NCBI GenBank assembly: GCA_946186115.1
Contig: CAMHLV010000005.1
Coordinates: 1-64,000 of the forward strand
Direction: 5' to 3'
Origin: an uncultured Prevotella sp.
Lineage (GTDB): Bacteria; Bacteroidota; Bacteroidia; Bacteroidales; Bacteroidaceae
DNA length: 64,000 nucleotides
A program made the position numbers and the translations under genes. Positions 1 through 64,000 of this stretch are shown here, piece after piece; the first letter of the stretch is position 1; the number at the start of each line of letters is the position of its first letter. The notes under the pieces were generated by a model. It had not been told where the DNA came from. It saw only the letters and a program-made list of their open reading frames with translations, and ran no database searches.

Positions 1-301
1 GCTGCACCGTCATGCTGCCCTGGAACACCACGCGGCGGCCGTTGGGCATCACCAGACTGTCAACCTGTGACAGCAGGTAGCGACGCTCGCCGTCACCGTC
101 GGCAACGACAAGCGACACGTAGTCGTCGTGCTCAACGCCGTCGAGGTCGAGGCGGGAATGGTACATGGAAGAGCCTGACGACAGCGCCATCTTGTCGATG
201 ACGCCGCTGGCAAGGTACACGCGCAACGGCCGAGCAGTCTGCGCCGTTATCGTTAGCGTTAACGTTAGCGTTATTGTCAATATCGTCAGTATCTTCTTCA
301 T
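1..301 (-). CDS. N-terminus of a secreted FISUMP-operon paralogue (partial)
   Basis: Only the first 100 or so codons are present; the gene runs off the left edge. The start is the ATG at 301, giving KKILT followed by a hydrophobic run of alternating Leu, Thr and Ile and then TAQT, which reads as a Sec signal peptide. The mature start carries HSRLDLDGVEHDDYV and GERRYLLSQVDSLVMPNG, which match the same places in the three large proteins upstream (for example HSKVDLYGVEHDDYV in the giant one). It is therefore a further member of the same surface-protein family and the last visible gene of the operon. The 13-base gap to its neighbour supports co-transcription. The signal peptide is coded by near-perfect ACGTTA/ACGCTA hexamers. 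Whether FISUMP modules follow cannot be seen. Confidence 0.75.
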   Translation of the reverse strand, partial: MKKILTILTITLTLTLTITAQTARPLRVYLASGVIDKMALSSGSSMYHSRLDLDGVEHDDYVSLVVADGDGERRYLLSQVDSLVMPNGRRVVFQGSMTVQ

Positions 302-314
302 GCCATATCTTTGC

Positions 315-3300
315 TTATTCCTTCAGGTTGTTATATAACGTCAGCACCTGTTCAGCGGTCAGCGGCTCGTCATAGATGCGGGCGAAGACCACCGTACCAG
401 GCCAGCCGGACGATGACGATGATGCATTGTTACTGCTGTTTGGATTACCACTAATGGTGAAAAAACGACACGCAGCATCAGGACTATGGTATGCTCCATC
501 CGCCTGAATCTCACCTTTGTTTTTGCCATCCACATAGAGACGAATGCCATAGTCCTTGTCGTAAACAGCTACTACATGGTAATAGAGTCCCGACTCAGGA
601 ATTACTCCGGATTTAATTTTCTGATATTCACTGCCAAGATAGATATCTGTCCATATCTCTTTATCCCGAATACCGATACCAGAACCACCATTCTGAAAGT
701 CTGCAATAATATCAGCTTCATCGTTCTTGGTAGGCTTAGTAGGCAACATGACTAAGGCCTCTATAGAGTGACCGTCGGACAGATGCTTTATAAAATCGTC
801 CCTATTGCGATAATCAAAGGAATAGAGCTGCGACGAGTTGCTCCCATGGGTATTGGCAAATGCCACCTCATAGCGTTTGTAACCGCTATTGTATGAGACG
901 GTAGGTGAACCTGTCTTTACCGCATTAAGCTTGGTGGGTGCACCATTGAAGATGGTGCCGTCAGCCTTGAACTCGGCACTCAGCAGTGTAGCGGCAGTAA
1001 TGCTCTTGATGTCACCGAAATAGTAGGTACTGCCCACCTTGATATATGCACGGAAGAACTTGGCAGAGCCATCGTAGTTGTAATTGATGGAGAACCTGTT
1101 GTTGCCGTCGAGGTTGGTGGCTGCATGTACGTTTCCAACTGCCGGCGTGTCGGTATCAACCTCCTGGATGGTGCCGACGATGAAGCCGTAGGACATTGAT
1201 ACAGCACCCCAGCAGGCTGCCGTGCCATAAAGAGTAGCCGTCGCAGCACCGATAGTCCACTTGCAGCTGTCGGTCAGTACACGGGCGATTACGCCGGAAG
1301 CAATAGTGTCAAGGGCATTCGTAATGCCTCGAACGGAGAAGCCCCTATATTTAACTTCACGGTTATTATTGGTAGTATAAGCATCTGGCTGCAAATAGAG
1401 ACAATCACAATTACTATTGTCATATCTCGTTGAAGCCATATAAAGACCTCTGTCTGGATAGACAAGATTACCATTTGAATACTTATAATATCCAACACCA
1501 TCTCTAATGCCTGCACGTGGAAGAATAAGAGAATCACCAGTAACACTGCTCTTCACCTTCCAGCAATTCTTCCCATTGATGGTGACACTGCTCCAAGTCA
1601 ACTTATTATAAGTGACAATTTCATTGTTTTCGGACTGAGTAGGCAATCCCCATATCTGACCCATATTAGCAGTGGCAGCATCGTATTCCGTAGCTTTAAT
1701 ATTATAACCCAATTGAATGTAACCGTTATCGTAATATTGGTGATTAGCCTGTGTATAAGACTCCTTTGGATGCGTCTCACCCCAAGCATAATAGTCACCG
1801 AAATCTTCAGGTGAATTAGCTCCGAGATTGACACTAGCCCAAAGCTTACCCGAAGGCAGACCAAGATCAACCATGCGTAATAATTCAAACTTCAAGGTCT
1901 TGCCATATATTGTACTAGTACCTTCTGTGGCGTAGGCACGATAGTAATAAGTTTTGCCTTTTTGGAGACCAGACAAAATATATGTGAAATATCCAATTGA
2001 AGCTGTACCAGCAGAGAGTTGCTGCGCATTGCTCATGTCAGCGTTTTCGCTAAACTCAAAGCCCACAGAAACATCATTGCCTGAAATAGTTTGAATGTAA
2101 GCTTTCAAAGTGTCTGTCTCTGCAACACTCATAGTGTTACGTCCGATATTGCAGGTTCGCAAATTAGCCATCTTGTGTTGCACACCACGGACCTCAAAGC
2201 CATAGCCCTTACTGTCTTTATATACGCCACCTACATTTTCGTATTTAAATGCATAGTAGTAGGCATCATCTTCTCCATCACCGGTAGATGACCAGTAGTC
2301 GCTCCATCCGTCATGCCGATGGTAGGAGTCTTGCCAGTAGCCGTCTGATGGGAAGAAGATACTACGACCATTGATGTTACTGGTCAGAACATGTCCATTG
2401 ACCCCATTACGGGTTTCTGTTGCGAAGGTTGTATTGTCTATGAGTTCCTGATACTCCTCCTTAGTAGGCAGGCGATAAGTATCTCCCCACATGTTCGACA
2501 CCATATCATGCCCGCTATCAACTGTCAGATCGGAACTAATAATATACTGTTGTTTCGTGTTGCGATAGGGTTCTAAGGCTCCCCAACGGTAGCACAGGCC
2601 TCCCGCTCCCTCATTCTCAGCACCAAGGTTCATGTTAGCCCATTTTACAGAGAGGCCAAGATCAACCATTTCAATAGTAGTTATGTCAAGCGTGTTGCCA
2701 TAGAATGTCTTTGTGCCGTTATCAACGTATCCTGCAAAATGGTAAGTTGCACCTTCCTCAAGGCCAGGGATAGGAAAAGATATGATTGTTTTTACATAAC
2801 CATTCTCATCGGCAGAAAGAGGCACTATTTCTTTCGCTTCCGAACCATGTTTCCAATAGACTATACCAATGGTAGTTCCGCTGCCAGCATTCTCCAGTCC
2901 ACGAATGACAGCGCGCAGGGTGTCATACTCTATTGTACCATTATAAGATTTTCGTGCAGGAAGTGTACGGATAAACATGTCACTGCTATTAGCTGACGAG
3001 GCATTGGTCTTATAGACGGGACGTAAAGAGATGCCATCGTATCGCTCCCATCCATTAGTGGGCGTTGTTTTATCGAGGAAATAAGCAAGTGTTGTCCACC
3101 TATTACCCCCTGCATCAACCATCGGCAGTTGAGATGAAGCCAAACAGCTACGTGTCGTATATTGAGCTGGTTCATTGATGGCGGAATTTCGACGGTAGGC
3201 AGCCTTCGGCACAAAAATGGAGTTCTGATTGTGATTGCTTGTGAACAAATAACCATTAATGCCGTTCATCGTCGCGTCAGAAGGTGTACAGTTAGCAACC

Positions 3301-5498
3301 AACTCCTGGAAATCTGCATAGTCAGGTGTCATCCATACGCCACCCCAATTCTTCGATGCTGCGTCATAGCAGGTGGACTGCACATTATACAGTCTGTCGG
3401 GCTGTAGCCATGTACTATTCTGATACCAAATGTTGGTCGACTGGGAAAAAGATGTCTTAGTATCGGGTTCTCCCCACGAGAAGTAATCACCGTCTTCATC
3501 GGGCCGCGTAGCACCAACGTTGATGTTGGCCCACTTCGTACCAGAAGGCAGGCCGAGATCTACATAGCAACGGCCGAACTGCAGGGCATTGGCATATTCG
3601 ACATTGCCGTCGGCATCCATAGCGTAGGCACGATAATAATAGGCCGTGTCCTTCGGCATGGTGAAGTCGGCATGGTAGGCACCATCGGCGCTGACCGATG
3701 CCGTCACCTTTGTGCCACCATTGGCAATGGTGACGCTATCAGTCTTGCCCACTACGAAGCCTATCTGTATGGCATCTTTATCTTTGGCTTTGGCATAGCC
3801 GTAGAGCGTGCCGTAGAGTTTTGCATTTAGCTCTGTAGCCTTCCACTGCACGCTGTCGGTCATCACCTGCACCAGTGAACCGTCGGTCATCTGCACTCCC
3901 GTGCTGATAACGGGACGTACGCTTTCACCAAGATAGATGTCCTCTCCTGACTGATATACACCACTGCTGTAACTATAGAAATTGAGATACAAGTTCTGCT
4001 TTTTCCCAGAGTTGGTGAGCTGGGAAGTGCGGTACAGTCCGCGGGTATTGATGTCGTTATTGCCCGTGCCGCTGCGGTAGCCTGCTGCTGGCATGAACAG
4101 CTTGTTACCGTTCTTTCCGGTAATCACATATCCCGGCTTCGAGTTCAGCGGTTGCCACGCCCATGAGCAACTATCAACCAATAGGTTAAGCTCTGCCGAG
4201 GTCGGCATCGAGAAACCGCCGCTCAGACGCATGTGCGCCACGTCCATATCAGTCAGGCGGATATTCTTGGGAAGGTCATTAAAACTGGTATTCTGATACG
4301 TGTAGTTGCTGGTGGAGTAGTTACCCTTATCCTCCAACTCGCCCCAGGCATAGTAGCCGCCATATTCCTCAGGGGCTCCGGCTCCCATGTTATGGTTGAG
4401 GAACTTGACGGGCAAGCCGAGGTCAACGACGTAGTTGTTACAGTTGGCCTTGATGACATATACCGTGTTTCGGGCGATGCCGTCTTTCAAATCGACGGTC
4501 TTGGTATAGACACCCGTCGAGCCCAACAGGTTGTCATAGACGGTGAACTCACAGGTCAGACGGGTGGCCCCGCTCTGCGGAGCGATAACCATGTAGGCCG
4601 ATGTATTCTGGTCGTAATTGCGCGGCAGCACGAAGTCGCCGGTGGTCAGCGTGACGGTATGTTCATAGTCGGTATTCGCCTTTGTGGTCAGTCCGTCGGT
4701 GGTCAGCGTGAAGTCGCCGGCCAGACCGCCACCGCTGCGTACGGTAATGCTCTTCAACACTGTGCGCCCCAGGTCGTTGGAGATATAGGGCAGGAAGCAC
4801 AGGTAGGCAGCATGATGGTCGAGGTTGAAGCGGTAGGAGCCGTCCTGCTGCTTGGCAGCCGTAGCCGTTCCACAGTCGCCTGCCACGCCGATGTGCTCGG
4901 TGTTGTTGGCAGTCTGCTGAGTCTGGTCCTTGGCAACACGCACATTGTTATATGCTATCGGTGTCTGTCCGGCATAATAGACAGTCACGTTGTCGGCCGT
5001 CAGCTTATTGCCGCCAAAGTAGAAATCGCCCGTGCGCTTGGTGTCACTGATGGTTGCCAAGGTGTCACGACGACCATCCTCTAGATAGATGTGGTCGCCC
5101 TCCTCCCAGAAGAAATCCACCTCGGAGGTGCTGGCCATAAAGTCGCCATCTAACGATGTGCGACGCGCCGACCTGTTGCCGCTGTTGTCGGTCATGCCAC
5201 CGACGAAGCGTGTCAGGTGGATGCGGATGTCGCCACGTACCATCACCACACTATCGATGTCGGCCAACAGATACTGGCGCATGTCGTCGTTCTTCAGCGA
5301 CACCACCATGACAACATAATCACTTTGTGTCTCGCCCTTCAGGTTAAGCCTTGAATGGCTGATGTCTTTCACCGTAGCCATAGCCAGCGAGTCTATAGGT
5401 CCGCTGTGCTGATAGACATACAAACTGTCGCTGTTCTGTGCCGACAGCATTGTCGGCATAAACAGCATCACCATCATGATATATACGAACTTACTCAT
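315..5498 (-). CDS. Secreted protein: fimbrillin-like N-terminus, four FISUMP modules, LamG-like C-terminus
   Basis: I start at the ATG at 5498 (MSKFVYIMMVML), not the TTG of the track, because a Sec signal peptide ending LSAQ begins there; 1,727 residues. Residues about 25-350 resemble fimbrillin-type beta-sandwich domains and share EHIGVAGDCGTATA with the paralogues. FISUMP modules (Fib_succ_major family) begin near 360, 645, 945 and 1210, each opening with a VDLGLPSGxxWAxxNxGA-type motif and containing a YYAWGE-like motif. They alternate with Ig-like domains of roughly 100 residues ending in YYYRAYA. Residues about 1505-1727 look like a LamG/concanavalin-like domain (HSIEALVMLP; YHVVAVYDKDYGIRLYVDGK), which the paralogues lack. 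There is no lipobox or T9SS tail. Likely a surface or extracellular adhesive or glycan-binding protein; the function of FISUMP modules is not known. Confidence 0.85.
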   Translation of the reverse strand: MSKFVYIMMVMLFMPTMLSAQNSDSLYVYQHSGPIDSLAMATVKDISHSRLNLKGETQSDYVVMVVSLKNDDMRQYLLADIDSVVMVRGDIRIHLTRFVGGMTDNSGNRSARRTSLDGDFMASTSEVDFFWEEGDHIYLEDGRRDTLATISDTKRTGDFYFGGNKLTADNVTVYYAGQTPIAYNNVRVAKDQTQQTANNTEHIGVAGDCGTATAAKQQDGSYRFNLDHHAAYLCFLPYISNDLGRTVLKSITVRSGGGLAGDFTLTTDGLTTKANTDYEHTVTLTTGDFVLPRNYDQNTSAYMVIAPQSGATRLTCEFTVYDNLLGSTGVYTKTVDLKDGIARNTVYVIKANCNNYVVDLGLPVKFLNHNMGAGAPEEYGGYYAWGELEDKGNYSTSNYTYQNTSFNDLPKNIRLTDMDVAHMRLSGGFSMPTSAELNLLVDSCSWAWQPLNSKPGYVITGKNGNKLFMPAAGYRSGTGNNDINTRGLYRTSQLTNSGKKQNLYLNFYSYSSGVYQSGEDIYLGESVRPVISTGVQMTDGSLVQVMTDSVQWKATELNAKLYGTLYGYAKAKDKDAIQIGFVVGKTDSVTIANGGTKVTASVSADGAYHADFTMPKDTAYYYRAYAMDADGNVEYANALQFGRCYVDLGLPSGTKWANINVGATRPDEDGDYFSWGEPDTKTSFSQSTNIWYQNSTWLQPDRLYNVQSTCYDAASKNWGGVWMTPDYADFQELVANCTPSDATMNGINGYLFTSNHNQNSIFVPKAAYRRNSAINEPAQYTTRSCLASSQLPMVDAGGNRWTTLAYFLDKTTPTNGWERYDGISLRPVYKTNASSANSSDMFIRTLPARKSYNGTIEYDTLRAVIRGLENAGSGTTIGIVYWKHGSEAKEIVPLSADENGYVKTIISFPIPGLEEGATYHFAGYVDNGTKTFYGNTLDITTIEMVDLGLSVKWANMNLGAENEGAGGLCYRWGALEPYRNTKQQYIISSDLTVDSGHDMVSNMWGDTYRLPTKEEYQELIDNTTFATETRNGVNGHVLTSNINGRSIFFPSDGYWQDSYHRHDGWSDYWSSTGDGEDDAYYYAFKYENVGGVYKDSKGYGFEVRGVQHKMANLRTCNIGRNTMSVAETDTLKAYIQTISGNDVSVGFEFSENADMSNAQQLSAGTASIGYFTYILSGLQKGKTYYYRAYATEGTSTIYGKTLKFELLRMVDLGLPSGKLWASVNLGANSPEDFGDYYAWGETHPKESYTQANHQYYDNGYIQLGYNIKATEYDAATANMGQIWGLPTQSENNEIVTYNKLTWSSVTINGKNCWKVKSSVTGDSLILPRAGIRDGVGYYKYSNGNLVYPDRGLYMASTRYDNSNCDCLYLQPDAYTTNNNREVKYRGFSVRGITNALDTIASGVIARVLTDSCKWTIGAATATLYGTAACWGAVSMSYGFIVGTIQEVDTDTPAVGNVHAATNLDGNNRFSINYNYDGSAKFFRAYIKVGSTYYFGDIKSITAATLLSAEFKADGTIFNGAPTKLNAVKTGSPTVSYNSGYKRYEVAFANTHGSNSSQLYSFDYRNRDDFIKHLSDGHSIEALVMLPTKPTKNDEADIIADFQNGGSGIGIRDKEIWTDIYLGSEYQKIKSGVIPESGLYYHVVAVYDKDYGIRLYVDGKNKGEIQADGAYHSPDAACRFFTISGNPNSSNNASSSSSGWPGTVVFARIYDEPLTAEQVLTLYNNLKE

Positions 5499-5529
5499 CT
5501 GATAATTTTCAATTTTCAATTTTCGATTT

Positions 5530-8500
5530 TCAATTACCTATCGTTCCACCAGTATCACCACTACCGGCATTACCCGAACCGTTGCCGTCGCCGCCAGTAC
5601 CCTGGCTGCCGCCCTGGTTGTGTCCGCCGGTGATGTCGCCACCGCCGCCCTCGTTGGCTCCTGCCGTGGTGACGGCACGCACGCTGACACCATAGTAACG
5701 ATGCTCAGCCGTCACGGAGTCTTCTCCCAGGTTGCCGATGAGCGCATACGAGTCGCCGTCGTTGTAATAGACTGACGTCCAGTAGTGGCATGCGCTGCCA
5801 AGATCCTGATAGTAGCCTCCAGACTGATAACCTGCGGCAGGCAGGAAGATGCTGTTGTATCCATCCTTGTCGTTCTGCGTCTGACTGGTCACGCGATATC
5901 CGGCGACACCGTCCTCCGTAGTCCACTCCCAGTCGCAGTTGTCAACCAGCCACTGCATCTCAGCATTCGTCGGCATGCGCCATGAGCCAGTCCAGTTGGC
6001 CTTCACGGCATCATAGCTTGCCTTGTTGCTGATATCGGCGCCGATGAACTTATATCCGCCATCGTAGTGAGTGTAGGTAGCTTGCGTATAGGTGGTCTTA
6101 CTGGTAGTCTCACCCCAAGCATAGCGGTCGCCATATTCCGACGAGGTCTGTGCACCGAGGTTGATGCTTGCCCACTTGATGCCGTTGCCCATATCGACGA
6201 GTTCCAGACCATAGCGGCGTGTATTGCCGTAGTAGTAGGTGTCGCCAATCTTCACGTATGCACGGTAATAGTAGGTAGTATCCTTGGCATAGGTGAGTGT
6301 ACCACGGAAGGTGTTGTCAGTAGCCGATGCTGTTGCGATGATGTCGGTTACATCCGTACCGCCTGCCACCAGAGCCGTCGATGTGGAGTCGCAACCTACC
6401 ACGAAGCCACGGGTGACACCATTAACATTCTTCAGTCCTGCAACGGCACCGACGAGACGTACATCCGTCACACCGACCTGCCAGTTGGTGCTGTCGGTGG
6501 TGAGATAGAACTTCGTCTGTTCGTGCTGCTTGTTGTACTTGATGACCGGACGGATGGTGTAGCCGAGGTAGCGTGCCACGGCATCGATGGTACGGTTGGT
6601 GCCGTAGAACGAGGTACCATAGGCATTCTCATGGTTGTAGGCATCAGTGGTGTTCAGGTTCGAGGTCCACATCATGACACGTTCGCCATCTCTGGCCACT
6701 GCCGTGCCGTTCATAGAACCACGCTTGGCTATGAAGATGCTGTCGCCCGACGGACCCACAATCTTGTACATCGGCTGGTCGTACTTCGTCACCTCCGTCC
6801 ACGTACACTTCGTAATCAGGTCGTTGACGTCGTCGCGTGTCGGCATGCGCCACAGACCACCCCAGTGCCCAGCGGTCGTTGCGGCATCATGGCTGCTGCC
6901 AGCGATGTCAGCACCGAGGTCAGGATAGGTTGCGGGCTTGTTGAACGATGTCTTCGGCGTGGTCTCGCCCCAAGCGTAGTAGTCACCGCTGTCGTCGGAG
7001 CTGCTGGCGCCGAGGTTGATGTTCGACCACATCACACCGTTGCCGAGTCCGAGATCTACCGTGCGGCGGCCGAACTCACGCTCGTTGCCGAAGTAGTACT
7101 TGCCGTCCACCTTGACGTATGCACGATAGTAATAGACGGTTTCGTCGGCTACACTAGGTACGGTGGCAGAGAATACACCGCTGGCCACGTTGTACAACTC
7201 ACCCTCGTTGGTCTTCAGGTACTGCACACCCGATGTCTGGTCAGTGACGTTCGGCGTGGTGGCATAGGCGAAGCCCGACTCCGTAGCATTGCTGTTATAG
7301 CGCAGACCTAATAGGTAGCCATAGAGCTTGGCCGAAGTTTGGCCAACCTCCCACTGTACGCTGTCGGTGGTCATCTGAATCATCGACTCGTCGTCCAGCG
7401 TGTTGTTAACCATGGCGACAGGACGGACACCGAAGCCGTAGTGACGGCTGTCAGTAGTGAGATAGGGCACAGTGCCATTGCTTCTCGTCTCAAATGAGTA
7501 TGCACTGACCTGATCACTTTCAAGTCTTGTAGAAGACCAGTAGAGCGGACGCCAACTCTCTTCATTCAGCAGAGAATTATTATTGCTGAAGCCGTTTGCA
7601 GGCAGATAGATAAACTTATCAGCGTTCTTCTTATTGGTCACCTTGTAAACCGTACTGCCAAAGAGCATTGTTTTTTCGATATTACAGTTAGCGACAAGCT
7701 CCTCAAAGTCAGACTTCTTTGGCATACGCCACGGACCCTTCCAGTTGACCTGGGCAGCATCGTAGGTAGTACCATTGATATCGTCACCGATATCCTCTCT
7801 ATAGTGAGAATAGCTTGTGTTATTATCGTAATATGAACCCTTTGTAGATGTCTCACCCCATGAGAAGTGGTCGCCACGATCCATCGGTGTCTGCGAGCCT
7901 ACGTTGATGTTAGCCCACTTCAGGCCTGACGGCAGGTCAAGGTCGACGAACTCCAAACCGAGCATCTTCGGATCGCCATAGGCAATACGTCCGCCTACGT
8001 TGACGTATGCACGGTAGTAATACTGGTTGAACCCGATGTTGGTGAAGTTGCAAACGAACTTGCCGTTGTCGGTAGTGTTGCACTTGATCTTGATGCGCTG
8101 TTCCTCAGGCATGTCGAGATTCACGTCGGCAACGGTACCGACAACGAAGCCTATCTCGGTATTTCCCTGCACGGCCTCCGTCACACCCGTTACGGCACCA
8201 CAGAGGCGAGCCTCAGTCATGCCCACCTGCCAGTTGGTGCTGTCGGTCTGTATGGTCATGGCCTGCATCTCCTTCGGATTGCCGTACCAAGTATTATCAT
8301 TATAGGTCAGGTATGCGCGTACATAGTATGTGCTGGTGACGTCGAGCGTATTCATCTGCTCCTTGCTCAGCGGAAGGCTGTAGCTGCCGTTGTCGCCAAC
8401 TTCCTGTGCCGTCAGCGTCACCTTCAGCACCTCAGTGCTGCTTTCAAGCGTTACATCCTCGGCAGTACCGATGACGAAGCCCTTCGTGACATCGGTCACC

Positions 8501-10539
8501 ACATCATCCAGTCCGCGCATGGTGCCATACATGTCGGTTTCCGTATGGTCGGCGCTGTAACTAATGCTATCGGTACGGATGAAGAGATACTTACCGTCAA
8601 CGGTTTCGATGTTACTGTCGAAAACGGGACGGATGGGGAAGCCCATATACTTCTGAGCAGTACTATTAGGATTATTATAAACACGATAGCTGTTTTTGTT
8701 GTCATATTCCGTTGACGACCAATACAAGACATCGGTATTCACCAGATTGGGCCCCGAGGTAATATAGCCGGCCTTAGGCACAAAGATACTGTCGGGATCA
8801 TCACCTTTGCCCGTAAAGAGATAACCATTGATGCTTTCACCGTCCTCGTTTACACGGGTGACGTTTTTGCGGGTCGTTGTGTAGAGCTCTACCAGTTCGG
8901 CATGTGTCGGCATGCGCCAGCAGCCGCGCCACTGCTTTGCCACCACATCGTAGGCTGGCAATCCGGCAATATCCTTACCAATATTGGTGTATGGCTGGCC
9001 TGAGCCCTTGTAATACGCGTAGTTTCCTTCTGTATATGTTTCTTTGGTGTCCAGTTCGCCCCAAGCATAATACTTACCCCGGTCCTCGGCGGTCACGGCA
9101 CCCATGTTGATGCTCGACCAACGGACACTGGTGCCAAGGTCGATGATTTCGCGATCCATGCCGAACTTCTTCACCTTGCCGAACCACGTCTTGTCGCCCT
9201 CCTGGGCGTAGGCACGGTAGAAGTATGCCTTCTGCTTGACATCACTCACGGCCTGTCCGCTGAAGGTCAGCGTAGGATAGTTGTCTAATGGCATCTGCGC
9301 CTCCTTCGTGGCGAATGTCAGGTTCCTGTTATATCCCCATATAAAGCCATAGTGCGTGATGGGCAGGTTGACCGAACCATAGAGCTGGGCAGGATTGCCA
9401 AAGCTCCACTTACAGCTGTCGGTAAAGGCCGAGAAGAAGGCGCGCACGGGAATGATGTGCGTCACGGGATAAACGGTAGCCCCTTTCACCTGGTTGTTGA
9501 TGGCAGAGCTCTTTACGATGACGGTGTCGATGCCGCTCTTGGTATCATACACGCGGTAATACACCTTCAACGGTGTACGACTTGACTGCGGTGCTATCAC
9601 CATATACGATGCCACGGTGTCCTGCGGGATATACTCCCAGTCGGCATTGGCCGGTTTCTGCTTGTTGTGAGGCAGTATGAAATCCGAGGTCTTCAGCGTC
9701 AGAGTATCGCAACCCGTCTCATCCACAAGGCTCAGGCCGTCGGGCGAGAGGGTATAGGTGCCTCCCAACATCTTGCCGTCGGTGGACTTCACCGCAATAT
9801 GTTTCAGCCGTATCGTCTCCAACGAGTCCACACGCGGGATGAAACACAGCACCGCCGTCTTGTGGTCGAGGCTGAACGAGTAACTGCTGTTGGCCTGACG
9901 CGTTGCCGTCGCCGTGCCGCAGTCGCCGCTGGCACCGAGGTGGTCGCTGTTGTTTGGCGTCTTCTGCACCTGCTCGGTGGGGATGATAACCTTGTTAAAG
10001 GCATCGGTTTGCGTACCCGGATAGTACACGATATAGGTGTCGGCCGTCAGCGTGTCGCTGCGGAACGTAAAGCTGCCGACACGTGAGTCACTATTGATTC
10101 TGACGTTTTCCGACCGGTCGCCCGTCGAGAGATAGATGCGGTCGTTCGACACCCAGCGGTAGCTCACGGGCTGGTTCTTGTCGAGGAAGTCGTCGGAATA
10201 GACAGATGTACGGTTCGAGCCGCCCTGGCCGTCGTCCGTACTGGTGGTTCCCAGGAAACTGATGTACCTGCCATGATTAGGCATGACAACGTAGTCTATC
10301 TCCTTGAGGGGATAGACACACTCCGCGCCGAGCGTTCGCAGACGGAGCGTCGATATATCTTGTTGTTCTACTCCGTTGATGTCGCGGCGCGAGTGATAGA
10401 TGTCGCGCACATTGTTGAGCAGCAGCGAATCCACGGTGCCGTCAACCTTCTTGATCAGAATGTGGCTCTGGTCCTCTTGTGCCGCCGCGGGAACCATAGC
10501 GGCGCACAACAGGATGAGCATCATCAGTTTCTTTCTCAT
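5530..10539 (-). CDS. Secreted protein with four FISUMP modules and Gly-rich tail
   Basis: 1,669 residues with a signal peptide (MRKKLMMLILLCAAMVPAAAQ). The N-terminal about 440 residues resemble the fimbrillin-like region of its neighbours, including HLGASGDCGTATATRQ and SYMVIAPQSS. FISUMP modules begin near residues 465, 865, 1160 and 1450 (for example VDLDLPSGLKWANINVGSQ). Each is followed by an Ig-like domain except the last, which passes into a tail of about 45 residues made of Gly, Asn, Ser, Asp and Thr. That tail may be a flexible linker or anchoring signal; it is not a T9SS type A domain. The gene sits 18 bases after the small T9SS-sorted gene and 31 bases before the next FISUMP gene, consistent with an operon. 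No enzymatic motif was seen. Confidence 0.85.
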   Translation of the reverse strand: MRKKLMMLILLCAAMVPAAAQEDQSHILIKKVDGTVDSLLLNNVRDIYHSRRDINGVEQQDISTLRLRTLGAECVYPLKEIDYVVMPNHGRYISFLGTTSTDDGQGGSNRTSVYSDDFLDKNQPVSYRWVSNDRIYLSTGDRSENVRINSDSRVGSFTFRSDTLTADTYIVYYPGTQTDAFNKVIIPTEQVQKTPNNSDHLGASGDCGTATATRQANSSYSFSLDHKTAVLCFIPRVDSLETIRLKHIAVKSTDGKMLGGTYTLSPDGLSLVDETGCDTLTLKTSDFILPHNKQKPANADWEYIPQDTVASYMVIAPQSSRTPLKVYYRVYDTKSGIDTVIVKSSAINNQVKGATVYPVTHIIPVRAFFSAFTDSCKWSFGNPAQLYGSVNLPITHYGFIWGYNRNLTFATKEAQMPLDNYPTLTFSGQAVSDVKQKAYFYRAYAQEGDKTWFGKVKKFGMDREIIDLGTSVRWSSINMGAVTAEDRGKYYAWGELDTKETYTEGNYAYYKGSGQPYTNIGKDIAGLPAYDVVAKQWRGCWRMPTHAELVELYTTTRKNVTRVNEDGESINGYLFTGKGDDPDSIFVPKAGYITSGPNLVNTDVLYWSSTEYDNKNSYRVYNNPNSTAQKYMGFPIRPVFDSNIETVDGKYLFIRTDSISYSADHTETDMYGTMRGLDDVVTDVTKGFVIGTAEDVTLESSTEVLKVTLTAQEVGDNGSYSLPLSKEQMNTLDVTSTYYVRAYLTYNDNTWYGNPKEMQAMTIQTDSTNWQVGMTEARLCGAVTGVTEAVQGNTEIGFVVGTVADVNLDMPEEQRIKIKCNTTDNGKFVCNFTNIGFNQYYYRAYVNVGGRIAYGDPKMLGLEFVDLDLPSGLKWANINVGSQTPMDRGDHFSWGETSTKGSYYDNNTSYSHYREDIGDDINGTTYDAAQVNWKGPWRMPKKSDFEELVANCNIEKTMLFGSTVYKVTNKKNADKFIYLPANGFSNNNSLLNEESWRPLYWSSTRLESDQVSAYSFETRSNGTVPYLTTDSRHYGFGVRPVAMVNNTLDDESMIQMTTDSVQWEVGQTSAKLYGYLLGLRYNSNATESGFAYATTPNVTDQTSGVQYLKTNEGELYNVASGVFSATVPSVADETVYYYRAYVKVDGKYYFGNEREFGRRTVDLGLGNGVMWSNINLGASSSDDSGDYYAWGETTPKTSFNKPATYPDLGADIAGSSHDAATTAGHWGGLWRMPTRDDVNDLITKCTWTEVTKYDQPMYKIVGPSGDSIFIAKRGSMNGTAVARDGERVMMWTSNLNTTDAYNHENAYGTSFYGTNRTIDAVARYLGYTIRPVIKYNKQHEQTKFYLTTDSTNWQVGVTDVRLVGAVAGLKNVNGVTRGFVVGCDSTSTALVAGGTDVTDIIATASATDNTFRGTLTYAKDTTYYYRAYVKIGDTYYYGNTRRYGLELVDMGNGIKWASINLGAQTSSEYGDRYAWGETTSKTTYTQATYTHYDGGYKFIGADISNKASYDAVKANWTGSWRMPTNAEMQWLVDNCDWEWTTEDGVAGYRVTSQTQNDKDGYNSIFLPAAGYQSGGYYQDLGSACHYWTSVYYNDGDSYALIGNLGEDSVTAEHRYYGVSVRAVTTAGANEGGGGDITGGHNQGGSQGTGGDGNGSGNAGSGDTGGTIGN

Positions 10540-10557
10540 TATGATGATTTATATTAC

Positions 10558-11019
10558 TTATTTCTTGGTGAACTTAGTAGCAATGTTGTTGGCCTTGATG
10601 ATATACACGCCGGTTTGCAGCGACGTGAGGTTCACCGTGGCACATCCGTCGGCATCGGCGGTCTCGGTCATAAGCAGCTGTCCGCCGGTGGCATAGAGAT
10701 ATATCTTGCAACCTGCAGGCAGTCCGCTAAACAGGATAGCGTCGCCGTTGAACTTCATGCCGTCGGCATTATTCTTGCCAGTGATGCCCGTAGCCTGGCT
10801 CTCGTAGTTGAAATAACTAACGTCGGTCATGGCATACGATGACTCCGTCGTATTGGTCGTCACCACGATATTGTCACCCACGACGCTGATGCGCGGTTCA
10901 TCAGTGAGGAGTACATAGCTCTGGCTGCTGCCGTCCTTGAGGTGGAGTACCAGCACGTTGGAGGCCATAGCTGTCCCAAGCAGGAGACAGCTGATGGCGG
11001 ATAAAATCATTCTTTTCAT
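10558..11019 (-). CDS. Small secreted protein with T9SS type A-like C-terminal sorting domain
   Basis: 153 residues. A signal peptide (MKRMILSAISCLLLGTAMAS) is followed by a short region (LVLHLKDGSSQSYVLLTDEP) that recalls the N-terminus of the FISUMP proteins, where KDG-type motifs precede a strand-rich stretch. The last 80 residues fit the Por-secretion (type IX) C-terminal domain: a GLPAGCKIYLYATGGQLL strand pair, then VNLTSLQTGVYIIKANN and a final Lys-rich TKFTKK. By family knowledge such domains direct export through the outer membrane and attachment to the surface. The gene lies inside the FISUMP operon. Its passenger region is very short, so it may be a stand-alone structural or accessory subunit. 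Confidence 0.75.
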   Translation of the reverse strand: MKRMILSAISCLLLGTAMASNVLVLHLKDGSSQSYVLLTDEPRISVVGDNIVVTTNTTESSYAMTDVSYFNYESQATGITGKNNADGMKFNGDAILFSGLPAGCKIYLYATGGQLLMTETADADGCATVNLTSLQTGVYIIKANNIATKFTKK

Positions 11020-11036
11020 ATTCTTCGTTTTTAATT

Positions 11037-11100
11037 ATTTGTATTTCGTTATCGTTAACGTTTTCGTTTTCGTTATCGTCTTCGTTTTCGTTATCGTTAT
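11037..11100. repeat. Simple hexamer repeat (CGTTAT/CGTTTT) in the leader of the T9SS-sorted gene
   Basis: About 60 bases between two operon genes consist of CGTTAT, CGTTAA and CGTTTT units repeated without interruption. The same type of unit codes for the signal peptide of the paralogue at 1-301. Being a short tandem repeat it could vary in copy number by slippage. It lies upstream of the start codon at 11019, so a length change would alter the leader and not the reading frame. Confidence 0.7.
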
Positions 11101-14100
11101 TCGTTTCCTTCGACGTCGTCGCCGCCGTTGTCACCAGTACCGGCATTACCACCGTCACTGTCCATCGTCACTCCGGTCGGGCTGTAGATGGCGCGCAGGT
11201 GGAGCAGGGCATCGCGGGCTGTCAGCAGCTTCGTCTTGGTATTGGTACTGTCGGCACTCAGCGAGGTAGCATTGGTCGTGTCGCCCTCGCCCTTCTGCGA
11301 GCTCCAGTAGGGGCCAACAGGAATGAAGATGCTGTTGCCGTTAGGTCCGGTCACACGGTAGCCGTTGACATCGAATGCCCAGGTACACTTCGTGAGCAAC
11401 TCGTCGATATTGGCAATCGACGGCAGACGATAGTGGATGCCCAGGCGCGTATGAGCGGCGTCGCTGGTTGTACCACCGATGTAGTTGTAGGTGGACGGCA
11501 CGCTGTACGAACCTGTCTGGTTCGGTGCAACCTCACCCCAGCGGTAGCCGTCGCCGGCAGCCTCCTCGTCGTTGCTGCCCATGTTCATGTCAACCCACCA
11601 GACACCCGACGGCAGTCCGAGGTTGACGGCCTTGGCACCGAAGCTCTTGATGGCACCCTTATGTACCTCACCCTCATAGCGGGTGTATGCCTGGTAGTAA
11701 TAGGTGGCCACCTTGACGGTGTCAATCTGTGCATAGAAGACAGAGTCGGTAGCGTCGAACTCAGCCACGACAGACTTGCTGTCCGACATATCGCTCTTGG
11801 TGCTGTAGATGAATCCTACCTCCAGACCGCTGGCCGGCTTCTGGGCCTTGGTATGACCGTAGAACGTGGCGGCATTGCCGAGACCCCACTTCACGCTGTC
11901 GGTGAAGAAGGTGTAGTCGGTCATCGGGATGGCATTGCCATACTTCGTCTCAGTGCCTTTGCTGACGTATGCTCGTACCCAGTAGTCATCGCCTACGGTG
12001 AGCGTCTTCAGCTGATCGTTGGTCAGCGTGATATGATAGACACCATTAGCCTCAGCTAGCTGGCTGACGTCAATGAATGCCTTCGGATCTTCCGTCGCAG
12101 TATCGCTTGTTCTCACGATGCTCTGTGACGTACCAATGACGAAGCCCTGCGTCAGATTGTCGTCTGCCGAGTTGAGTCCGAGCATCATGCCGTACAGCGT
12201 GTTGCTGGTGCGGTCGGCAGCATAGTTGACGCTGTCGGTGCGGATGAAGATATCCTGATCGCCCAGCTTGCCGTTGGTGTCATAGACAGGACGGATGGTC
12301 AGACCGTCGTAGCGCGTGAACAGCGGGGCCGACTTGCTGGTAGCATCGAACATCAGGGACGAAGCGTACCTCGTCATACCATTACCCTGCGGTATGGACG
12401 ACCAGTAGCGTCCGCTCGAACGATAGCCGTTAAGGTCGGTGTTGTCGCGGTAGCCAGCAGCCGGCAGGAAGATGTTCTCGTGCGTGACGGTGTTCTCTAC
12501 CCAGTAGCCTGGCACGTCTTTCTTCGAAGACCAGGTCCATGAGCAGTTGCTCATCAGTTCATTCATCTCATCGAGTGTCGGCATACGCCAGCAGCCGTTG
12601 AACTTACGGTTGGAGATATCCCACTCGGTAGCACTGATGTTGCTGCCTATATAATGATAGGTGGCATTGTCGTTGTTACCCGTGGCATGGCGGTAGGTCA
12701 CGGCCGTGTAGTTCAGCTGCGTGATGGTGTCGCCCCATGCATAGTAGTTACCGTCAAGCTCCGGCAGGTTGGCACCGACGTTACGGTCGGCCCACTTCAC
12801 GGAGAGTCCGAGGTCGATGGCCGTCGGCGTAGTGCCCTCTGTTGAATTCGTCGAGAAGGCCTTGACGGCTCCACGATAGGTAACGCTGGAGTTGCCGTCG
12901 CTCTTGATGACGTATGCACGGTAGTAGTACATATTACCCTCCGCCAAACCGCTGATGGTGGTATGGTATGCACCGCTGGTGCTGACAGATACCGTTTCCT
13001 TGGTGGCATTGGCCATTGCCGACGAGCGTGACCACTCAAATCCAATCTCGGTGCCATTGCTGAAGTCGGAAATGTTGACGATACCGTTCAGCTGAGCCGA
13101 GTTCGTGGTGATGTCGGTCGGGGCAGTGGTGGCAATCAATGCCGTGACAGGACGTACCATGTGACCCAGGTAGCGCTCAGCAGCACCCACGAAGTAGCTG
13201 CCTGCCGTTTCCGTCGGCAGCACATTGAGCCGCTGGGCATTGCTGATGGCAGCACCCTGTGTCGATGACCAGTAGTAGTCGGCAGGCAGGAAGATGCTGT
13301 TGCCGCCGCGCGACACGCGGTATCCGGCGACACCGTTGAGCGTTTCCTTCGTCCACGTACAGTTGGCTATCAGCTCCTGAACCTCCGTCTCACTCGGCAT
13401 GCGTGTACCCTCGATCTTCAGCGTAGCCACGTCGTAGGTGGCATTGCTGCTAATGTCGGTACCAATGTCGGTATATCCGGTGCTGGTGTGGTGGACGTAG
13501 TTGTCGTAGGTGTAGCTGTCCTTCTCGGCAGTCTCACCCCATGCGTAGCGGTCGCCCGTGTCGGAAGCTACGGTAGAACCGATGTTGACATTAGCCCACT
13601 TGACACCGCTGGGCAGACCGAGATCGACAAAGTCGATACCCATCTGCAGGGCATTGGGAGCATAGTAATACTTGTCGCCGTACTTGACGTATGCACGATA
13701 GTAATAGGTGCCTACGGGCAGCGTCTTCAGTTTACCCTGGAAGGCCGACGACGAATACGTTGACGAATGGATAGAGTCAGTCTTGTTCTCATCCACCTTC
13801 ACATCCTCGCTCGTACCGATGACGAAGCCACGCTCCTGGAGGTTGTTCAGCACCGTCTCAGCACCCACCAAAGTGGCGAAGAGGTCGGAGTTGCTGTAAC
13901 CGGCACGCCAGTTGGTGCTGTCGGTACGCAGATAGACCTTATTCTGGTCGTCGAAATCTACGTTCGACTGCATCACTCCTCTGTAGCCCCAATCCGACGG
14001 GTCATTAGAGGTGAGATAGATGAACTTGCTGTTATCACTGTTATTCGTCACCTTCCAGACGTTGACGCCATAAATGGTCTCCTGAGTCCAGGTACAGTTG

Positions 14101-17100
14101 TCAAGCAACTGCTGCTTCTCGGCCTCCGTCGGCATGCGCCATACACCGCCGAACTCAACGTATGCCGGGTCGACACCTGCATACTTGCCTGTCAACGTGC
14201 CGTTGAGACCCATCTCCTCGGGTGTTGCCGCATCGACGTTGATATTGGCCCACTGTATGCCTACGCCTAAATCAACATCGGTGAAGCCGAACTGCTTGGA
14301 GTCTGCATGCCAATAGGTACCAGTGTCACTCTTAATATAGGCACGGTAATAGTAGGTGCCGTCGTTGCGCGTGTTGTGTTCAATCGTTCCGACGTAGTTG
14401 CCACTGCCGTCCTTGGTCGGCCGGGCTTTGATAATCTCTACGCCGCTGGTGGTCACCGTCAACTCTGGCGTCGTACCGATAACGAAGCCCGTCTCGTAGT
14501 TAGCAGGCAGGTTGAGCACAGCCGAGTAGAAGTTGACGCTGTCCTTCTGATAGCGCCAGTCGGTGCTCTCGGTGCGGAAGTAGAAGGTTACGCCATCAAC
14601 GAACGGACGTGCTACGGGACGGATGGCATTACCACGCCAGCGGGCATTGTCGGCTATCGACGGGTCGGCACTGTTGGCACTGACATCGAAGTTGAACTCA
14701 CGGGCCTGACGGTAGTTGGCTGAGCGGTTGCTGCTCCAGTAGTAGCCAAGCTTGGTCACCTCGTCGTCGTGATTCTGGTTCTGACCGCCTTCCTCGTTGG
14801 TCGAGTAGTCGTAGTTGGCATCGCGCTCATCGACGGTGTAGTAGTTCGACGGCAGGAAGATGCTGTTGCTGTTGACGTTGCTCTTCACGCGGTAGCCCGG
14901 AATATGGGCTACGGTGTCGCGGGTCCACGTACACTGTTGACGCAACTCGTTCCACTCCTCGTCACCAGCCATACGCCACAGTCCCTTCAGGAACTTATTT
15001 GCCACGTCGGTGGTGTCGTTGGCACTGATGTTGGAACTCAGGTCGCGGTAGTGCTGCAGCTCGCTGTCGAAGTATTTGTATCCGGCCTCAGTGAAGACAT
15101 CCTTCGTCGTGGTCTCACCCCAGCCGTAGAAGTCGCCGTGGTCCTTGATGCGCCAAGCACCCATGTTGACATTGGCCCACTTGGTGCCGCTGGTCAGTCC
15201 GAGATCGACCATGACGATACCGAAGTCCTTGATGTCGCCGTAATAGTATTTACTGCCCACCTTGGCAAAGGCACGGTAGTAGTACATGCGGTTGTTGTCC
15301 AACGGCGAGATATTGGCCTTGAACATGCCGTTCACCTTGCTGTTGGTAGCCGAATTGTAGGTCACAACATCGCTGGCACCGCCGTCATCCTTAGCCTTGA
15401 GGTTTTCGGCCGTAGTACCTACCACGAAGCCATAGGTGGCACTGTGACTGTCGTTAAGTCCTAAGATACAGCCATAGATGTCGGCACTGGTGACGCCGGC
15501 CACCCACGAGGTACGCTCGGTGGTGAGGCTCATCTTATGACCGTCAGGTAATACGACGTTGATCTTGGCAATAGGACGTACATAGTGACCGTGGTAGCGG
15601 TAGTGGTACTTCATCAGTCGGTTGGTCGTACCACCCTCCATGCCGAGGGCGTTACGGTCACGCGGAGCACGCGATGACGTCCACAGGGCTGTGTTCTCCC
15701 ACGGACCGTAATAGCTAGAGTGGTAGCCGCTCATCGTCCACTTGGGCATGCGGTCGTTCTTGGTGATGAATATCCAGTTGCCGTTCTTCTTGCTGACGAC
15801 CTTATAGCCAGCCACATTGGTATAGTAGCCGCCGTTGTCGTTAGGCACATACTTATAAGAGATGGAGTCGCGCCACTCGCAGCTATCTACGAGCATCTGG
15901 AGGTCATCCTCCGACGACATCGACCACAGGGCGCCGCGGCCGCCATATTCCGCCTCGTCCCAGGTGTAGTTCCACTTGGAGTGGGCCACGTCGTACTTCG
16001 TACCCTTGATCTCGTTGCCGAGGTTGTTGTACTCATCGTCACCCGTAGCGTAGTAGTAGATATAGTCGTCGAACCGGAATGTCGAGCGGGTGTCATTCTC
16101 ACCCCATGCATACTGGTTGCTGTTATCCTCGGCATAGCGCGAACCTACGTTGATGCTGGCCCAGTACATCTTGTTGTTGAAGCCCAGGTCGCGGAACTCC
16201 AGTCCGTAGCGACCGGTCTTGCCATAGACAAATTCACCGTTATACTTGATGAAGGCACGATAGTAGTAGGTGGTGTCACGCTCGTAGGGCACCGTCAGTT
16301 GGAAAGAGCCGTTAACAGCCTGCGGATGTCCGTCAACCTGCACATAGTATAGCTTGGCCTCGTTGGTGAGGGTGTCGGCAGCCACAGGATCGTGGTGGTA
16401 GCCTACCATGATACCCACGCGGGCCTCCTTCGAGAGTTGCTCCATGTCCTTGAGTTCCTCATCATCACCGCTGTTCACTGCATAGTCGTTGTTGAAGCCC
16501 GTAACACTGCCGTAAACGGTAGCCTCCTGTGCTCCTACCATCCAGTCCACGTCGCCAGTGATGATGTTCGGCTGGCGTACAAACTTGATGGAACGGCCAT
16601 AGTAGTACTTATCGGCAATCTTCACATAGGCGCGCACCCAGTAGGTGCTATCCACCTTGAAGAGGTTGATGTTCTGGCGGTCGTACCAGAAGAGGGAGTC
16701 TTTCTTGACATCTTCGTGCGGGAAGTCGTACTTGAAGTACTGGCCGCCCGTGCCACCCTGATGGGTGGTCAGTGTGTCGGAGCCCACGACGAAGCCAGTA
16801 CCTTGGATGTCAGGCACATTGTATTCCGTATGAGCCCAGCGCTGCTGAACGGCACCGAAGAACGAGCCGAAGAACGACACATAGTCAACTTTCGGATGCA
16901 CAATGGCATCATCGGTGCGGATGACTATCTCGTCCTTGCCGGCGTTGGGCAGGGTATCGGTGCTCTCCCAGATGGCACGCTCGAAATCCACGCCGCGACA
17001 GCCGTGACCATGGTTATAGACACTGCTGAAGCCGGGCTTGGTACTATAGCTGTCGATGCGGATGAAGTCGTAGTTGAGCGACAGATCGGTATAGTTGTCC

Positions 17101-20100
17101 TGATGCTGATAGTACTGTATGTTGCGGCGGATGAAGATCTTCTTACCGTTAGGACCAGTACCCGTCATACCGGCACAGCCGTAGAGGGTGTCGGGTTCCC
17201 ACGTACAGTTGTCTATCAGTTCCTGAGCCTCACTATGGTATGGCTGGCGATAGACGTTGTGCCACTTCTTGTGCGAGGTGTCGTTGAGACCTGCGGAACC
17301 GTTACCGTCGTTGCCGTAAGGCATATTGGTCTGGCCGTTCACACCATGGTTATCTCTCGTAGGCCATGTGCTATAGCCGTTGAGCGGACTGTTGCCACCG
17401 GTATTGATGCTGGCCCAGCGCTTGCCCGAAGGCAGACCGAGGTCGAGCAGTTCGAAACCGAAGGTGTTGACGTCGCCGTAGTGGAACTTATTATTATAGT
17501 ACGCGTACGCGCGGAAATAATAGGTAGTATCTTTTGGCAGTGTGAAGTCATGCTCTATAGGACCACCCTTGCTGCCGTCGTAGTCGTTGAGGACGTTAGT
17601 GAGTACATAATCATCTATCAGGTTATTCCCGGCAGGCTTCTGTGGGTCGTCGCTCGTTGTCAGGTCGCGGTTATATCCGATGATGAGACCGGCTCTGAAG
17701 TTAGCCGATGATGCCTCGTTGGCCAGGATACCCTGAATGGTACCCGTAATGTGGGCGTTAGTGCCATACATCTTCCACACGGTCTCCTTACCCGTCACCT
17801 GATCGGCCAGATGGAACGAGCGGGCGTCGCCGTAATAGTAGCTGTTGCCCACCTTCAGGTAGAAGCGGTAGTAGTAAGTGCCGTCGCTCGTCAGGTTGTC
17901 ATTCTTGTCGAGCACGAGGAAATACTGCGAGTTGTTCTTGTGCGTCTGGACATGCTTGATAATAGCATTGTTCCAGGTGACATCCTCCGACTCGCCCACC
18001 ACGAAGCCTAACTCGTACTTGTCGGAAGCCAACGGGTAGTTGATGCGATAGCTGCCCTGCAGGGCCACTGCCGTGCGGTAGTTCAGATAGTAACAAGTAT
18101 CGGTGGCGAGGTATGCCAGCGTGTCGTCGCGCAGCTTGTCGGCACCCTTGGAAAGTCGTAGGTTGTAGCGGGCTACCGGGCGCACGGTATGTCCCTGATA
18201 GAACTCATACCAAGTCAGCGTCCAGTCGTCATAACTCGATGGGGTGTCGAAGAACTGCTGCTGGCTGCCGTTGAGCGATACGGTCTTCACTGAGTCTGTC
18301 GATTCAAAGCCGTCAGAGACGTGGAAGAATCCTGCCGAATGGAACTGCGTAGTGTCGGTAGTCCATGTCAGAGTGTGGTCCTTGGTGTTGTTGTAGCTAC
18401 CGCCCTTCTTACCCTTCAGCGGCAGGAAGATGCTGTTGCCGTTGGTGCCGGTGACGCGCCAGCCAGGAACGCCGAAGAGCGTCTCGAACTTCCACGTACA
18501 CTGGTCTTTCAGCGACTGCCACTCGTCTTGCTCAGGAACGACGAAGAGGTTGCCGTACTTGGTGTTCTCGATATATTTACCAGTATCCGTAAACTTGGGA
18601 TTGTCATTACCCCAGTTCACGTAGGCGGCATCGTTCTTCGTACCGGCGAAAGCCTTCCAGTAGAGCTCGCCTTCACAGTTGTACTTGTTGTGCTCAGCAC
18701 CACGGAAGCGCACGGTATAGTCCTTACCGTGTACGCTGGGAACGGTCAGGTTGACCCACTTGGTCTTAGAGGTCGTAGGATGGTCAATGTATTTATCGAC
18801 ATCACCATCTCTATATGTTTCTCTAACATATTTCAGCGTGTCATCGATATACGTCTTCTCATGGTATGCAAACTTGGTCTCGGCCTCGCCGTAGGCATAG
18901 TAGTCGGGGTTGTCCTCGGCGTAGGCACTACCCACGTCGATGTTGGCCCACAACAGCGTCTGGCCCTTGCTGTCCTTGACGCCCAGGTCAACATAGTCGA
19001 GTCCGAACTGGCGTGCCTCGCTGTAGCGATAGACACCGTCGGCATAGACGAAGGCACGCACCCAATAGACAGTGTCGATAGGCACATCCATCACTGCCTC
19101 GTAACGCGGACTCTTGACACCGTCGATGATGCGGGTGTTATCCAGTTTCTTGCCAGTCATGTTGTGATACCAGATGGTCTCGTAGTTGCCTATGTCAATG
19201 TTAGCACTGTCGCCGACGACATAACCCACCTGGGCATTTTCACGGTCGTTCACGAACTCGACACCCTCGACAAAACTGTAGAGCGTGGCCTTCTTCTCGT
19301 GAACCTCCCAGCCTATGCTGTCGATGTCGATGGTCAGTGGAGCTATTTTCTTGGGCTTGCCGTAGAAGGTCTGGTCGTCTAAGGTGATATAGGCACGATA
19401 CCAGTATTCCTTGTCGGCACGCATGGTGTCGCGCACAGCCTTGGGTAGCGGCACAGTGTAGAGTCCGTTGTAAATGTCGGCCTTCTTCACCGTATCGGGC
19501 ATATTGCCGCAGGGCAGGTCTAAGAGCGTACCACCCTTGAAGTCGTGCAGCACGAAGCCGCGCGTGATAGTGGCGTATTTATCCTTCATGGCTTTCGTGA
19601 CACCTAACTCACGGCCATAGAAGCGGATGTCGGTACTGTCGAGGCTAACGTAGTAGCGTCCCACGGTGTCGGTACTGATAAACAGTATCTCCTTGTCGCG
19701 TGTCTGGCAGTTGGTCTGCAGCACGGGGCGCACCCACAGCTTGTTGTCGTAGTTCGACTGCGAGATGCCGCTGAGGTAGTTGACATAGTAGGCATTGCCG
19801 CCCGATGTGGGTCGCTGCGACGTCCAGTAGTTGGCATAGTCATAGTTGTAGCCTGGAGTATATGGCATGTACTCCTTGACATCGTTGATACCTGTCACGC
19901 GTTTCACATTCAACGAGAAGCGCGGCTTATTGTTGGGCGTGACGAAGGTCAGGGTGTCGATAAATGCCTGTGCCTGTTCCACGGTGGGCAGTGTGAAGCA
20001 CCAGCCCTCGCGCCCGAACCATTTATTAAATACCACGTCGTACTCCGTACCGGCGATGTCGGTGATGATAGACGGCACGGCCTTGGTGTTCCACGTGTAG

Positions 20101-22745
20101 GTGGAGTCGCGCTGCTCGGGATATTGAGATCCGACGTTGAGGTTGGCCATCTTGGTGCTCATCTGGAAGTCAACGGTGTCCAGTGGATGCAGGATCTTGA
20201 CCTCAGGAGCATAGAGACAGGTGGTGTCGCGCACGCCGTTCTCCTCATTTTCTGTCATGAACACGGCACGGACAAAATAGTAGCGGTCGTTTTTCAGTTT
20301 GTCCTTGGGGATGGTATAGGAGAAGGTCATGTCGTTCTTCACCTCACCTACTGCCGTCTTTCCTTCGTTGTCGGCAAGCCATATCTCACGGTTGTGAAGC
20401 GTAGGCATGGAGTACTCGTTCTCGTTCTTCAGTGAATCGGAAACCACAAACCCCACCTTGCCGACTACATCGGTACTGATACCGACGATGTAGCCGTTGA
20501 GCGTTGCCGTCTCGTCGCCCACCTGCCAGCGGATATTGCCGGTATGCGGGAAGAATCCCTTCAGCTGGGTGGCCTTCGAAGCATAGTAGATGTCGAGCTT
20601 TTTTGTCGAATCATTATATATTTTAAAGTACTCGCGCACGTAGTATTTCTTCTGCTTGTCTAAGAAACCGAGGAATGTGCCCTTCAGCTCCACGCGGATG
20701 TCGCGCTCGCCGGCAGCATAGGCTCCCACGCTCTTCGAGCCGTCAACGAGCATCAGGTGGTTGCCGTCAACGGGACGCCAGTCGGTATTCTCAAATACGG
20801 AGTCGGTCTCGTTCCAGATCTTATTCTTGGCTTCGTCGTTCTCGTCGAAGTAAAGCGTCAGCGAGTCGGTACCGAAGATAAAGCCCGTCTCATTGAGCTG
20901 CACGCTGGTATTCTCCGAGGGCCACGGACGTGCGGCACGCACCATGCCGACAATGGCAAAACGGTCAGTGCCGGCAACCTCTTCCTCGTACTTGTGGCGC
21001 AGCAGCATGAGTGAACCGTCATAGGGGGTGTTGCTCTTCAGGTAGTTGCTGTATTCCAAAATGCCTCGGGCGAAGCCTCCCTGGTAGAATTCAGTCTTGT
21101 TCTCAAACAGCGGCACAGACCTGTCCTTGTCAAGTCCGAGACCAGGAATCTTATAGTAGCCCAATGCCCCTCCCCCGCCGGGGATATAGTAGTAAAGGTC
21201 GTCGGTGGTGTATTCGCGGTTGACAGACCAGTAATGGCTATAGTTGTCGCTGGCAGGCAGGAATATTCGTTTCTTACTGGGGCCTGTGACCAGCACACCC
21301 TCCGTGCCGTTGTATTCGCGCCATTCAAACTTACATCGTTTAAGCAGCGAATCGGCCTCAAAAGTCTGTTGCATTCGCCAGCAGCCGCCCCATCGCTGGT
21401 AGGCAGCATCATATTTGGGGGTAAACTCTTTGTCGATGAATCCCCAACGCATATTATCGTTCTGATAACCCGGGTCGTAGTCGTTCTTGGTGTTCGACTC
21501 ACCGTAGCCGAAGGCACCACCATAAAAACTCACAGGACCGCGTTCGAAGTACGCCTCGACATTACGGAAGGCATATTTGATGTCGCCCAAGCCCAGGTCA
21601 ACGATGGAGAACAGGGTGTCGGGAATCTCGGCATTGAAGGTATAGAACGTGTTAGCCTTTAGTTCTGCAATATGGAATTTCTTGACATAAGTGGTGTCGA
21701 TAAGGCTCAGGGTATCTTCCACGTTGAAGATAAACTTGAGGTCAACGTCCTTCTGCGGAGCCACCACCATATAGGCGGCCGTAGAGTCCTGACAGTTCTC
21801 GTAGATACGCGGGGTATGCTTCCAGCCTGGGTCGTAAAAGAACGGTGTTTCCAGGGTAATGGTATCGTTGGGATTCTGTACTGAATTAAGGTCTATACCG
21901 TTCTGGTCGAAATAATAGGTGCCGGAGATAGGTTTGTTGGCTATCAGCGTCACACTCTTCAGCTTTACACTCGGCACGCGGGGATTGTGCGTCAAGAAGG
22001 CAAAGAATGCCGGGTGGTGCTTCAGGTCGAAGGTGTAGATGTTATTGTTGTTGCCTGTCAAGTCCTGGGCTGGGGCCAAGGTGGCTAATGACGTGGCACA
22101 GTCACCGGAATGGCCGATATGATCAGAGTTGTCCACCATGAGCTGTCGTTGCCTGCGGGCTATCTTGACATGGTTGTAGTCGGGAGCATCCTGGCCGGGA
22201 TAGTACACATAGACAGGCTCCTCTTTCTTCTGAACATAAATCTCCTTAAACAGCGCACGGGTACTGTCCGCCGTCATGTGGTCCATACCGGCCTTGTAGG
22301 CAATGTTCTGATTACCCATGTGGATATAGACAGAGTCGCGCAGCTCCCACTTGAATATGATGCGCGAACCATTTTGGGGCGGGAACGTGCCGTTGAAGAT
22401 GATTCTCCTACTGTTGCCGCCATCCTTGAGCAGGTTGATGTCACCCGTCAGCGTCAGCTTTTCCCATTCTTCCATCTCAGGAAGAAGAACCTCCTTCACC
22501 TCGGAAATGGGATAGCGACGCTCGCCGTCGGCGGTGGTGACCACTAAGGTGACGTAGTCATCGTGCTCTACACCATAGAGGTCAACCTTGGAGTGGGTGA
22601 TGTCGTAAGTGCCGTGAACAACTAATGAGTCCGTTCGATTGTTCATCTTGCTGACACAGAGGAAGCCGTGTCCGACAGCTGCCTGCAAATGAACAGCGGC
22701 AACAGTCACGAACAACAGAAATAGTAATGCCTTCTTGATATTCAT
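11097..22745 (-). CDS. Giant secreted protein with ten FISUMP modules (3,882 residues)
   Basis: The start is placed at the ATG at 22745 (MNIKKALLFLLFVTVAAVHLQA), a clear signal peptide; the longer ORF of the track overlaps the upstream small gene and has no signal. Residues 1-380 are the shared fimbrillin-like N-terminus (HSKVDLYGVEHDDYV, DHIGHSGDCATS). Ten FISUMP modules begin near residues 380, 860, 1255, 1770, 2185, 2515, 2825, 3040, 3310 and 3710. They alternate with Ig-like domains that end in motifs such as YYYRAYVK. The second and seventh modules are shorter or more diverged. The protein ends in an acidic, Gly-rich tail (GGNAGTGDNGGDDVEGNE). At about 420 kDa it is probably a long surface fibre or adhesin; no catalytic motif was found. 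First large gene of the operon, 10 bases after the 77-residue gene. Confidence 0.85.
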   Translation of the reverse strand: MNIKKALLFLLFVTVAAVHLQAAVGHGFLCVSKMNNRTDSLVVHGTYDITHSKVDLYGVEHDDYVTLVVTTADGERRYPISEVKEVLLPEMEEWEKLTLTGDINLLKDGGNSRRIIFNGTFPPQNGSRIIFKWELRDSVYIHMGNQNIAYKAGMDHMTADSTRALFKEIYVQKKEEPVYVYYPGQDAPDYNHVKIARRQRQLMVDNSDHIGHSGDCATSLATLAPAQDLTGNNNNIYTFDLKHHPAFFAFLTHNPRVPSVKLKSVTLIANKPISGTYYFDQNGIDLNSVQNPNDTITLETPFFYDPGWKHTPRIYENCQDSTAAYMVVAPQKDVDLKFIFNVEDTLSLIDTTYVKKFHIAELKANTFYTFNAEIPDTLFSIVDLGLGDIKYAFRNVEAYFERGPVSFYGGAFGYGESNTKNDYDPGYQNDNMRWGFIDKEFTPKYDAAYQRWGGCWRMQQTFEADSLLKRCKFEWREYNGTEGVLVTGPSKKRIFLPASDNYSHYWSVNREYTTDDLYYYIPGGGGALGYYKIPGLGLDKDRSVPLFENKTEFYQGGFARGILEYSNYLKSNTPYDGSLMLLRHKYEEEVAGTDRFAIVGMVRAARPWPSENTSVQLNETGFIFGTDSLTLYFDENDEAKNKIWNETDSVFENTDWRPVDGNHLMLVDGSKSVGAYAAGERDIRVELKGTFLGFLDKQKKYYVREYFKIYNDSTKKLDIYYASKATQLKGFFPHTGNIRWQVGDETATLNGYIVGISTDVVGKVGFVVSDSLKNENEYSMPTLHNREIWLADNEGKTAVGEVKNDMTFSYTIPKDKLKNDRYYFVRAVFMTENEENGVRDTTCLYAPEVKILHPLDTVDFQMSTKMANLNVGSQYPEQRDSTYTWNTKAVPSIITDIAGTEYDVVFNKWFGREGWCFTLPTVEQAQAFIDTLTFVTPNNKPRFSLNVKRVTGINDVKEYMPYTPGYNYDYANYWTSQRPTSGGNAYYVNYLSGISQSNYDNKLWVRPVLQTNCQTRDKEILFISTDTVGRYYVSLDSTDIRFYGRELGVTKAMKDKYATITRGFVLHDFKGGTLLDLPCGNMPDTVKKADIYNGLYTVPLPKAVRDTMRADKEYWYRAYITLDDQTFYGKPKKIAPLTIDIDSIGWEVHEKKATLYSFVEGVEFVNDRENAQVGYVVGDSANIDIGNYETIWYHNMTGKKLDNTRIIDGVKSPRYEAVMDVPIDTVYWVRAFVYADGVYRYSEARQFGLDYVDLGVKDSKGQTLLWANIDVGSAYAEDNPDYYAYGEAETKFAYHEKTYIDDTLKYVRETYRDGDVDKYIDHPTTSKTKWVNLTVPSVHGKDYTVRFRGAEHNKYNCEGELYWKAFAGTKNDAAYVNWGNDNPKFTDTGKYIENTKYGNLFVVPEQDEWQSLKDQCTWKFETLFGVPGWRVTGTNGNSIFLPLKGKKGGSYNNTKDHTLTWTTDTTQFHSAGFFHVSDGFESTDSVKTVSLNGSQQQFFDTPSSYDDWTLTWYEFYQGHTVRPVARYNLRLSKGADKLRDDTLAYLATDTCYYLNYRTAVALQGSYRINYPLASDKYELGFVVGESEDVTWNNAIIKHVQTHKNNSQYFLVLDKNDNLTSDGTYYYRFYLKVGNSYYYGDARSFHLADQVTGKETVWKMYGTNAHITGTIQGILANEASSANFRAGLIIGYNRDLTTSDDPQKPAGNNLIDDYVLTNVLNDYDGSKGGPIEHDFTLPKDTTYYFRAYAYYNNKFHYGDVNTFGFELLDLGLPSGKRWASINTGGNSPLNGYSTWPTRDNHGVNGQTNMPYGNDGNGSAGLNDTSHKKWHNVYRQPYHSEAQELIDNCTWEPDTLYGCAGMTGTGPNGKKIFIRRNIQYYQHQDNYTDLSLNYDFIRIDSYSTKPGFSSVYNHGHGCRGVDFERAIWESTDTLPNAGKDEIVIRTDDAIVHPKVDYVSFFGSFFGAVQQRWAHTEYNVPDIQGTGFVVGSDTLTTHQGGTGGQYFKYDFPHEDVKKDSLFWYDRQNINLFKVDSTYWVRAYVKIADKYYYGRSIKFVRQPNIITGDVDWMVGAQEATVYGSVTGFNNDYAVNSGDDEELKDMEQLSKEARVGIMVGYHHDPVAADTLTNEAKLYYVQVDGHPQAVNGSFQLTVPYERDTTYYYRAFIKYNGEFVYGKTGRYGLEFRDLGFNNKMYWASINVGSRYAEDNSNQYAWGENDTRSTFRFDDYIYYYATGDDEYNNLGNEIKGTKYDVAHSKWNYTWDEAEYGGRGALWSMSSEDDLQMLVDSCEWRDSISYKYVPNDNGGYYTNVAGYKVVSKKNGNWIFITKNDRMPKWTMSGYHSSYYGPWENTALWTSSRAPRDRNALGMEGGTTNRLMKYHYRYHGHYVRPIAKINVVLPDGHKMSLTTERTSWVAGVTSADIYGCILGLNDSHSATYGFVVGTTAENLKAKDDGGASDVVTYNSATNSKVNGMFKANISPLDNNRMYYYRAFAKVGSKYYYGDIKDFGIVMVDLGLTSGTKWANVNMGAWRIKDHGDFYGWGETTTKDVFTEAGYKYFDSELQHYRDLSSNISANDTTDVANKFLKGLWRMAGDEEWNELRQQCTWTRDTVAHIPGYRVKSNVNSNSIFLPSNYYTVDERDANYDYSTNEEGGQNQNHDDEVTKLGYYWSSNRSANYRQAREFNFDVSANSADPSIADNARWRGNAIRPVARPFVDGVTFYFRTESTDWRYQKDSVNFYSAVLNLPANYETGFVIGTTPELTVTTSGVEIIKARPTKDGSGNYVGTIEHNTRNDGTYYYRAYIKSDTGTYWHADSKQFGFTDVDLGVGIQWANINVDAATPEEMGLNGTLTGKYAGVDPAYVEFGGVWRMPTEAEKQQLLDNCTWTQETIYGVNVWKVTNNSDNSKFIYLTSNDPSDWGYRGVMQSNVDFDDQNKVYLRTDSTNWRAGYSNSDLFATLVGAETVLNNLQERGFVIGTSEDVKVDENKTDSIHSSTYSSSAFQGKLKTLPVGTYYYRAYVKYGDKYYYAPNALQMGIDFVDLGLPSGVKWANVNIGSTVASDTGDRYAWGETAEKDSYTYDNYVHHTSTGYTDIGTDISSNATYDVATLKIEGTRMPSETEVQELIANCTWTKETLNGVAGYRVSRGGNSIFLPADYYWSSTQGAAISNAQRLNVLPTETAGSYFVGAAERYLGHMVRPVTALIATTAPTDITTNSAQLNGIVNISDFSNGTEIGFEWSRSSAMANATKETVSVSTSGAYHTTISGLAEGNMYYYRAYVIKSDGNSSVTYRGAVKAFSTNSTEGTTPTAIDLGLSVKWADRNVGANLPELDGNYYAWGDTITQLNYTAVTYRHATGNNDNATYHYIGSNISATEWDISNRKFNGCWRMPTLDEMNELMSNCSWTWSSKKDVPGYWVENTVTHENIFLPAAGYRDNTDLNGYRSSGRYWSSIPQGNGMTRYASSLMFDATSKSAPLFTRYDGLTIRPVYDTNGKLGDQDIFIRTDSVNYAADRTSNTLYGMMLGLNSADDNLTQGFVIGTSQSIVRTSDTATEDPKAFIDVSQLAEANGVYHITLTNDQLKTLTVGDDYWVRAYVSKGTETKYGNAIPMTDYTFFTDSVKWGLGNAATFYGHTKAQKPASGLEVGFIYSTKSDMSDSKSVVAEFDATDSVFYAQIDTVKVATYYYQAYTRYEGEVHKGAIKSFGAKAVNLGLPSGVWWVDMNMGSNDEEAAGDGYRWGEVAPNQTGSYSVPSTYNYIGGTTSDAAHTRLGIHYRLPSIANIDELLTKCTWAFDVNGYRVTGPNGNSIFIPVGPYWSSQKGEGDTTNATSLSADSTNTKTKLLTARDALLHLRAIYSPTGVTMDSDGGNAGTGDNGGDDVEGNE

Positions 22746-22755
22746 AGTTTTAGCC

Positions 22756-22989
22756 TTATTCAAAACCGTTGTATTTTTTATACCCTGTCCAGATCTCAGG
22801 TTCAACATCTTCGTCATCGACAAAGGTAGAGTCACGACGAGAAGGGGCAAAAGGATTTTCTTCTGGAGTTTCGCCCGTTCCTGCGCTTCCTCCAATTGGT
22901 GGGGTATATGAACCTGCTAGCAACGACAATTCCACATCATCTAACAAGACGAAGGACTCAGGTTTACAGTAATTTCTTTTAACTTTCAT
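22756..22989 (-). CDS. Unrecognised 77-residue peptide at the head of the FISUMP operon
   Basis: Begins MKVKRNYCKPESFVLLDD and continues VELSLLAGSYTPPIGG. Short proteins with a basic start, a K-P-E motif and a following SLLAGS are common in Bacteroidales, often before secreted-protein genes, but I cannot name a function. There is no signal peptide. The C-terminal half is acidic and hydrophilic, with a Gly-Pro-rich middle. It may be a precursor peptide (the LLAGS stretch resembles a leader) or a small structural protein. It is the promoter-proximal gene, 10 bases before the giant protein, with a TACATTTG -7 box 78 bases upstream. Confidence 0.6.
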   Translation of the reverse strand: MKVKRNYCKPESFVLLDDVELSLLAGSYTPPIGGSAGTGETPEENPFAPSRRDSTFVDDEDVEPEIWTGYKKYNGFE

Positions 22990-23066
22990 CAGTTATTGTA
23001 TAGTTATTGTTAGTTTCACTGAGGTTAATAGGCATTTCGCGCTTGCGCGCGCGATTAAAAATCGTG

Positions 23067-23074
23067 CAAATGTA
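23067..23074 (-). promoter_or_regulatory. Putative -7 box (TACATTTG) of the FISUMP operon
   Basis: TACATTTG on the minus strand fits the Bacteroidetes TAnnTTTG consensus. No good -33 TTTG was found at the usual spacing. The start codon of the 77-residue gene is 78 bases downstream, and the two leader hairpins would lie at the very 5' end of the transcript. Confidence 0.5.
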
Positions 23075-23275
23075 CACAATTCTTCACAAGTGTGTAATAA
23101 AAATACGGAACATTTACCCTATGTTAGCTTCTTTTTAGCATTATTAACAATACGATAAGAGAAGAATAAAGAAATATGCTACTGCAATGATACTATTTTT
23201 CAATTGTCTATTTAATTAGTATCTTTGTTATTGAAATGGCGAAAGTTACTCGGCACTCGGAAAAGGGCAAATAAA

Positions 23276-23307
23276 TTTGGCTTTTCTCTCGTTATTTCGT
23301 AACTTTG
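23276..23307 (+). promoter_or_regulatory. argS promoter (TTTG-N20-TAACTTTG)
   Basis: TTTG at 23276-23279 and TAACTTTG at 23300-23307 are separated by 20 bases, the expected Bacteroidetes sigma-ABfr arrangement. The argS ATG lies 22 bases after the -7 box. Confidence 0.7.
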
Positions 23308-23328
23308 CACGCAAAAATAAAAAAACGT

Positions 23329-25113
23329 ATGATAATAGAGCAACAGATTATGGCGGCTGCACAGCAAGCCGTGAAGAATTTGTACGGGCAGGAAGTGCCC
23401 GAGAAAATGGTACAGCTGCAGAAGACGCGCAGTGAGTTTGAGGGCAACCTGACCCTTGTGGTATTCCCATTTGTAAAGATGGCACGTAAAAGCCCTGAAC
23501 AGACTGGACAGGAGCTGGGCGAATACCTGGTAGCCAACTGCGAAGCCGTCAGCAAATTCAATGTGGTCAAAGGATTCCTCAATCTCAGCATCGCAGATGA
23601 AGCATGGCTGAAGCTGCTGGCTGATATTGACAGTCAAGAGAAATATGGCGAAAAAAGTGCGGACGAGGATTCTCCCCTCGTTATGATAGAATACTCCTCC
23701 CCCAATACCAATAAGCCACTCCACCTCGGACACGTTCGTAACAACCTGCTGGGCTGGTCACTGGCACAGATTATGGAGGCCAACGGCAACCATGTGGTGA
23801 AGACAAACATTGTGAACGACCGCGGCATCCACATTTGTAAGTCGATGCTGGCATGGCTGAAATGGGGCAATGGCGAGACTCCTGAAAGCAGCGGCAAGAA
23901 GGGCGATCACCTCATTGGCGACTACTACGTAGCTTTCGACAAGCACTACCGCGAAGAAATCAAGGAGCTCGTAGCCCAGGGCATGGACGAAGAGCAGGCA
24001 AAACAGGAGGCTCCACTCATCAAGGAAGCACACGAAATGCTGGTGAAATGGGAGAAAAATGACCCTGAGGTCCGTGCTCTGTGGGAAAAGATGAACAACT
24101 GGGTATATGCCGGATTCGACGAGACCTATAAGAAAATGGGTGTCTCGTTCGACAAAATATACTACGAGTCGCAGACCTACCTGAAGGGCAAGGCCAAGGT
24201 AGAGGAAGGACTGGCAAAGGGACTCTTCGAACGCCACGACGACAACAGCGTATGGGCAGACCTTACAAATGAGGGACTTGACAAGAAACTGTTGCTACGC
24301 TCCGATGGAACCAGCGTTTATATGACACAAGACATCGGAACAGCCGAAATGCGCTTCCAGGACTACCCCATCGACAAGATGATTTATGTCGTTGGAAACG
24401 AGCAAAATTACCATTTCCAGGTACTTTCTATTCTGCTTGACCGCCTCGGTTTCAAGTGGGGTAAAGAACTGGTGCACTTCTCTTACGGCATGGTGGAACT
24501 GCCAAACGGTAAGATGAAGAGCCGCGAGGGTACTGTCGTTGATGCCGACGACCTGATGGAACTGATGGTAGAAGATGCCTATAAGACCTCTATGGAACTG
24601 GGTAAGTTTGACGACATGACCGAGGAGGAGCGCCGCGAGATAGCCCGCATCGTGGGTATGGGTGCCCTGAAATATTTCATCCTCAAGGTCGATGCCCGTA
24701 AGAATATGCTGTTCAATCCTGAAGAAAGTATCGATTTCAACGGAAACACAGGACCCTTCATCCAATACACCTATGCCCGCATACGCAGCATTCTGCGTAA
24801 AAGTGAAAAGGGAATAGTGAAAAGTGAAGAATTTGCTACCGCTCTTAACGAAAAGGAGGTTGAGCTGATTCAGAAGATGAGCGAATACGGTGCTGCCGTA
24901 GAACAAGCCGGCAAGGACTACAGTCCCAGCGGCATTGCCAACTACTGCTACGAGCTGACGAAGGTCTTCAACCAGTTCTACCACGACTATAGCATCCTCA
25001 ACGAACCCGACGAGAACATCAAAGCCATGCGCCTGGTGCTGGCCCGCAACGTTGCCAAGATCATCAAGAACAGCATGGCGCTCCTCGGCATCGAAGTTCC
25101 TGAGAGAATGTAA
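23329..25113 (+). CDS. argS: Arginyl-tRNA synthetase
   Basis: Charges tRNA-Arg with arginine in the cytoplasm. The start is the ATG at 23329 (MIIEQQIMAAAQQ), 22 bases after the -7 box; the track start is 24 bases upstream and has no support. 594 residues, a usual class I ArgRS length. Visible features are the N-terminal Add1-like domain (GFLNLSIAD), the HIGH motif as SSPNTNKPLHLGHVRNN (around residue 125-140), the KMSKS-region motif GKMKSREGTVVDADDLM and the C-terminal anticodon-binding helices (YELTKVFNQFYHDY). An in-frame insertion near residue 492 (KSEKGIVKSEEFATALN) matches a repeat found between two genes of the sulfur locus. First gene of a short operon with the RNase H gene 18 bases downstream. 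Confidence 0.95.
   Translation: MIIEQQIMAAAQQAVKNLYGQEVPEKMVQLQKTRSEFEGNLTLVVFPFVKMARKSPEQTGQELGEYLVANCEAVSKFNVVKGFLNLSIADEAWLKLLADIDSQEKYGEKSADEDSPLVMIEYSSPNTNKPLHLGHVRNNLLGWSLAQIMEANGNHVVKTNIVNDRGIHICKSMLAWLKWGNGETPESSGKKGDHLIGDYYVAFDKHYREEIKELVAQGMDEEQAKQEAPLIKEAHEMLVKWEKNDPEVRALWEKMNNWVYAGFDETYKKMGVSFDKIYYESQTYLKGKAKVEEGLAKGLFERHDDNSVWADLTNEGLDKKLLLRSDGTSVYMTQDIGTAEMRFQDYPIDKMIYVVGNEQNYHFQVLSILLDRLGFKWGKELVHFSYGMVELPNGKMKSREGTVVDADDLMELMVEDAYKTSMELGKFDDMTEEERREIARIVGMGALKYFILKVDARKNMLFNPEESIDFNGNTGPFIQYTYARIRSILRKSEKGIVKSEEFATALNEKEVELIQKMSEYGAAVEQAGKDYSPSGIANYCYELTKVFNQFYHDYSILNEPDENIKAMRLVLARNVAKIIKNSMALLGIEVPERM
24802..24843 (+). repeat. Repeat element embedded in argS
   Basis: These 42 bases match the intergenic segment 48308-48349 at 39 positions, including the shared end ATTTGCTACCGCT. 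In argS the copy is read in frame as SEKGIVKSEEFATA, between the catalytic body and the anticodon-binding domain. Confidence 0.8.
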
Positions 25114-25131
25114 AGCCTCAAGAAAGCACTT

Positions 25132-25626
25132 ATGGAAATCATTCCTTCAACGAACAAGTCGTCAGCGTCCAAGTCCCCCCTCCCTTTGGAGGGGGCTAGG
25201 GGGAGGCTTGAGGGTTTGGGCATTGACCTTAATGCCTGGGCCGTTGACGCAGCGTGTAGCGGCAATCCCGGGCCGATGGAGTATCAGGCCATCGACCTGC
25301 AGACAGGCTGCCGCGTGTTCCACTTCGGACCGATGAAGGGAACCAATAACATCGGGGAGTTCCTGGCCATCGTTCATGCCCTGGCACTCATGGAGCAACA
25401 GGGTCTGCACGACAAGACCATCTATAGCGACTCTTACAATGCCATCCTGTGGGTCAACAAGCGAAAGTGTAAGACAAAGTTAGAGCGGACGCCGGAGACT
25501 GAACCGCTCTACCAGATTATCCTCCGTGCCGAGCGGTGGCTGCAGACGCACACCTGGCGTAACCCCATCGTCAAGTGGGATACCAAGAAGTGGGGCGAAG
25601 TTCCTGCCGACTTCGGCAGGAAATAA
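25132..25626 (+). CDS. RNase H-fold protein lacking the N-terminal hybrid-binding domain
   Basis: 164 residues. The catalytic core is intact: the first Asp in AVDAACSGNPGP, Glu in NNIGEFLAIVHAL, the second Asp in IYSDSYNAILWVNKRK and the last acidic residue around WGEVPADFGRK. This fits RNase HI, which cleaves RNA in RNA-DNA hybrids. Bacteroidales relatives, as I recall them, carry an additional N-terminal viroplasmin-like domain of about 50 residues. Here only a low-complexity stretch (IIPSTNKSSASKSPLPLEG) precedes the core, and argS ends 18 bases upstream, so there is no room for the missing domain. Part of the stretch is coded by a G-rich palindromic repeat. Activity is likely retained; substrate binding may be weaker. 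Confidence 0.85.
   Translation: MEIIPSTNKSSASKSPLPLEGARGRLEGLGIDLNAWAVDAACSGNPGPMEYQAIDLQTGCRVFHFGPMKGTNNIGEFLAIVHALALMEQQGLHDKTIYSDSYNAILWVNKRKCKTKLERTPETEPLYQIILRAERWLQTHTWRNPIVKWDTKKWGEVPADFGRK
25172..25216 (+). repeat. G-rich palindromic element in the RNase H gene
   Basis: A CCCCCCTCCC arm, a TTT loop and a GGAGGGGGCTAGGGGGAGG arm form a strong hairpin. It is read through in frame. Closely related hairpins occur between genes at 45467-45501 and inside two other genes (49290, 50176). Confidence 0.75.
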
Positions 25627-25652
25627 CCTTGCAATTGAATAGTAAACTATAT

Positions 25653-26102
25653 ATGAAAAAGATATTGTTTGTATGTCACGGGAACATCTGTCGCAGTCCT
25701 ATGGCAGAGTTCGTGATGAAAGATATGGTCTGCAAGGCTGGCCGCGAAGACGAATTCTATATTGAGTCGGCAGCCACATCTACCGAAGAGATAGGCAATG
25801 AAGTGTATCCGCCAGCGCGGAGGAAGCTGGCGGAACACGGAATATCCTGTAAGGGCAAGACTGCCCGGCAGATGACTCGCAACGATTACAACCGCTTCGA
25901 CATCATTATCGGGATGGACTCGTGGAACATGCGTAATATCCAACGGATCTGCGGGGGCGACCCGGAGGGTAAAATCCACATGCTTATGGACTTTACCCAC
26001 CGTCCTGGCGACGTGGCCGACCCATGGTACACAGGTGACTTCGAAGCTACATGGCGCGACGTTAATGAAGGTTGTAGCGCGCTACTTGAAATCGGCCGCT
26101 AA
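25653..26102 (+). CDS. Low-molecular-weight protein tyrosine phosphatase
   Basis: 149 residues from the ATG at 25653 (MKKILFVCHGNICRSPMAEF); the longer track ORF overlaps the RNase H gene and lacks support. The C-X5-R phosphatase loop is CHGNICRS at the N-terminus, and the general-acid Asp sits in ADPWYTGDF near the C-terminus, both in the usual positions. Such enzymes dephosphorylate phosphotyrosine proteins and in many bacteria act on exopolysaccharide tyrosine kinases; the substrate here is not known. It follows the RNase H gene by 26 bases. Its TAA overlaps the stop codon of the convergent asnB. Confidence 0.9.
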   Translation: MKKILFVCHGNICRSPMAEFVMKDMVCKAGREDEFYIESAATSTEEIGNEVYPPARRKLAEHGISCKGKTARQMTRNDYNRFDIIIGMDSWNMRNIQRICGGDPEGKIHMLMDFTHRPGDVADPWYTGDFEATWRDVNEGCSALLEIGR

Positions 26103-27841
26103 TAGGCCTGATCATGTACGCCTTTTACGGCACGTCCGCTGGGGTCATTCATGTTTTTGAAAGCCTCATCCCACTCCAAAGCTATTGCCGTAGAGCAGGC
26201 CACGCTAGCCTCAGAGGGTACACTGCGGGCAGCACTCTCGCTGGGGAAGTGTTCGGCAAAGATAGAGCGGTAATAATACTCCTCCTTGTTCTTCGGGGGA
26301 TTGATGGGGAATCGCTCTGCGGCATGTGCCATCTGCTCGTCACTGACAGCTTCTGCCGTAATCTGCTTGAGGGTGTCAATCCACGAATACCCCACTCCAT
26401 CGCTGAACTGTTCCTTCTGTCGCCACGCTACTTCTTCGGGCAACATGTCGGCAAAGGCTTCACGCACTATACGTTTTTCAATGGCCATCGAAGCACCCTG
26501 TGGGGCAACCATTTTGGCTTTTGGGTTGGTTCGCATGGCGACATCAAGGAATTCCTTGTCGAGGAAAGGCACGCGCCCCTCTACACCCCATGCAGAAAGA
26601 CTCTTGTTGGCACGCAGGCAGTCGTAGAGGTGGAGTTTAGAGAGCTTACGAACGGTCTCTTCGTGGAAAGCCTTTGCCGACGGTGCTTTATGGAAATACA
26701 GGTATCCACCGAAAATCTCGTCGGCACCCTCGCCAGAGAGCACCATTTTTATTCCCATCGACTTGATGACTCTCGCCAGCAGATACATGGGCGTTGACGC
26801 ACGTACAGTGGTGACGTCGTAAGTCTCGATAAAGTAGATGACATCGCGGATGGCGTCGAGTCCCTCCTGGATGGTATAGTTGATTTCGTGATGTACTGTT
26901 CCGATGTAGTCGGCCACTAATTTTGCCTTGGCCAGATCAGGCGCTCCCTTGAGTCCTACTGCAAAGGAGTGCAGGCGAGGCCAGTATGCACGTGACTGAG
27001 AATTATCCTCAATACGATGTTCAGAGTACTTCTCGGCAATAGCAGAGATAACAGAAGAGTCTAACCCACCCGACAGGAGTACGCCGTACGGCACGTCAGA
27101 CATGAGTTGGCGCTTGACGGCAGCTTGCAGTGCATCGCGTATGGCACCTACGCTGGCTTCATTGTCCTTCACGGCGTCATAGTCGAACCAGTCACGGTGA
27201 TAGTACCTTATAAAATTGAAAGGTTTAAGAGTTGAAGAATTGAAGTTTTTTTCTCCTTCTTCAATTTTTACATTTTTCAATTCTTCAATTTTTCCATAAA
27301 CGTAGTGTCCCGGCAAGAAGGGCGTGTAATGTTCGCACTGGCCCTCAAGGGCTTTCAGTTCGCTGGCCACATAGATGGTGCCATCGCTGTCGTAGCCGAT
27401 ATAGAGAGGTATCACGCCGATGGGGTCGCGGGCTATCAGGAATTCGTCATGTTCCACATCGTAGAGTGCAAAGGCGAAGATACCATTGAGGTCTTCAAGG
27501 AAGTTGATGCCCTTTTCGCGATATAGGGCAAGAATGACCTCACAGTCACTGCCTGTTTGAAACTCGTATTTCCCTGCATACTGCCTGCGGATATCCTGAT
27601 GGTTATAAATCTCACCATTGACGGCCAGCACGACCTTTTTATCTGGTGAATACAGAGGCTGTCCGCCCGACTCTGGATCTACGATACTTAGTCGTTCATG
27701 TGCCAAGATAGCCGAACCGCCACAATATATACCACTCCAGTCTGGTCCGCGATGACGGATTTTCTGGCTCATACGCAATGCCTTCTGACGCAGTTCCTGC
27801 GTCTGCTCTTTGACGTTAAATATTGATACTATTCCACACAT
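26099..27841 (-). CDS. asnB: Asparagine synthase B, glutamine-hydrolysing
   Basis: Makes asparagine from aspartate, ATP and glutamine. The ATG at 27841 gives MCGIVSIF, so Cys2 becomes the N-terminal nucleophile after Met removal; the longer track start would bury it. 580 residues. The class II amidotransferase domain occupies about 1-210 (RHRGPDWSG, VNGEIYNHQDIR). The synthetase domain carries the PP-loop-type SGGLDSSVISA and LSGEGADEIFGGYLY. Between them, KIEELKNVKIEEGEKNFN onward is a 27-residue insertion coded by an AT-rich palindromic element that also occurs in purF. Forms a minus-strand cluster with purF, 40 bases upstream. Confidence 0.93.
   Translation of the reverse strand: MCGIVSIFNVKEQTQELRQKALRMSQKIRHRGPDWSGIYCGGSAILAHERLSIVDPESGGQPLYSPDKKVVLAVNGEIYNHQDIRRQYAGKYEFQTGSDCEVILALYREKGINFLEDLNGIFAFALYDVEHDEFLIARDPIGVIPLYIGYDSDGTIYVASELKALEGQCEHYTPFLPGHYVYGKIEELKNVKIEEGEKNFNSSTLKPFNFIRYYHRDWFDYDAVKDNEASVGAIRDALQAAVKRQLMSDVPYGVLLSGGLDSSVISAIAEKYSEHRIEDNSQSRAYWPRLHSFAVGLKGAPDLAKAKLVADYIGTVHHEINYTIQEGLDAIRDVIYFIETYDVTTVRASTPMYLLARVIKSMGIKMVLSGEGADEIFGGYLYFHKAPSAKAFHEETVRKLSKLHLYDCLRANKSLSAWGVEGRVPFLDKEFLDVAMRTNPKAKMVAPQGASMAIEKRIVREAFADMLPEEVAWRQKEQFSDGVGYSWIDTLKQITAEAVSDEQMAHAAERFPINPPKNKEEYYYRSIFAEHFPSESAARSVPSEASVACSTAIALEWDEAFKNMNDPSGRAVKGVHDQAY
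27211..27296 (-). repeat. AT-rich palindromic element embedded in asnB
   Basis: TTGAAGAATTGAA-type arms and their inverse (TTCAATTCTTCAA) make an imperfect palindrome read in frame. It aligns without gaps over 27 codons with the purF insertion (64 of 81 bases, 14 of 27 residues). A 15-base piece (ACTTCAATTCTTCAA) is identical to one in the gltB-gltD gap at 39018-39032. Confidence 0.8.
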
Positions 27842-27881
27842 AGTTGTTATTTTTTTAGTTTTGAGTTCTGAAGTTTTGAAG

Positions 27882-29693
27882 TTATAGAGTTTTGGAGTTA
27901 TCCACATAGTTGACGAATGCCTGGTTGACCATGCGTATGCCGCCAGGCGTGGGGTATCGTCCGGTGAAATACCAGTCGCCAGGGTGTTGCGGACAGGCCT
28001 GATGCAATCCCTCGATGCTTTGGAACACCAGTTCGATGGGTGCTTCCATACCCTCAGGACGCAGCATCTCTACTATCTTGCGGTTTATCTCATCCACAGT
28101 AAATGGTGCATAGATGCGTCTGACGTGGTTTTCGGCATTAGGAGTGTTCTTACATGCCTGATACACGTCGTCTATCAGCTGTTGCATTCCCCGTTGGCCG
28201 ATTAGTGCTATTGCTGCACGGAAGGCGCAAAGTTCCTCCAGCCGAGACATGTCGATGCCATAATAGTCGGGATATCTGATTTGCGGTGAACTGCTAACCA
28301 TTACTATCTTCTTTGGATGCAGCCGGTCGAGAATCTTGAAAATACTCTCTCGCAGCGTGGTGCCACGTACTATAGAATCGTCGATGATGACCAAATTGTC
28401 CTCATAAGGTCTCAGACTGCCATAGCTGATGTCATAAACGTGAGCTGCAAGGTCATTGCGCTCGGTTCCCTCGGTGATGAAGGTACGCAGTTTGATGTCT
28501 TTCCATACTACTTTCTCAATGCGCACTTCGCCATGCAGTTTCCTGAAGCCATCGGTCATACCGTAGAAGGCCACCTCGGCAGTGTTTGGGATATACGAGA
28601 AAACCGTAGAGCGTACCGACTGGCGGATATCGTCAGCATCTCCGCAGATAGCTTGCAGTATAGGTTGTGTGAGCTGTTCGCCCAACCGTTTGCGCTCCTG
28701 ATATATGTCGCGGTCGGAGCCTCGGCTGAAATATATGCGTTCAAAGGAACAGCGGTAGTTGCCCTGTGGTTGCAGAATCTGCTCCAGACATACCTTACCG
28801 CTCCTGTGAACCATAAGAGCCTGTCCGGGTTGCAGCTCACGTATGTCGTCAGCCGACAGGTCGAAGGTTGTCTGAATGACTGGACGTTCGGATGCCAGCA
28901 CAAGCACCTCGTCGTCTTGATAATAGAATGCCGGGCGGATGCCCCATGGGTCGCGCACGGCAAACATCTCGCCGCTGCCCGTCAGTCCACACATTACATA
29001 TCCGCCGTCGAAATGTGGCATTGTAGTCTTCAGCACATTGGCCATCGACACGTGGTCGTCAATGTACCGAGTGATATCAGTACCCTCCAAATGTTTTTCC
29101 CTGGCTTCTGCATAGAGCCGTTCCACTTCGCGGTCCAGTCGGTGTCCCATGAGTTCCAGTGTGATGTAGGAGTCGCCATAGATGCGTGGCGACTGTCCCT
29201 GCGAGGTCAACAGGTGAAATACCTCGTCAATGTTAGTCATGTTGAAATTGCCGCAGAGACAGAGGTTCTTGGCTCGCCAGTTGTTACGGCGCAGAAAAGG
29301 GTGTACGTACTGCAATCCGCTCTTCCCAGTAGTAGAATAGCGCAAATGCCCCATCAGCAGTTGAGAATTGAAAAATTGAAGAGATGAAGAATTGATGTTT
29401 CCTGCTCCATCTTCAATAATTCCATCTTCCAATTCTTTGATTTTCCTAAAAATCTCGGTAATGGCATCTTTTCCTTGTGCACGCTCTCGGAACATATATT
29501 CCGTTCCGGCTGGCGCATCCATGTTGACACAAGCCACACCCGCTCCCTCCTGACCACGGTTGTGCTGCTTCTCCATCATCAGATAGAGCTTGTTAAGAGC
29601 ATAGCGCCATGTACCGTATTTCTGTTCGTAGTATGACAGCGGCCTCAATAGGCGAATCATTGCCACACCACATTCATGTTTTAACGCTTCCAT
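27882..29693 (-). CDS. purF: Amidophosphoribosyltransferase
   Basis: First committed step of purine synthesis: transfers glutamine amide nitrogen to PRPP. 603 residues. The start MEALKHECGVAM implies a short propeptide before the nucleophilic Cys8. The amidotransferase domain contains NKLYLMMEKQHNRGQEGAG and GHLRYST; the phosphoribosyltransferase domain contains the PRPP-binding motif VIIDDSIVRGTT. Residues around 83-110 (KIKELEDGIIEDGAGNINSS) are an insertion sharing its sequence and reading frame with one in asnB. It lies between pyrG (28 bases upstream) and asnB, so three glutamine-using enzymes are adjacent on one strand. Confidence 0.9.
   Translation of the reverse strand: MEALKHECGVAMIRLLRPLSYYEQKYGTWRYALNKLYLMMEKQHNRGQEGAGVACVNMDAPAGTEYMFRERAQGKDAITEIFRKIKELEDGIIEDGAGNINSSSLQFFNSQLLMGHLRYSTTGKSGLQYVHPFLRRNNWRAKNLCLCGNFNMTNIDEVFHLLTSQGQSPRIYGDSYITLELMGHRLDREVERLYAEAREKHLEGTDITRYIDDHVSMANVLKTTMPHFDGGYVMCGLTGSGEMFAVRDPWGIRPAFYYQDDEVLVLASERPVIQTTFDLSADDIRELQPGQALMVHRSGKVCLEQILQPQGNYRCSFERIYFSRGSDRDIYQERKRLGEQLTQPILQAICGDADDIRQSVRSTVFSYIPNTAEVAFYGMTDGFRKLHGEVRIEKVVWKDIKLRTFITEGTERNDLAAHVYDISYGSLRPYEDNLVIIDDSIVRGTTLRESIFKILDRLHPKKIVMVSSSPQIRYPDYYGIDMSRLEELCAFRAAIALIGQRGMQQLIDDVYQACKNTPNAENHVRRIYAPFTVDEINRKIVEMLRPEGMEAPIELVFQSIEGLHQACPQHPGDWYFTGRYPTPGGIRMVNQAFVNYVDNSKTL
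29361..29444 (-). repeat. AT-rich palindromic element embedded in purF
   Basis: In-frame segment of about 84 bases, 79 percent identical to the asnB copy over 81 bases with no gap. It contains CATCAATTCTTCATCTCTTC and the inverse GAATTGGAAGATGG, keeping a hairpin-like layout. It is placed before the conserved GHLRYST strand of the amidotransferase domain. Confidence 0.8.
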
Positions 29694-29721
29694 TCTAATC
29701 TTCTATTTTAATAATCTTCTT

Positions 29722-31320
29722 TTATTTCCCGATGCACGCCCTGATGAAGTCCATGAACAGGGGATGCGGGTGCAGCACCGTGGACGAATACTCGGGGTGG
29801 AACTGCGTACCGATATACCAGCGCTTATCGGGTATTTCGACAATCTCAACAAGGCTGGCGGCAGGATTTATGCCGACACACTTCATGCCACCTTTCTCGA
29901 ATTCCTCCAGATACTCGTTGTTGAACTCATAGCGATGGCGGTGGCGCTCACGGATAAGCGTTTTCCCACCATAGGCCTCTGCCGTTCTACTACCCTTTAC
30001 CAGTTTGCAGTCATAGGCTCCCAAGCGCATTGTTCCTCCCTTCTGAGTAACACTCTTCTGTTCTTCCATAAGATCAATGACGAACGTGGAATGGTCTCCT
30101 TCGGCCAGTTCCCTACTTGTAGCATCCTTGTATCCCAGCACGTTGCGGGCAAACTCGATAACCATCATTTGCATGCCCAAACAGATGCCGAAAGTAGGTA
30201 TGTCGTTTTCGCGAGTAAACTCTGCAGCCAGGATCTTGCCCTCGATGCCGCGCTGACCGAAACCAGGACAAATCACTACGCCCGCCATGCCCTGCAGCTG
30301 ACTGGCAATGTTTTCACGTGTGAGGAACTCGCTGTTGATGAAGTGCGTCTTCACCTTACGGTTGTTATAGGTTCCTGCATGGGCAAGACTCTCGAGTATG
30401 CTCTTATATGCGTCCTGCAAGTCGTACTTGCCGACAAGAGCGATATCTATCACCTCGGTAGCCCGTTTGCGGCGCTCCAGGAAATCATGCCACGGCCCCA
30501 ACTCTGGCGTGGTGCCGGGGTCGATGCCCATAGTTTTCAGTATTATGGCATCCAAGCCCTGCCGCTGCATGTTGACAGGAACCTCATAGATGCTGGGCAG
30601 ATCCTGACTCTGTATGACGGCATCGACATTGACGTTGCAGAAGTGGGCCACCTTTTTGCGCAAGTCATAGCTCAGGTCGTGCTCAGTACGCAATACGAGC
30701 ACCTCTGGCTGAATACCCAACCCCTGCAACTGCTTGACACTGGTCTGTGTAGGCTTGGTCTTCAACTCGCCTGCAGCGGCCAGATATGGAACATAGGTAA
30801 GATGTACGTTCAGCGCGCACTGTGGCCCCAGTTCCCAGCGCAGCTGTCGGATAGCTTCAAGGAAGGGCTGGCTCTCAATGTCGCCAATGGTTCCGCCGAT
30901 TTCTGTGATAACAAAGTCAAAAGCATCCCCAAGTCTCAGCATCCTCCTTTTGATCTCATCCGTGATATGCGGCACTACCTGAATGGTTTTCCCGAGATAG
31001 TCGCCGCGTCGCTCGCGCTCGATGACGGAGAGGTAGATGCGTCCCGTCGTCACGCTGTTGTCGCGGGTGGTCTCAATGCCTGTAAACCGCTCATAGTGTC
31101 CCAGGTCGAGGTCGGTCTCCATGCCATCGGCAGTGACGTAGCATTCACCATGCTCATAGGGGTTTAATGTCCCCGGGTCGATATTGATATAAGGGTCGAA
31201 CTTCTGGATGGTAATGCGATAGCCCCGCGCCTGCAACAACTTGCCGAGCGAGGCTGATATTATACCTTTTCCAAGTGACGAGGCAACGCCTCCTGTAATA
31301 AAAATGTATTTTGTTTCCAT
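29722..31320 (-). CDS. pyrG: CTP synthase
   Basis: Makes CTP from UTP using ATP and glutamine. The ATG at 31320 gives METKYIFITGGVASSLGKG, the conserved N-terminus with the P-loop-like ATP site; the track start adds 14 unsupported residues. 532 residues, normal length. The synthase domain shows DPYINIDPGTLNPYEHGE and QVVPHITDEIK; the class I amidotransferase domain shows GICLGMQMMVIEFARN (nucleophilic Cys) and QFHPEYSSTVLHPHPL. A terminator separates it from the upstream glnK-amtB-barrel operon. No convincing promoter of its own was found. Confidence 0.96.
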   Translation of the reverse strand: METKYIFITGGVASSLGKGIISASLGKLLQARGYRITIQKFDPYINIDPGTLNPYEHGECYVTADGMETDLDLGHYERFTGIETTRDNSVTTGRIYLSVIERERRGDYLGKTIQVVPHITDEIKRRMLRLGDAFDFVITEIGGTIGDIESQPFLEAIRQLRWELGPQCALNVHLTYVPYLAAAGELKTKPTQTSVKQLQGLGIQPEVLVLRTEHDLSYDLRKKVAHFCNVNVDAVIQSQDLPSIYEVPVNMQRQGLDAIILKTMGIDPGTTPELGPWHDFLERRKRATEVIDIALVGKYDLQDAYKSILESLAHAGTYNNRKVKTHFINSEFLTRENIASQLQGMAGVVICPGFGQRGIEGKILAAEFTRENDIPTFGICLGMQMMVIEFARNVLGYKDATSRELAEGDHSTFVIDLMEEQKSVTQKGGTMRLGAYDCKLVKGSRTAEAYGGKTLIRERHRHRYEFNNEYLEEFEKGGMKCVGINPAASLVEIVEIPDKRWYIGTQFHPEYSSTVLHPHPLFMDFIRACIGK

Positions 31321-31339
31321 ACTACGTAAGAATAAACGC

Positions 31340-31377
31340 AAAAAACCTCCCCCCTGCCACAAGGCAGAAGAGAGGGG
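31340..31377 (-). terminator. Rho-independent terminator after the amtB operon
   Basis: On the minus strand a stem (CCTCT...CTGCC, loop TTGT, GGCAG...GAGG) is followed by six T. It lies 16 bases after the outer-membrane barrel gene and 20 bases before pyrG. Confidence 0.75.
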
Positions 31378-31392
31378 TGTACCTGGGGAAGA

Positions 31393-32106
31393 TTAAGGTT
31401 GCAGCGTAAAACCGAAAACCAGGTATGCTTTTTGTGAACAGGGGTTTGCCACCACCTGTCCGAAGACGGGTATTGAGAAAGAATCGGTCACCTTGATGTC
31501 TTTCGTCGCCTTCAATGCCAGGTTGGTAACAGCAAATCCTGTTGTACCATACGATGTGGTGGCGAACGGGACGGCACCTGCCGTGGCAGTCCACTCGGCC
31601 CCGCCTAAGCGGAATGGGACATTGGCCTCCAGATAGCTGCTATAGGCGCGGTCGCCGTCCTTGTTAGCACCGTCGTTGCCGGCAATATTGGTGTACCATT
31701 GCAAACTAGCAACCCCGAAGTCGTAGCCGATGTTTGCCTCGAAGAGGTGATTGGTTCCGTGAGCATCATATTTAAAATAGCGGCTTTCAGGATCAAGTCC
31801 TGCGTTAAACCAGTAGTCGGTGATATCGATATTGAATCCACCGACAGTATAAGCCAGCGTGAGGTCAAACTCCTTGGTATCGGCAGGTTCTGTCAGACCT
31901 ACAGAACCCCATGCCGTCAGGCTAAGCCCCTTATAGCTTACACCAAGAGTAGGCTGCAGGGAGACATTGCCCAGATCCTGACCACGCCAGATATACTGAT
32001 TCACTACATCAGCCGCAATAGTGGTTTCTACTTCCTCCTGAGCCTCTGCGGCTGCTGCTACTGTGAGCAACAAGCCTGCGAGGAACAATCCTTTTACCTT
32101 TTTCAT
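31393..32106 (-). CDS. Putative outer-membrane beta-barrel protein (TorF/porin-like) of the ammonium operon
   Basis: 237 residues from the ATG at 32106, with signal peptide MKKVKGLFLAGLLLTVAAAAEAQ. The mature protein opens with TTIAADVVNQYIWRGQDLG, similar in style to the TIGR02001-type putative porins. It then consists of alternating amphipathic strands (VSLQPTLGVSYKGLSLTAWG, EFDLTLAYTVGGFNIDITDYW), ending in a hydrophobic FGFTLQP. No catalytic motif. It follows amtB by 58 bases and is closed by a terminator, so it is probably co-expressed with the ammonium transporter and PII protein. It may let a small nitrogen compound or ammonium cross the outer membrane; that role is inference. Confidence 0.7.
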   Translation of the reverse strand: MKKVKGLFLAGLLLTVAAAAEAQEEVETTIAADVVNQYIWRGQDLGNVSLQPTLGVSYKGLSLTAWGSVGLTEPADTKEFDLTLAYTVGGFNIDITDYWFNAGLDPESRYFKYDAHGTNHLFEANIGYDFGVASLQWYTNIAGNDGANKDGDRAYSSYLEANVPFRLGGAEWTATAGAVPFATTSYGTTGFAVTNLALKATKDIKVTDSFSIPVFGQVVANPCSQKAYLVFGFTLQP

Positions 32107-32164
32107 AATACTATACTTTCTTTCTGTTAATAATATGATTAGAATATATATCTTCATTCCCTAT

Positions 32165-33418
32165 TTAGTTATAGCAGCTCTCTCCATGCTCATAGATATC
32201 GAGACCTTCTTCCTCTATGCGGGCATCCACACGGAGTCCATGCAGCTTCTTGATGCCGAAGAACAGCACCACACCGCAGGCTGCTGCCCAAAGGTCGATA
32301 CACAGCACTCCAAAGCACTCGGCACCGAAGAATCCCCAACCATGACCGTACAGTGCACCATTGCTCGTTGACAGCAGACCGGTCATCAGAGTACCCAGGA
32401 TACCACACACGCCATGAACAGAAGAAGCACCAACGGGATCGTCAATATGCAAAACGTGGTCTATGAACTCAATAGAGAAGACAAGCACCAATCCGCAAGC
32501 CAGTCCAATAATTACTGCACCCATGGGAGACACGAGGTCGCAACCAGCCGTGATACCTACCAATCCTGCCAGCACACCATTCAGTGTCAGCGACAGCGAC
32601 GGTTTGCCATACTTAAACCATGTAGTGAACATCGTTGCCACACCACCAGCTACAGCAGCCAGGTTTGTAGTAAGGAACACATGCGAGATAGCCACACGGT
32701 TCACCTCGCCAGAGGCTGCCAACTGAGAACCAGGGTTAAATCCGAACCATCCAAGCCACAGGATAAACACACCCAGCGAGGCCAAAGTCAGGTTATGACC
32801 GGGGATAGCACGACTCTTACCGTCAGTACCATACTTGCCGATACGCGGACCAAGAGCAATGGCACCGATAAGAGCAAGCACACCACCCACACTATGCACT
32901 ATGGCAGAACCGGCAAAATCGTGGAACACGTCGCCAAACGCCGTCATCATAAATGAGTCTTCAGCATCGTTGCAAAGCCATCCGCCGCCCCAGGTCCAGT
33001 GACCCTCTACAGGGTAAATAATCAGCGAGATGAAAGCCGAATATATCAAGTACATAGAGAATTTCGTGCGCTCAGCCATGGCACCACTTACGATAGTGGC
33101 TGCAGTGGCACAGAATACAGTCTCAAAAATCAGGAATCCCTCTACCGGCAGGTCGCCCTTGTAGAAGCTCAGGTCGCCCCAGTTGGGAGCACCGATAAAG
33201 CCTGCGCCGTCACTTCCAAACATAAAGCCGAAGCCCAGGAAGAAAAACAGCAGCGAGCCGAACATGAAGTCAACAAAATTCTTCATCAGGATGTTTGCCG
33301 TGTTCTTAGAGCGTGTAAAACCCGCCTCACACAGTGCAAAACCAGGCTGCATCCAGAAAACCAACATCGCAGCCAACAACATCCATACGGTATCTAGCGA
33401 TAATGCAATTTCGTTCAT
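32165..33418 (-). CDS. amtB: Ammonium transporter
   Basis: 417 residues with about eleven membrane segments. Family marks include FWMQPGFALCEAGFTRSKN, the ammonium transporter signature in the region DFAGSAIVHSVGGVLAL (with the first pore His), GWFGFNPGSQLA and the second pore-region His in SSVHGVCGILGTL. Conducts ammonium or ammonia across the inner membrane and is normally gated by the PII protein encoded directly upstream (49-base gap). The predicted N-terminus (MNEIALSLDTVWMLLAAML) has no separate signal peptide, as is common in Bacteroidetes members. Likely induced by nitrogen limitation together with glnK. Confidence 0.95.
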   Translation of the reverse strand: MNEIALSLDTVWMLLAAMLVFWMQPGFALCEAGFTRSKNTANILMKNFVDFMFGSLLFFFLGFGFMFGSDGAGFIGAPNWGDLSFYKGDLPVEGFLIFETVFCATAATIVSGAMAERTKFSMYLIYSAFISLIIYPVEGHWTWGGGWLCNDAEDSFMMTAFGDVFHDFAGSAIVHSVGGVLALIGAIALGPRIGKYGTDGKSRAIPGHNLTLASLGVFILWLGWFGFNPGSQLAASGEVNRVAISHVFLTTNLAAVAGGVATMFTTWFKYGKPSLSLTLNGVLAGLVGITAGCDLVSPMGAVIIGLACGLVLVFSIEFIDHVLHIDDPVGASSVHGVCGILGTLMTGLLSTSNGALYGHGWGFFGAECFGVLCIDLWAAACGVVLFFGIKKLHGLRVDARIEEEGLDIYEHGESCYN

Positions 33419-33467
33419 AATCTTAAATTTTTGTGTTTGTGTTGTTTTGTTATCCTAAATCTCTTTC

Positions 33468-33815
33468 TTACTTCTTGTCTCTAAGCACTGTGTCACCATG
33501 TTCTCCGGTACGGATAGACCAGGTGTCTATCATATCACTGACGAAAATACGTCCGTCGCCGATCTCACCAGTGTGAGCCACGCGCAAGATAACGTTTATG
33601 GTGGGCTCAACAAACTGCTCACGGCACACGATGGTTACAGCCACGCGCTCTATCACGTCAGTAGAATACTGAACACCGCGATAGATGCGCTCCTCGCGAC
33701 TCTGGCCGATACCATGCACATTGTGGTATTCGAACCAGTCGATGTCAGACTGCAACAATGCTTCCTTCACATCCTCGAACTTTGTCTTACGGATGATTGC
33801 CTCAATCTTTTTCAT
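33468..33815 (-). CDS. glnK: Nitrogen regulatory protein P-II (GlnK type)
   Basis: 115 residues. MKKIEAIIRKTKFEDVKEAL is the family start. The T-loop region reads IYRGVQYSTDVIERV and keeps the Tyr at the position uridylylated in proteobacteria. TGEIGDGRIFVSDM is the conserved ATP-binding B-loop. The stretch before the T-loop (NVHGIGQSREERIYRG) is diverged from the GRQKGHTE type of enteric bacteria. PII proteins sense 2-oxoglutarate and ATP/ADP and block AmtB; the amtB gene follows. Diverges from gltB across a 545-base region rich in repeated CAYTTTG motifs. Confidence 0.93.
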   Translation of the reverse strand: MKKIEAIIRKTKFEDVKEALLQSDIDWFEYHNVHGIGQSREERIYRGVQYSTDVIERVAVTIVCREQFVEPTINVILRVAHTGEIGDGRIFVSDMIDTWSIRTGEHGDTVLRDKK

Positions 33816-33933
33816 ACCTTAAATCCTTTCTTTTTCTGTTAATACCTTATTATATATAAATGTCTCGTATATTACTTTTTCTCTGGTTTGAGAATTAGAG
33901 TGTTATTACGCTGCACATCTACTAATGCACTGG

Positions 33934-33965
33934 CAAAGGTACGACGATTTGCAAATAAATCAAAG
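33934..33965 (-). promoter_or_regulatory. glnK-amtB promoter (TTTG-N20-TACCTTTG)
   Basis: On the minus strand TTTG (33965-33962) and TACCTTTG (33941-33934) are 20 bases apart. The glnK start lies 118 bases downstream of the -7 box, leaving a long leader. Confidence 0.7.
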
Positions 33966-34035
33966 GTTTTTCTTTCTATTTGAAACCAAAAAATGTTGTA
34001 TTCTGACGTTTTGTAAAGCTTTTCTATGTTTCTGC

Positions 34036-34252
34036 TTTCATTTTGTTGTCATTTTGCAAATAAATAGTGCCATTTCGTTACAAACTGCCATTTTGCAGAA
34101 AAATATCAGCGACGACAAAATAGTTGCCATTATTTCATTGAGAGGATTCTCCATTAGGCGCCCGAATGACAAAGTGTAAAGTCGACAAGGTTTCTAAAAA
34201 GGAAACAGTTTCACTTTGCATAAAATACGGGCCGTTTGATTACAAAGTGTCA
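34036..34252. promoter_or_regulatory. Cluster of CAYTTTG-type repeats, candidate nitrogen-control sites
   Basis: Copies read TTTCATTTTGTT (34036), TGTCATTTTGCAA (34047), TGCCATTTCGTTA (34068) and TGCCATTTTGCAG (34086). On the other strand there is TTACACTTTGTCA (34179-34167); on the plus strand TTTCACTTTGCAT (34209); and on the minus strand TGACACTTTGTAA (34252-34240). The same motif, including the 15-mer GATTACAAArTGTCA, stands in front of glutamine synthetase. The region is AT-rich, so single copies are weak evidence; the number and the shared longer words are stronger. Confidence 0.5.
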
Positions 34253-34288
34253 AAATAGGCGTTTTTGAAGATGAAAAGTAAGCATAAA

Positions 34289-34320
34289 TTTGGTCGTTTG
34301 AACATTTTGTCTTAATTTTG
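34289..34320 (+). promoter_or_regulatory. gltB promoter (TTTG-N20-TAATTTTG)
   Basis: TTTG at 34289-34292 and TAATTTTG at 34313-34320 with 20 bases between. The gltB ATG follows 40 bases after the -7 box. Confidence 0.7.
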
Positions 34321-34360
34321 CAGCCAAATTGAACAAAAAGAAAGAAAAAGTAAGGATAAT

Positions 34361-37300
34361 ATGTCAAATTGTAAATTCCAAACACAAGAACACGGTCTCT
34401 ATCAGAGCCAGTATGAGCATGACGCATGTGGTGTTGGCATGGTGGTCAACATCCACGGCAACAAGAGCCATGAGCTGGTTGACAATGCCCTGCGTGTGCT
34501 TGAGAACATGCGCCACCGCGGTGCCGAAGTCGGCAAGGACGGTGATGGCGCCGGTATTCTGCTGCAGATTCCGCACGAGTTCATCCTACTACAAGGTATT
34601 CCCGTGCCAGAAAAGGGTAAATACGGCACAGGTCTGGTGTTTCTGCCAAAAGACGAGCAGTCACAGGGCGAGATCCTGAGCATCATGATTGAGGAGATAG
34701 AGCGCGAAGGGCTGCAGTTGATGCACCTGCGCACAGTACCCACCAACCCCGACTGTCTGGGCGAGGCAGCACTCTCTACCGAACCCGCCATCAAACAGAT
34801 TTTCATTACGGGTGTTTCTGACGACAAAGTAGATTCTTTCGCGCGAACATTATATATTATACGCAAGAAGATAGAGCGCCGCGTAACCCACAAAGACTTT
34901 TATATCTGTTCACTGAGCAACACAAACATTATATATAAAGGCATGCTCTCGAGCATGCAGGTCAGGCAGTATTTCCCCGATCTGACCAATCCATATTTTA
35001 CTAGCGGACTGGCATTGGTGCATTCACGTTTCAGTACCAACACATTCCCGACATGGTCGTTGGCCCAACCGTTCCGACTGCTGGCCCACAACGGCGAAAT
35101 CAACACCATCCGCGGCAACCGTGGGTGGATGCAGGCTCGTGAGAGCGTGCTGTCGAGCGAGGCATTAGGCGACATCAAGCAGATATCGCCCATCGTTCAG
35201 CCTGGAATGTCAGATTCTGCATCACTCGACAACGTGCTGGAATTCTTTGTCATGTCAGGACTCTCACTCCCTCACGCGATGAGCGTGCTGGTACCAGAGT
35301 CGTTCAACGACAAGAACCCGATATCAGAAGACCTGAAGGCATTCTACGAATACCATTCTATTCTGATGGAACCGTGGGACGGCCCTGCAGCACTTTTGTT
35401 CTCCGACGGGCGCTTTGCCGGAGGTATGCTCGACCGCAACGGTCTGCGCCCGGCACGCTACACCATCACCACAAACAACATGATGGTGGTGGCCTCTGAG
35501 GTAGGAGTAATGGATTTCGACCCCACAGAGATTGCCGAGAAGGGACGACTGCAACCAGGCAAGATACTGCTGATAGACACTCAGGAGGGCAAGATATACT
35601 ACGACGGCGAGATAAAGCAGCAACTGGCTGCCGAGCACCCTTATCGCCAGTGGCTCTCTACCAACCGCATACAATTAGAAAAACTGAAGTCAGGACGACA
35701 CGTAGAAAACAGCGTTTCCGACCTGCTTCAGAAGGAACTGATGTTCGGATACGGCGAGGAAGACGTGGATGGAACCATCATCCCCATGGCCATCAATGGT
35801 CAGGAGCCTACGGCATCAATGGGCAACGACACACCGCTGGCGGTGCTCTCTGACAAGCCACAGGTATTCTTCAACTATTTCCGACAGCAGTTTGCACAGG
35901 TCACCAACCCTGCCATCGATTCCATTCGCGAAGAACTGGTGATGAGTCTGACGGAATACATAGGACGTGTGGGCTCGGGAATTCTGAACCCCGACGAGAC
36001 CAACTGCAAGATGGTACGCCTGCCCCATCCTATTCTGAACAATACACAGCTGGATATCCTCTGCAACATCCGATACAAGGGTTTCAACACTATCAAACTG
36101 TCGCTGGGAGTACCAACTCCACTGTCGTCAGCCGATGGGGACGCTAATGTCTCAGCCCGGAGTAATGAAGCCAAGGGTGCCGGCGAGGCTCTTAGAAGTG
36201 CTATTGACAAGCTCTGCAAAGATGCAGAGAAAGCCGTGGATGATGGCTACAACTACATCATACTGACCGACAAGAGTATAGAAACTCCCTCGGGGACAGT
36301 AGGTGGGACCTCGGATGCCAATGGGGCCGCCCCATGGTTCTACATCCCATCGCTGCTGGCAGTAAGTGCCGTACACCATTATCTTATCAGCGTCGGCAAG
36401 CGCGTACAGACAGCACTGATTGTTGAGAGCGGCGAGATTCGCGAAACCATGCATGCCGCACTACTGCTAGGCTATGGAGCGTCGGCACTCTGCCCATATA
36501 TGACTTTCGCCATCCTCGACGATTTGGTGAAGCGCCACAAGATACAGGAGGACTATGCCACTGCCGAGGCCAACTACATCAAGGCTGTAAAGAAAGGCCT
36601 GTTCAAAATCATGGCCAAGATGGGCATCTCTACCATCCGCTCGTATCGCGGAGCAAAGATATTCGAGAGCATCGGACTCTCAGAACCGGTGCTGAAGGCT
36701 TATTTCGGCACAGAGGTGAGCACCATAGGAGGTGTAGGACTGGAGAAAATAGCACATGACCAGATAGCCATGCAAAGGGCAGCAATAGTCAATGGTGAAA
36801 CCGCCGGCCATGCAGGAGATTTCCTGCCTAACCTCGGCCAGTTCCACTGGCGCAAAGACGGCATCAAGCATGCCTGGAACCCTGAGACTATAGCCACACT
36901 GCAACTGGCAACACGCACAGGCAACTACGAGAAATTCAAAGAGTGGAGCAAACTGGTAGATGAGAAAGATTCTCCTATCTTCATCCGTGATTTCCTCGGA
37001 TTCAAGAAACACCCCGTCAGCATCGACCAAGTAGAACCTGTAGAGAACATCGTCAGGCACTTCGTGGCAGGAGCCATGTCGTTCGGAGCCCTGTCGAAGG
37101 AGGCCCATGAGGCTATCTGTTTGGCCATGAACAAGTTGGGAGGCCGTTCAAACACCGGCGAAGGCGGTGAAGACGCCGAGCGCTTCCACAGCACGGTAGA
37201 TGGCATCTCGCTGTCGAGCAAGACCAAGCAGGTGGCCAGCGGACGCTTCGGTGTTACCACAGAATATCTGGTAAACGCCGAAGAGATTCAGATAAAAGTA

Positions 37301-38977
37301 GCCCAGGGTGCCAAGCCCGGCGAAGGCGGTCAGCTACCAGGCTTCAAGGTAAACGAAGTCATAGCCAAGACGCGCCACTCTATACCCGGCATCTCACTCA
37401 TCTCTCCACCACCACATCACGACATCTATAGCATAGAAGATTTGGCTCAGCTCATCTTCGACCTGAAGAATGTCAATCCGCGTGCTGCCATCAGCGTAAA
37501 ACTGGTTGCCGAGAGCGGCGTGGGAACCATTGCTGCCGGTGTTGCCAAGGCCAAGGCCGACCTCATCGTAATCAGTGGTGCCGAGGGCGGTACGGGAGCC
37601 AGTCCCGCATCATCTATGCGCTTTGCAGGCATATCTCCCGAGATAGGTCTGAGCGAGACTCAGCAGACACTGGTGCGCAACGGTTTGCGCTCTCAGGTCC
37701 GACTGCAGGTTGACGGACAGATAAAGACTGGTCGCGACGTGGTGTTGATGGCTCTGCTGGGTGCCGAGGAGTTCGGTTTCGGAACGGCAGCACTCATCGT
37801 ACTGGGCTGCGTAATGATGCGAAAATGTAATCTGAACACATGTCCTATGGGTGTAGCCACACAGAATCCCGAACTGCGCAAGCATTTCATAGGACGCTAC
37901 GAATACCTGGTCAACTACTTCACATTCATTGCCCAGGAGGTACGCGAATATCTGGCCGAGATGGGCTTCACCCGACTCGACGACATCATAGGGCGCACCG
38001 ACCTCATCGAAAACCGCGCAGCAGTAGGCCAAACAGCTGCCGACATGCCTCTCGACTTCTCGCGCCTGTTGGTAAAGGAAGAAGGCACGCTGCACTTCAC
38101 GGGCAAAATAAACAAGCCCAGTATCCCATTGGGCATGCAGGGCACCACACTCGACCAGCAGATGATAAGCGCTGCTGAGCGGGCCATAGAACAGCAGGAC
38201 GAGGTAAACCTCGACTACGCGATAAAGAATACCGACCGCGCCGCCGGCACCATGCTCTCAGGAGTCATCGCCACTAAATACGGCGAAGCCGGACTGCCCG
38301 ACAACACCATCAACGTGAAGTTCAAGGGCTCGGCAGGTCAGTCGTTCGGTGCTTTCCTCGTAAATGGTGTGTCCTTCAAACTGGAGGGTGAGACAAACGA
38401 CTATTTTGCCAAGGGACTCTCTGGCGGACGCATAGCCATACTACCGCCCATGCGCTCTAACTTCAATGCCGAAGACAACATCATAGCCGGCAACACCGGA
38501 CTCTACGGTGCCACCAGCGGCGAACTCTACGTCAACGGTAAGGTGGGCGAACGCTTCGGAGTACGCAACTCGGGTGCCATAGCAGTAGTAGAGGGTGCCG
38601 GCGACCACTGTTGCGAATACATGACAGGCGGCAGGGTTGTTGTACTCGGCGAGACGGGACGCAACTTCGCTGCAGGTATGTCAGGAGGCGTTGCCTACGT
38701 TTGGGACAAGAACCACAATTTCGACTACTTCTGCAATATGGATATGGTGGAGATCAACCTCGTGGAAGACTCCATCTCGCGCAAGGAACTGCATGAACTC
38801 ATCAGGCAGCACTACCTCTACACAGGCTCTAAACTGGCTCGCCAGATGCTTGACGACTGGAACAGCTACGTGGGCGACTTCATACAGATTGTGCCTATCG
38901 AGTACAAACGTGTGCTGCAGGAAGAGCAGTTCAAGAAACTACAAAACAAGATTGCCGATATTCAGCGTGACTATTAG
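34361..38977 (+). CDS. gltB: Glutamate synthase, large subunit
   Basis: 1,538 residues. Transfers the amide of glutamine to 2-oxoglutarate, giving two glutamates, with GltD supplying electrons. A propeptide of 22 residues precedes Cys23 in [13 protein letters not shown], the amidotransferase nucleophile. The FMN-binding synthase domain contains [18 protein letters not shown] and [15 protein letters not shown]. The 3Fe-4S cysteines are in [15 protein letters not shown] (about residues 1149-1161). The C-terminal GXGXG beta-helix shows [10 protein letters not shown] and [13 protein letters not shown]. Two in-frame insertions interrupt the central region: near residue 590 ([20 protein letters not shown]) and near 645 ([16 protein letters not shown]). 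gltD follows after 73 bases. Confidence 0.95.
36116..36190 (+). repeat. In-frame insertion in gltB, first
   Basis: Codes for [20 protein letters not shown] and neighbouring residues, absent from the GltB sequences I recall, where this stretch is a short link before the ELC-type helix ([11 protein letters not shown]). Its PLSS start recalls the gltD and dapF insertions. The boundaries are approximate. Confidence 0.5.
36282..36345 (+). repeat. In-frame insertion in gltB, second
   Basis: Replaces the short link before [12 protein letters not shown] with [20 protein letters not shown]. The DNA (CTCCCTCGGGGACAGTAGG) resembles the G-rich palindromes, and the PS-x-x-GG pattern recurs in the tcdA and JAMM-protease insertions. 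Confidence 0.5.
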
Positions 38978-39050
38978 AATTGAAAAATAAAAAAATGGAA
39001 AGATTGAAATCTTAAAGACTTCAATTCTTCAATATATAAATTTTACAAAA
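38978..39050. repeat. AT-rich palindromic repeat between gltB and gltD
   Basis: GATTGAAATCTTAAAGACTTCAATTCTTC is an imperfect inverted repeat. It contains ACTTCAATTCTTCAA, identical to a piece inside asnB. It fills the whole gap inside the operon. Confidence 0.65.
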
Positions 39051-40451
39051 ATGGGAAATCCAAAAGCTTTCTTAGAGATACACCGCCAAGAGGCGGGATA
39101 CCGTCCGATTCACGATAGAATCCACGACTTCGGCGAAGTGGAGCAAACGCTGAACACCCGCGAGCGTAAGTTGCAGGCCTCACGATGCATGGACTGCGGC
39201 GTACCCTTCTGCCATTGGGCTTGTCCGCTGGGCAACAAGCCGCCCGAGTGGAACGATGCCCTGTATAAAGGCGACTGGGAACTGGCTTACCGACTGCTCA
39301 ACGCCACCAACCCCTTCCCCGAGTTCACTGGGCGCATCTGTCCTGCACTCTGCGAGAAAGCCTGCGTGCTGAATCTCATCGAGCACGAGCCTACAACCAA
39401 CCGCGAAGACGAGGCAGCCATCACCGAGGCAGCCTTCCGCGAGGGTTTTGTCACACTGCATCACCCTGTACGCAACGGCAAGAAAGTGGCTGTTATCGGT
39501 GCCGGTCCTGCCGGACTGGCTGCCGCCAACGACCTTAACCTCATGGGCTACACCGTCACCGTATTTGAAAAGAACGAGGCTGCCGGTGGCTTGCTGCGCT
39601 ACGGCATACCCAATTTCAAACTCAACAAGGCCATTATCGACCGACGCATGGCACTGCTGGAAGAAGAAGGAATAGAGTTCAAGTATGGTGTAGAGATATC
39701 CCTTTCGTCCCTCGAAGGGGACACAATAGCCTCAGCACTCAATTCTATAGTAGCCCCTTCAGGGGCTGAAGGTGGGGCTTTCGATGCCATCGTCATAGCC
39801 ACTGGCACTCCAACAGCCCGCGACCTTAACGCCCCAGGCCGTGAACTAAAGGGCGTACACTTTGCACTCGAACTGCTGGCACAACAGAACCGCGTTCTGG
39901 CGGGTATTGAGATATCAAAAGATGAGCGCATCACTGCCAAGGGTAAAGATGTGCTGGTGATAGGCGGCGGCGACACGGGCTCCGACTGCATCGGCACTGC
40001 CCACCGTCAGGGTTGCAAGAGCGTTACCCAGATAGAGATCATGCCTAAGCCAGTAGAAGGTCCTACAGACCCGAAGAATCCCTGGCCCAACTATCCACGC
40101 ACACTGAAGACAACGTCATCCCACGAGGAGGGTTGCACGCGCCGTTGGAACATCAACACACTTGAGTTTATAGGCAAAGACGGCAAGCTCACCGGGGTAA
40201 AGGTTCAGGAGATTGACTGGCAGCCCAATCCCAATGGTGGCCGACCGCTGATGGTAGAGAAAGGCAAACCCGAAATCATCAAGGCCGAACTGGTTTTGCT
40301 GGCTATGGGATTCCTTAAGCCCGAGCATCCGCAATATCCCGAAAACGTATTCATCTGCGGCGATTCCGCCAACGGAGCGTCACTTGTAGTGCGTGCCATG
40401 GCCAGCGGCAAGCAGACGGCAAAGAGGGTTGATGCTTTCTTGAAAAGATAA
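39051..40451 (+). CDS. gltD: Glutamate synthase, small subunit
   Basis: 466 residues. Feeds electrons from NADPH through FAD and 4Fe-4S clusters to GltB. The N-terminal cysteines are in [14 protein letters not shown] and [11 protein letters not shown]. The FAD-binding [11 protein letters not shown] and the second nucleotide-binding [11 protein letters not shown] follow, and the C-terminus has [18 protein letters not shown]. Around residues 217-244 an in-frame insertion ([20 protein letters not shown]...) enlarges the segment just before DAIVIATG. It shares DNA and reading frame with an insertion in dapF. Forms an operon with gltB and probably with dapF and dapL, 23 and 19 bases apart. Confidence 0.94.
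39699..39783 (+). repeat. Palindromic element embedded in gltD
   Basis: Begins CCCTTTCGTCCCTCGAAGGGG and ends AGCCCCTTCAGGGGCTGAAGG, so both ends can fold back. Both ends match the dapF copy (CCCTTTCGTCCCCCGAGG and TCTATAGAAGTCCCCTT). Confidence 0.75.
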
Positions 40452-40474
40452 TAATTAGCATTATATATTATAAA

Positions 40475-41332
40475 ATGGGCAAGATTCAGTTTACAAAGAT
40501 GCATGGTGCCGGCAACGACTACATCTACGTCAACACTATGCTGTACGATGTGCCCAATCCTGCTGCTGCAGCTATTGCGTGGAGCGACCGTCACAAGGGC
40601 ATAGGCTCCGACGGTCTGGTACTCATAGGGCGCTCACCCGTTTCCGAGGCCGACTTCACCATGCGCATCTTCAATGCCGACGGCTCAGAAGCCATGATGT
40701 GCGGCAATGCCAGCCGCTGCATTGGCAAGTACCTGTATGAGAGAGGTATTACCGATAAACAGCAAATACGCTTGCTCACCCTGTCGGGCATTAAGGTTAT
40801 CAACTTGAACCTTAACGGCGCATCGGTGGAGAGTGTCACGGTAGATATGCTCTCACCAGAGCTTGACGACAAGAATCTGTACATTCCCAACCGCAGACTG
40901 CCCAGGGGAACATTTGTATCGATGGGAAATCCCCACTACGTCATTTTTACTGATGATGTTGACCAAGTGGATAAGACTGGACCAATACTGGAAAACCACC
41001 CAGCCTTCCCTCAGCGCTGCAATATTGAGTTTGTAGCCCCCCTTTCGTCCCCCGAGGATGACACGATAGTTCCTGCCGGCAAATCTATAGAAGTCCCCTT
41101 TGGTGCTTTCCGTGTCCGTGTCTGGGAGCGTGGCAGCGGTGTCACCCAAGCCTGCGGAACAGGAGCCTGTGCCACAGCAGTGGCAGCAGTGCTCACCGGT
41201 CGTGCTCCCCGCCATTCGCAAATAGTGATGGACGGTGGCACGCTGAACATAGAATGGCGCGAGAGCGACAACCATGTATATATGACTGGTCCTGCCGCCT
41301 ACGTCTTCGATGGAGAAATAGAACTGAAGTAA
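40475..41332 (+). CDS. dapF: Diaminopimelate epimerase
   Basis: 285 residues. Interconverts LL- and meso-diaminopimelate for peptidoglycan and lysine. The two catalytic cysteines are in [13 protein letters not shown] and [30 protein letters not shown] is the usual start. The segment [20 protein letters not shown] is an insertion between NIEFV and the conserved RVWERGSG strand; it corresponds to the gltD insertion. The next gene, dapL, produces the LL-DAP substrate, so the pair forms the end of the aminotransferase route to meso-DAP. Confidence 0.95.
41036..41110 (+). repeat. Palindromic element embedded in dapF
   Basis: Shares CCCTTTCGTCCC, GACAC-ATAG and TCTATAG-AG-CCCCTT with the gltD copy in the same order and the same frame. 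The protein pattern is LSS-x-E-x-DTI...SI-x-x-P-x-GA in both. It lacks about ten bases present in the gltD copy. Confidence 0.75.
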
Positions 41333-41351
41333 AAGTAAAAAGGTAAAAGAT

Positions 41352-42659
41352 ATGGCATTAGTTAACGTACATTTCCTCAACCTCCAGAACAACTACCTGT
41401 TCGCCGACATCGCCAAGAAGGTGAATGCCTATAAGGTAATGCACCCCAAGGCCGACATCATCTCACTCGGCATTGGCGACGTCACCCAACCCCTATGTCC
41501 TGCTGTCACCGAGGCGATGCATAAGGCCGTCAGCGAACTCGGCACCGCCGAAGGATTCCACGGCTATGGTCCGGAACAAGGTTACGCCTTCCTGCGCGAA
41601 GCCATCCTGAAGAACGATTTCCTGCCCCGCGGCATACATCTCGACATCGACGAGGTATTCATCAACGACGGTGCCAAGTCGGACACGGGCAACTTCCAGG
41701 AGATTCTGCACTGGGACAACTTCATTGGCGTCACCGACCCTATTTATCCGGTATATATCGACTCAAACGTGATGATAGGCCGCTGCGGCACCTTCGAAGA
41801 CGGTCGCTGGACCAACGTGGTCTATATGCCATGCACCGCCGAAAACGGTTTCGTGCCCCAGATTCCCAAGGATCGCCATATGGACGTCATCTACCTATGC
41901 TATCCCAACAATCCCACGGGCACCGTAATTACCAAGCAGGAGTTGCGCAAGTGGGTAAACTATGCACTCAAAAATGACGCCCTGATACTCTACGATGCAG
42001 CCTACCAAGCCTATATTACCGACCCCGACATACCGCATAGCATCTACGAGATACGTGGAGCCCGCAAGTGTGCTGTAGAGTTCCGCAGTTATTCCAAGAC
42101 GGCAGGTTTTACGGGAGTGCGCTGTGGCTATACAATAGTTCCCAAAGACCTCACTGTGGCAAACCTGACGTTCGGTCGTGAGTACTCACGTTCTGAGGAA
42201 CTGATGCAAGCGTCGCTCTTCTCACGTTCAGCCTCCAGCACCGAGGGTGAGCGCATCAATGTCAACAAGCTCTGGAACCGCCGGCAGTGCACCAAGTTCA
42301 ATGGTGCCAGCTATATCTCTCAGCGAGCTGCCGAGGCCATCTACACTCCCGAGGGCAAGCAGCAGGTCAAAGCCACCATCGACTACTATATGCAGAATGC
42401 ACACCGACTGTTGGAGGGACTGCAGCAGTTGGGATTCGAGTGCTACGGTGGCCGTAACGCTCCATACATCTGGATGAAGACCCCCGAGGGCAGCAGTTCA
42501 TGGCAGTTCTTCGAGGCATTGTTGTATGGTGCCCAGGTGGTATGCACCCCTGGTGTAGGGTTTGGCCCGTCGGGCGAGGGCTATGTGCGATTCACCGCCT
42601 TCGGCAGTCACGAAACCACCGAGAAAGCCCTTGAGCGCATCAGCCGGTGGACCAGATAG
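41352..42659 (+). CDS. dapL: LL-diaminopimelate aminotransferase
   Basis: 435 residues; converts tetrahydrodipicolinate directly to LL-DAP using glutamate. Family marks are ADIISLGIGDVTQPLCP, GYGPEQGYAFLREAI, FINDGAKSDTGNFQ and YPNNPTGTVIT. The PLP lysine lies in YSKTAGFTGVRCGYT, and LWNRRQCTKFNGASYISQ follows. It is about 25 residues longer than the usual 410 because REYSRSEELMQASLFSRSAS is inserted before EGERINVNKLW. The reaction consumes glutamate, which fits its position behind gltB-gltD. It ends 15 bases from the convergent MetY-like gene. Confidence 0.93.
   Translation: MALVNVHFLNLQNNYLFADIAKKVNAYKVMHPKADIISLGIGDVTQPLCPAVTEAMHKAVSELGTAEGFHGYGPEQGYAFLREAILKNDFLPRGIHLDIDEVFINDGAKSDTGNFQEILHWDNFIGVTDPIYPVYIDSNVMIGRCGTFEDGRWTNVVYMPCTAENGFVPQIPKDRHMDVIYLCYPNNPTGTVITKQELRKWVNYALKNDALILYDAAYQAYITDPDIPHSIYEIRGARKCAVEFRSYSKTAGFTGVRCGYTIVPKDLTVANLTFGREYSRSEELMQASLFSRSASSTEGERINVNKLWNRRQCTKFNGASYISQRAAEAIYTPEGKQQVKATIDYYMQNAHRLLEGLQQLGFECYGGRNAPYIWMKTPEGSSSWQFFEALLYGAQVVCTPGVGFGPSGEGYVRFTAFGSHETTEKALERISRWTR
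42171..42243 (+). repeat. In-frame insertion with palindrome in dapL
   Basis: Contains the perfect 14-base palindrome CGTGAGTACTCACG (42177-42190) and a second CTCACG further on. It adds about 24 residues between ANLT and EGERIN that DapL proteins I know do not have. I found no second copy of this element in the window. Confidence 0.6.
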
Positions 42660-42674
42660 AGCTGGGGTAATCCA

Positions 42675-43916
42675 TTATAGTTTGATACGTAAGGCCTGCT
42701 TGATATCTTCGAGCAGGTCGCTCTTGTCTTCCAGGCCTATGCTGAGGCGGACCGTCGTATCAGGAACGGACATCTCGGCGCACTGCTCGGGGGTGAAGAG
42801 CCCAAAGATGGTCGAGGCAGGATGGATGGCCAGCGACTTACGATCGAAGAGGTTGGTGGCACGACGGATTACCTGCAAGTTGTCGATAAACGCCCAGGCG
42901 GCTTCCTTCGATTCGAGATCGATGGTGAAAACGGCTCCAGGCAACTGACCGAATTGTCGTGTTGAGAGCTCGTAGAAGGGATTATCCTCCAAGCCAGTAT
43001 AGTTGACGCGCTTGATTTCGGGCAACTCTCGACACTGCTGGGCAAGCCAAAGCGTAGTCTCTGCCTGACGACGGAAACGGATATCGAGCGTGTCGAGACC
43101 CAGCGTTTCCATATAGGCTGCCTGCGGCATCATCAGCGAGCCGAGGTTTGTTATCAACTCAGTCTTTACACGAGCTGTAAAGGCCAGTTTCTTCCCCACC
43201 CTCTTGGTACGAGCCTGCAACACTGGCGATGGATGCTGTGACCAGTCATAGCGTCCGTAGTCTATGAGCAGACCGCCCAGTCCGGTGCCTCCGCCGGAGA
43301 TATATTTTGTGCTGCTGACCACCTCTATATCCACGCCCAACTCATTGGCATGGAAAGTAGAGAACGGCACGATGGTTGTATCGGCTATCAGGGGCACTCC
43401 TTTACGATGGGCAATCTCTGACAGCACCTTGATGTCGGCTACAAACAGCTGCGGATTGGTGATAATCTCAAAAAACAAGGCGCATGTCTTATCGTCTATC
43501 TGGGCCTCTACCTCCTCGGTCTTTGTGAAATCCGCAAAACGGACTTCCACACTGAATGCACCAAGCGTGTCACGAAGAAGCGAGACGCTGTTGCCAAACA
43601 AATGCTTCGAGGCTACGATGTTCAGTCCTGCACCACTCACGGCCGTCAGGGCATAGTGGATAGCTGCCATACCCGTGTTGAGCGCTGTCACGCTCTGTGC
43701 ACCAGTTATCTGTCTGACACGCTCTTCCAAATAAGTCACCGTAGGGTTGGCGATACGAGCATACGACGGTGCCATTGAGCGACCGCAAAAGGCGTCGCTC
43801 ATAGCCTTGGCATCGGGGAACTCGAATGCCGCCGTGTAATACACCGGCATCGAGAGAGCCCCGTATGCGTCAGGTTTCTGATACTTTGTGGTTAATACTT
43901 TTGTTTCGTAATTCAT
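42675..43916 (-). CDS. MetY-like O-acetylhomoserine sulfhydrylase (Cys/Met PLP enzyme)
   Basis: 413 residues from the ATG at 43916 (MNYETKVLTTKYQKPDAYGAL). Cys/Met metabolism PLP-dependent family: SYARIANPTVTYLEERV, the cofactor-stacking region NTGMAAIHYAL, the PLP lysine in SSTKYISGGG and the C-terminal AIHPASTIFGLF. It is closer in style to O-acetylhomoserine sulfhydrylases than to cystathionine gamma-synthase, though the substrate cannot be fixed from sequence alone. In Wolinella a MetY works with a thiocarboxylated carrier protein, an E1-like enzyme and a JAMM protease to make homocysteine; the other three are encoded 4 kb away in the same divergent cluster. It follows the desulfurase gene by 30 bases in the encapsulin operon. 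The gap is made of CATAATGCATAATTC repeats. Confidence 0.85.
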   Translation of the reverse strand: MNYETKVLTTKYQKPDAYGALSMPVYYTAAFEFPDAKAMSDAFCGRSMAPSYARIANPTVTYLEERVRQITGAQSVTALNTGMAAIHYALTAVSGAGLNIVASKHLFGNSVSLLRDTLGAFSVEVRFADFTKTEEVEAQIDDKTCALFFEIITNPQLFVADIKVLSEIAHRKGVPLIADTTIVPFSTFHANELGVDIEVVSSTKYISGGGTGLGGLLIDYGRYDWSQHPSPVLQARTKRVGKKLAFTARVKTELITNLGSLMMPQAAYMETLGLDTLDIRFRRQAETTLWLAQQCRELPEIKRVNYTGLEDNPFYELSTRQFGQLPGAVFTIDLESKEAAWAFIDNLQVIRRATNLFDRKSLAIHPASTIFGLFTPEQCAEMSVPDTTVRLSIGLEDKSDLLEDIKQALRIKL

Positions 43917-43946
43917 AATGCATAATTCATAATGCACAATGCATGA

Positions 43947-45455
43947 TTAGCTGCGCTGGCCCACGATCTTGCGCACGGCAATCACGAGTTTATCCACATC
44001 TTCGCGGGTGTTGTAGAGAGCGAAGGTAGGACGTACGCTCATCTCGTAGCCGAGAGCTCGGAGGGCGGGCTGAGCGCAGTGGTGACCGGCACGCACTGCG
44101 ATGCCCTCCTTATCTAACAACGTACCTGTTTCGGGAACGGGGATGCTGTCGAGGACGAAACTCACTACCGACACGCGGTTCTTGGGGTCGCCAATAAGTG
44201 TGAGACCTGGAATCTGGGCCAGTTGCTCGCGGGCATACTCTGTCAGTTTGTGCTCGTGGGCCTCGATGTTACGGATGCCGAGATGACTCACGTAGTCGAG
44301 GGCAGCACCCAGTCCGATGGCGTCGGCCACATTGGGCGTACCAGCCTCAAAGCGTGCAGGAGGCACATTATACTCCGTGCGCTCGATGGTCACGTCCTTA
44401 ATCATGTTACCACCACCCTGCCAGGGCTGCATCTTGTCGAGGATGTCCTTGCGTCCATACACCACACCGATGCCGTTGGGACCATAGATCTTATGACCAG
44501 AGAAGACGAAGAAGTCGGCTCCTAACTGCTGCACATCGACAGGCGTGTGGGCAATCGACTGTGCACCGTCAATCAACACGGGGATGTTGTGCGAGTGTGC
44601 GATATCGATAATACGCTTCACGTCGTTGATAGTGCCGAAGGTGTTGTTCACATGACCCACGCTAACGAAGCGGGTACGCGGCGTGATGATGCGCTCAAAC
44701 TCTGACAGTATCAAGTCGCCGTTCTTATCCGTTGGGATAGCCTTCAGCGTAGCCCCCCTTTCGTGGGCCACCTGCTGCCAGGGCACGATGTTGGCGTGAT
44801 GATCCAGTTCGCTGACGATGACTTCGTCGCCAGGAGTCAGGAATTGCCTGCCGTAAGTCTGTGCCACAAGGTTGATACCCTCAGTGGTTCCTCGCACGAA
44901 GATGATCTCCTCGCTGCTGCCGGCATTGATGAAGCGTTGCACCTTTTCGCGCGCTTCCTCATAGGCATCAGTAGCACGTGCTGCCAAGGTGTGGGCACCG
45001 CGATGGATGTTCGAATTATAAGTTTTGTAGTAATCCGAAATCTTGTCGATCACCTGTATCGGCTTCTGGGTGGTAGCACCGTTGTCGAGCCATACCAGGT
45101 CGTGGCCGTTCACCTTCTGTTGGAGCACAGGAAAATCCTTTTTGATCTCCTCCGAGTTCAGTGTATCCACCTCCTCGTAGTGCAGGCTCTGCAGTTTCTC
45201 GGTCTCAGGGATACCGATGCCGAAGCCATTGTCTGCCGGCACGATAGGCGAGGTGCCCTGTCCCGTAGGATGCGACTCTGTCGCATTGAACAGGACCGCC
45301 AACGACGAGAGGTCTAACTGCTCATCAGGAATCACCGCCTTTCGCTCGTCCTGCAACTCTTCAGGGCAGTACTTTTGTGCCACCTGCCGCAACAGTTCGA
45401 AGCCAGGATCTTGGATGCCGTAACCGCCTATATTTTGTATATTTATCATACGCAT
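43947..45455 (-). CDS. Cysteine desulfurase with N-terminal encapsulin-targeting-like extension
   Basis: 502 residues. The PLP aminotransferase V fold begins near 103 (IKKDFPVLQQKVNGHDLVWL) and carries the PLP lysine K322 in FSGHKIYGPNGIG. The sulfur-accepting C460 is in VRAGHHCAQPALRALG, the SufS (group II) pattern. About 100 extra residues precede it: a short GGYGIQDPGFELL segment, then a low-complexity linker rich in Pro, Gly, Thr and Asp (SHPTGQGTSPIVPADNGFG). Cysteine desulfurases packaged by family 2 encapsulins carry just such disordered N-terminal cargo domains. The shell gene is directly upstream (49 bases). Expected role: take sulfur from cysteine as persulfide inside the compartment and hand it to carriers such as TusA or DsrE. 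Confidence 0.9.
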   Translation of the reverse strand: MRMINIQNIGGYGIQDPGFELLRQVAQKYCPEELQDERKAVIPDEQLDLSSLAVLFNATESHPTGQGTSPIVPADNGFGIGIPETEKLQSLHYEEVDTLNSEEIKKDFPVLQQKVNGHDLVWLDNGATTQKPIQVIDKISDYYKTYNSNIHRGAHTLAARATDAYEEAREKVQRFINAGSSEEIIFVRGTTEGINLVAQTYGRQFLTPGDEVIVSELDHHANIVPWQQVAHERGATLKAIPTDKNGDLILSEFERIITPRTRFVSVGHVNNTFGTINDVKRIIDIAHSHNIPVLIDGAQSIAHTPVDVQQLGADFFVFSGHKIYGPNGIGVVYGRKDILDKMQPWQGGGNMIKDVTIERTEYNVPPARFEAGTPNVADAIGLGAALDYVSHLGIRNIEAHEHKLTEYAREQLAQIPGLTLIGDPKNRVSVVSFVLDSIPVPETGTLLDKEGIAVRAGHHCAQPALRALGYEMSVRPTFALYNTREDVDKLVIAVRKIVGQRS

Positions 45456-45466
45456 TCTCTATTTTA

Positions 45467-45501
45467 ACTCCCCTCCCTTTTGGGAGGGGGCGGGGGTGGG
45501 C
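45467..45501. repeat. G-rich palindromic element between encapsulin and desulfurase genes
   Basis: CTCCCCTCCC-TTTT-GGGAGGGGGCGGGGG is the free-standing form of the hairpins found inside the RNase H, JAMM-protease and tcdA genes. It sits between two co-transcribed genes and could act as an mRNA processing or stability element. Confidence 0.75.
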
Positions 45502-45504
45502 TTT

Positions 45505-46944
45505 TTACTTCTCTACTTTGTTCCTATGCTGATAATCGTGATAGTAGCCTACTTCCACGTTCTCAAGTACGGCGATAGCGTCGTCGGTGAGGGCTGCTAA
45601 TGAGAAGTATTTCGTGAGCAGGTACGAAGCCACGCCAAACTTGTCAAGGCCCATCAGACGAGCTGACAGCGACGGAGCAATCTCACCGGGGATACCACTC
45701 TGATGGAGTCCTACTACACCCTGGTTCTGTTCGCCGGTACGCACGAGGATAATCTTCGTCGTGCCTACGCCGCGACCTGTCAGGTACTGGCCTTCCACCT
45801 CTACCTTATCCGATGGAATCAGGGGCACGCCGCGCCACAGTACAACTTTCGTGCCGAAGAGGTCGGTGGTCACAGGAGGCACACCGCGCCATGTGCACTC
45901 ACGCTCGAAGGCGGCGATGGCACGGGGATTGGCCACGAAGAATGCCGGCTCCTTCCATACCAGCGACAGCAATTCATCGAGATCGTCGGGTGTCGGCGAG
46001 CCATAGCGTGCCGAGATGCGATATGCGGGGTTGGCAGCAGCCAGCAGACCGAACTTCTTATTGTTTATCAGTTCCCACTCCTGGCGCTCCTTGATGCTCT
46101 CTATCGACAGGCGCAGCTGCTCTTCCAGCTGGTTATAGGGGTTATTATAGAGGTCGCTGACGCGGGTGTGCACACGGACAACCGTCTGCAGGGTGTTGAG
46201 CGAGTATTCTGTGGGATTCTCCTCGTAGTCGATGTATGTCTCAGGAATGATGTTATCCTCCTCGTGGCCGCTTACCAGGTCGATGTGCTTCTCGCCATTG
46301 TCGTTGACCGAGGCCTTCAGGCGCAGTTGCTTGTCAACGGCCTTATTAAAGGTCTCGCGGAAGTCGGGCACTTCTTTAATGAACTTCACCAGTTCCTTCA
46401 GCTTCAGGCCGAGGAACACTGTGGGAGTGATAGCACGGACGCTAACCGTTGACTCCTGCTCGTCCAGCAGGTCGGCCTCGCCAAAATACTCACCGTCGCC
46501 CAAGAGAGCAATCCGTAGTTCCTCGCCATGTGAGCCACGGCTGATAACCTCTGCCTGACCGGAAGCAACTATAAAGAAGCGCTGCTTGTCTTTGCCCTCC
46601 TCAACGAAGAGTTTGTCAACATCCACTTCCTGTGTCTCAAACGAGCTAACCAGTCGGTTCAGAATCTCGTCGTCAAACTCAGAGAACAGAGGGATGGCCT
46701 TGAGGTTCTTGGCTGTGAACGAGGGCTTTCCATCTACGTATTGTATCGGCAGACGGTCGTTCTTGCGTAGTTCAACTTTAGTACGATTAACGCGGAATGT
46801 ACCGCCACTAACCTGTACCCAAGGGAGCAACTTGAGGAGTAATCTCGGAGTGATTGAGCCCATCTGTGGGGCGGTCTTGGTGGTGGTCGCCAGTCTTCTG
46901 GCGGTAGCAGTGGTCACACTGCGCTGAAGATTAGAATCTGCCAT
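45505..46944 (-). CDS. Family 2 encapsulin shell protein with inserted cNMP-binding-like domain
   Basis: 479 residues. The N-terminal arm (ATARRLATTTKTAPQM, then ITPRLLLKLLPWVQVSGGTF) and the C-terminal shell domain from about 230 have the HK97-type pattern of SrpI-like encapsulins. Shell motifs include ERQEWELINNKKFGLL, PTPDDLDELLSLVWKEPAFF, WRGVPLIPSDKVEVEG and AVLENVEVGYYHDY. Between them, residues about 80-205 form a cyclic-nucleotide-binding-like domain (FFIVASGQAEVISRG, GEYFGEADLLDEQESTVSV). In the phosphate-binding cassette the Arg that normally contacts the ligand phosphate is replaced (DEQES), so cAMP may not bind. By the published division the insert points to subgroup 2B, yet the cargo is a desulfurase. 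Encoded with desulfurase, MetY, TusA and DsrE genes. Confidence 0.93.
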   Translation of the reverse strand: MADSNLQRSVTTATARRLATTTKTAPQMGSITPRLLLKLLPWVQVSGGTFRVNRTKVELRKNDRLPIQYVDGKPSFTAKNLKAIPLFSEFDDEILNRLVSSFETQEVDVDKLFVEEGKDKQRFFIVASGQAEVISRGSHGEELRIALLGDGEYFGEADLLDEQESTVSVRAITPTVFLGLKLKELVKFIKEVPDFRETFNKAVDKQLRLKASVNDNGEKHIDLVSGHEEDNIIPETYIDYEENPTEYSLNTLQTVVRVHTRVSDLYNNPYNQLEEQLRLSIESIKERQEWELINNKKFGLLAAANPAYRISARYGSPTPDDLDELLSLVWKEPAFFVANPRAIAAFERECTWRGVPPVTTDLFGTKVVLWRGVPLIPSDKVEVEGQYLTGRGVGTTKIILVRTGEQNQGVVGLHQSGIPGEIAPSLSARLMGLDKFGVASYLLTKYFSLAALTDDAIAVLENVEVGYYHDYQHRNKVEK

Positions 46945-46995
46945 AATGATTTACAATTTTACAATTTACTATTTACTATTTATTTTCTCATTTAA

Positions 46996-47217
46996 CTATT
47001 TCTTAATTGTCACGCGATGCGTGGTGCCTTCTACGTGCTCGACGGAGATAACGTTGTAACCCTGTTCCTTTGCGTTGCGGGGAACGTTGTCGAGAGGTTC
47101 GCCCTCGGCGAGGAGCACTTCCAGAATGTCGCCTTCGTTGAGTTTCGAAAGTTCAATCTTCGTCTTTACGAAAGTCATCGGGCAATGCTCTTTCGTAATG
47201 TCTAAAACCTTTTTCAT
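46996..47217 (-). CDS. TusA-family sulfur carrier
   Basis: 73 residues with the TusA signature CPMTFVKTKIELSKL (Cys12 in the CPxxxxxxK pattern), then LLAEGEPLDNVPRNAKEQGY. TusA proteins accept persulfide sulfur from cysteine desulfurases and pass it to DsrE-type proteins or to biosynthetic enzymes. Its place between the DsrE-like gene and the encapsulin gene fits a relay from the encapsulated desulfurase. The gaps on both sides consist of AT-rich repeats (TTACAATTTACTATTTAC). Confidence 0.9.
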   Translation of the reverse strand: MKKVLDITKEHCPMTFVKTKIELSKLNEGDILEVLLAEGEPLDNVPRNAKEQGYNVISVEHVEGTTHRVTIKK

Positions 47218-47351
47218 TTACAATTTACTAATTTACGATTTACTATTTATTTACAATTTGGTTGATTTGGCGATTTAACCTCTGGAAAGAAATAACTAAA
47301 AACTTGAAATAGTCAATCAATCGTAAATAGTAAATCGTCAAATCGTAAATA
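47218..47351. repeat. AT-rich inverted repeat between dsrE-like and tusA-like genes
   Basis: The left half (TTTACGATTTACTATTTATT) is mirrored by the right half (AATCGTAAATAGTAAATCG), with a 60-base centre. It occupies the whole gap and may cause partial termination or mRNA processing between the two genes. Confidence 0.6.
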
Positions 47352-47831
47352 TCAGATAAACAATGTTTGTCCGCCTTCGCTCAAGTTGAGGAACGATGCC
47401 ACACCAAGAACGTCCTTTACCTCGGGAATAAAATCTTCCCTCTTGAGTCCCAGTACGTGCATCGCCATCTCACAAGCATAGAGATTTATGCCCAGGGCCT
47501 TGGCGGCCTCAACCAGTTCCTCCAGCGTAGCCACGTTGTTCTTCCTCATAAGGTATCGGAACAACTTGGGGCCTATACCGAAGAAATTAAAACGCGAGGT
47601 GGGTGTCACTTTCAGTCCGCCCATCATGAATCCGAAGATCTTGGTGAGCCAGTTGCCGCCCGTGAACGAGCGCCCCTGCTTTTTCTTGATAGCATCCAGT
47701 CCCCAGAAGGTAAAGAAGATGTTTACCTCATAGCCTACTGCTGCCGCGCCCGTACCTAATGTAAATACTGCCGTCAGCTTGTCGAAATCGCCACTAAAGG
47801 CGATGATACTTAATTTCTTTTGTTCTGCCAT
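47352..47831 (-). CDS. DsrE/DsrF-like family protein
   Basis: 159 residues. The start (KKLSIIAFSGDFDKLTAVFTLGTGAAAVGYEVNIFFTFWG) is typical of DsrE-like peroxiredoxin-family proteins (COG2210 type), and the conserved Cys is in NLYACEMAMHVLG. A central loop (LTKIFGFMMGGLKVTPTSRF) is hydrophobic and could touch membrane or partner proteins. Such proteins exchange persulfides with TusA. It is the first gene of the leftward sulfur operon: its start is 26 bases after a TAATTTTG -7 box that shares a palindrome with the rightward promoter. Confidence 0.88.
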   Translation of the reverse strand: MAEQKKLSIIAFSGDFDKLTAVFTLGTGAAAVGYEVNIFFTFWGLDAIKKKQGRSFTGGNWLTKIFGFMMGGLKVTPTSRFNFFGIGPKLFRYLMRKNNVATLEELVEAAKALGINLYACEMAMHVLGLKREDFIPEVKDVLGVASFLNLSEGGQTLFI

Positions 47832-47857
47832 AATTTTGTCGGTTATAAATCTGGGTG

Positions 47858-47888
47858 CAAAATTAGGGGGTTTTCACGACATAGACAA
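47858..47888 (-). promoter_or_regulatory. Leftward promoter of the sulfur locus (TTG-N20-TAATTTTG)
   Basis: On the minus strand ATTG is at 47889-47886 and TAATTTTG at 47865-47858, 20 bases apart. The palindrome at 47911-47928 begins exactly 45 bases upstream of the -7 box. Confidence 0.7.
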
Positions 47889-47910
47889 TCGCCTGTTTAT
47901 GGCATTTTGC

Positions 47911-47928
47911 ATACCCATGACATGGTAT
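47911..47928. promoter_or_regulatory. Palindromic site A (ATACC-N8-GGTAT) of the sulfur locus
   Basis: ATACCCATGACATGGTAT, extended to GC...GC on both sides. It stands 45 bases from the leftward -7 box and 45 bases from the rightward -7 box, so one bound dimer would occupy the same place at both promoters. Two more copies occur at 51308 and 54232. The position fits an activator acting from about 60-70 bases upstream of transcription start. Confidence 0.65.
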
Positions 47929-47950
47929 GCCATTTACCCTATATGAGGGA

Positions 47951-47981
47951 TTGCGCCACATCAGGAAACTCCGTACCTTTG
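47951..47981 (+). promoter_or_regulatory. Rightward promoter of the sulfur locus (TTG-N20-TACCTTTG)
   Basis: TTG at 47951-47953 and TACCTTTG at 47974-47981, 20 bases apart. The first gene starts 115 bases later; the leader contains a GC-rich stretch (GGCGGCGCCTCGGC) that can pair on itself. Confidence 0.7.
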
Positions 47982-48096
47982 CAGCGTGATTTGATCACAC
48001 AGCGAAGTCAGGCGGCGCCTCGGCAAAGAGAAAGCTCTCTGCGCTCGGCTTGCACTGACTTTTTCACCCGAAATCATTTTTTAAACCGACAGAATT

Positions 48097-48309
48097 ATGG
48101 CAAAGATTTATGTAAATGGAGACGCGCAGGAAGTTACTCTGCCTCTCAACATTAGTGAACTCATCAAGAATTTATTAGTTGAAAACCCCGAGATGGTCTC
48201 AGTCCAGGTGAACGAGGAGTTTGCCGAGCGTGACGACTGGGACAACATCCAGATTCAGGAAGGCGACAATGTGGACTTCCTCTATTTCATGGGTGGCGGA
48301 AGTCTTTAG
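48097..48309 (+). CDS. ThiS/MoaD-like sulfur-carrier protein with masked C-terminus (HcyS-like)
   Basis: 70 residues with a ubiquitin-like fold pattern (AKIYVNGDAQEVTLP, NVDFLYFMGGGSL). ThiS and MoaD end in Gly-Gly so that the E1 enzyme can adenylate the last Gly; here two residues (Ser-Leu) follow GGG. The tail must be removed before activation, and a JAMM protease is encoded two genes downstream. Wolinella HcyS likewise carries an extra C-terminal residue that HcyD removes. I infer that it donates sulfur as a thiocarboxylate to the MetY-like enzyme. No ThiG, ThiF-ThiH or molybdopterin genes are near, which argues against thiamine or molybdopterin synthesis. Confidence 0.85.
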   Translation: MAKIYVNGDAQEVTLPLNISELIKNLLVENPEMVSVQVNEEFAERDDWDNIQIQEGDNVDFLYFMGGGSL

Positions 48310-48349
48310 TGAAAAGTGAATAGTGAAAAGTGTAAAATTTGCTACCGCT
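48308..48349 (+). repeat. Repeat between the carrier and E1-like genes
   Basis: GTGAAAAGTGAATAGTGAAAAG followed by TGTAAAATTTGCTACCGCT; 39 of 42 bases are identical to the copy inside argS. It starts inside the stop codon of the carrier gene and ends 14 bases before the next start. Confidence 0.8.
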
Positions 48350-48363
48350 TAAAGTAAAGAGTT

Positions 48364-49170
48364 ATGATAGATTTTTCTGAAGAACAGATACAGCGATACT
48401 CTCGCCACATACTGCTTAAGGATGTGGGTGTAGAAGGTCAAGAGAAGATAATGAACGCACGCGTGCTAGTGGTGGGAGCCGGTGGACTGGGAGCCCCCGT
48501 GAGTCTCTATCTTGCTGCAGCAGGAATTGGACGCATCGGTATCATTGATGCCGACGTAGTAGATTTGTCAAACTTGCAGCGCCAGGTAATCCACTTTACT
48601 AAGGATGTTGGAGTGCCAAAGGTAGAGAGTGCCAAGGAAAAGATTCTGGCCATCAACCCCGATGTAAAGGTTGACACCTACTATAAATTCCTTGATTCAT
48701 CCAACGCACTCGACATTATCAGTGAGTACGACTTCATTGTTGACGGTACCGACAATTTCCCAGTGAAGTTCCTCATCAACGATGCCTGCGTCATGGCTGG
48801 CAAGCCCTTCTCTCATGGAGGCATCCTGCGATTCAACGGCCAGACCTTCACACACCTGCCTGGCACGGCATGCTACCGCTGCATGTTCAAGGAGCCACCT
48901 CCCGTTGGAGCCGTCCCCACTTGTTCGCAAGCAGGAGTGCTGGGTGCTATTGCCGGCATGCTGGGTACTATCCAGGCTGCTGAAACGCTGAAATACTTTA
49001 CCGGTATAGGTGAGTTGCTTACCAACCGCCTGCTGACATTCGATGCCAAGACCATGCAGTTCCGCACTGTACCTGTAAGACACCGCGACAACTGTGCCAT
49101 CTGTGGCGAGCATCCCACCATCGATCATCTCATCGACTACGAGCAAGCCGCTTGCGACTTGAAACATTAA
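48364..49170 (+). CDS. MoeB/ThiF-like adenylating enzyme (HcyF-like)
   Basis: 268 residues. E1-like: ATP-binding VLVVGAGGLGAPVSLYL, Arg-rich DLSNLQRQVIHF, Asp in DGTDNFPVKFLINDAC, catalytic-Cys region VPTCSQAGVLGAIAGML and two zinc CxxC pairs (CYRCMF and CAICGEH). There is no C-terminal rhodanese domain, so sulfur must come from a separate donor, plausibly the TusA or DsrE relay. It would adenylate the processed C-terminal Gly of the carrier encoded 54 bases upstream. A MoeB role in molybdopterin synthesis is less likely given the neighbours. Confidence 0.9.
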   Translation: MIDFSEEQIQRYSRHILLKDVGVEGQEKIMNARVLVVGAGGLGAPVSLYLAAAGIGRIGIIDADVVDLSNLQRQVIHFTKDVGVPKVESAKEKILAINPDVKVDTYYKFLDSSNALDIISEYDFIVDGTDNFPVKFLINDACVMAGKPFSHGGILRFNGQTFTHLPGTACYRCMFKEPPPVGAVPTCSQAGVLGAIAGMLGTIQAAETLKYFTGIGELLTNRLLTFDAKTMQFRTVPVRHRDNCAICGEHPTIDHLIDYEQAACDLKH

Positions 49171-49200
49171 ACAATAAACAATAATCAATTAGCATTGAGA

Positions 49201-49617
49201 ATGATAATTCCACAGAACATCATAGATGAATTGATTGAGCAGGCAGAAAAGGATGCACCCAACGAGTCGTGCGGCTATCTCTTGGGCATACTCTCCCCCT
49301 CAACGGGGGGAGACGGAGGGAGTCTCGTGACGGAGAACTACTGGATGGAGAACATCGACCACTCACCCGAGCATTTCTCGTTTGCGCCAAAAGATCAGTT
49401 TGCCGCTCTGAAATATGCCCGTAGCAAAGGTCTGAAGATACTGGCCAACTGGCACAGTCATCCAGCCTCGCCCTCACGCCCCTCGCAGGAAGACCTGCGC
49501 CTGGCCAACGACCCCACCATCCGCTATGCCATCCTCTCGCTGCTTGACGGACAACCGAAGCTTAACTCCTTCAAGATACTGAACGGCGAGGTGGTGGATA
49601 AGCAGACACACCTATAA
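49201..49617 (+). CDS. JAMM/M67 metalloprotease (HcyD-like)
   Basis: 138 residues from the ATG at 49201; the TTG six bases upstream used by the track is less likely. The JAMM motif is complete: Glu22 in NESCGYLLG, then HSHPASPSRPSQED (His85, His87, Ser95, Asp98), which is HxHx7Sx2D. Bacterial JAMM proteins of this type cut residues off the end of sulfur-carrier proteins; the carrier here ends in an unusual Ser-Leu after GGG. A Gly-rich stretch (LSPSTGGDGGSLV) between the first strand and ENIDHSPEHF is coded by a G-rich palindromic element. Last gene of the rightward sulfur operon, followed by a terminator. Confidence 0.9.
   Translation: MIIPQNIIDELIEQAEKDAPNESCGYLLGILSPSTGGDGGSLVTENYWMENIDHSPEHFSFAPKDQFAALKYARSKGLKILANWHSHPASPSRPSQEDLRLANDPTIRYAILSLLDGQPKLNSFKILNGEVVDKQTHL
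49290..49327 (+). repeat. G-rich palindromic element in the JAMM protease gene
   Basis: CTCCCCCTCAACGGGGGGAG folds back on itself and is followed by ACGGAGGGAGTC. Read in frame as SPSTGGDGGS, in a loop away from the metal ligands. Confidence 0.75.
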
Positions 49618-49628
49618 ACCGGTTTGCC

Positions 49629-49689
49629 GCGATGCGTCGGCTCGATACATTTGTCGGTTAAAGTTTCGAGTACGATGCATCGCTTTTTT
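49629..49689 (+). terminator. Rho-independent terminator after the rightward sulfur operon
   Basis: GCGATGC and CTCGA pair with TCGAG and GCATCGC around a 16-base loop, then TTTTTT. It lies 12 bases after the JAMM gene stop. Confidence 0.75.
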
Positions 49690-49721
49690 CTTAAAGTTTC
49701 CGATATTTGAAAATTATTCGC

Positions 49722-49729
49722 TATCTTTG
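49722..49729 (+). promoter_or_regulatory. Putative -7 box (TATCTTTG) of tcdA
   Basis: TATCTTTG 29 bases before the tcdA start. No TTTG was found at 20 bases; the nearest, at 49706, is too close. Confidence 0.5.
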
Positions 49730-49758
49730 CACACGCAATATCGGAAATTATAAAGCTC

Positions 49759-50583
49759 ATGGCAATAGAACAAGCAATATTCCGCAGGGCGGAACTCCTG
49801 TTGGGCGATGAGGCGATGAGCCGCATTGGTGAGAAGCGCGTGATCATCTTCGGTGTGGGCGGCGTAGGCTCTTGGTGTGCTGAGAGTTTGGTGCGTAGCG
49901 GCATTAGGGAGCTGACGATTGTAGACTCCGACCGTGTGTGCATCACCAATATCAACCGCCAGCTGATGGCGACAACGAAGACCGTGGGGCAAGTAAAGGT
50001 CGATGCCTTGAAAGAGCGTCTGCTTAGCATTAACCCCTCAGCAAATATTAACGCCCTGCAGCAGATTTTCACGGCAGAGACGGCGGAGAGTTTCGAACTA
50101 GACACCTACGACTATATCATCGATGCCATCGACTCGCTGAAGGACAAAGCGCTGCTCATCCTCATGGCCACGAGCCTTCCCTCCAAGGGGGGGGACAAGG
50201 GGGCTGGCCCGAAGTTCTTCTCGTCGATGGGTGCTGCACTGAAGCTCGACCCTACGCGCATCAAAACGGCTGAGTTCTGGAAAGTGAAGGGCGACCCTCT
50301 GGCTCGCGCCCTCCGCAACCGCTTCAAGCGCGACAAGGTATTTCCCAAGCGCAAGTTCCAGTGTGTCTATTCTGATGAATTATTGGAGAATAAAGGTCAC
50401 AACGCCACATGCGGCACGGAACAATGTATGTGTCCCAAAGCCAAGAGCGGTCCTGGCGATCCCAACCTGCTGAACCACGAGTGGTGCTCGTCGAAAGCCC
50501 AAATCAACGGCACCCTGTCGCATATTACCGCCATCTTCGGCTTTATGTTGGCTGGCCTCATCATTCAGGATGCCATTAGCTAA
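49759..50583 (+). CDS. tcdA: tRNA threonylcarbamoyladenosine dehydratase
   Basis: 274 residues. Cyclises t6A37 to ct6A in ANN-decoding tRNAs. An E1-like fold: RVIIFGVGGVGSWCAESLVRSG, DSDRVCITNINRQLMATT, DYIIDAIDSLKDKALL, and C-terminal HITAIFGFMLAGLIIQD. Although related to the E1-like enzyme two genes upstream, it has its own promoter, a terminator lies between, and the family assignment is clear. The loop LPSKGGDKGAGPKFFSSMGAA contains an insertion coded by a G-rich palindrome. Its TAA overlaps the stop of the convergent acetyltransferase gene. Confidence 0.92.
   Translation: MAIEQAIFRRAELLLGDEAMSRIGEKRVIIFGVGGVGSWCAESLVRSGIRELTIVDSDRVCITNINRQLMATTKTVGQVKVDALKERLLSINPSANINALQQIFTAETAESFELDTYDYIIDAIDSLKDKALLILMATSLPSKGGDKGAGPKFFSSMGAALKLDPTRIKTAEFWKVKGDPLARALRNRFKRDKVFPKRKFQCVYSDELLENKGHNATCGTEQCMCPKAKSGPGDPNLLNHEWCSSKAQINGTLSHITAIFGFMLAGLIIQDAIS
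50176..50214 (+). repeat. G-rich palindromic element in tcdA
   Basis: CCTTCCCTCCAAGGGGGGGG and then ACAAGGGGGCTGG. Read in frame as LPSKGGDKGAG just before the conserved SSMGAA strand. Confidence 0.75.
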
Positions 50584-51215
50584 AAAATAGGTCGGCAGCG
50601 CAAGCTGTCCATTGTTTTCTGCAGTTCATTCAGGAAACGGCAGGCGTGGGCGCCGTCCATCTGGGCGTGATGGAACTGAAGGCTGATGGGCAGCGTGGTT
50701 TTGAACAGTCTCTTGCGGTATCTTCCCCAAGCGAGGAATGGATTGTTCCAGATGCCGTTATACTGGTTGACGATGCAGTCCAGCTCAGTCTGCGGCAATG
50801 CTGAGGTTCCCACAATCATGTAGTCCTCCAGCGACGAGTTCTTGCATGCTTTCGCGGTTTGGTCGGTTATCGCAAGATAGTCTGCATTGAACTGACTGAT
50901 GTCATCGGAGAACGGTATGTCGCACATGTTGATACCATCCTTCACATTCTGTACCACGACATTGATGGCCAGCCGGTCGTATTGGTACATTTTATCTTTC
51001 TCCGGCAAGACGAAGAACTCCTCAATGTTACTGGCTGCCTTGCCAATACACCAGCACATCAGCATGTTGAATCGCAAGCCCGTCTTCCGGCTCACCTTCC
51101 GCAACCGGCGGACGTCAATGGTCTTCGTCAGCGTCACCATCGGTACGGGAGACGACATCCACATGCTGAATGCTTCTGCCCGTTTACTGTCTTGAGGGCG
51201 TATCTCTCTCTTCAT
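50580..51215 (-). CDS. Chloramphenicol-acetyltransferase-fold protein
   Basis: 211 residues from the ATG at 51215 (MKREIRPQDSKRAEAF); the longer track ORF runs through the promoter and repeats. CAT family marks: NMLMCWCIGKAASNIEEF, and the catalytic His in LQFHHAQMDGAHACRFL (HHxxxDG). It acylates some acceptor from acetyl-CoA; many Bacteroidetes chromosomal copies are not proven resistance genes, and nothing here (no mobile element) suggests an acquired one. The usual ribosome-facing context is absent. Transcribed alone from a TACCTTTG promoter, divergent from the TonB receptor. Confidence 0.85.
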   Translation of the reverse strand: MKREIRPQDSKRAEAFSMWMSSPVPMVTLTKTIDVRRLRKVSRKTGLRFNMLMCWCIGKAASNIEEFFVLPEKDKMYQYDRLAINVVVQNVKDGINMCDIPFSDDISQFNADYLAITDQTAKACKNSSLEDYMIVGTSALPQTELDCIVNQYNGIWNNPFLAWGRYRKRLFKTTLPISLQFHHAQMDGAHACRFLNELQKTMDSLRCRPIF

Positions 51216-51242
51216 CTTCACTGGGTTTGAATGATTCGTGTA

Positions 51243-51250
51243 CAAAGGTA
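51243..51250 (-). promoter_or_regulatory. -7 box (TACCTTTG) of the CAT-like gene
   Basis: TACCTTTG on the minus strand, 27 bases before the ATG at 51215. Next to it (51257-51290) lie AATTGAGAATTGAGAATTG repeats of the AT-rich type. Confidence 0.6.
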
Positions 51251-51307
51251 CGAAATAAATTGAGAATTGAGAATTGATAATTGAAAATTTGGCACTGTTA
51301 AGGCGAA

Positions 51308-51325
51308 ATACTAAACGTTTGGTAT
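51308..51325. promoter_or_regulatory. Palindromic site B (ATACT-N8-GGTAT) before the TonB receptor
   Basis: ATACTAAACGTTTGGTAT is a near-perfect palindrome (one mismatched pair). It ends exactly 45 bases before the TACCTTTG box at 51371, the same distance as site A to its two boxes. Confidence 0.65.
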
Positions 51326-51342
51326 GTAATATGACGCAAAAA

Positions 51343-51378
51343 GGCGATTGCCGGTATATGGAAATCGCCGTACCTTTG
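51343..51378 (+). promoter_or_regulatory. Promoter of the TonB-receptor operon (TTG-N20-TACCTTTG) with inverted repeat
   Basis: TTG at 51348-51350 and TACCTTTG at 51371-51378 are 20 bases apart. GGCGATT (51343-51349) and AATCGCC (51363-51369) are a perfect inverted repeat that covers the -33 box and ends at the -7 box, a good place for a repressor. Confidence 0.65.
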
Positions 51379-51422
51379 CAGCGGGTAAAGACATACCCTG
51401 TTACACGGATTAAACGAAGAAT

Positions 51423-53459
51423 ATGAAGAGAATAAACATAATAATAGGTATTCTGCTCCTGAATATTGGAGTAACCGAAGGAAAAGGATTGGAGGATAAG
51501 GATTCGACAGAGGTGACTACGCTTGACGGAAAGCGAATCTCGGAGGTAACGGTGTCTGCTCATAAGGCGGGCAGGGTGAAAATGAGTGGTCTTGCTAATA
51601 CGGAAATGATTAACGCCAACGAACTGCTTCGTGCTGCCTGCTGTAATCTTGGAGAGAGTTTTACAACGAACCCTTCAGTTGATGTGAACTATGCTGATGC
51701 CGCCACTGGCGCACAACAAATCAAGTTGCTTGGGTTGAGTGGCACCTACGTTCAGATGTTAACGGAGAATATTCCTAATTATCGTGGAGCAGCTGCCCCC
51801 TTTTCGTTGGGTTATATCCCAGGGCCATGGATGCAGAGCATCCAGGTCTCTAAGGGTGCATCGTCTGTAAAAAACGGCTATGAGTCTATTACCGGCCAGA
51901 TTAACGTGGAATTTAAAAAACCCCAGGCTACGCCTTTTGCAGATGCGAACCTCTATTACAACTCAAAAGGTAAGCTGGAAGCGAATGTCGGAGCAAACTT
52001 ACACCTTTCCAAAAGGTGGAGGACAGCCTTGCTGGGGCATTATGAGATACTAGACAAAAACCACGATGATAATGGTGACGGCTTTGCCGATCTGCCAAAA
52101 ATCCGTCAAGGAGCACTCCAGAGTCGTTGGGCCTGGATGGGTGACCACTATGTGTTTCAGGCTTCAGTTAAGGGACTGAAGGAGCATCGCGAGGGCGGAC
52201 AGGTTGGCCATCATGCAGCTAATAATACTCATCCATATCTGATTGATATCACGAACGAACGATATGAAGCCTTTACAAAGAATGCTTATATCTTTGACAA
52301 GGAACGTGCGACAAATATCGCACTTATATTATCCGGCTCACAACACCACGAAAATGCGGTGTATGGACACAAATTCTATAATACCGACCAGCGTAATGGC
52401 TATGCCTCGCTGATGTTCGAGAGTGATTTCGGTGAACATCACAATATTTCAACAGGTATCAGTCTGAACCATGATCTGTATGACCAACGCTATCGTTTGG
52501 AAAATACCATGAAAGGCGAAGAACTGAAAGAACGCGACGAAGAAACGACCCCCGGTGCCTATGTGCAGTACACTTACAAGTTGGGAGATAAGCTCACGGC
52601 GATGGGAGGCTTAAGATGGGACCACAGTAATATTTACGGCAGTTTCATCACACCCAGGATGCATCTCAAATATTCGCCCAATGATATCGTCACCCTTCGT
52701 GCAAGCGTAGGAAAAGGCTATCGTACTAACCACGTGTTGGCGGAAAACAATTTCCTGTTAGCCAGTGGACGTCAGATCGTCATTGATCAGGACCTTGACC
52801 AGGAAGAGGCCTGGAATTACGGAATTAGTGCAGCCTTGAAGGTTCCGGTAGGAGAGAAGACCCTGGAGTTGAACGCAGAGTATTATTACACGAATTTCAA
52901 TCATCAGTTGCTTGTCGACCTTGATACAGATCCGCACGCCGTTCACTTTACGAACCTTAATGGCGACAGTTATTCTCACACCTATCAGTTAGAGGCCACT
53001 TATCCTTTCTTCAAGGGATTTACATTGACAGCCACTTATCGTAGAACGAATGTGAAGTCAACCTATAATGGTGAGTTACGAGAGAAACCTCTGACCAACA
53101 AGTATAAAGGATTGTTGACCGCTTCCTATGCACCTGGTCTGGGAAAATGGCAATTCGATGTGACCTTGCAACTGAATGGTGGCGGAAGACTACCAACAGC
53201 TTATACGACTGCTGAAGGACTGCCCTCGTGGGACGAGCGCTATAAAGGATATGAACAGTTGAGCGCACAGGTAACCCGCTTCTTCCGTTACTGGAGCATC
53301 TATGCAGGAGGCGAGAATATTACAGGCTTCAAGCAGAAGAATCCGATTATTGGAGCTAACGACCCTTGGGGTCCGAACTTCGACTCAACGATGATCTGGG
53401 GACCCGTTCATGGAGCCATCTATTATATAGGCGTGAGATTAAATTGGAACAAAATATAA
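51423..53459 (+). CDS. TonB-dependent outer-membrane receptor, probable metal uptake
   Basis: 678 residues with signal peptide MKRINIIIGILLLNIGVTEG. There is no carboxypeptidase-like N-terminal domain, unlike SusC. The plug domain contains LANTEMINANELLRAACCNLG and IPGPWMQSIQVSKGASSVKNGYESITGQINV. The 22-strand barrel follows, and the protein ends in YYIGVRLNWNKI. The next gene encodes a double heavy-metal-associated (HMA) protein, and that pair suggests copper or another soft metal; the substrate is inference. AACCNLGESF places two adjacent cysteines in the plug, which might contact metal. Confidence 0.85.
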   Translation: MKRINIIIGILLLNIGVTEGKGLEDKDSTEVTTLDGKRISEVTVSAHKAGRVKMSGLANTEMINANELLRAACCNLGESFTTNPSVDVNYADAATGAQQIKLLGLSGTYVQMLTENIPNYRGAAAPFSLGYIPGPWMQSIQVSKGASSVKNGYESITGQINVEFKKPQATPFADANLYYNSKGKLEANVGANLHLSKRWRTALLGHYEILDKNHDDNGDGFADLPKIRQGALQSRWAWMGDHYVFQASVKGLKEHREGGQVGHHAANNTHPYLIDITNERYEAFTKNAYIFDKERATNIALILSGSQHHENAVYGHKFYNTDQRNGYASLMFESDFGEHHNISTGISLNHDLYDQRYRLENTMKGEELKERDEETTPGAYVQYTYKLGDKLTAMGGLRWDHSNIYGSFITPRMHLKYSPNDIVTLRASVGKGYRTNHVLAENNFLLASGRQIVIDQDLDQEEAWNYGISAALKVPVGEKTLELNAEYYYTNFNHQLLVDLDTDPHAVHFTNLNGDSYSHTYQLEATYPFFKGFTLTATYRRTNVKSTYNGELREKPLTNKYKGLLTASYAPGLGKWQFDVTLQLNGGGRLPTAYTTAEGLPSWDERYKGYEQLSAQVTRFFRYWSIYAGGENITGFKQKNPIIGANDPWGPNFDSTMIWGPVHGAIYYIGVRLNWNKI

Positions 53460-53479
53460 ATTTATTAAAACCAAAGATT

Positions 53480-54145
53480 ATGAGAACAAAGTTATTATTC
53501 CTGAGTTTGGCTTTTGCAGCAGTATGCTCTGCCAAGGACATTAAGACAGTTGTATTGAACACTTCTCCTGAGATGCACTGTTCAAGTTGTGAGAACAAGA
53601 TTAAGTCGAACCTGAAGTTCGAAAAAGGAATTAAGGACATTCAGACTGATCTGACTACCAAGACTGTAACCATTCAGTATGATGCTGACAAGACAAATGT
53701 TGAGAACATCATTGCAGGCTTCAAGAAGATTAATTATGTAGCAACGGTTGCAGGTAATAATTCTGCAGCAGCAGCTCCTAAAGCAGAAAAGAAAGGTGGC
53801 TGCTGCGGCAGTGGCGGTTGCAAGTGCGGTTCAGCTAAAAAGCCAGAACAGGCCGAAGCTAAACCCGCGGAGAAGAAAGGATGTTGTTGCGGTTCAAAGA
53901 AAACAAATCCGGAAACAGCAGCCAACGACGGTTCTGTAGTCAAGTTCAAGGCAAAACAGATGAGTTGTGGCGGTTGTGCGAATAAAGTAAAGAAATTGCT
54001 GACAGGTGTTGACGGAGTAAAAGATGTTGCCGTTAATCTGGAATCAAAGATTGTTACGGTCAGTTACGACAGCCAGAAAACGAATGCCGCAAAGATCCAG
54101 GACAGTTTCAAGCAAATAAACTATACGGTAGAGGAAGTCCATTAA
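53480..54145 (+). CDS. Secreted protein with two HMA domains and Cys-rich linker
   Basis: 221 residues from the ATG at 53480 (MRTKLLFLSLAFAAVCSAKD, signal peptide). The first HMA domain has MHCSSCENKIK, the second MSCGGCANKVKK, both with the CxxC metal site. The linker is unusually rich in Cys and Gly, with clusters GGCCGSGGCKCG and GCCCGSKK between Lys/Glu/Ala-rich stretches. HMA domains bind Cu(I) or similar ions; the linker looks able to bind more ions, metallothionein-like. Probably a periplasmic metal chaperone or buffer working with the receptor encoded 20 bases upstream. Confidence 0.85.
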   Translation: MRTKLLFLSLAFAAVCSAKDIKTVVLNTSPEMHCSSCENKIKSNLKFEKGIKDIQTDLTTKTVTIQYDADKTNVENIIAGFKKINYVATVAGNNSAAAAPKAEKKGGCCGSGGCKCGSAKKPEQAEAKPAEKKGCCCGSKKTNPETAANDGSVVKFKAKQMSCGGCANKVKKLLTGVDGVKDVAVNLESKIVTVSYDSQKTNAAKIQDSFKQINYTVEEVH

Positions 54146-54169
54146 CAGCTTTCGGCTGTGAAGAAATGG

Positions 54170-54196
54170 GGGGCGGCTTCTATCTGAAGTCGCCCC
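54170..54196 (+). terminator. Hairpin after the HMA gene
   Basis: GGGGCGGCTTC, loop TATCT, GAAGTCGCCCC, followed by TTATTAT. A strong stem but a weak T-run, so termination may be partial. Confidence 0.55.
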
Positions 54197-54231
54197 TTAT
54201 TATGTGGAAATACCACGTTTATGTGAAACGA

Positions 54232-54249
54232 ATACCCCCATGTCGGTAT
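54232..54249. promoter_or_regulatory. Palindromic site C (ATACC-N8-GGTAT) before the phosphate-binding-like gene
   Basis: ATACCCCCATGTCGGTAT. It touches the -33 TTG and ends 22 bases before the -7 box, unlike sites A and B at 45 bases. A further half-site ATACC lies 22 bases upstream at 54210. Confidence 0.55.
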
Positions 54250-54279
54250 TGTGGATAAGCAGGGGACGCCGTACCTTTG
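54249..54279 (+). promoter_or_regulatory. Promoter of the phosphate-binding-like/SusCD operon (TTG-N20-TACCTTTG)
   Basis: TTG at 54249-54251, TACCTTTG at 54272-54279, 20 bases apart. The next ATG is 27 bases downstream. Confidence 0.65.
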
Positions 54280-54305
54280 CACCAAGAAATTTAAATAGAG
54301 AAATT

Positions 54306-55211
54306 ATGAAATTAAAGATTGTTTTCATTATATCATTTGTTGCAACAGTGTCTATGGCACAGGTTCACACTATCAGCACCCCGCGGTTTACCCGTCCGCT
54401 GGTTGAGAAGTGGGTAGAAGATTACAAGAAAGTCGCACCCAATGTACAATTACGGATATTAAAAGGTTGTGGCTGTATAGACGAGTCGGAACTGAGTGTC
54501 TTGCCATTTAAAGGAGATGTACAGGATGATACCAATGTGATATTCTTTGCCAAGTATGCCATCCTGCCTTTTACGGCCACAGGGTCAGAGGCAGAGAAAA
54601 TACTTAATAACAAGAAACTTAGTGGCAAGCGCCTGCGTAAGATTTTCTTCGAGCATGAGGACTATGCTACTGATGAAGAACTGACCAAACAGGAAAAGCG
54701 GCAGAAACAGCTTGTCGTTTATAGTGCGAACAATCCCGCCTCCTTATCAGAGCCGTTTGCCGGATTCTTCAACGAAGTGACTGAGAATTTGAGAGGCCGA
54801 AGAATTGCTGGCGATGATGCATTCTTGACGTCAGCAGTAATAAAAGATCCCTATGGCGTGTCGTTTGGCACATTGTCCAACATCTTTAGTCTGGACAACC
54901 GTCTTCTGAAGAGTGGCATCTCCATCCCTTCGCTCGACACGAGAAAGGAATTGGAAGCTGGCCTCAAGGAGCCCATCTCACTCGATTCACTGATACCGTT
55001 GCTGGAACAGTATCCGGCAGAAGAGGTCCCCACGGGAATGGTTGGGATTGTATATAAAGGCTATAGTAAGGAAATTGACGATTTCTTGTCATGGGTCCTC
55101 ACCTCAGGAAGGAATCACGTCCATAACTATGGACTGCTGCAAATTGAACAAGAGTTGGCAGAAAGACAGACAACAAAAATAGAGGCTGTATATACAGCGC
55201 AAACAAAATAA
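54306..55211 (+). CDS. PstS-like periplasmic substrate-binding protein (putative)
   Basis: 301 residues from the ATG at 54306 (MKLKIVFIISFVATVSMAQ, signal peptide); the longer track ORF crosses the promoter. The layout recalls phosphate-binding-type periplasmic proteins: PLVEKWVEDYKKVAPNVQL, then FFAKYAILPFTATGSEAEK, KLSGKRLRKIFFE and ASLSEPFAGFFNEVT. A CGC motif (LKGCGCIDES) near the N-terminus is unusual. No ABC permease or ATPase is nearby, so it may serve the outer-membrane receptors or act in sensing. The SusC gene follows after 28 bases. Confidence 0.6.
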   Translation: MKLKIVFIISFVATVSMAQVHTISTPRFTRPLVEKWVEDYKKVAPNVQLRILKGCGCIDESELSVLPFKGDVQDDTNVIFFAKYAILPFTATGSEAEKILNNKKLSGKRLRKIFFEHEDYATDEELTKQEKRQKQLVVYSANNPASLSEPFAGFFNEVTENLRGRRIAGDDAFLTSAVIKDPYGVSFGTLSNIFSLDNRLLKSGISIPSLDTRKELEAGLKEPISLDSLIPLLEQYPAEEVPTGMVGIVYKGYSKEIDDFLSWVLTSGRNHVHNYGLLQIEQELAERQTTKIEAVYTAQTK

Positions 55212-55239
55212 TATGATTAATATAATAATTTGATTAGGT

Positions 55240-58200
55240 ATGAGAAAACGATTGTTTTTATTCGTGATTGCCCTTCTGACCATCTCATCTGGACTGAAGG
55301 CGCAGGTCATCACAGGAAAGGTTGTCAATGCAGACCAGGAACCTTTGATTGGCGTAGTCGTTAAAGGAGGTAATAATAAAACAGGTGCTACAACTGATGC
55401 TGATGGCATTTTCAGCCTGAACCTTGGAAAAGGTGTGAAATACCCAATACAGGTGCAGATCAACTATGTGGGCTATGACCCTTACGATCTTGACATCTAT
55501 GAGGAAACAGACAATGTGGGCACTATTGTCCTCCGTACGGAGCGTTTCTCACTTGATGGAGTTGTGGTGGTGGCTTATGGTTCACAGAAAAGGCGTGACC
55601 TGACAGGTGCTGTCAGTTCTGTGGATGGTAAAGAATTGCTGAAAAACCCCGTAACCAGTTTGGAACAGTCACTTGAAGGCAAATTGAGCGGTGTTCAAGT
55701 GACACAGGCAACAGGAGCCCCGGGAGGTGCCGTCAGCATTAATGTGCGCGGAACAAGTAGTATTTCTGCCGGCAACGAACCATTGTATGTGGTTGATGGT
55801 TTGCCCGTCGTTTCCAAGGATTTGTCTGATATTGGCGGTTATCAGGGAAACTCTCTGAGTGGAATCGCAGATATCAATCCCAATGATATTGCCAGTGTAG
55901 AGGTGTTAAAGGATGCTTCAGCTGCAGCCCTTTATGGATCACGTGCATCTAATGGTGTCATACTGATCACCACAAAGAAAGGTGCAGCTGGACGTACAAA
56001 GGTGACACTCGACAGCTACGTGGGTTTCCAGAACCTACAGAAGAAGCTTCAGTTCCTAAATGCCTCTGAGTATGTGGCAGCCCGTAATGAGGCCATCGAT
56101 AATTACAACACATCATTAGGTCTGACAGCTGCTGATGCAGCCTATAAGCAGCATGTGACAGCTGCCGTACCTGGTGCAGACACCAACTGGCTCGACGAGA
56201 TTACCCACAATGGCCTACAGACGAGTCACCAGCTGACCATCTCAGGCGGTAACGACCGTACACAGTTCTATGCATCAGGTGGCTACTACAAGCAAGATGG
56301 TGCCATCATCAACACCAGCTATGAGCGCTATAACCTGCGTACCAATATCGGGCATCAGCTGAACAAGCGCATCCATATCGATGCTAACATCGCATTAAGC
56401 ACTTCTGACACATGGCGTGCTACGGGCGATAACAACATCTATTCTCCGTGGAGAAATGCCCTTTTTGTGTCACCTGACTATCCTGTCTTTAACGAGAGTG
56501 GTGGCTACAGCAGTGTCAATACCGGTGCCAGGAATCCTGTCCAGCTGATTAAAGAGGAGCCGCAGCACTCAAAGAAATACCGTGCGTTGGTTAATCTGAA
56601 AGGCTCGTTGCAAATACTGCCCGACCTCTACTACCACCTGAATTTAGGTGGTGACTATAACATCCTGCACGAACTACAGGTATGGCCTTCAACCTCATTG
56701 CGGGGTTCGAGCGTCAATGGTGAAACAGTTGACGGACGCGCCTTTACCTTCACCAACCTGGCTGAGCACACCTTCGATTACAATCACACTTGGGACAAGT
56801 TCTCACTAAAGGCTCTGGCAGGATATAGCTACCAAAAAACGATCGTTGACAATGCTTATGTCGATGGTATTAACTTTGTATCACCCACTCTGATATATCT
56901 CGATTCTGCAGGTGAGATTACTTACGGTGGATCATACGTCGAGAAAAATGCCCTTCAATCGTTCTTTGCACGTGCAAACCTGAGCTATGCAGACCGTTAC
57001 CTGCTCGAGCTTTCATTCCGCAGTGATGCTTCCTCGAAATTCTCACCCGACAACCGTGTCGGCTACTTCCCAGCAGCCTCTGCAGGTTGGCAAGTGTCGA
57101 AGGAGAAGTTCTGGAAGGAGAACAAGGCCATCAACGACCTGAAGTTGCGTGCCAGCATTGGCTACACGGGTAATCAGGAAGGTATTGGCAACTATGAGTA
57201 CCATCAGACGTATTCTGCCAGCAGTATCAAATACAACGGTAACTCAGGCTACGGTTTCCCCACATATAAGCCCAATCCTGACCTTTCTTGGGAAAAGACG
57301 CTCCAGTATGATTTAGGTTTTGACGCCGTATTGTTAAACCGCCGCATTGAACTTATCTTCGACTGGTATAAAAAGGATACCCACGACCTGTTGCTGACGC
57401 ACAGTATCAATTCACTGAGTGGATATAGCAGCACTACTTCAAACGTTGGTAATATCACAAATACAGGTGTGGAAGTGGGTATTACTACCCACAACCTGAC
57501 GGGTGCCCTGAAGTGGGACAGCCACCTGAACTTCACTTATGCCAAGAACGAAGTGACAGGACTTGTGAAAAATGCCGAAGGCGAGGAGCCTTACATCACT
57601 ACAGGTTTCTGTAACATCCTACAGGTGGGAGAGCCGATGGCGGCGTTCTACTTAATCCAAGCCGATGGCATCTTCCAGTCGAAGGAAGAGATTCTGGCAC
57701 AGCCTGGTGGGCAGACACTTTGGGACAAGGGAATTCGCCCAGGCGATGTGAAGTATTACGACAAGAATGCAGACGGAGTCATCAACTCAGAAGACCGCGT
57801 CATCAGTGGTTCACCTTTCCCAAAAATCTTCGGTGCATTCTCCAACAACTTCAGCTACAAGGGCTTTGACCTGAGTCTCGACTTGCAGTACTCATTAGGT
57901 GCCAAACTATATGCCGCATGGAAGTATTCGGGTTTAGGCAACCAAGGTGGCCATACAAATGGCTATACCATCCTGAAATCAGAGTGGGATGACCGCTGGA
58001 CAGAGAGTAACCCATCAAACGACACACCACGTGCAGTGGCTTACGGCGCAGCCTACACCAACAACAACATCAACTATACCACGCGCTACTTGGAGAATGC
58101 TGATTACTTGAAGATCCGCAACCTATCCATAGGTTACACTCTACCCGCAGCCATCACCAAACAGCTGGGAATCAGCCGCCTGCGCTTCTATGCAACCGCA

Positions 58201-58344
58201 CATAACCTCTATACCTTCAGCAGTTATGACGGCTTCGACCCCGAGGTAGCCATGTTCCCCAGCCGCACCACCTATCGTGGCTATGACTCAGGTTCCGTAC
58301 CACAACTCCGCTCATATGTATTTGGCTTTAATTTGACATTCTAA
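55240..58344 (+). CDS. SusC/RagA-family TonB-linked outer-membrane transporter
   Basis: 1,034 residues with a signal peptide (MRKRLFLFVIALLTISSGLKAQ). A carboxypeptidase-D regulatory-like domain (ITGKVVNADQEPLIGVVVKG, about 22-105) is followed by the SusC signature region VVVVAYGSQKRRDLTGAVSS. The plug contains NVRGTSSISAGNEPLYVVDG and GSRASNGVILITTKKG; then the barrel, ending YVFGFNLTF. Imports a macromolecule breakdown product with the SusD partner encoded 18 bases downstream. No glycoside hydrolase is present; instead a metalloprotease follows, so peptides or a protein-derived ligand are possible. Confidence 0.93.
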   Translation: MRKRLFLFVIALLTISSGLKAQVITGKVVNADQEPLIGVVVKGGNNKTGATTDADGIFSLNLGKGVKYPIQVQINYVGYDPYDLDIYEETDNVGTIVLRTERFSLDGVVVVAYGSQKRRDLTGAVSSVDGKELLKNPVTSLEQSLEGKLSGVQVTQATGAPGGAVSINVRGTSSISAGNEPLYVVDGLPVVSKDLSDIGGYQGNSLSGIADINPNDIASVEVLKDASAAALYGSRASNGVILITTKKGAAGRTKVTLDSYVGFQNLQKKLQFLNASEYVAARNEAIDNYNTSLGLTAADAAYKQHVTAAVPGADTNWLDEITHNGLQTSHQLTISGGNDRTQFYASGGYYKQDGAIINTSYERYNLRTNIGHQLNKRIHIDANIALSTSDTWRATGDNNIYSPWRNALFVSPDYPVFNESGGYSSVNTGARNPVQLIKEEPQHSKKYRALVNLKGSLQILPDLYYHLNLGGDYNILHELQVWPSTSLRGSSVNGETVDGRAFTFTNLAEHTFDYNHTWDKFSLKALAGYSYQKTIVDNAYVDGINFVSPTLIYLDSAGEITYGGSYVEKNALQSFFARANLSYADRYLLELSFRSDASSKFSPDNRVGYFPAASAGWQVSKEKFWKENKAINDLKLRASIGYTGNQEGIGNYEYHQTYSASSIKYNGNSGYGFPTYKPNPDLSWEKTLQYDLGFDAVLLNRRIELIFDWYKKDTHDLLLTHSINSLSGYSSTTSNVGNITNTGVEVGITTHNLTGALKWDSHLNFTYAKNEVTGLVKNAEGEEPYITTGFCNILQVGEPMAAFYLIQADGIFQSKEEILAQPGGQTLWDKGIRPGDVKYYDKNADGVINSEDRVISGSPFPKIFGAFSNNFSYKGFDLSLDLQYSLGAKLYAAWKYSGLGNQGGHTNGYTILKSEWDDRWTESNPSNDTPRAVAYGAAYTNNNINYTTRYLENADYLKIRNLSIGYTLPAAITKQLGISRLRFYATAHNLYTFSSYDGFDPEVAMFPSRTTYRGYDSGSVPQLRSYVFGFNLTF

Positions 58345-58362
58345 AAAAAGGAGAATATAGTT

Positions 58363-59778
58363 ATGAATAAGAAGAATATTATCATTTCATTGACATCGCT
58401 GGCACTCACTGCCTGCAACCTGGACTATTATCCCACCACGGCAGTCAGCGACAGTTCGCTCACGGAAGCCGATTATACCAATCTGCTCACCGGTGTCTAT
58501 GATGGCGCACAGAGTATTAAAATCAATATTGACGATATTGCAGCGGACAACCTCACCAGTCCTGGCTGGTGGCCAGATATCGACAACAACGGACAGACCG
58601 CCAGCACCAGCAGTGATATCAACTCACTGTGGAACAGTCACTACAAATACGTGCAGTTGGCCAATAACCTCATCAACCTCATAGAGCACACAGGATCTCC
58701 AACACCTGCCCAAATAGAGATAGAGGCTCAGGCTCGTGTCATCCGTGCATGGCTCTATGCCCGAATAGCTCAGCACTGGGGCGATGCTCCCCTGCTATTG
58801 GAGGTCACCGACGAATTAGTTGGTCGCGACCCGGAGATAGAGATATGGAAACAGGTTATTGCCGATCTGGAATATGGCGTACAAAACGCCCCCGACTTCA
58901 CTGACAGGGGCTATGTCAGCAAAGTAGCTGCAAAGGCACTTCTGGCACGAACCCTACTTACCGGTCCCTCTGCCGTGCAGGACAAAACCCGAGCCCAACA
59001 GCTCGCTGAAGAGATTATCGCATCAGGGAAATTTAGTCTGGCTGCCAACTTTGCCGACATATGGCATGCTAAATCCTCGAATGAGATCATCCTGCAATGG
59101 ACGAACCTGAATGGTGACTCAGGCTCTGATGGCTGGTTCATGCGTTCCGACATCGTCAATCTCTATGAGGCCGAGAATGGCAGTGGTTCAGCCGGTTATG
59201 GTGAACAGGGACGATATGAGAACCACGTGGATCTGGCTGCTTTCGATGCCTTCGAGGAAGGTGACCTCAGAAAAGCTCCCACCGTGCGTCATCTGAAGTT
59301 GGCAAGTGGTGCTGAGACTTGGGACTGTGTGAAATACCCCAGCTATAATGAAGCTGACCCCTGGCCTGTTATTCGCATTGCAGAACTTTACCTGATTTCT
59401 GCTGAGGCACAAGGCTATCCTGCAGGTGTCGATCGTCTGAACCAACTGCGTGTGGTACGCGGATTAAAGGCCCTGAATGCTGGCTCTGACATTACAGCCG
59501 ATAACTTTATCGACCGTATCATGGCCGAGCGTCGCGTAGAATTCTATGCTGAAGGACATCGCTGGTACGACTTGCGTCGCTGGTTCAACTCTGGTGAGGC
59601 TGGAAAGAAGGCTGTGCTGTCCTTCCGCAAGTATCAGCCGGGTGAAGCGGCTGGAAGTCGTCCACAGGCATCAGAGACGATGCAGATTGCAGATGACGGT
59701 CACAACCTGCTTTGGCCTGTTCCACAGACCGCCATTGATAACGACCCCAATCTGTTGCCACAGAATCCTGGTTATTAA
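58363..59778 (+). CDS. SusD/RagB-family surface lipoprotein
   Basis: 471 residues. The lipobox LALTACN puts the lipidated Cys at residue 18. SusD-type helices and TPR-like segments are visible (VIRAWLYARIAQHWGDAPLLL, KVAAKALLARTLLTGPSA). The RagB/SusD C-terminal pattern is present: FIDRIMAERRVEFYAEGHRWYDLRRW and LLWPVPQTAIDNDPNL. Acts as the substrate-capturing lid of the SusC barrel. A clear AGGAG ribosome-binding site precedes the start, rare in this window. A poly-A run (TAAAAAAAAA) separates it from the metalloprotease gene. Confidence 0.93.
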   Translation: MNKKNIIISLTSLALTACNLDYYPTTAVSDSSLTEADYTNLLTGVYDGAQSIKINIDDIAADNLTSPGWWPDIDNNGQTASTSSDINSLWNSHYKYVQLANNLINLIEHTGSPTPAQIEIEAQARVIRAWLYARIAQHWGDAPLLLEVTDELVGRDPEIEIWKQVIADLEYGVQNAPDFTDRGYVSKVAAKALLARTLLTGPSAVQDKTRAQQLAEEIIASGKFSLAANFADIWHAKSSNEIILQWTNLNGDSGSDGWFMRSDIVNLYEAENGSGSAGYGEQGRYENHVDLAAFDAFEEGDLRKAPTVRHLKLASGAETWDCVKYPSYNEADPWPVIRIAELYLISAEAQGYPAGVDRLNQLRVVRGLKALNAGSDITADNFIDRIMAERRVEFYAEGHRWYDLRRWFNSGEAGKKAVLSFRKYQPGEAAGSRPQASETMQIADDGHNLLWPVPQTAIDNDPNLLPQNPGY

Positions 59779-59809
59779 AAAAAAATTCTTTAGTCATATA
59801 GTTAGTTAG

Positions 59810-62107
59810 ATGTATTTTAGGTTCATTTATTTACGCATGAGTATTGCTGCCATTTTCATAATGGCAGCAATACCTGTTTCTGCGGATCAGATACCCCATC
59901 CGCGAATTGAAGGTAGTCATGTATTTCTTGACATACCCAAGACTTGTTTCTCGCGAGAATACTTGTTGTCTGGGTGCGTTGCGAAAACAGATCATTATAA
60001 ATGGATGGAAGTGGGAACCCGTCCCTCAACGCTTCATGTACGTTTTGAGCAGGTAGGCGATAATGTATGGCTGAGGCGTATCAATACTCCAGTAGTAGGT
60101 AATCCTGCAGATTCACTTAGTATTCAGTCTATCCGTGATAATAATATGGATGGTTATCTGATAAGCTTTCCCATTACATCTTCATCTAACAAAAGTATCG
60201 TCACCATTGATGCTACAGACTTGTTCTTGTCTGATCGGTTCTTGTCACCTTTCTCCTCATGGTTCAACAAAGCAAAGGTGGTTTTTGATCCCAAGTTAAG
60301 TTACGTGGCTGGGTGTAAGTCGTTTGATGATAATTTTTCCGTTCGTTGCATACTCACTTTTTCCCATGACCAAAACAGTCGTCAACGTCCGAATCTCTGT
60401 TCTGCTGAAGTGGTCAGCAGTATGCTGCTGCTTCCAGAACAGAAAATGCGTCCTCGTCTTGGTGACAATCGGATAGGTCTCTTTACTACTGATAAGAAAC
60501 GTGTGGATTTTGAGAAGAGTGATTTTATTGAGGATATTGAATATGTGGAGCGTTGGCGGGTAGAGCCATCTGATTACGAAGCCTGGAAAAAAGGAGAGAC
60601 AGTTACCCCCAAACGACAGATTGTCTATTATATTGATAATGCATTCCCTGAGAACTGGAAAGAGCCTATTCGAAGAGGAATTTTGGATTGGAATGAGGTC
60701 TTTGAACGTATTGGTCTGAAGGATGTAATCGCTGTACGCGACTATCCTACAGATGATCCGGAGTTTGATGAAGACAACTTGAAATACAGTTGTATCCGAT
60801 ACATCCCTACTGACCGCGGTGGTGCCCAAGGACCAAGTTGGATTGATCCCACGACAGGAGAGGTACTGAGCGCTTCCGTTTATGTATGGGGCTCGATGCT
60901 TGAAATAATGAACCGTTTTTGTTACGTGCAGACGGCTCATGCAAATCCTGCTATCCGGTCAGGAAAATTTCCAGAGGATATGTTGGCATCCACCATACAG
61001 ATTACCTTAGCTCATGAAATAGGTCATACACTTGGCTTAGCTCATAATATGGGTGGATCGGCTGTCTATCCTACTGACTCACTTCTGAAAGCAGACTTCG
61101 TCAGACAGCATGGAATTACGGCCTCTACGATGGATTATGTCTTTTATAATTACATTGTGCCAGTGGGGAATACAGACATCCCTCTGATGTCAACCCGTTT
61201 GGGCGATTATGATCGTATGCTAATCGACTATATCTATCGACCTACTGCTCCTTCGCTTAGTATAACGGATGACTATGCAGTGGTGGAAAAACGACTCGAC
61301 AAGTATTTGGAGAATCCTTATTGTCATTACGGGCGCCAGCAATGGGGTAATGGCAATGACCCGACGTCGTTGATTTATGATCTGGGTGATGATCCGATAA
61401 AGACAGGAAATCTGTCGATTACGAATCTGAAATATGTGTTGAATCACTTGGAAGAATGGCTACCAGGCGGTGACAATGCTCATTTGCGGAAAAATATGTA
61501 TGAGTCGTTGGTTGAGCATTATGAGGTATTGATGCGTAGTGTAACCCATAATGTGGGTGGTATCCGTGTCAATCTGACCGACTCTGCTCGTGATCGCCAC
61601 AACAAGTCTGTCCCGCGCCAGCTTCAGCATGAGTCAGTGGAGTGGTTGGCAAAGCAGTTGCGACAGTCTGACTGGCTTAACAACCGACGGCTGATTTCTA
61701 CACTCCCGTTAGCTCAACCACCTGCAGCCACCATGCTTGCCAAAATTGCGAGCGACCTTGTCAAACGCTCCTCAAAGATTGTATTGTCTTCATTGCTTTC
61801 AGAAGATCCGTACACTCTGAGTGATTACACGAATGATCTCTATACACTATTCTTCGATGTGCCGAATCTCTCTGATGCCGACAAAATATTCCAGCGCGCT
61901 TTGCTGAGATCTATCACTGAGGAAAAAAACAAGAATCTTGAAAAAGGCAGTGATATTAGTTACATCAGCGAAGAAGCTGGCGCATGGAGACTATTGCAAG
62001 AACGGATTCTTGAATTGTCAGACAAACGGAAAAAAGGTGCAAAAGACAAACCCCATTGGACGATGATTCACTCTCTGATATATCCACACTTGGCGCCAGA
62101 CGCATAA
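59810..62107 (+). CDS. Zinc-dependent metzincin-like metalloprotease of the SusCD locus
   Basis: 765 residues; a signal peptide is formed from RMSIAAIFIMAAIPVSA, so the ATG at 59837 is an alternative start. The zinc motif HEIGHTLGLAH (His402 onward, HExxHxxGxxH) and a Met-turn in STMDYV are present. The DUF5117/DUF4953-type layout of Bacteroidetes extracellular proteases is recognisable (PENWKEPIRRGILDWNEVFERIG, SCIRYIPT). Base composition is more AT-rich than in the neighbouring SusC and SusD genes, which hints at a different history. Expected to cut proteins or peptides in the periplasm or at the surface and so produce SusCD ligands; that link is inference. Confidence 0.85.
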   Translation: MYFRFIYLRMSIAAIFIMAAIPVSADQIPHPRIEGSHVFLDIPKTCFSREYLLSGCVAKTDHYKWMEVGTRPSTLHVRFEQVGDNVWLRRINTPVVGNPADSLSIQSIRDNNMDGYLISFPITSSSNKSIVTIDATDLFLSDRFLSPFSSWFNKAKVVFDPKLSYVAGCKSFDDNFSVRCILTFSHDQNSRQRPNLCSAEVVSSMLLLPEQKMRPRLGDNRIGLFTTDKKRVDFEKSDFIEDIEYVERWRVEPSDYEAWKKGETVTPKRQIVYYIDNAFPENWKEPIRRGILDWNEVFERIGLKDVIAVRDYPTDDPEFDEDNLKYSCIRYIPTDRGGAQGPSWIDPTTGEVLSASVYVWGSMLEIMNRFCYVQTAHANPAIRSGKFPEDMLASTIQITLAHEIGHTLGLAHNMGGSAVYPTDSLLKADFVRQHGITASTMDYVFYNYIVPVGNTDIPLMSTRLGDYDRMLIDYIYRPTAPSLSITDDYAVVEKRLDKYLENPYCHYGRQQWGNGNDPTSLIYDLGDDPIKTGNLSITNLKYVLNHLEEWLPGGDNAHLRKNMYESLVEHYEVLMRSVTHNVGGIRVNLTDSARDRHNKSVPRQLQHESVEWLAKQLRQSDWLNNRRLISTLPLAQPPAATMLAKIASDLVKRSSKIVLSSLLSEDPYTLSDYTNDLYTLFFDVPNLSDADKIFQRALLRSITEEKNKNLEKGSDISYISEEAGAWRLLQERILELSDKRKKGAKDKPHWTMIHSLIYPHLAPDA

Positions 62108-62135
62108 GAGATAGATTTTTGCATTCATACTTAGT

Positions 62136-62173
62136 TCGGGCGATAAAGTATTTTGGCTTTTCGCCCGATTTTT
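62136..62173 (+). terminator. Rho-independent terminator after the metalloprotease gene
   Basis: TCGGGCGA and TCGCCCGA are perfect 8-base arms around a 17-base loop, followed by TTTTT. Confidence 0.8.
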
Positions 62174-62186
62174 AAGATATTATTTG

Positions 62187-62194
62187 TATTTTTG
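62187..62194 (+). promoter_or_regulatory. -7 box (TATTTTTG) before the symporter remnant
   Basis: TATTTTTG, TAnnTTTG type, six bases before the ATG at 62200. The short distance suggests the leader of the original gene. Confidence 0.45.
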
Positions 62195-62199
62195 CAGCG

Positions 62200-62370
62200 A
62201 TGAAGAAGACGATAGTGAGTACCAATCGGCCCATCATGGGCATCATACTTCCCATATATACCATAATCGACATGGTTGAGACCGCCGTCAATGTCTGGTC
62301 CGACTCCTGCGTCTGCGCCATGACCGACCACGATCTTTTTCAACCACGTATCACTTTGCATCAAAAATGA
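62200..62370 (+). pseudogene. Remnant of a dicarboxylate/amino acid:cation symporter
   Basis: An ORF of 56 codons (MKKTIVSTNRPIMG...) whose middle, LPIYTIIDMVETAVNVWSDS, looks like the last conserved helix of SDF-family symporters (compare the DMCRTAVNVTGD pattern of GltP-type carriers). The N-terminal seven or eight membrane segments are missing, so no transporter can be made. It seems to be a gene with an internal deletion that fused the start to the C-terminal end. The final codons run into the inverted repeat at 62349. Confidence 0.55.
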
Positions 62371-62392
62371 GGATAATTATTGCAAAGTGATA
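62349..62392. promoter_or_regulatory. Perfect 12-base inverted repeat of the CAYTTTG motif
   Basis: TATCACTTTGCA (62349-62360) and TGCAAAGTGATA (62381-62392) with 20 bases between. TCACTTTGCAT also occurs before gltB (34211-34221). There is no T-run after it, so it is more likely an operator pair than a terminator. Confidence 0.6.
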
Positions 62393-62420
62393 AGAAAGAA
62401 GAGCAAAAGCCTATCCAAAA

Positions 62421-62435
62421 GATTACAAAATGTCA
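62421..62435. promoter_or_regulatory. GATTACAAAATGTCA, shared with the gltB upstream region
   Basis: Differs at one base from GATTACAAAGTGTCA at 34238-34252. The distance to the -7 box is 62 bases here and 60 bases at gltB. Confidence 0.5.
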
Positions 62436-62474
62436 GTTTATTAGATTTTCTATAAACAAAAAGAAAGCGTTTTC

Positions 62475-62505
62475 TTGCGAAATTTTACATTTTGCCTTAA
62501 CTTTG
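62475..62505 (+). promoter_or_regulatory. Promoter of glutamine synthetase (TTG-N20-TAACTTTG)
   Basis: TTG at 62475-62477 and TAACTTTG at 62498-62505, 20 bases apart. The start codon follows 36 bases later. Confidence 0.65.
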
Positions 62506-62541
62506 CAGCGCAATTATAACATTTTGTAAATCGAAAAGATT

Positions 62542-64000
62542 ATGGAAGCATTAAGATTTCAGGTTGTCGGTGAGGCATTCAAGAAGAAGCCGCTCGACGT
62601 AAAAACACCAAGTGAGAGACCTTATGAATACTTTGGCAAGAAAGTATTCAATCGTGAGAAGATGTACAAGTATCTGCCTAAGGACGTTTACGAGGAGATG
62701 ATCGACGTCATCGACAATGGTGCCCGGCTCGACCGCAAGGTTGCCGATGCCGTGGCTACAGGCATGATGCAGTGGGCCAAGGAGAACGGTGTCACCCACT
62801 ATACACACTGGTTCCAGCCACTGACAGAAGGAACTGCCGAGAAGCACGACTCTTTCATTGAGCACGACGGCAAGGGCGGTATGATAGAGGAGTTCAGCGG
62901 AAAACTGCTGGTACAGCAGGAGCCCGACGCCTCGAGTTTCCCCTCCGGCGGTATCCGTGCCACCTTCGAGGCCCGCGGATATTCCGCATGGGACCCCACA
63001 AGTCCGGTATTCATCATTGACGACACGCTATGTATTCCCACCATATTTATATCCTACACAGGCGAGGCCCTCGACTATAAGGCACCGCTGCTGCGTGCAC
63101 TGAAGGCCGTCAACGTGGCTGCCACCGAGGTATGCCACTACTTCGACCCGTCGGTGAAGAAAGTTGTGTCAAACCTGGGTTGGGAGCAGGAGTACTTCCT
63201 GGTTGACGAAGGGCTATATTCAGCCCGCCCCGACCTGCTGCTGACGGGCAGGACGCTGATGGGTCACGACTCGGCAAAGAACCAGCAGATGGACGACCAC
63301 TACTTCGGAAGCATACCCGAGCGTGTGGCAGCCTTCATGCGCGACCTTGAGATTCAGGCCCTCGAGTTGGGCATCCCCTGCAAGACACGCCACAACGAGG
63401 TGGCCCCCAACCAGTTTGAGGTGGCTCCTATCTTTGAAGAGACCAACCTGGCAGTAGATCACAACATGCTGCTGATGTCGCTGATGAAGAAGGTGGCCCG
63501 CAAGCACGGATTCCGCGCCTTGCTGCACGAGAAGCCCTTTGCCGGCATCAACGGTAGCGGTAAGCACAACAACTGGAGCCTCTCTACCGACAACGGCGTA
63601 CTGCTGCATGCTCCAGGCAAGACTCCTGAGCAGAACCTCCGCTTTGCTACATTCATCGTTGAGACACTGATGGGCGTATATCGCCACAACGGTCTGCTCA
63701 AGGCCAGCATCATGTCGGCAACCAACGCCCACCGTCTGGGCGCCAACGAGGCACCTCCCGCAATCATTTCAAGCTTCTTGGGCAAGCAGCTGACAGAACT
63801 GCTCGACCACATTGAGAAGGCCGACAAGGACGACATCTTCAGTATGGCCGGCAAGCAAGGCATGAAGATGGATATTCCCGAGATTCCAGAACTGCTCATC
63901 GACAATACCGACCGCAACCGCACCAGTCCCTTCGCATTCACGGGCAACCGTTTTGAGTTCCGTGCCGTGGGTTCAGAGGCCAACTGTGCCAGCGCCATGA
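62542..64000 (+). CDS. glnN: Glutamine synthetase type III (GlnN), 5' part
   Basis: Start ATG at 62542 (MEALRFQVVGEAFKKKP); the gene continues past the window edge after about 486 codons of an expected 720-730. GSIII marks are present: THYTHWFQPLTEGTAEKHDS, FSGKLLVQQEPDASSFPSGG, NEVAPNQFEVAPIFEETNLA, the ATP/glutamate region HEKPFAGINGSGKHNNWSLS, and FAFTGNRFEFRAVGS. Makes glutamine from glutamate and ammonium and, with GltB-GltD, forms the GS-GOGAT cycle. Its upstream region shares motifs with the glnK-gltB intergenic region, suggesting joint nitrogen control. Confidence 0.95.
   Translation, partial: MEALRFQVVGEAFKKKPLDVKTPSERPYEYFGKKVFNREKMYKYLPKDVYEEMIDVIDNGARLDRKVADAVATGMMQWAKENGVTHYTHWFQPLTEGTAEKHDSFIEHDGKGGMIEEFSGKLLVQQEPDASSFPSGGIRATFEARGYSAWDPTSPVFIIDDTLCIPTIFISYTGEALDYKAPLLRALKAVNVAATEVCHYFDPSVKKVVSNLGWEQEYFLVDEGLYSARPDLLLTGRTLMGHDSAKNQQMDDHYFGSIPERVAAFMRDLEIQALELGIPCKTRHNEVAPNQFEVAPIFEETNLAVDHNMLLMSLMKKVARKHGFRALLHEKPFAGINGSGKHNNWSLSTDNGVLLHAPGKTPEQNLRFATFIVETLMGVYRHNGLLKASIMSATNAHRLGANEAPPAIISSFLGKQLTELLDHIEKADKDDIFSMAGKQGMKMDIPEIPELLIDNTDRNRTSPFAFTGNRFEFRAVGSEANCASAM

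Follow-up and report, generated by a model that had tools for sequence, protein, structure and literature searches.

Long module arrays conserved between species in a rare Prevotella operon of candidate giant adhesins, and a possible partner gene for their sorting

Introduction

Cargo of the type IX secretion system (T9SS) is normally recognised through a sorting tail on the cargo protein itself. According to PMC9143113, type A tails serve both export by this system and anchoring to anionic lipopolysaccharide, and proteins with type B tails associate with PorP-like proteins for surface anchorage. The T9SS adhesin SprB offers the nearest comparison for the locus described below, since it too is a giant adhesin served by a specific partner gene, SprF; however, SprB has its own sorting tail, whereas here the giants are tail-less and the small partner, gene S, has a type A-like one. 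A literature search for T9SS proteins secreted via partners found, by title or abstract, nothing directly relevant.

Two further systems resemble parts of the locus. The Legionella protein Lcl is a surface adhesin with a domain of C-type-lectin-like fold that binds sulphated glycosaminoglycans (PMC11162425). Gene B of our locus matches the corresponding family (Lcl_C/DUF1566, PF07603) above the Pfam cut-off, but Lcl has a single C-terminal domain on a collagen-like trimer, whereas each chain here carries 4-10 modules in alternation with Fn3-like units. The FISUMP families (TIGR02145/PF09603) give sub-threshold matches in gene C, in its counterpart from species G284 and in two D genes, although no family member passes the curated cut-off and PF09603 has no match in the window; a literature search on FISUMP found no papers. 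Finally, the fimbrillin superfamily of the Bacteroidales (type V pili) appears to provide the five best structural matches to the modelled N-terminus, but the giants differ from it by an additional N-terminal domain and a giant module array.

Results

Layout and distribution of the operon

The window (the whole 64,000-nt stretch of DNA analysed) carries four paralogues, A to D, in tandem on the minus strand, all with a related N-terminus (Table 1). A preliminary description had proposed such an arrangement, with a LamG-like end on one member, and both points are borne out, the latter by a PF13385 match at the end of gene C (43.8 bits, cut-off 27.6). Its account of the span 1-22989 as four paralogues holds for A-D but overlooked gene S and a 77-aa ORF, whose start is the end coordinate it gave.

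Table 1. Coordinates of the features of the locus in the window.
Feature	Position	Strand	Length	Content
Small upstream ORF	22756..22989	-	77 aa	K.Y..P....LLAGS, then GG.AGTGE and acidic tail
Gene A	11097..22745	-	3,882 aa	Signal peptide, N90, fimbrillin-like domain, 10 Lcl_C/FISUMP-like modules with Fn3-like linkers, Gly-rich tail; orthologues in six species
Gene S	10558..11019	-	153 aa	Signal peptide, N90-like beta domain, T9SS type A-like sorting tail
Gene B	5530..10539	-	1,669 aa	N90, fimbrillin-like domain, 4 modules, Gly-rich tail
Representative module B2	7417..7950	-		Followed by Fn3-like unit at 7072-7416
Gene C	315..5498	-	1,727 aa	N90, fimbrillin-like domain, 4 modules, LamG end
Gene D	2..301	-	first 100 aa alone	N90; cut by contig end

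The start of gene A was placed at the ATG at 22745 and not at the TTG at 22895 because the orthologues begin at that ATG, and the tails of A and B have a GNAG[ST]G motif in common. Gene D is 85% identical over 81 residues to D1 of G284; no module occurs in the 100 residues present before the contig end, and complete D relatives have five, the first of them degenerate. The 77-aa ORF ends 10 nt before gene A. ORFs of 73-91 aa stand directly upstream of A in 5/5 clusters with that sequence available, alike at their start and mostly with a GG.AG.G motif, and an NCBIfam search with this type of ORF gave zero matches.

The same operon is found in six other species (G027, CAMHIS010000010.1, JAGDAU010000133.1, which is apparently the same as G343, G221, G284 and G415; a fragment in G294), with 43-82% identity in A-C. 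An assembly artefact was ruled out by the identical gene order in seven independent assemblies. The operon is rare, with about 7 occurrences in 398 sampled members of the genus, and a further draw of 301 genomes from the family yielded no additional one. The number of genes downstream of C differs between clusters, some of which add a gene of ~1,000 aa with one module, CUB and InlB-type domains.

The modules form one family related to Lcl_C

An iterative HMM search recovered 18 modules, of which A contributes 10 and B and C four each, which confirms an earlier count of at least 18, and all of them belong to one family; the same profile found none beyond A-C in the rest of the genome (79% complete, 126 contigs). 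For Lcl_C (PF07603, cut-off 34.9) gene B scores 53.9 bits, while A (21.1) and C (23.9) remain below, and TIGR02145 scores 25.9 in gene C, under its cut-off of 41.65. These proteins had been labelled FISUMP; none passes a curated FISUMP cut-off, and B alone passes that of Lcl_C. Judged by their profiles, the modules belong to the Lcl_C/FISUMP superfamily. A separate locus (L001, G000:C67) has the sole PF09603 match above cut-off found in this 79%-complete genome.

The module openings had been called near-identical. They are better seen as a conserved motif than as near-identical DNA, because the modules average 30% pairwise identity (maximum 44%); the DNA repeats of the window are short, with 60-86% similarity, and a search found none arranged as a tandem array of module length. 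Linkers between modules mostly measure ~110 or ~220-270 residues, and in a fold search the units once described as Ig-like look Fn3-like instead. An AlphaFold2 model of module B2 with its Fn3-like unit (7072-7950) reached a pLDDT of 87.4 and a pTM of 0.78. Because the Fn3 half dominated the matches to this model, the fold search leaves the lectin fold of the module unconfirmed, and a PDB sequence search with modules and N-termini gave nothing useful.

Module number is constant in the long arrays

Comparison between the seven species shows 10 modules in each copy of gene A with a fully covered array (the 5'-truncated copy in L052 retains the last nine) and 4 modules in all seven copies of gene B. 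For gene C the number is 4 in six copies, two of them from G343, and 6 in the remaining one, that of G284. A loss of the LamG end from the G284 protein, suspected from Pfam, was ruled out by direct comparison, which shows that this end is retained. When split modules were merged, 16 of the 18 module positions were monophyletic across species (14/18 with a second alignment), the exceptions having one or two sequences missing or gained. Since positions form clades that cut across species, each is an old lineage. Recent tandem duplication of modules in A and B was ruled out by the DNA repeats and the module tree.

Other parts of the locus behave differently: modules 3-5 of the D genes group by species (G284, L052 and G027). 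Gene A itself is a mosaic between the window and G284, with 99% identity over residues 1350-1500 (97% at four-fold sites) and 61-65% over the first 300 residues (43-54% at four-fold sites), which suggests the exchange of segments between lineages. Diversification driven by a diversity-generating retroelement (DGR) found no support, the sole reverse transcriptase found in the 79%-complete genome lying on another contig. At that locus (L066, G000:C25) the reverse transcriptase gene has nearby a short ORF with a FISUMP-like opening, the two at 2045-3484 and 3823-4578.

Two N-terminal domains

The first domain, of ~90 residues (N90), is common to A-D, and a second one, of ~250 residues, to A-C. 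An AlphaFold2 model of the N-terminus built from seven sequences was weak (pLDDT 62.8); the five PDB entries that match it best are all cell-adhesion structures from Bacteroidales. We take these to be members of the fimbrillin superfamily, and Mfa2 appears lower in the ranking. The fimbrillin-like character proposed earlier for this region is favored by the fold matches, but these have to be set against the low quality of the model and the lack of any match to Pfam fimbrillin profiles. Short lipoproteins of ~510-540 aa in the genus (L043-L046; G003, G005, G010, G026; up to 11 matches per genome) join the same fimbrillin-like domain to a single lectin-like C-terminus. These short relatives have a lipobox, whereas inspection by eye found no lipobox Cys at the cleavage site of A-D, and the suggestion that the giants tip or replace fimbriae is unproven.

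Gene S and its pairing with N90 across the genus

Gene S lies between A and B in 7/7 clusters. Its tail scores 22.8 bits against TIGR04183 in the window (cut-off 23), and a match is found in 9/9 members of the S family at E<=0.01, some of them above the cut-off. The beta domain of S is homologous to N90 (hhalign E 9.7e-7). No C-terminal sorting domain was found in A, B or C, nor in related giants. The T9SS component SprA is present in the same genome (G000:C9), but 117/120 members of the genus have it, too, and finding it is not informative by itself. S-like genes occur widely in the genus (53/60 at E<1e-6) and are scarce in the order's other families (7/99 at E<1e-12, own genome included).

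Outside the operon, among the best-scoring loci, not a random draw, a separate S gene stands no more than 20 nt upstream in 18 of 22 distinct strong N90 genes, and 16 of these 18 pairs overlap by 4 nt. Of the others, one follows in tandem a gene that has an S, and three (L083, L085 and L087) are fusions, single ORFs in which N90 is combined with dockerin-like repeats and a beta domain of the S type; they lack the sorting tail, the repeats standing in its place. Viewed from the other side, 29 of 30 S-like loci, again best-scoring ones, have a gene close downstream, with a 4-nt overlap in 15. With the window excluded, 22/26 S partners match N90/S-beta models at E<0.1, many of them only weakly for N90, as compared with 2/41 other nearby ORFs (Fisher p 1e-11). 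A sorting tail is found in 0/14 complete partners versus 27/27 S genes. The partners are diverse, and N90 giants elsewhere contain BACON, leucine-rich or Ig-type domains. At one locus (L117, G035:C4), an S-like ORF overlaps by 4 nt the gene that follows it, whose secreted product has one VDLGLPSG-type module.

Discussion

Taken as a whole, our explanation, to which we give an even chance, is that the operon encodes giant surface adhesins with lectin-like modules that are exported or anchored via S, and that the arrays of A and B are fixed. The gene products would form a set of giant secreted proteins, presumably located at the surface, each with a signal peptide, N90, a fimbrillin-like domain and then a rod of Fn3-like spacers bearing several Lcl_C/FISUMP-type, C-type-lectin-like binding modules, to which a LamG end would be added in C. 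The link to Lcl_C (PMC11162425) suggests binding of polymers or glycans, and a multivalent interaction of the modules with such ligands is probable. S would probably pair with the N90 of the tail-less giants and would probably export or anchor them through the T9SS.

It was proposed at the outset that module number varies and grows by recombination, and one could extend this to contingency proteins whose module number changes fast. Such a process would account for the six modules instead of four in C of G284, for D modules 3-5 that resemble each other within species, for the variable gene number downstream and for the mosaic structure of A; growth by recombination fits only the homogenised D modules, the expansion of C and the downstream copy number. 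For A and B, however, the idea meets 10 and 4 modules in each complete copy over seven species, with positional orthology, and modules that at ~30% identity are too divergent for easy homologous recombination. We consider rapid contingency change to be quite improbable. By the sequence comparison, the long arrays of A and B are of old origin and fixed, their divergence coming from substitution together with occasional exchange of segments. It would also be tempting to regard the giants as tip adhesins of type V pili, whose fimbrillin-like domain caps the pilus by strand exchange while the module rod is displayed at the tip. The fold matches to fimbrillin-superfamily structures including Mfa2 are in keeping with this idea, as are the short lipoproteins that join the same domain to one lectin-like C-terminus. 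Nevertheless, A-D are devoid of a lipobox, N90 stands ahead of the fimbrillin-like domain, the model itself is weak, and a scan of a few neighboring genes (ArgS, asparagine synthase, glutamate synthase and a TonB receptor) identified neither a pilin nor an anchor gene; we regard a pilus tip as unlikely.

The recurrent coupling of a tail-bearing S to tail-less proteins that begin with N90 suggests sorting or anchoring in trans, in which a small protein consisting solely of a T9SS type A tail and a docking domain would bind the homologous first domain of its tail-less partners. The partners, giant adhesins included, would thereby be carried to the cell surface or anchored on it, a reading that we put forward tentatively and consider less likely than not. 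Several points count against a role of S: it is directly upstream of B but not of A, C or D, and would thus need to act for more than one giant; the tail of the window S scores just under its cut-off; and the fusions L083, L085 and L087 have no tail. Alternatively, S might be an independent T9SS surface protein that is co-transcribed with the giants, has no physical role in their export and shares a domain with them through common ancestry. We give this reading a substantial chance, albeit one below even, as there is one S amid four giants and the N90 match is weak in many partners; yet the tight gene coupling recurs in many genomes, the tail on S and its lack on the partners are complementary, and three fusions unite the S-type beta domain with N90. 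Co-expression of S and the giants without contact is a serious rival to sorting in trans.

In summary, the cluster is a clean case of very long repeat arrays in which each module is conserved between species, whereas the usual expectation for repeat adhesins is a change in length. If sorting in trans is true, it would be a widespread two-gene arrangement in the genus, and a tail supplied by a coupled small gene would alter the prediction of secreted and surface proteins in Prevotella-type bacteria by turning many tail-less proteins into candidates.
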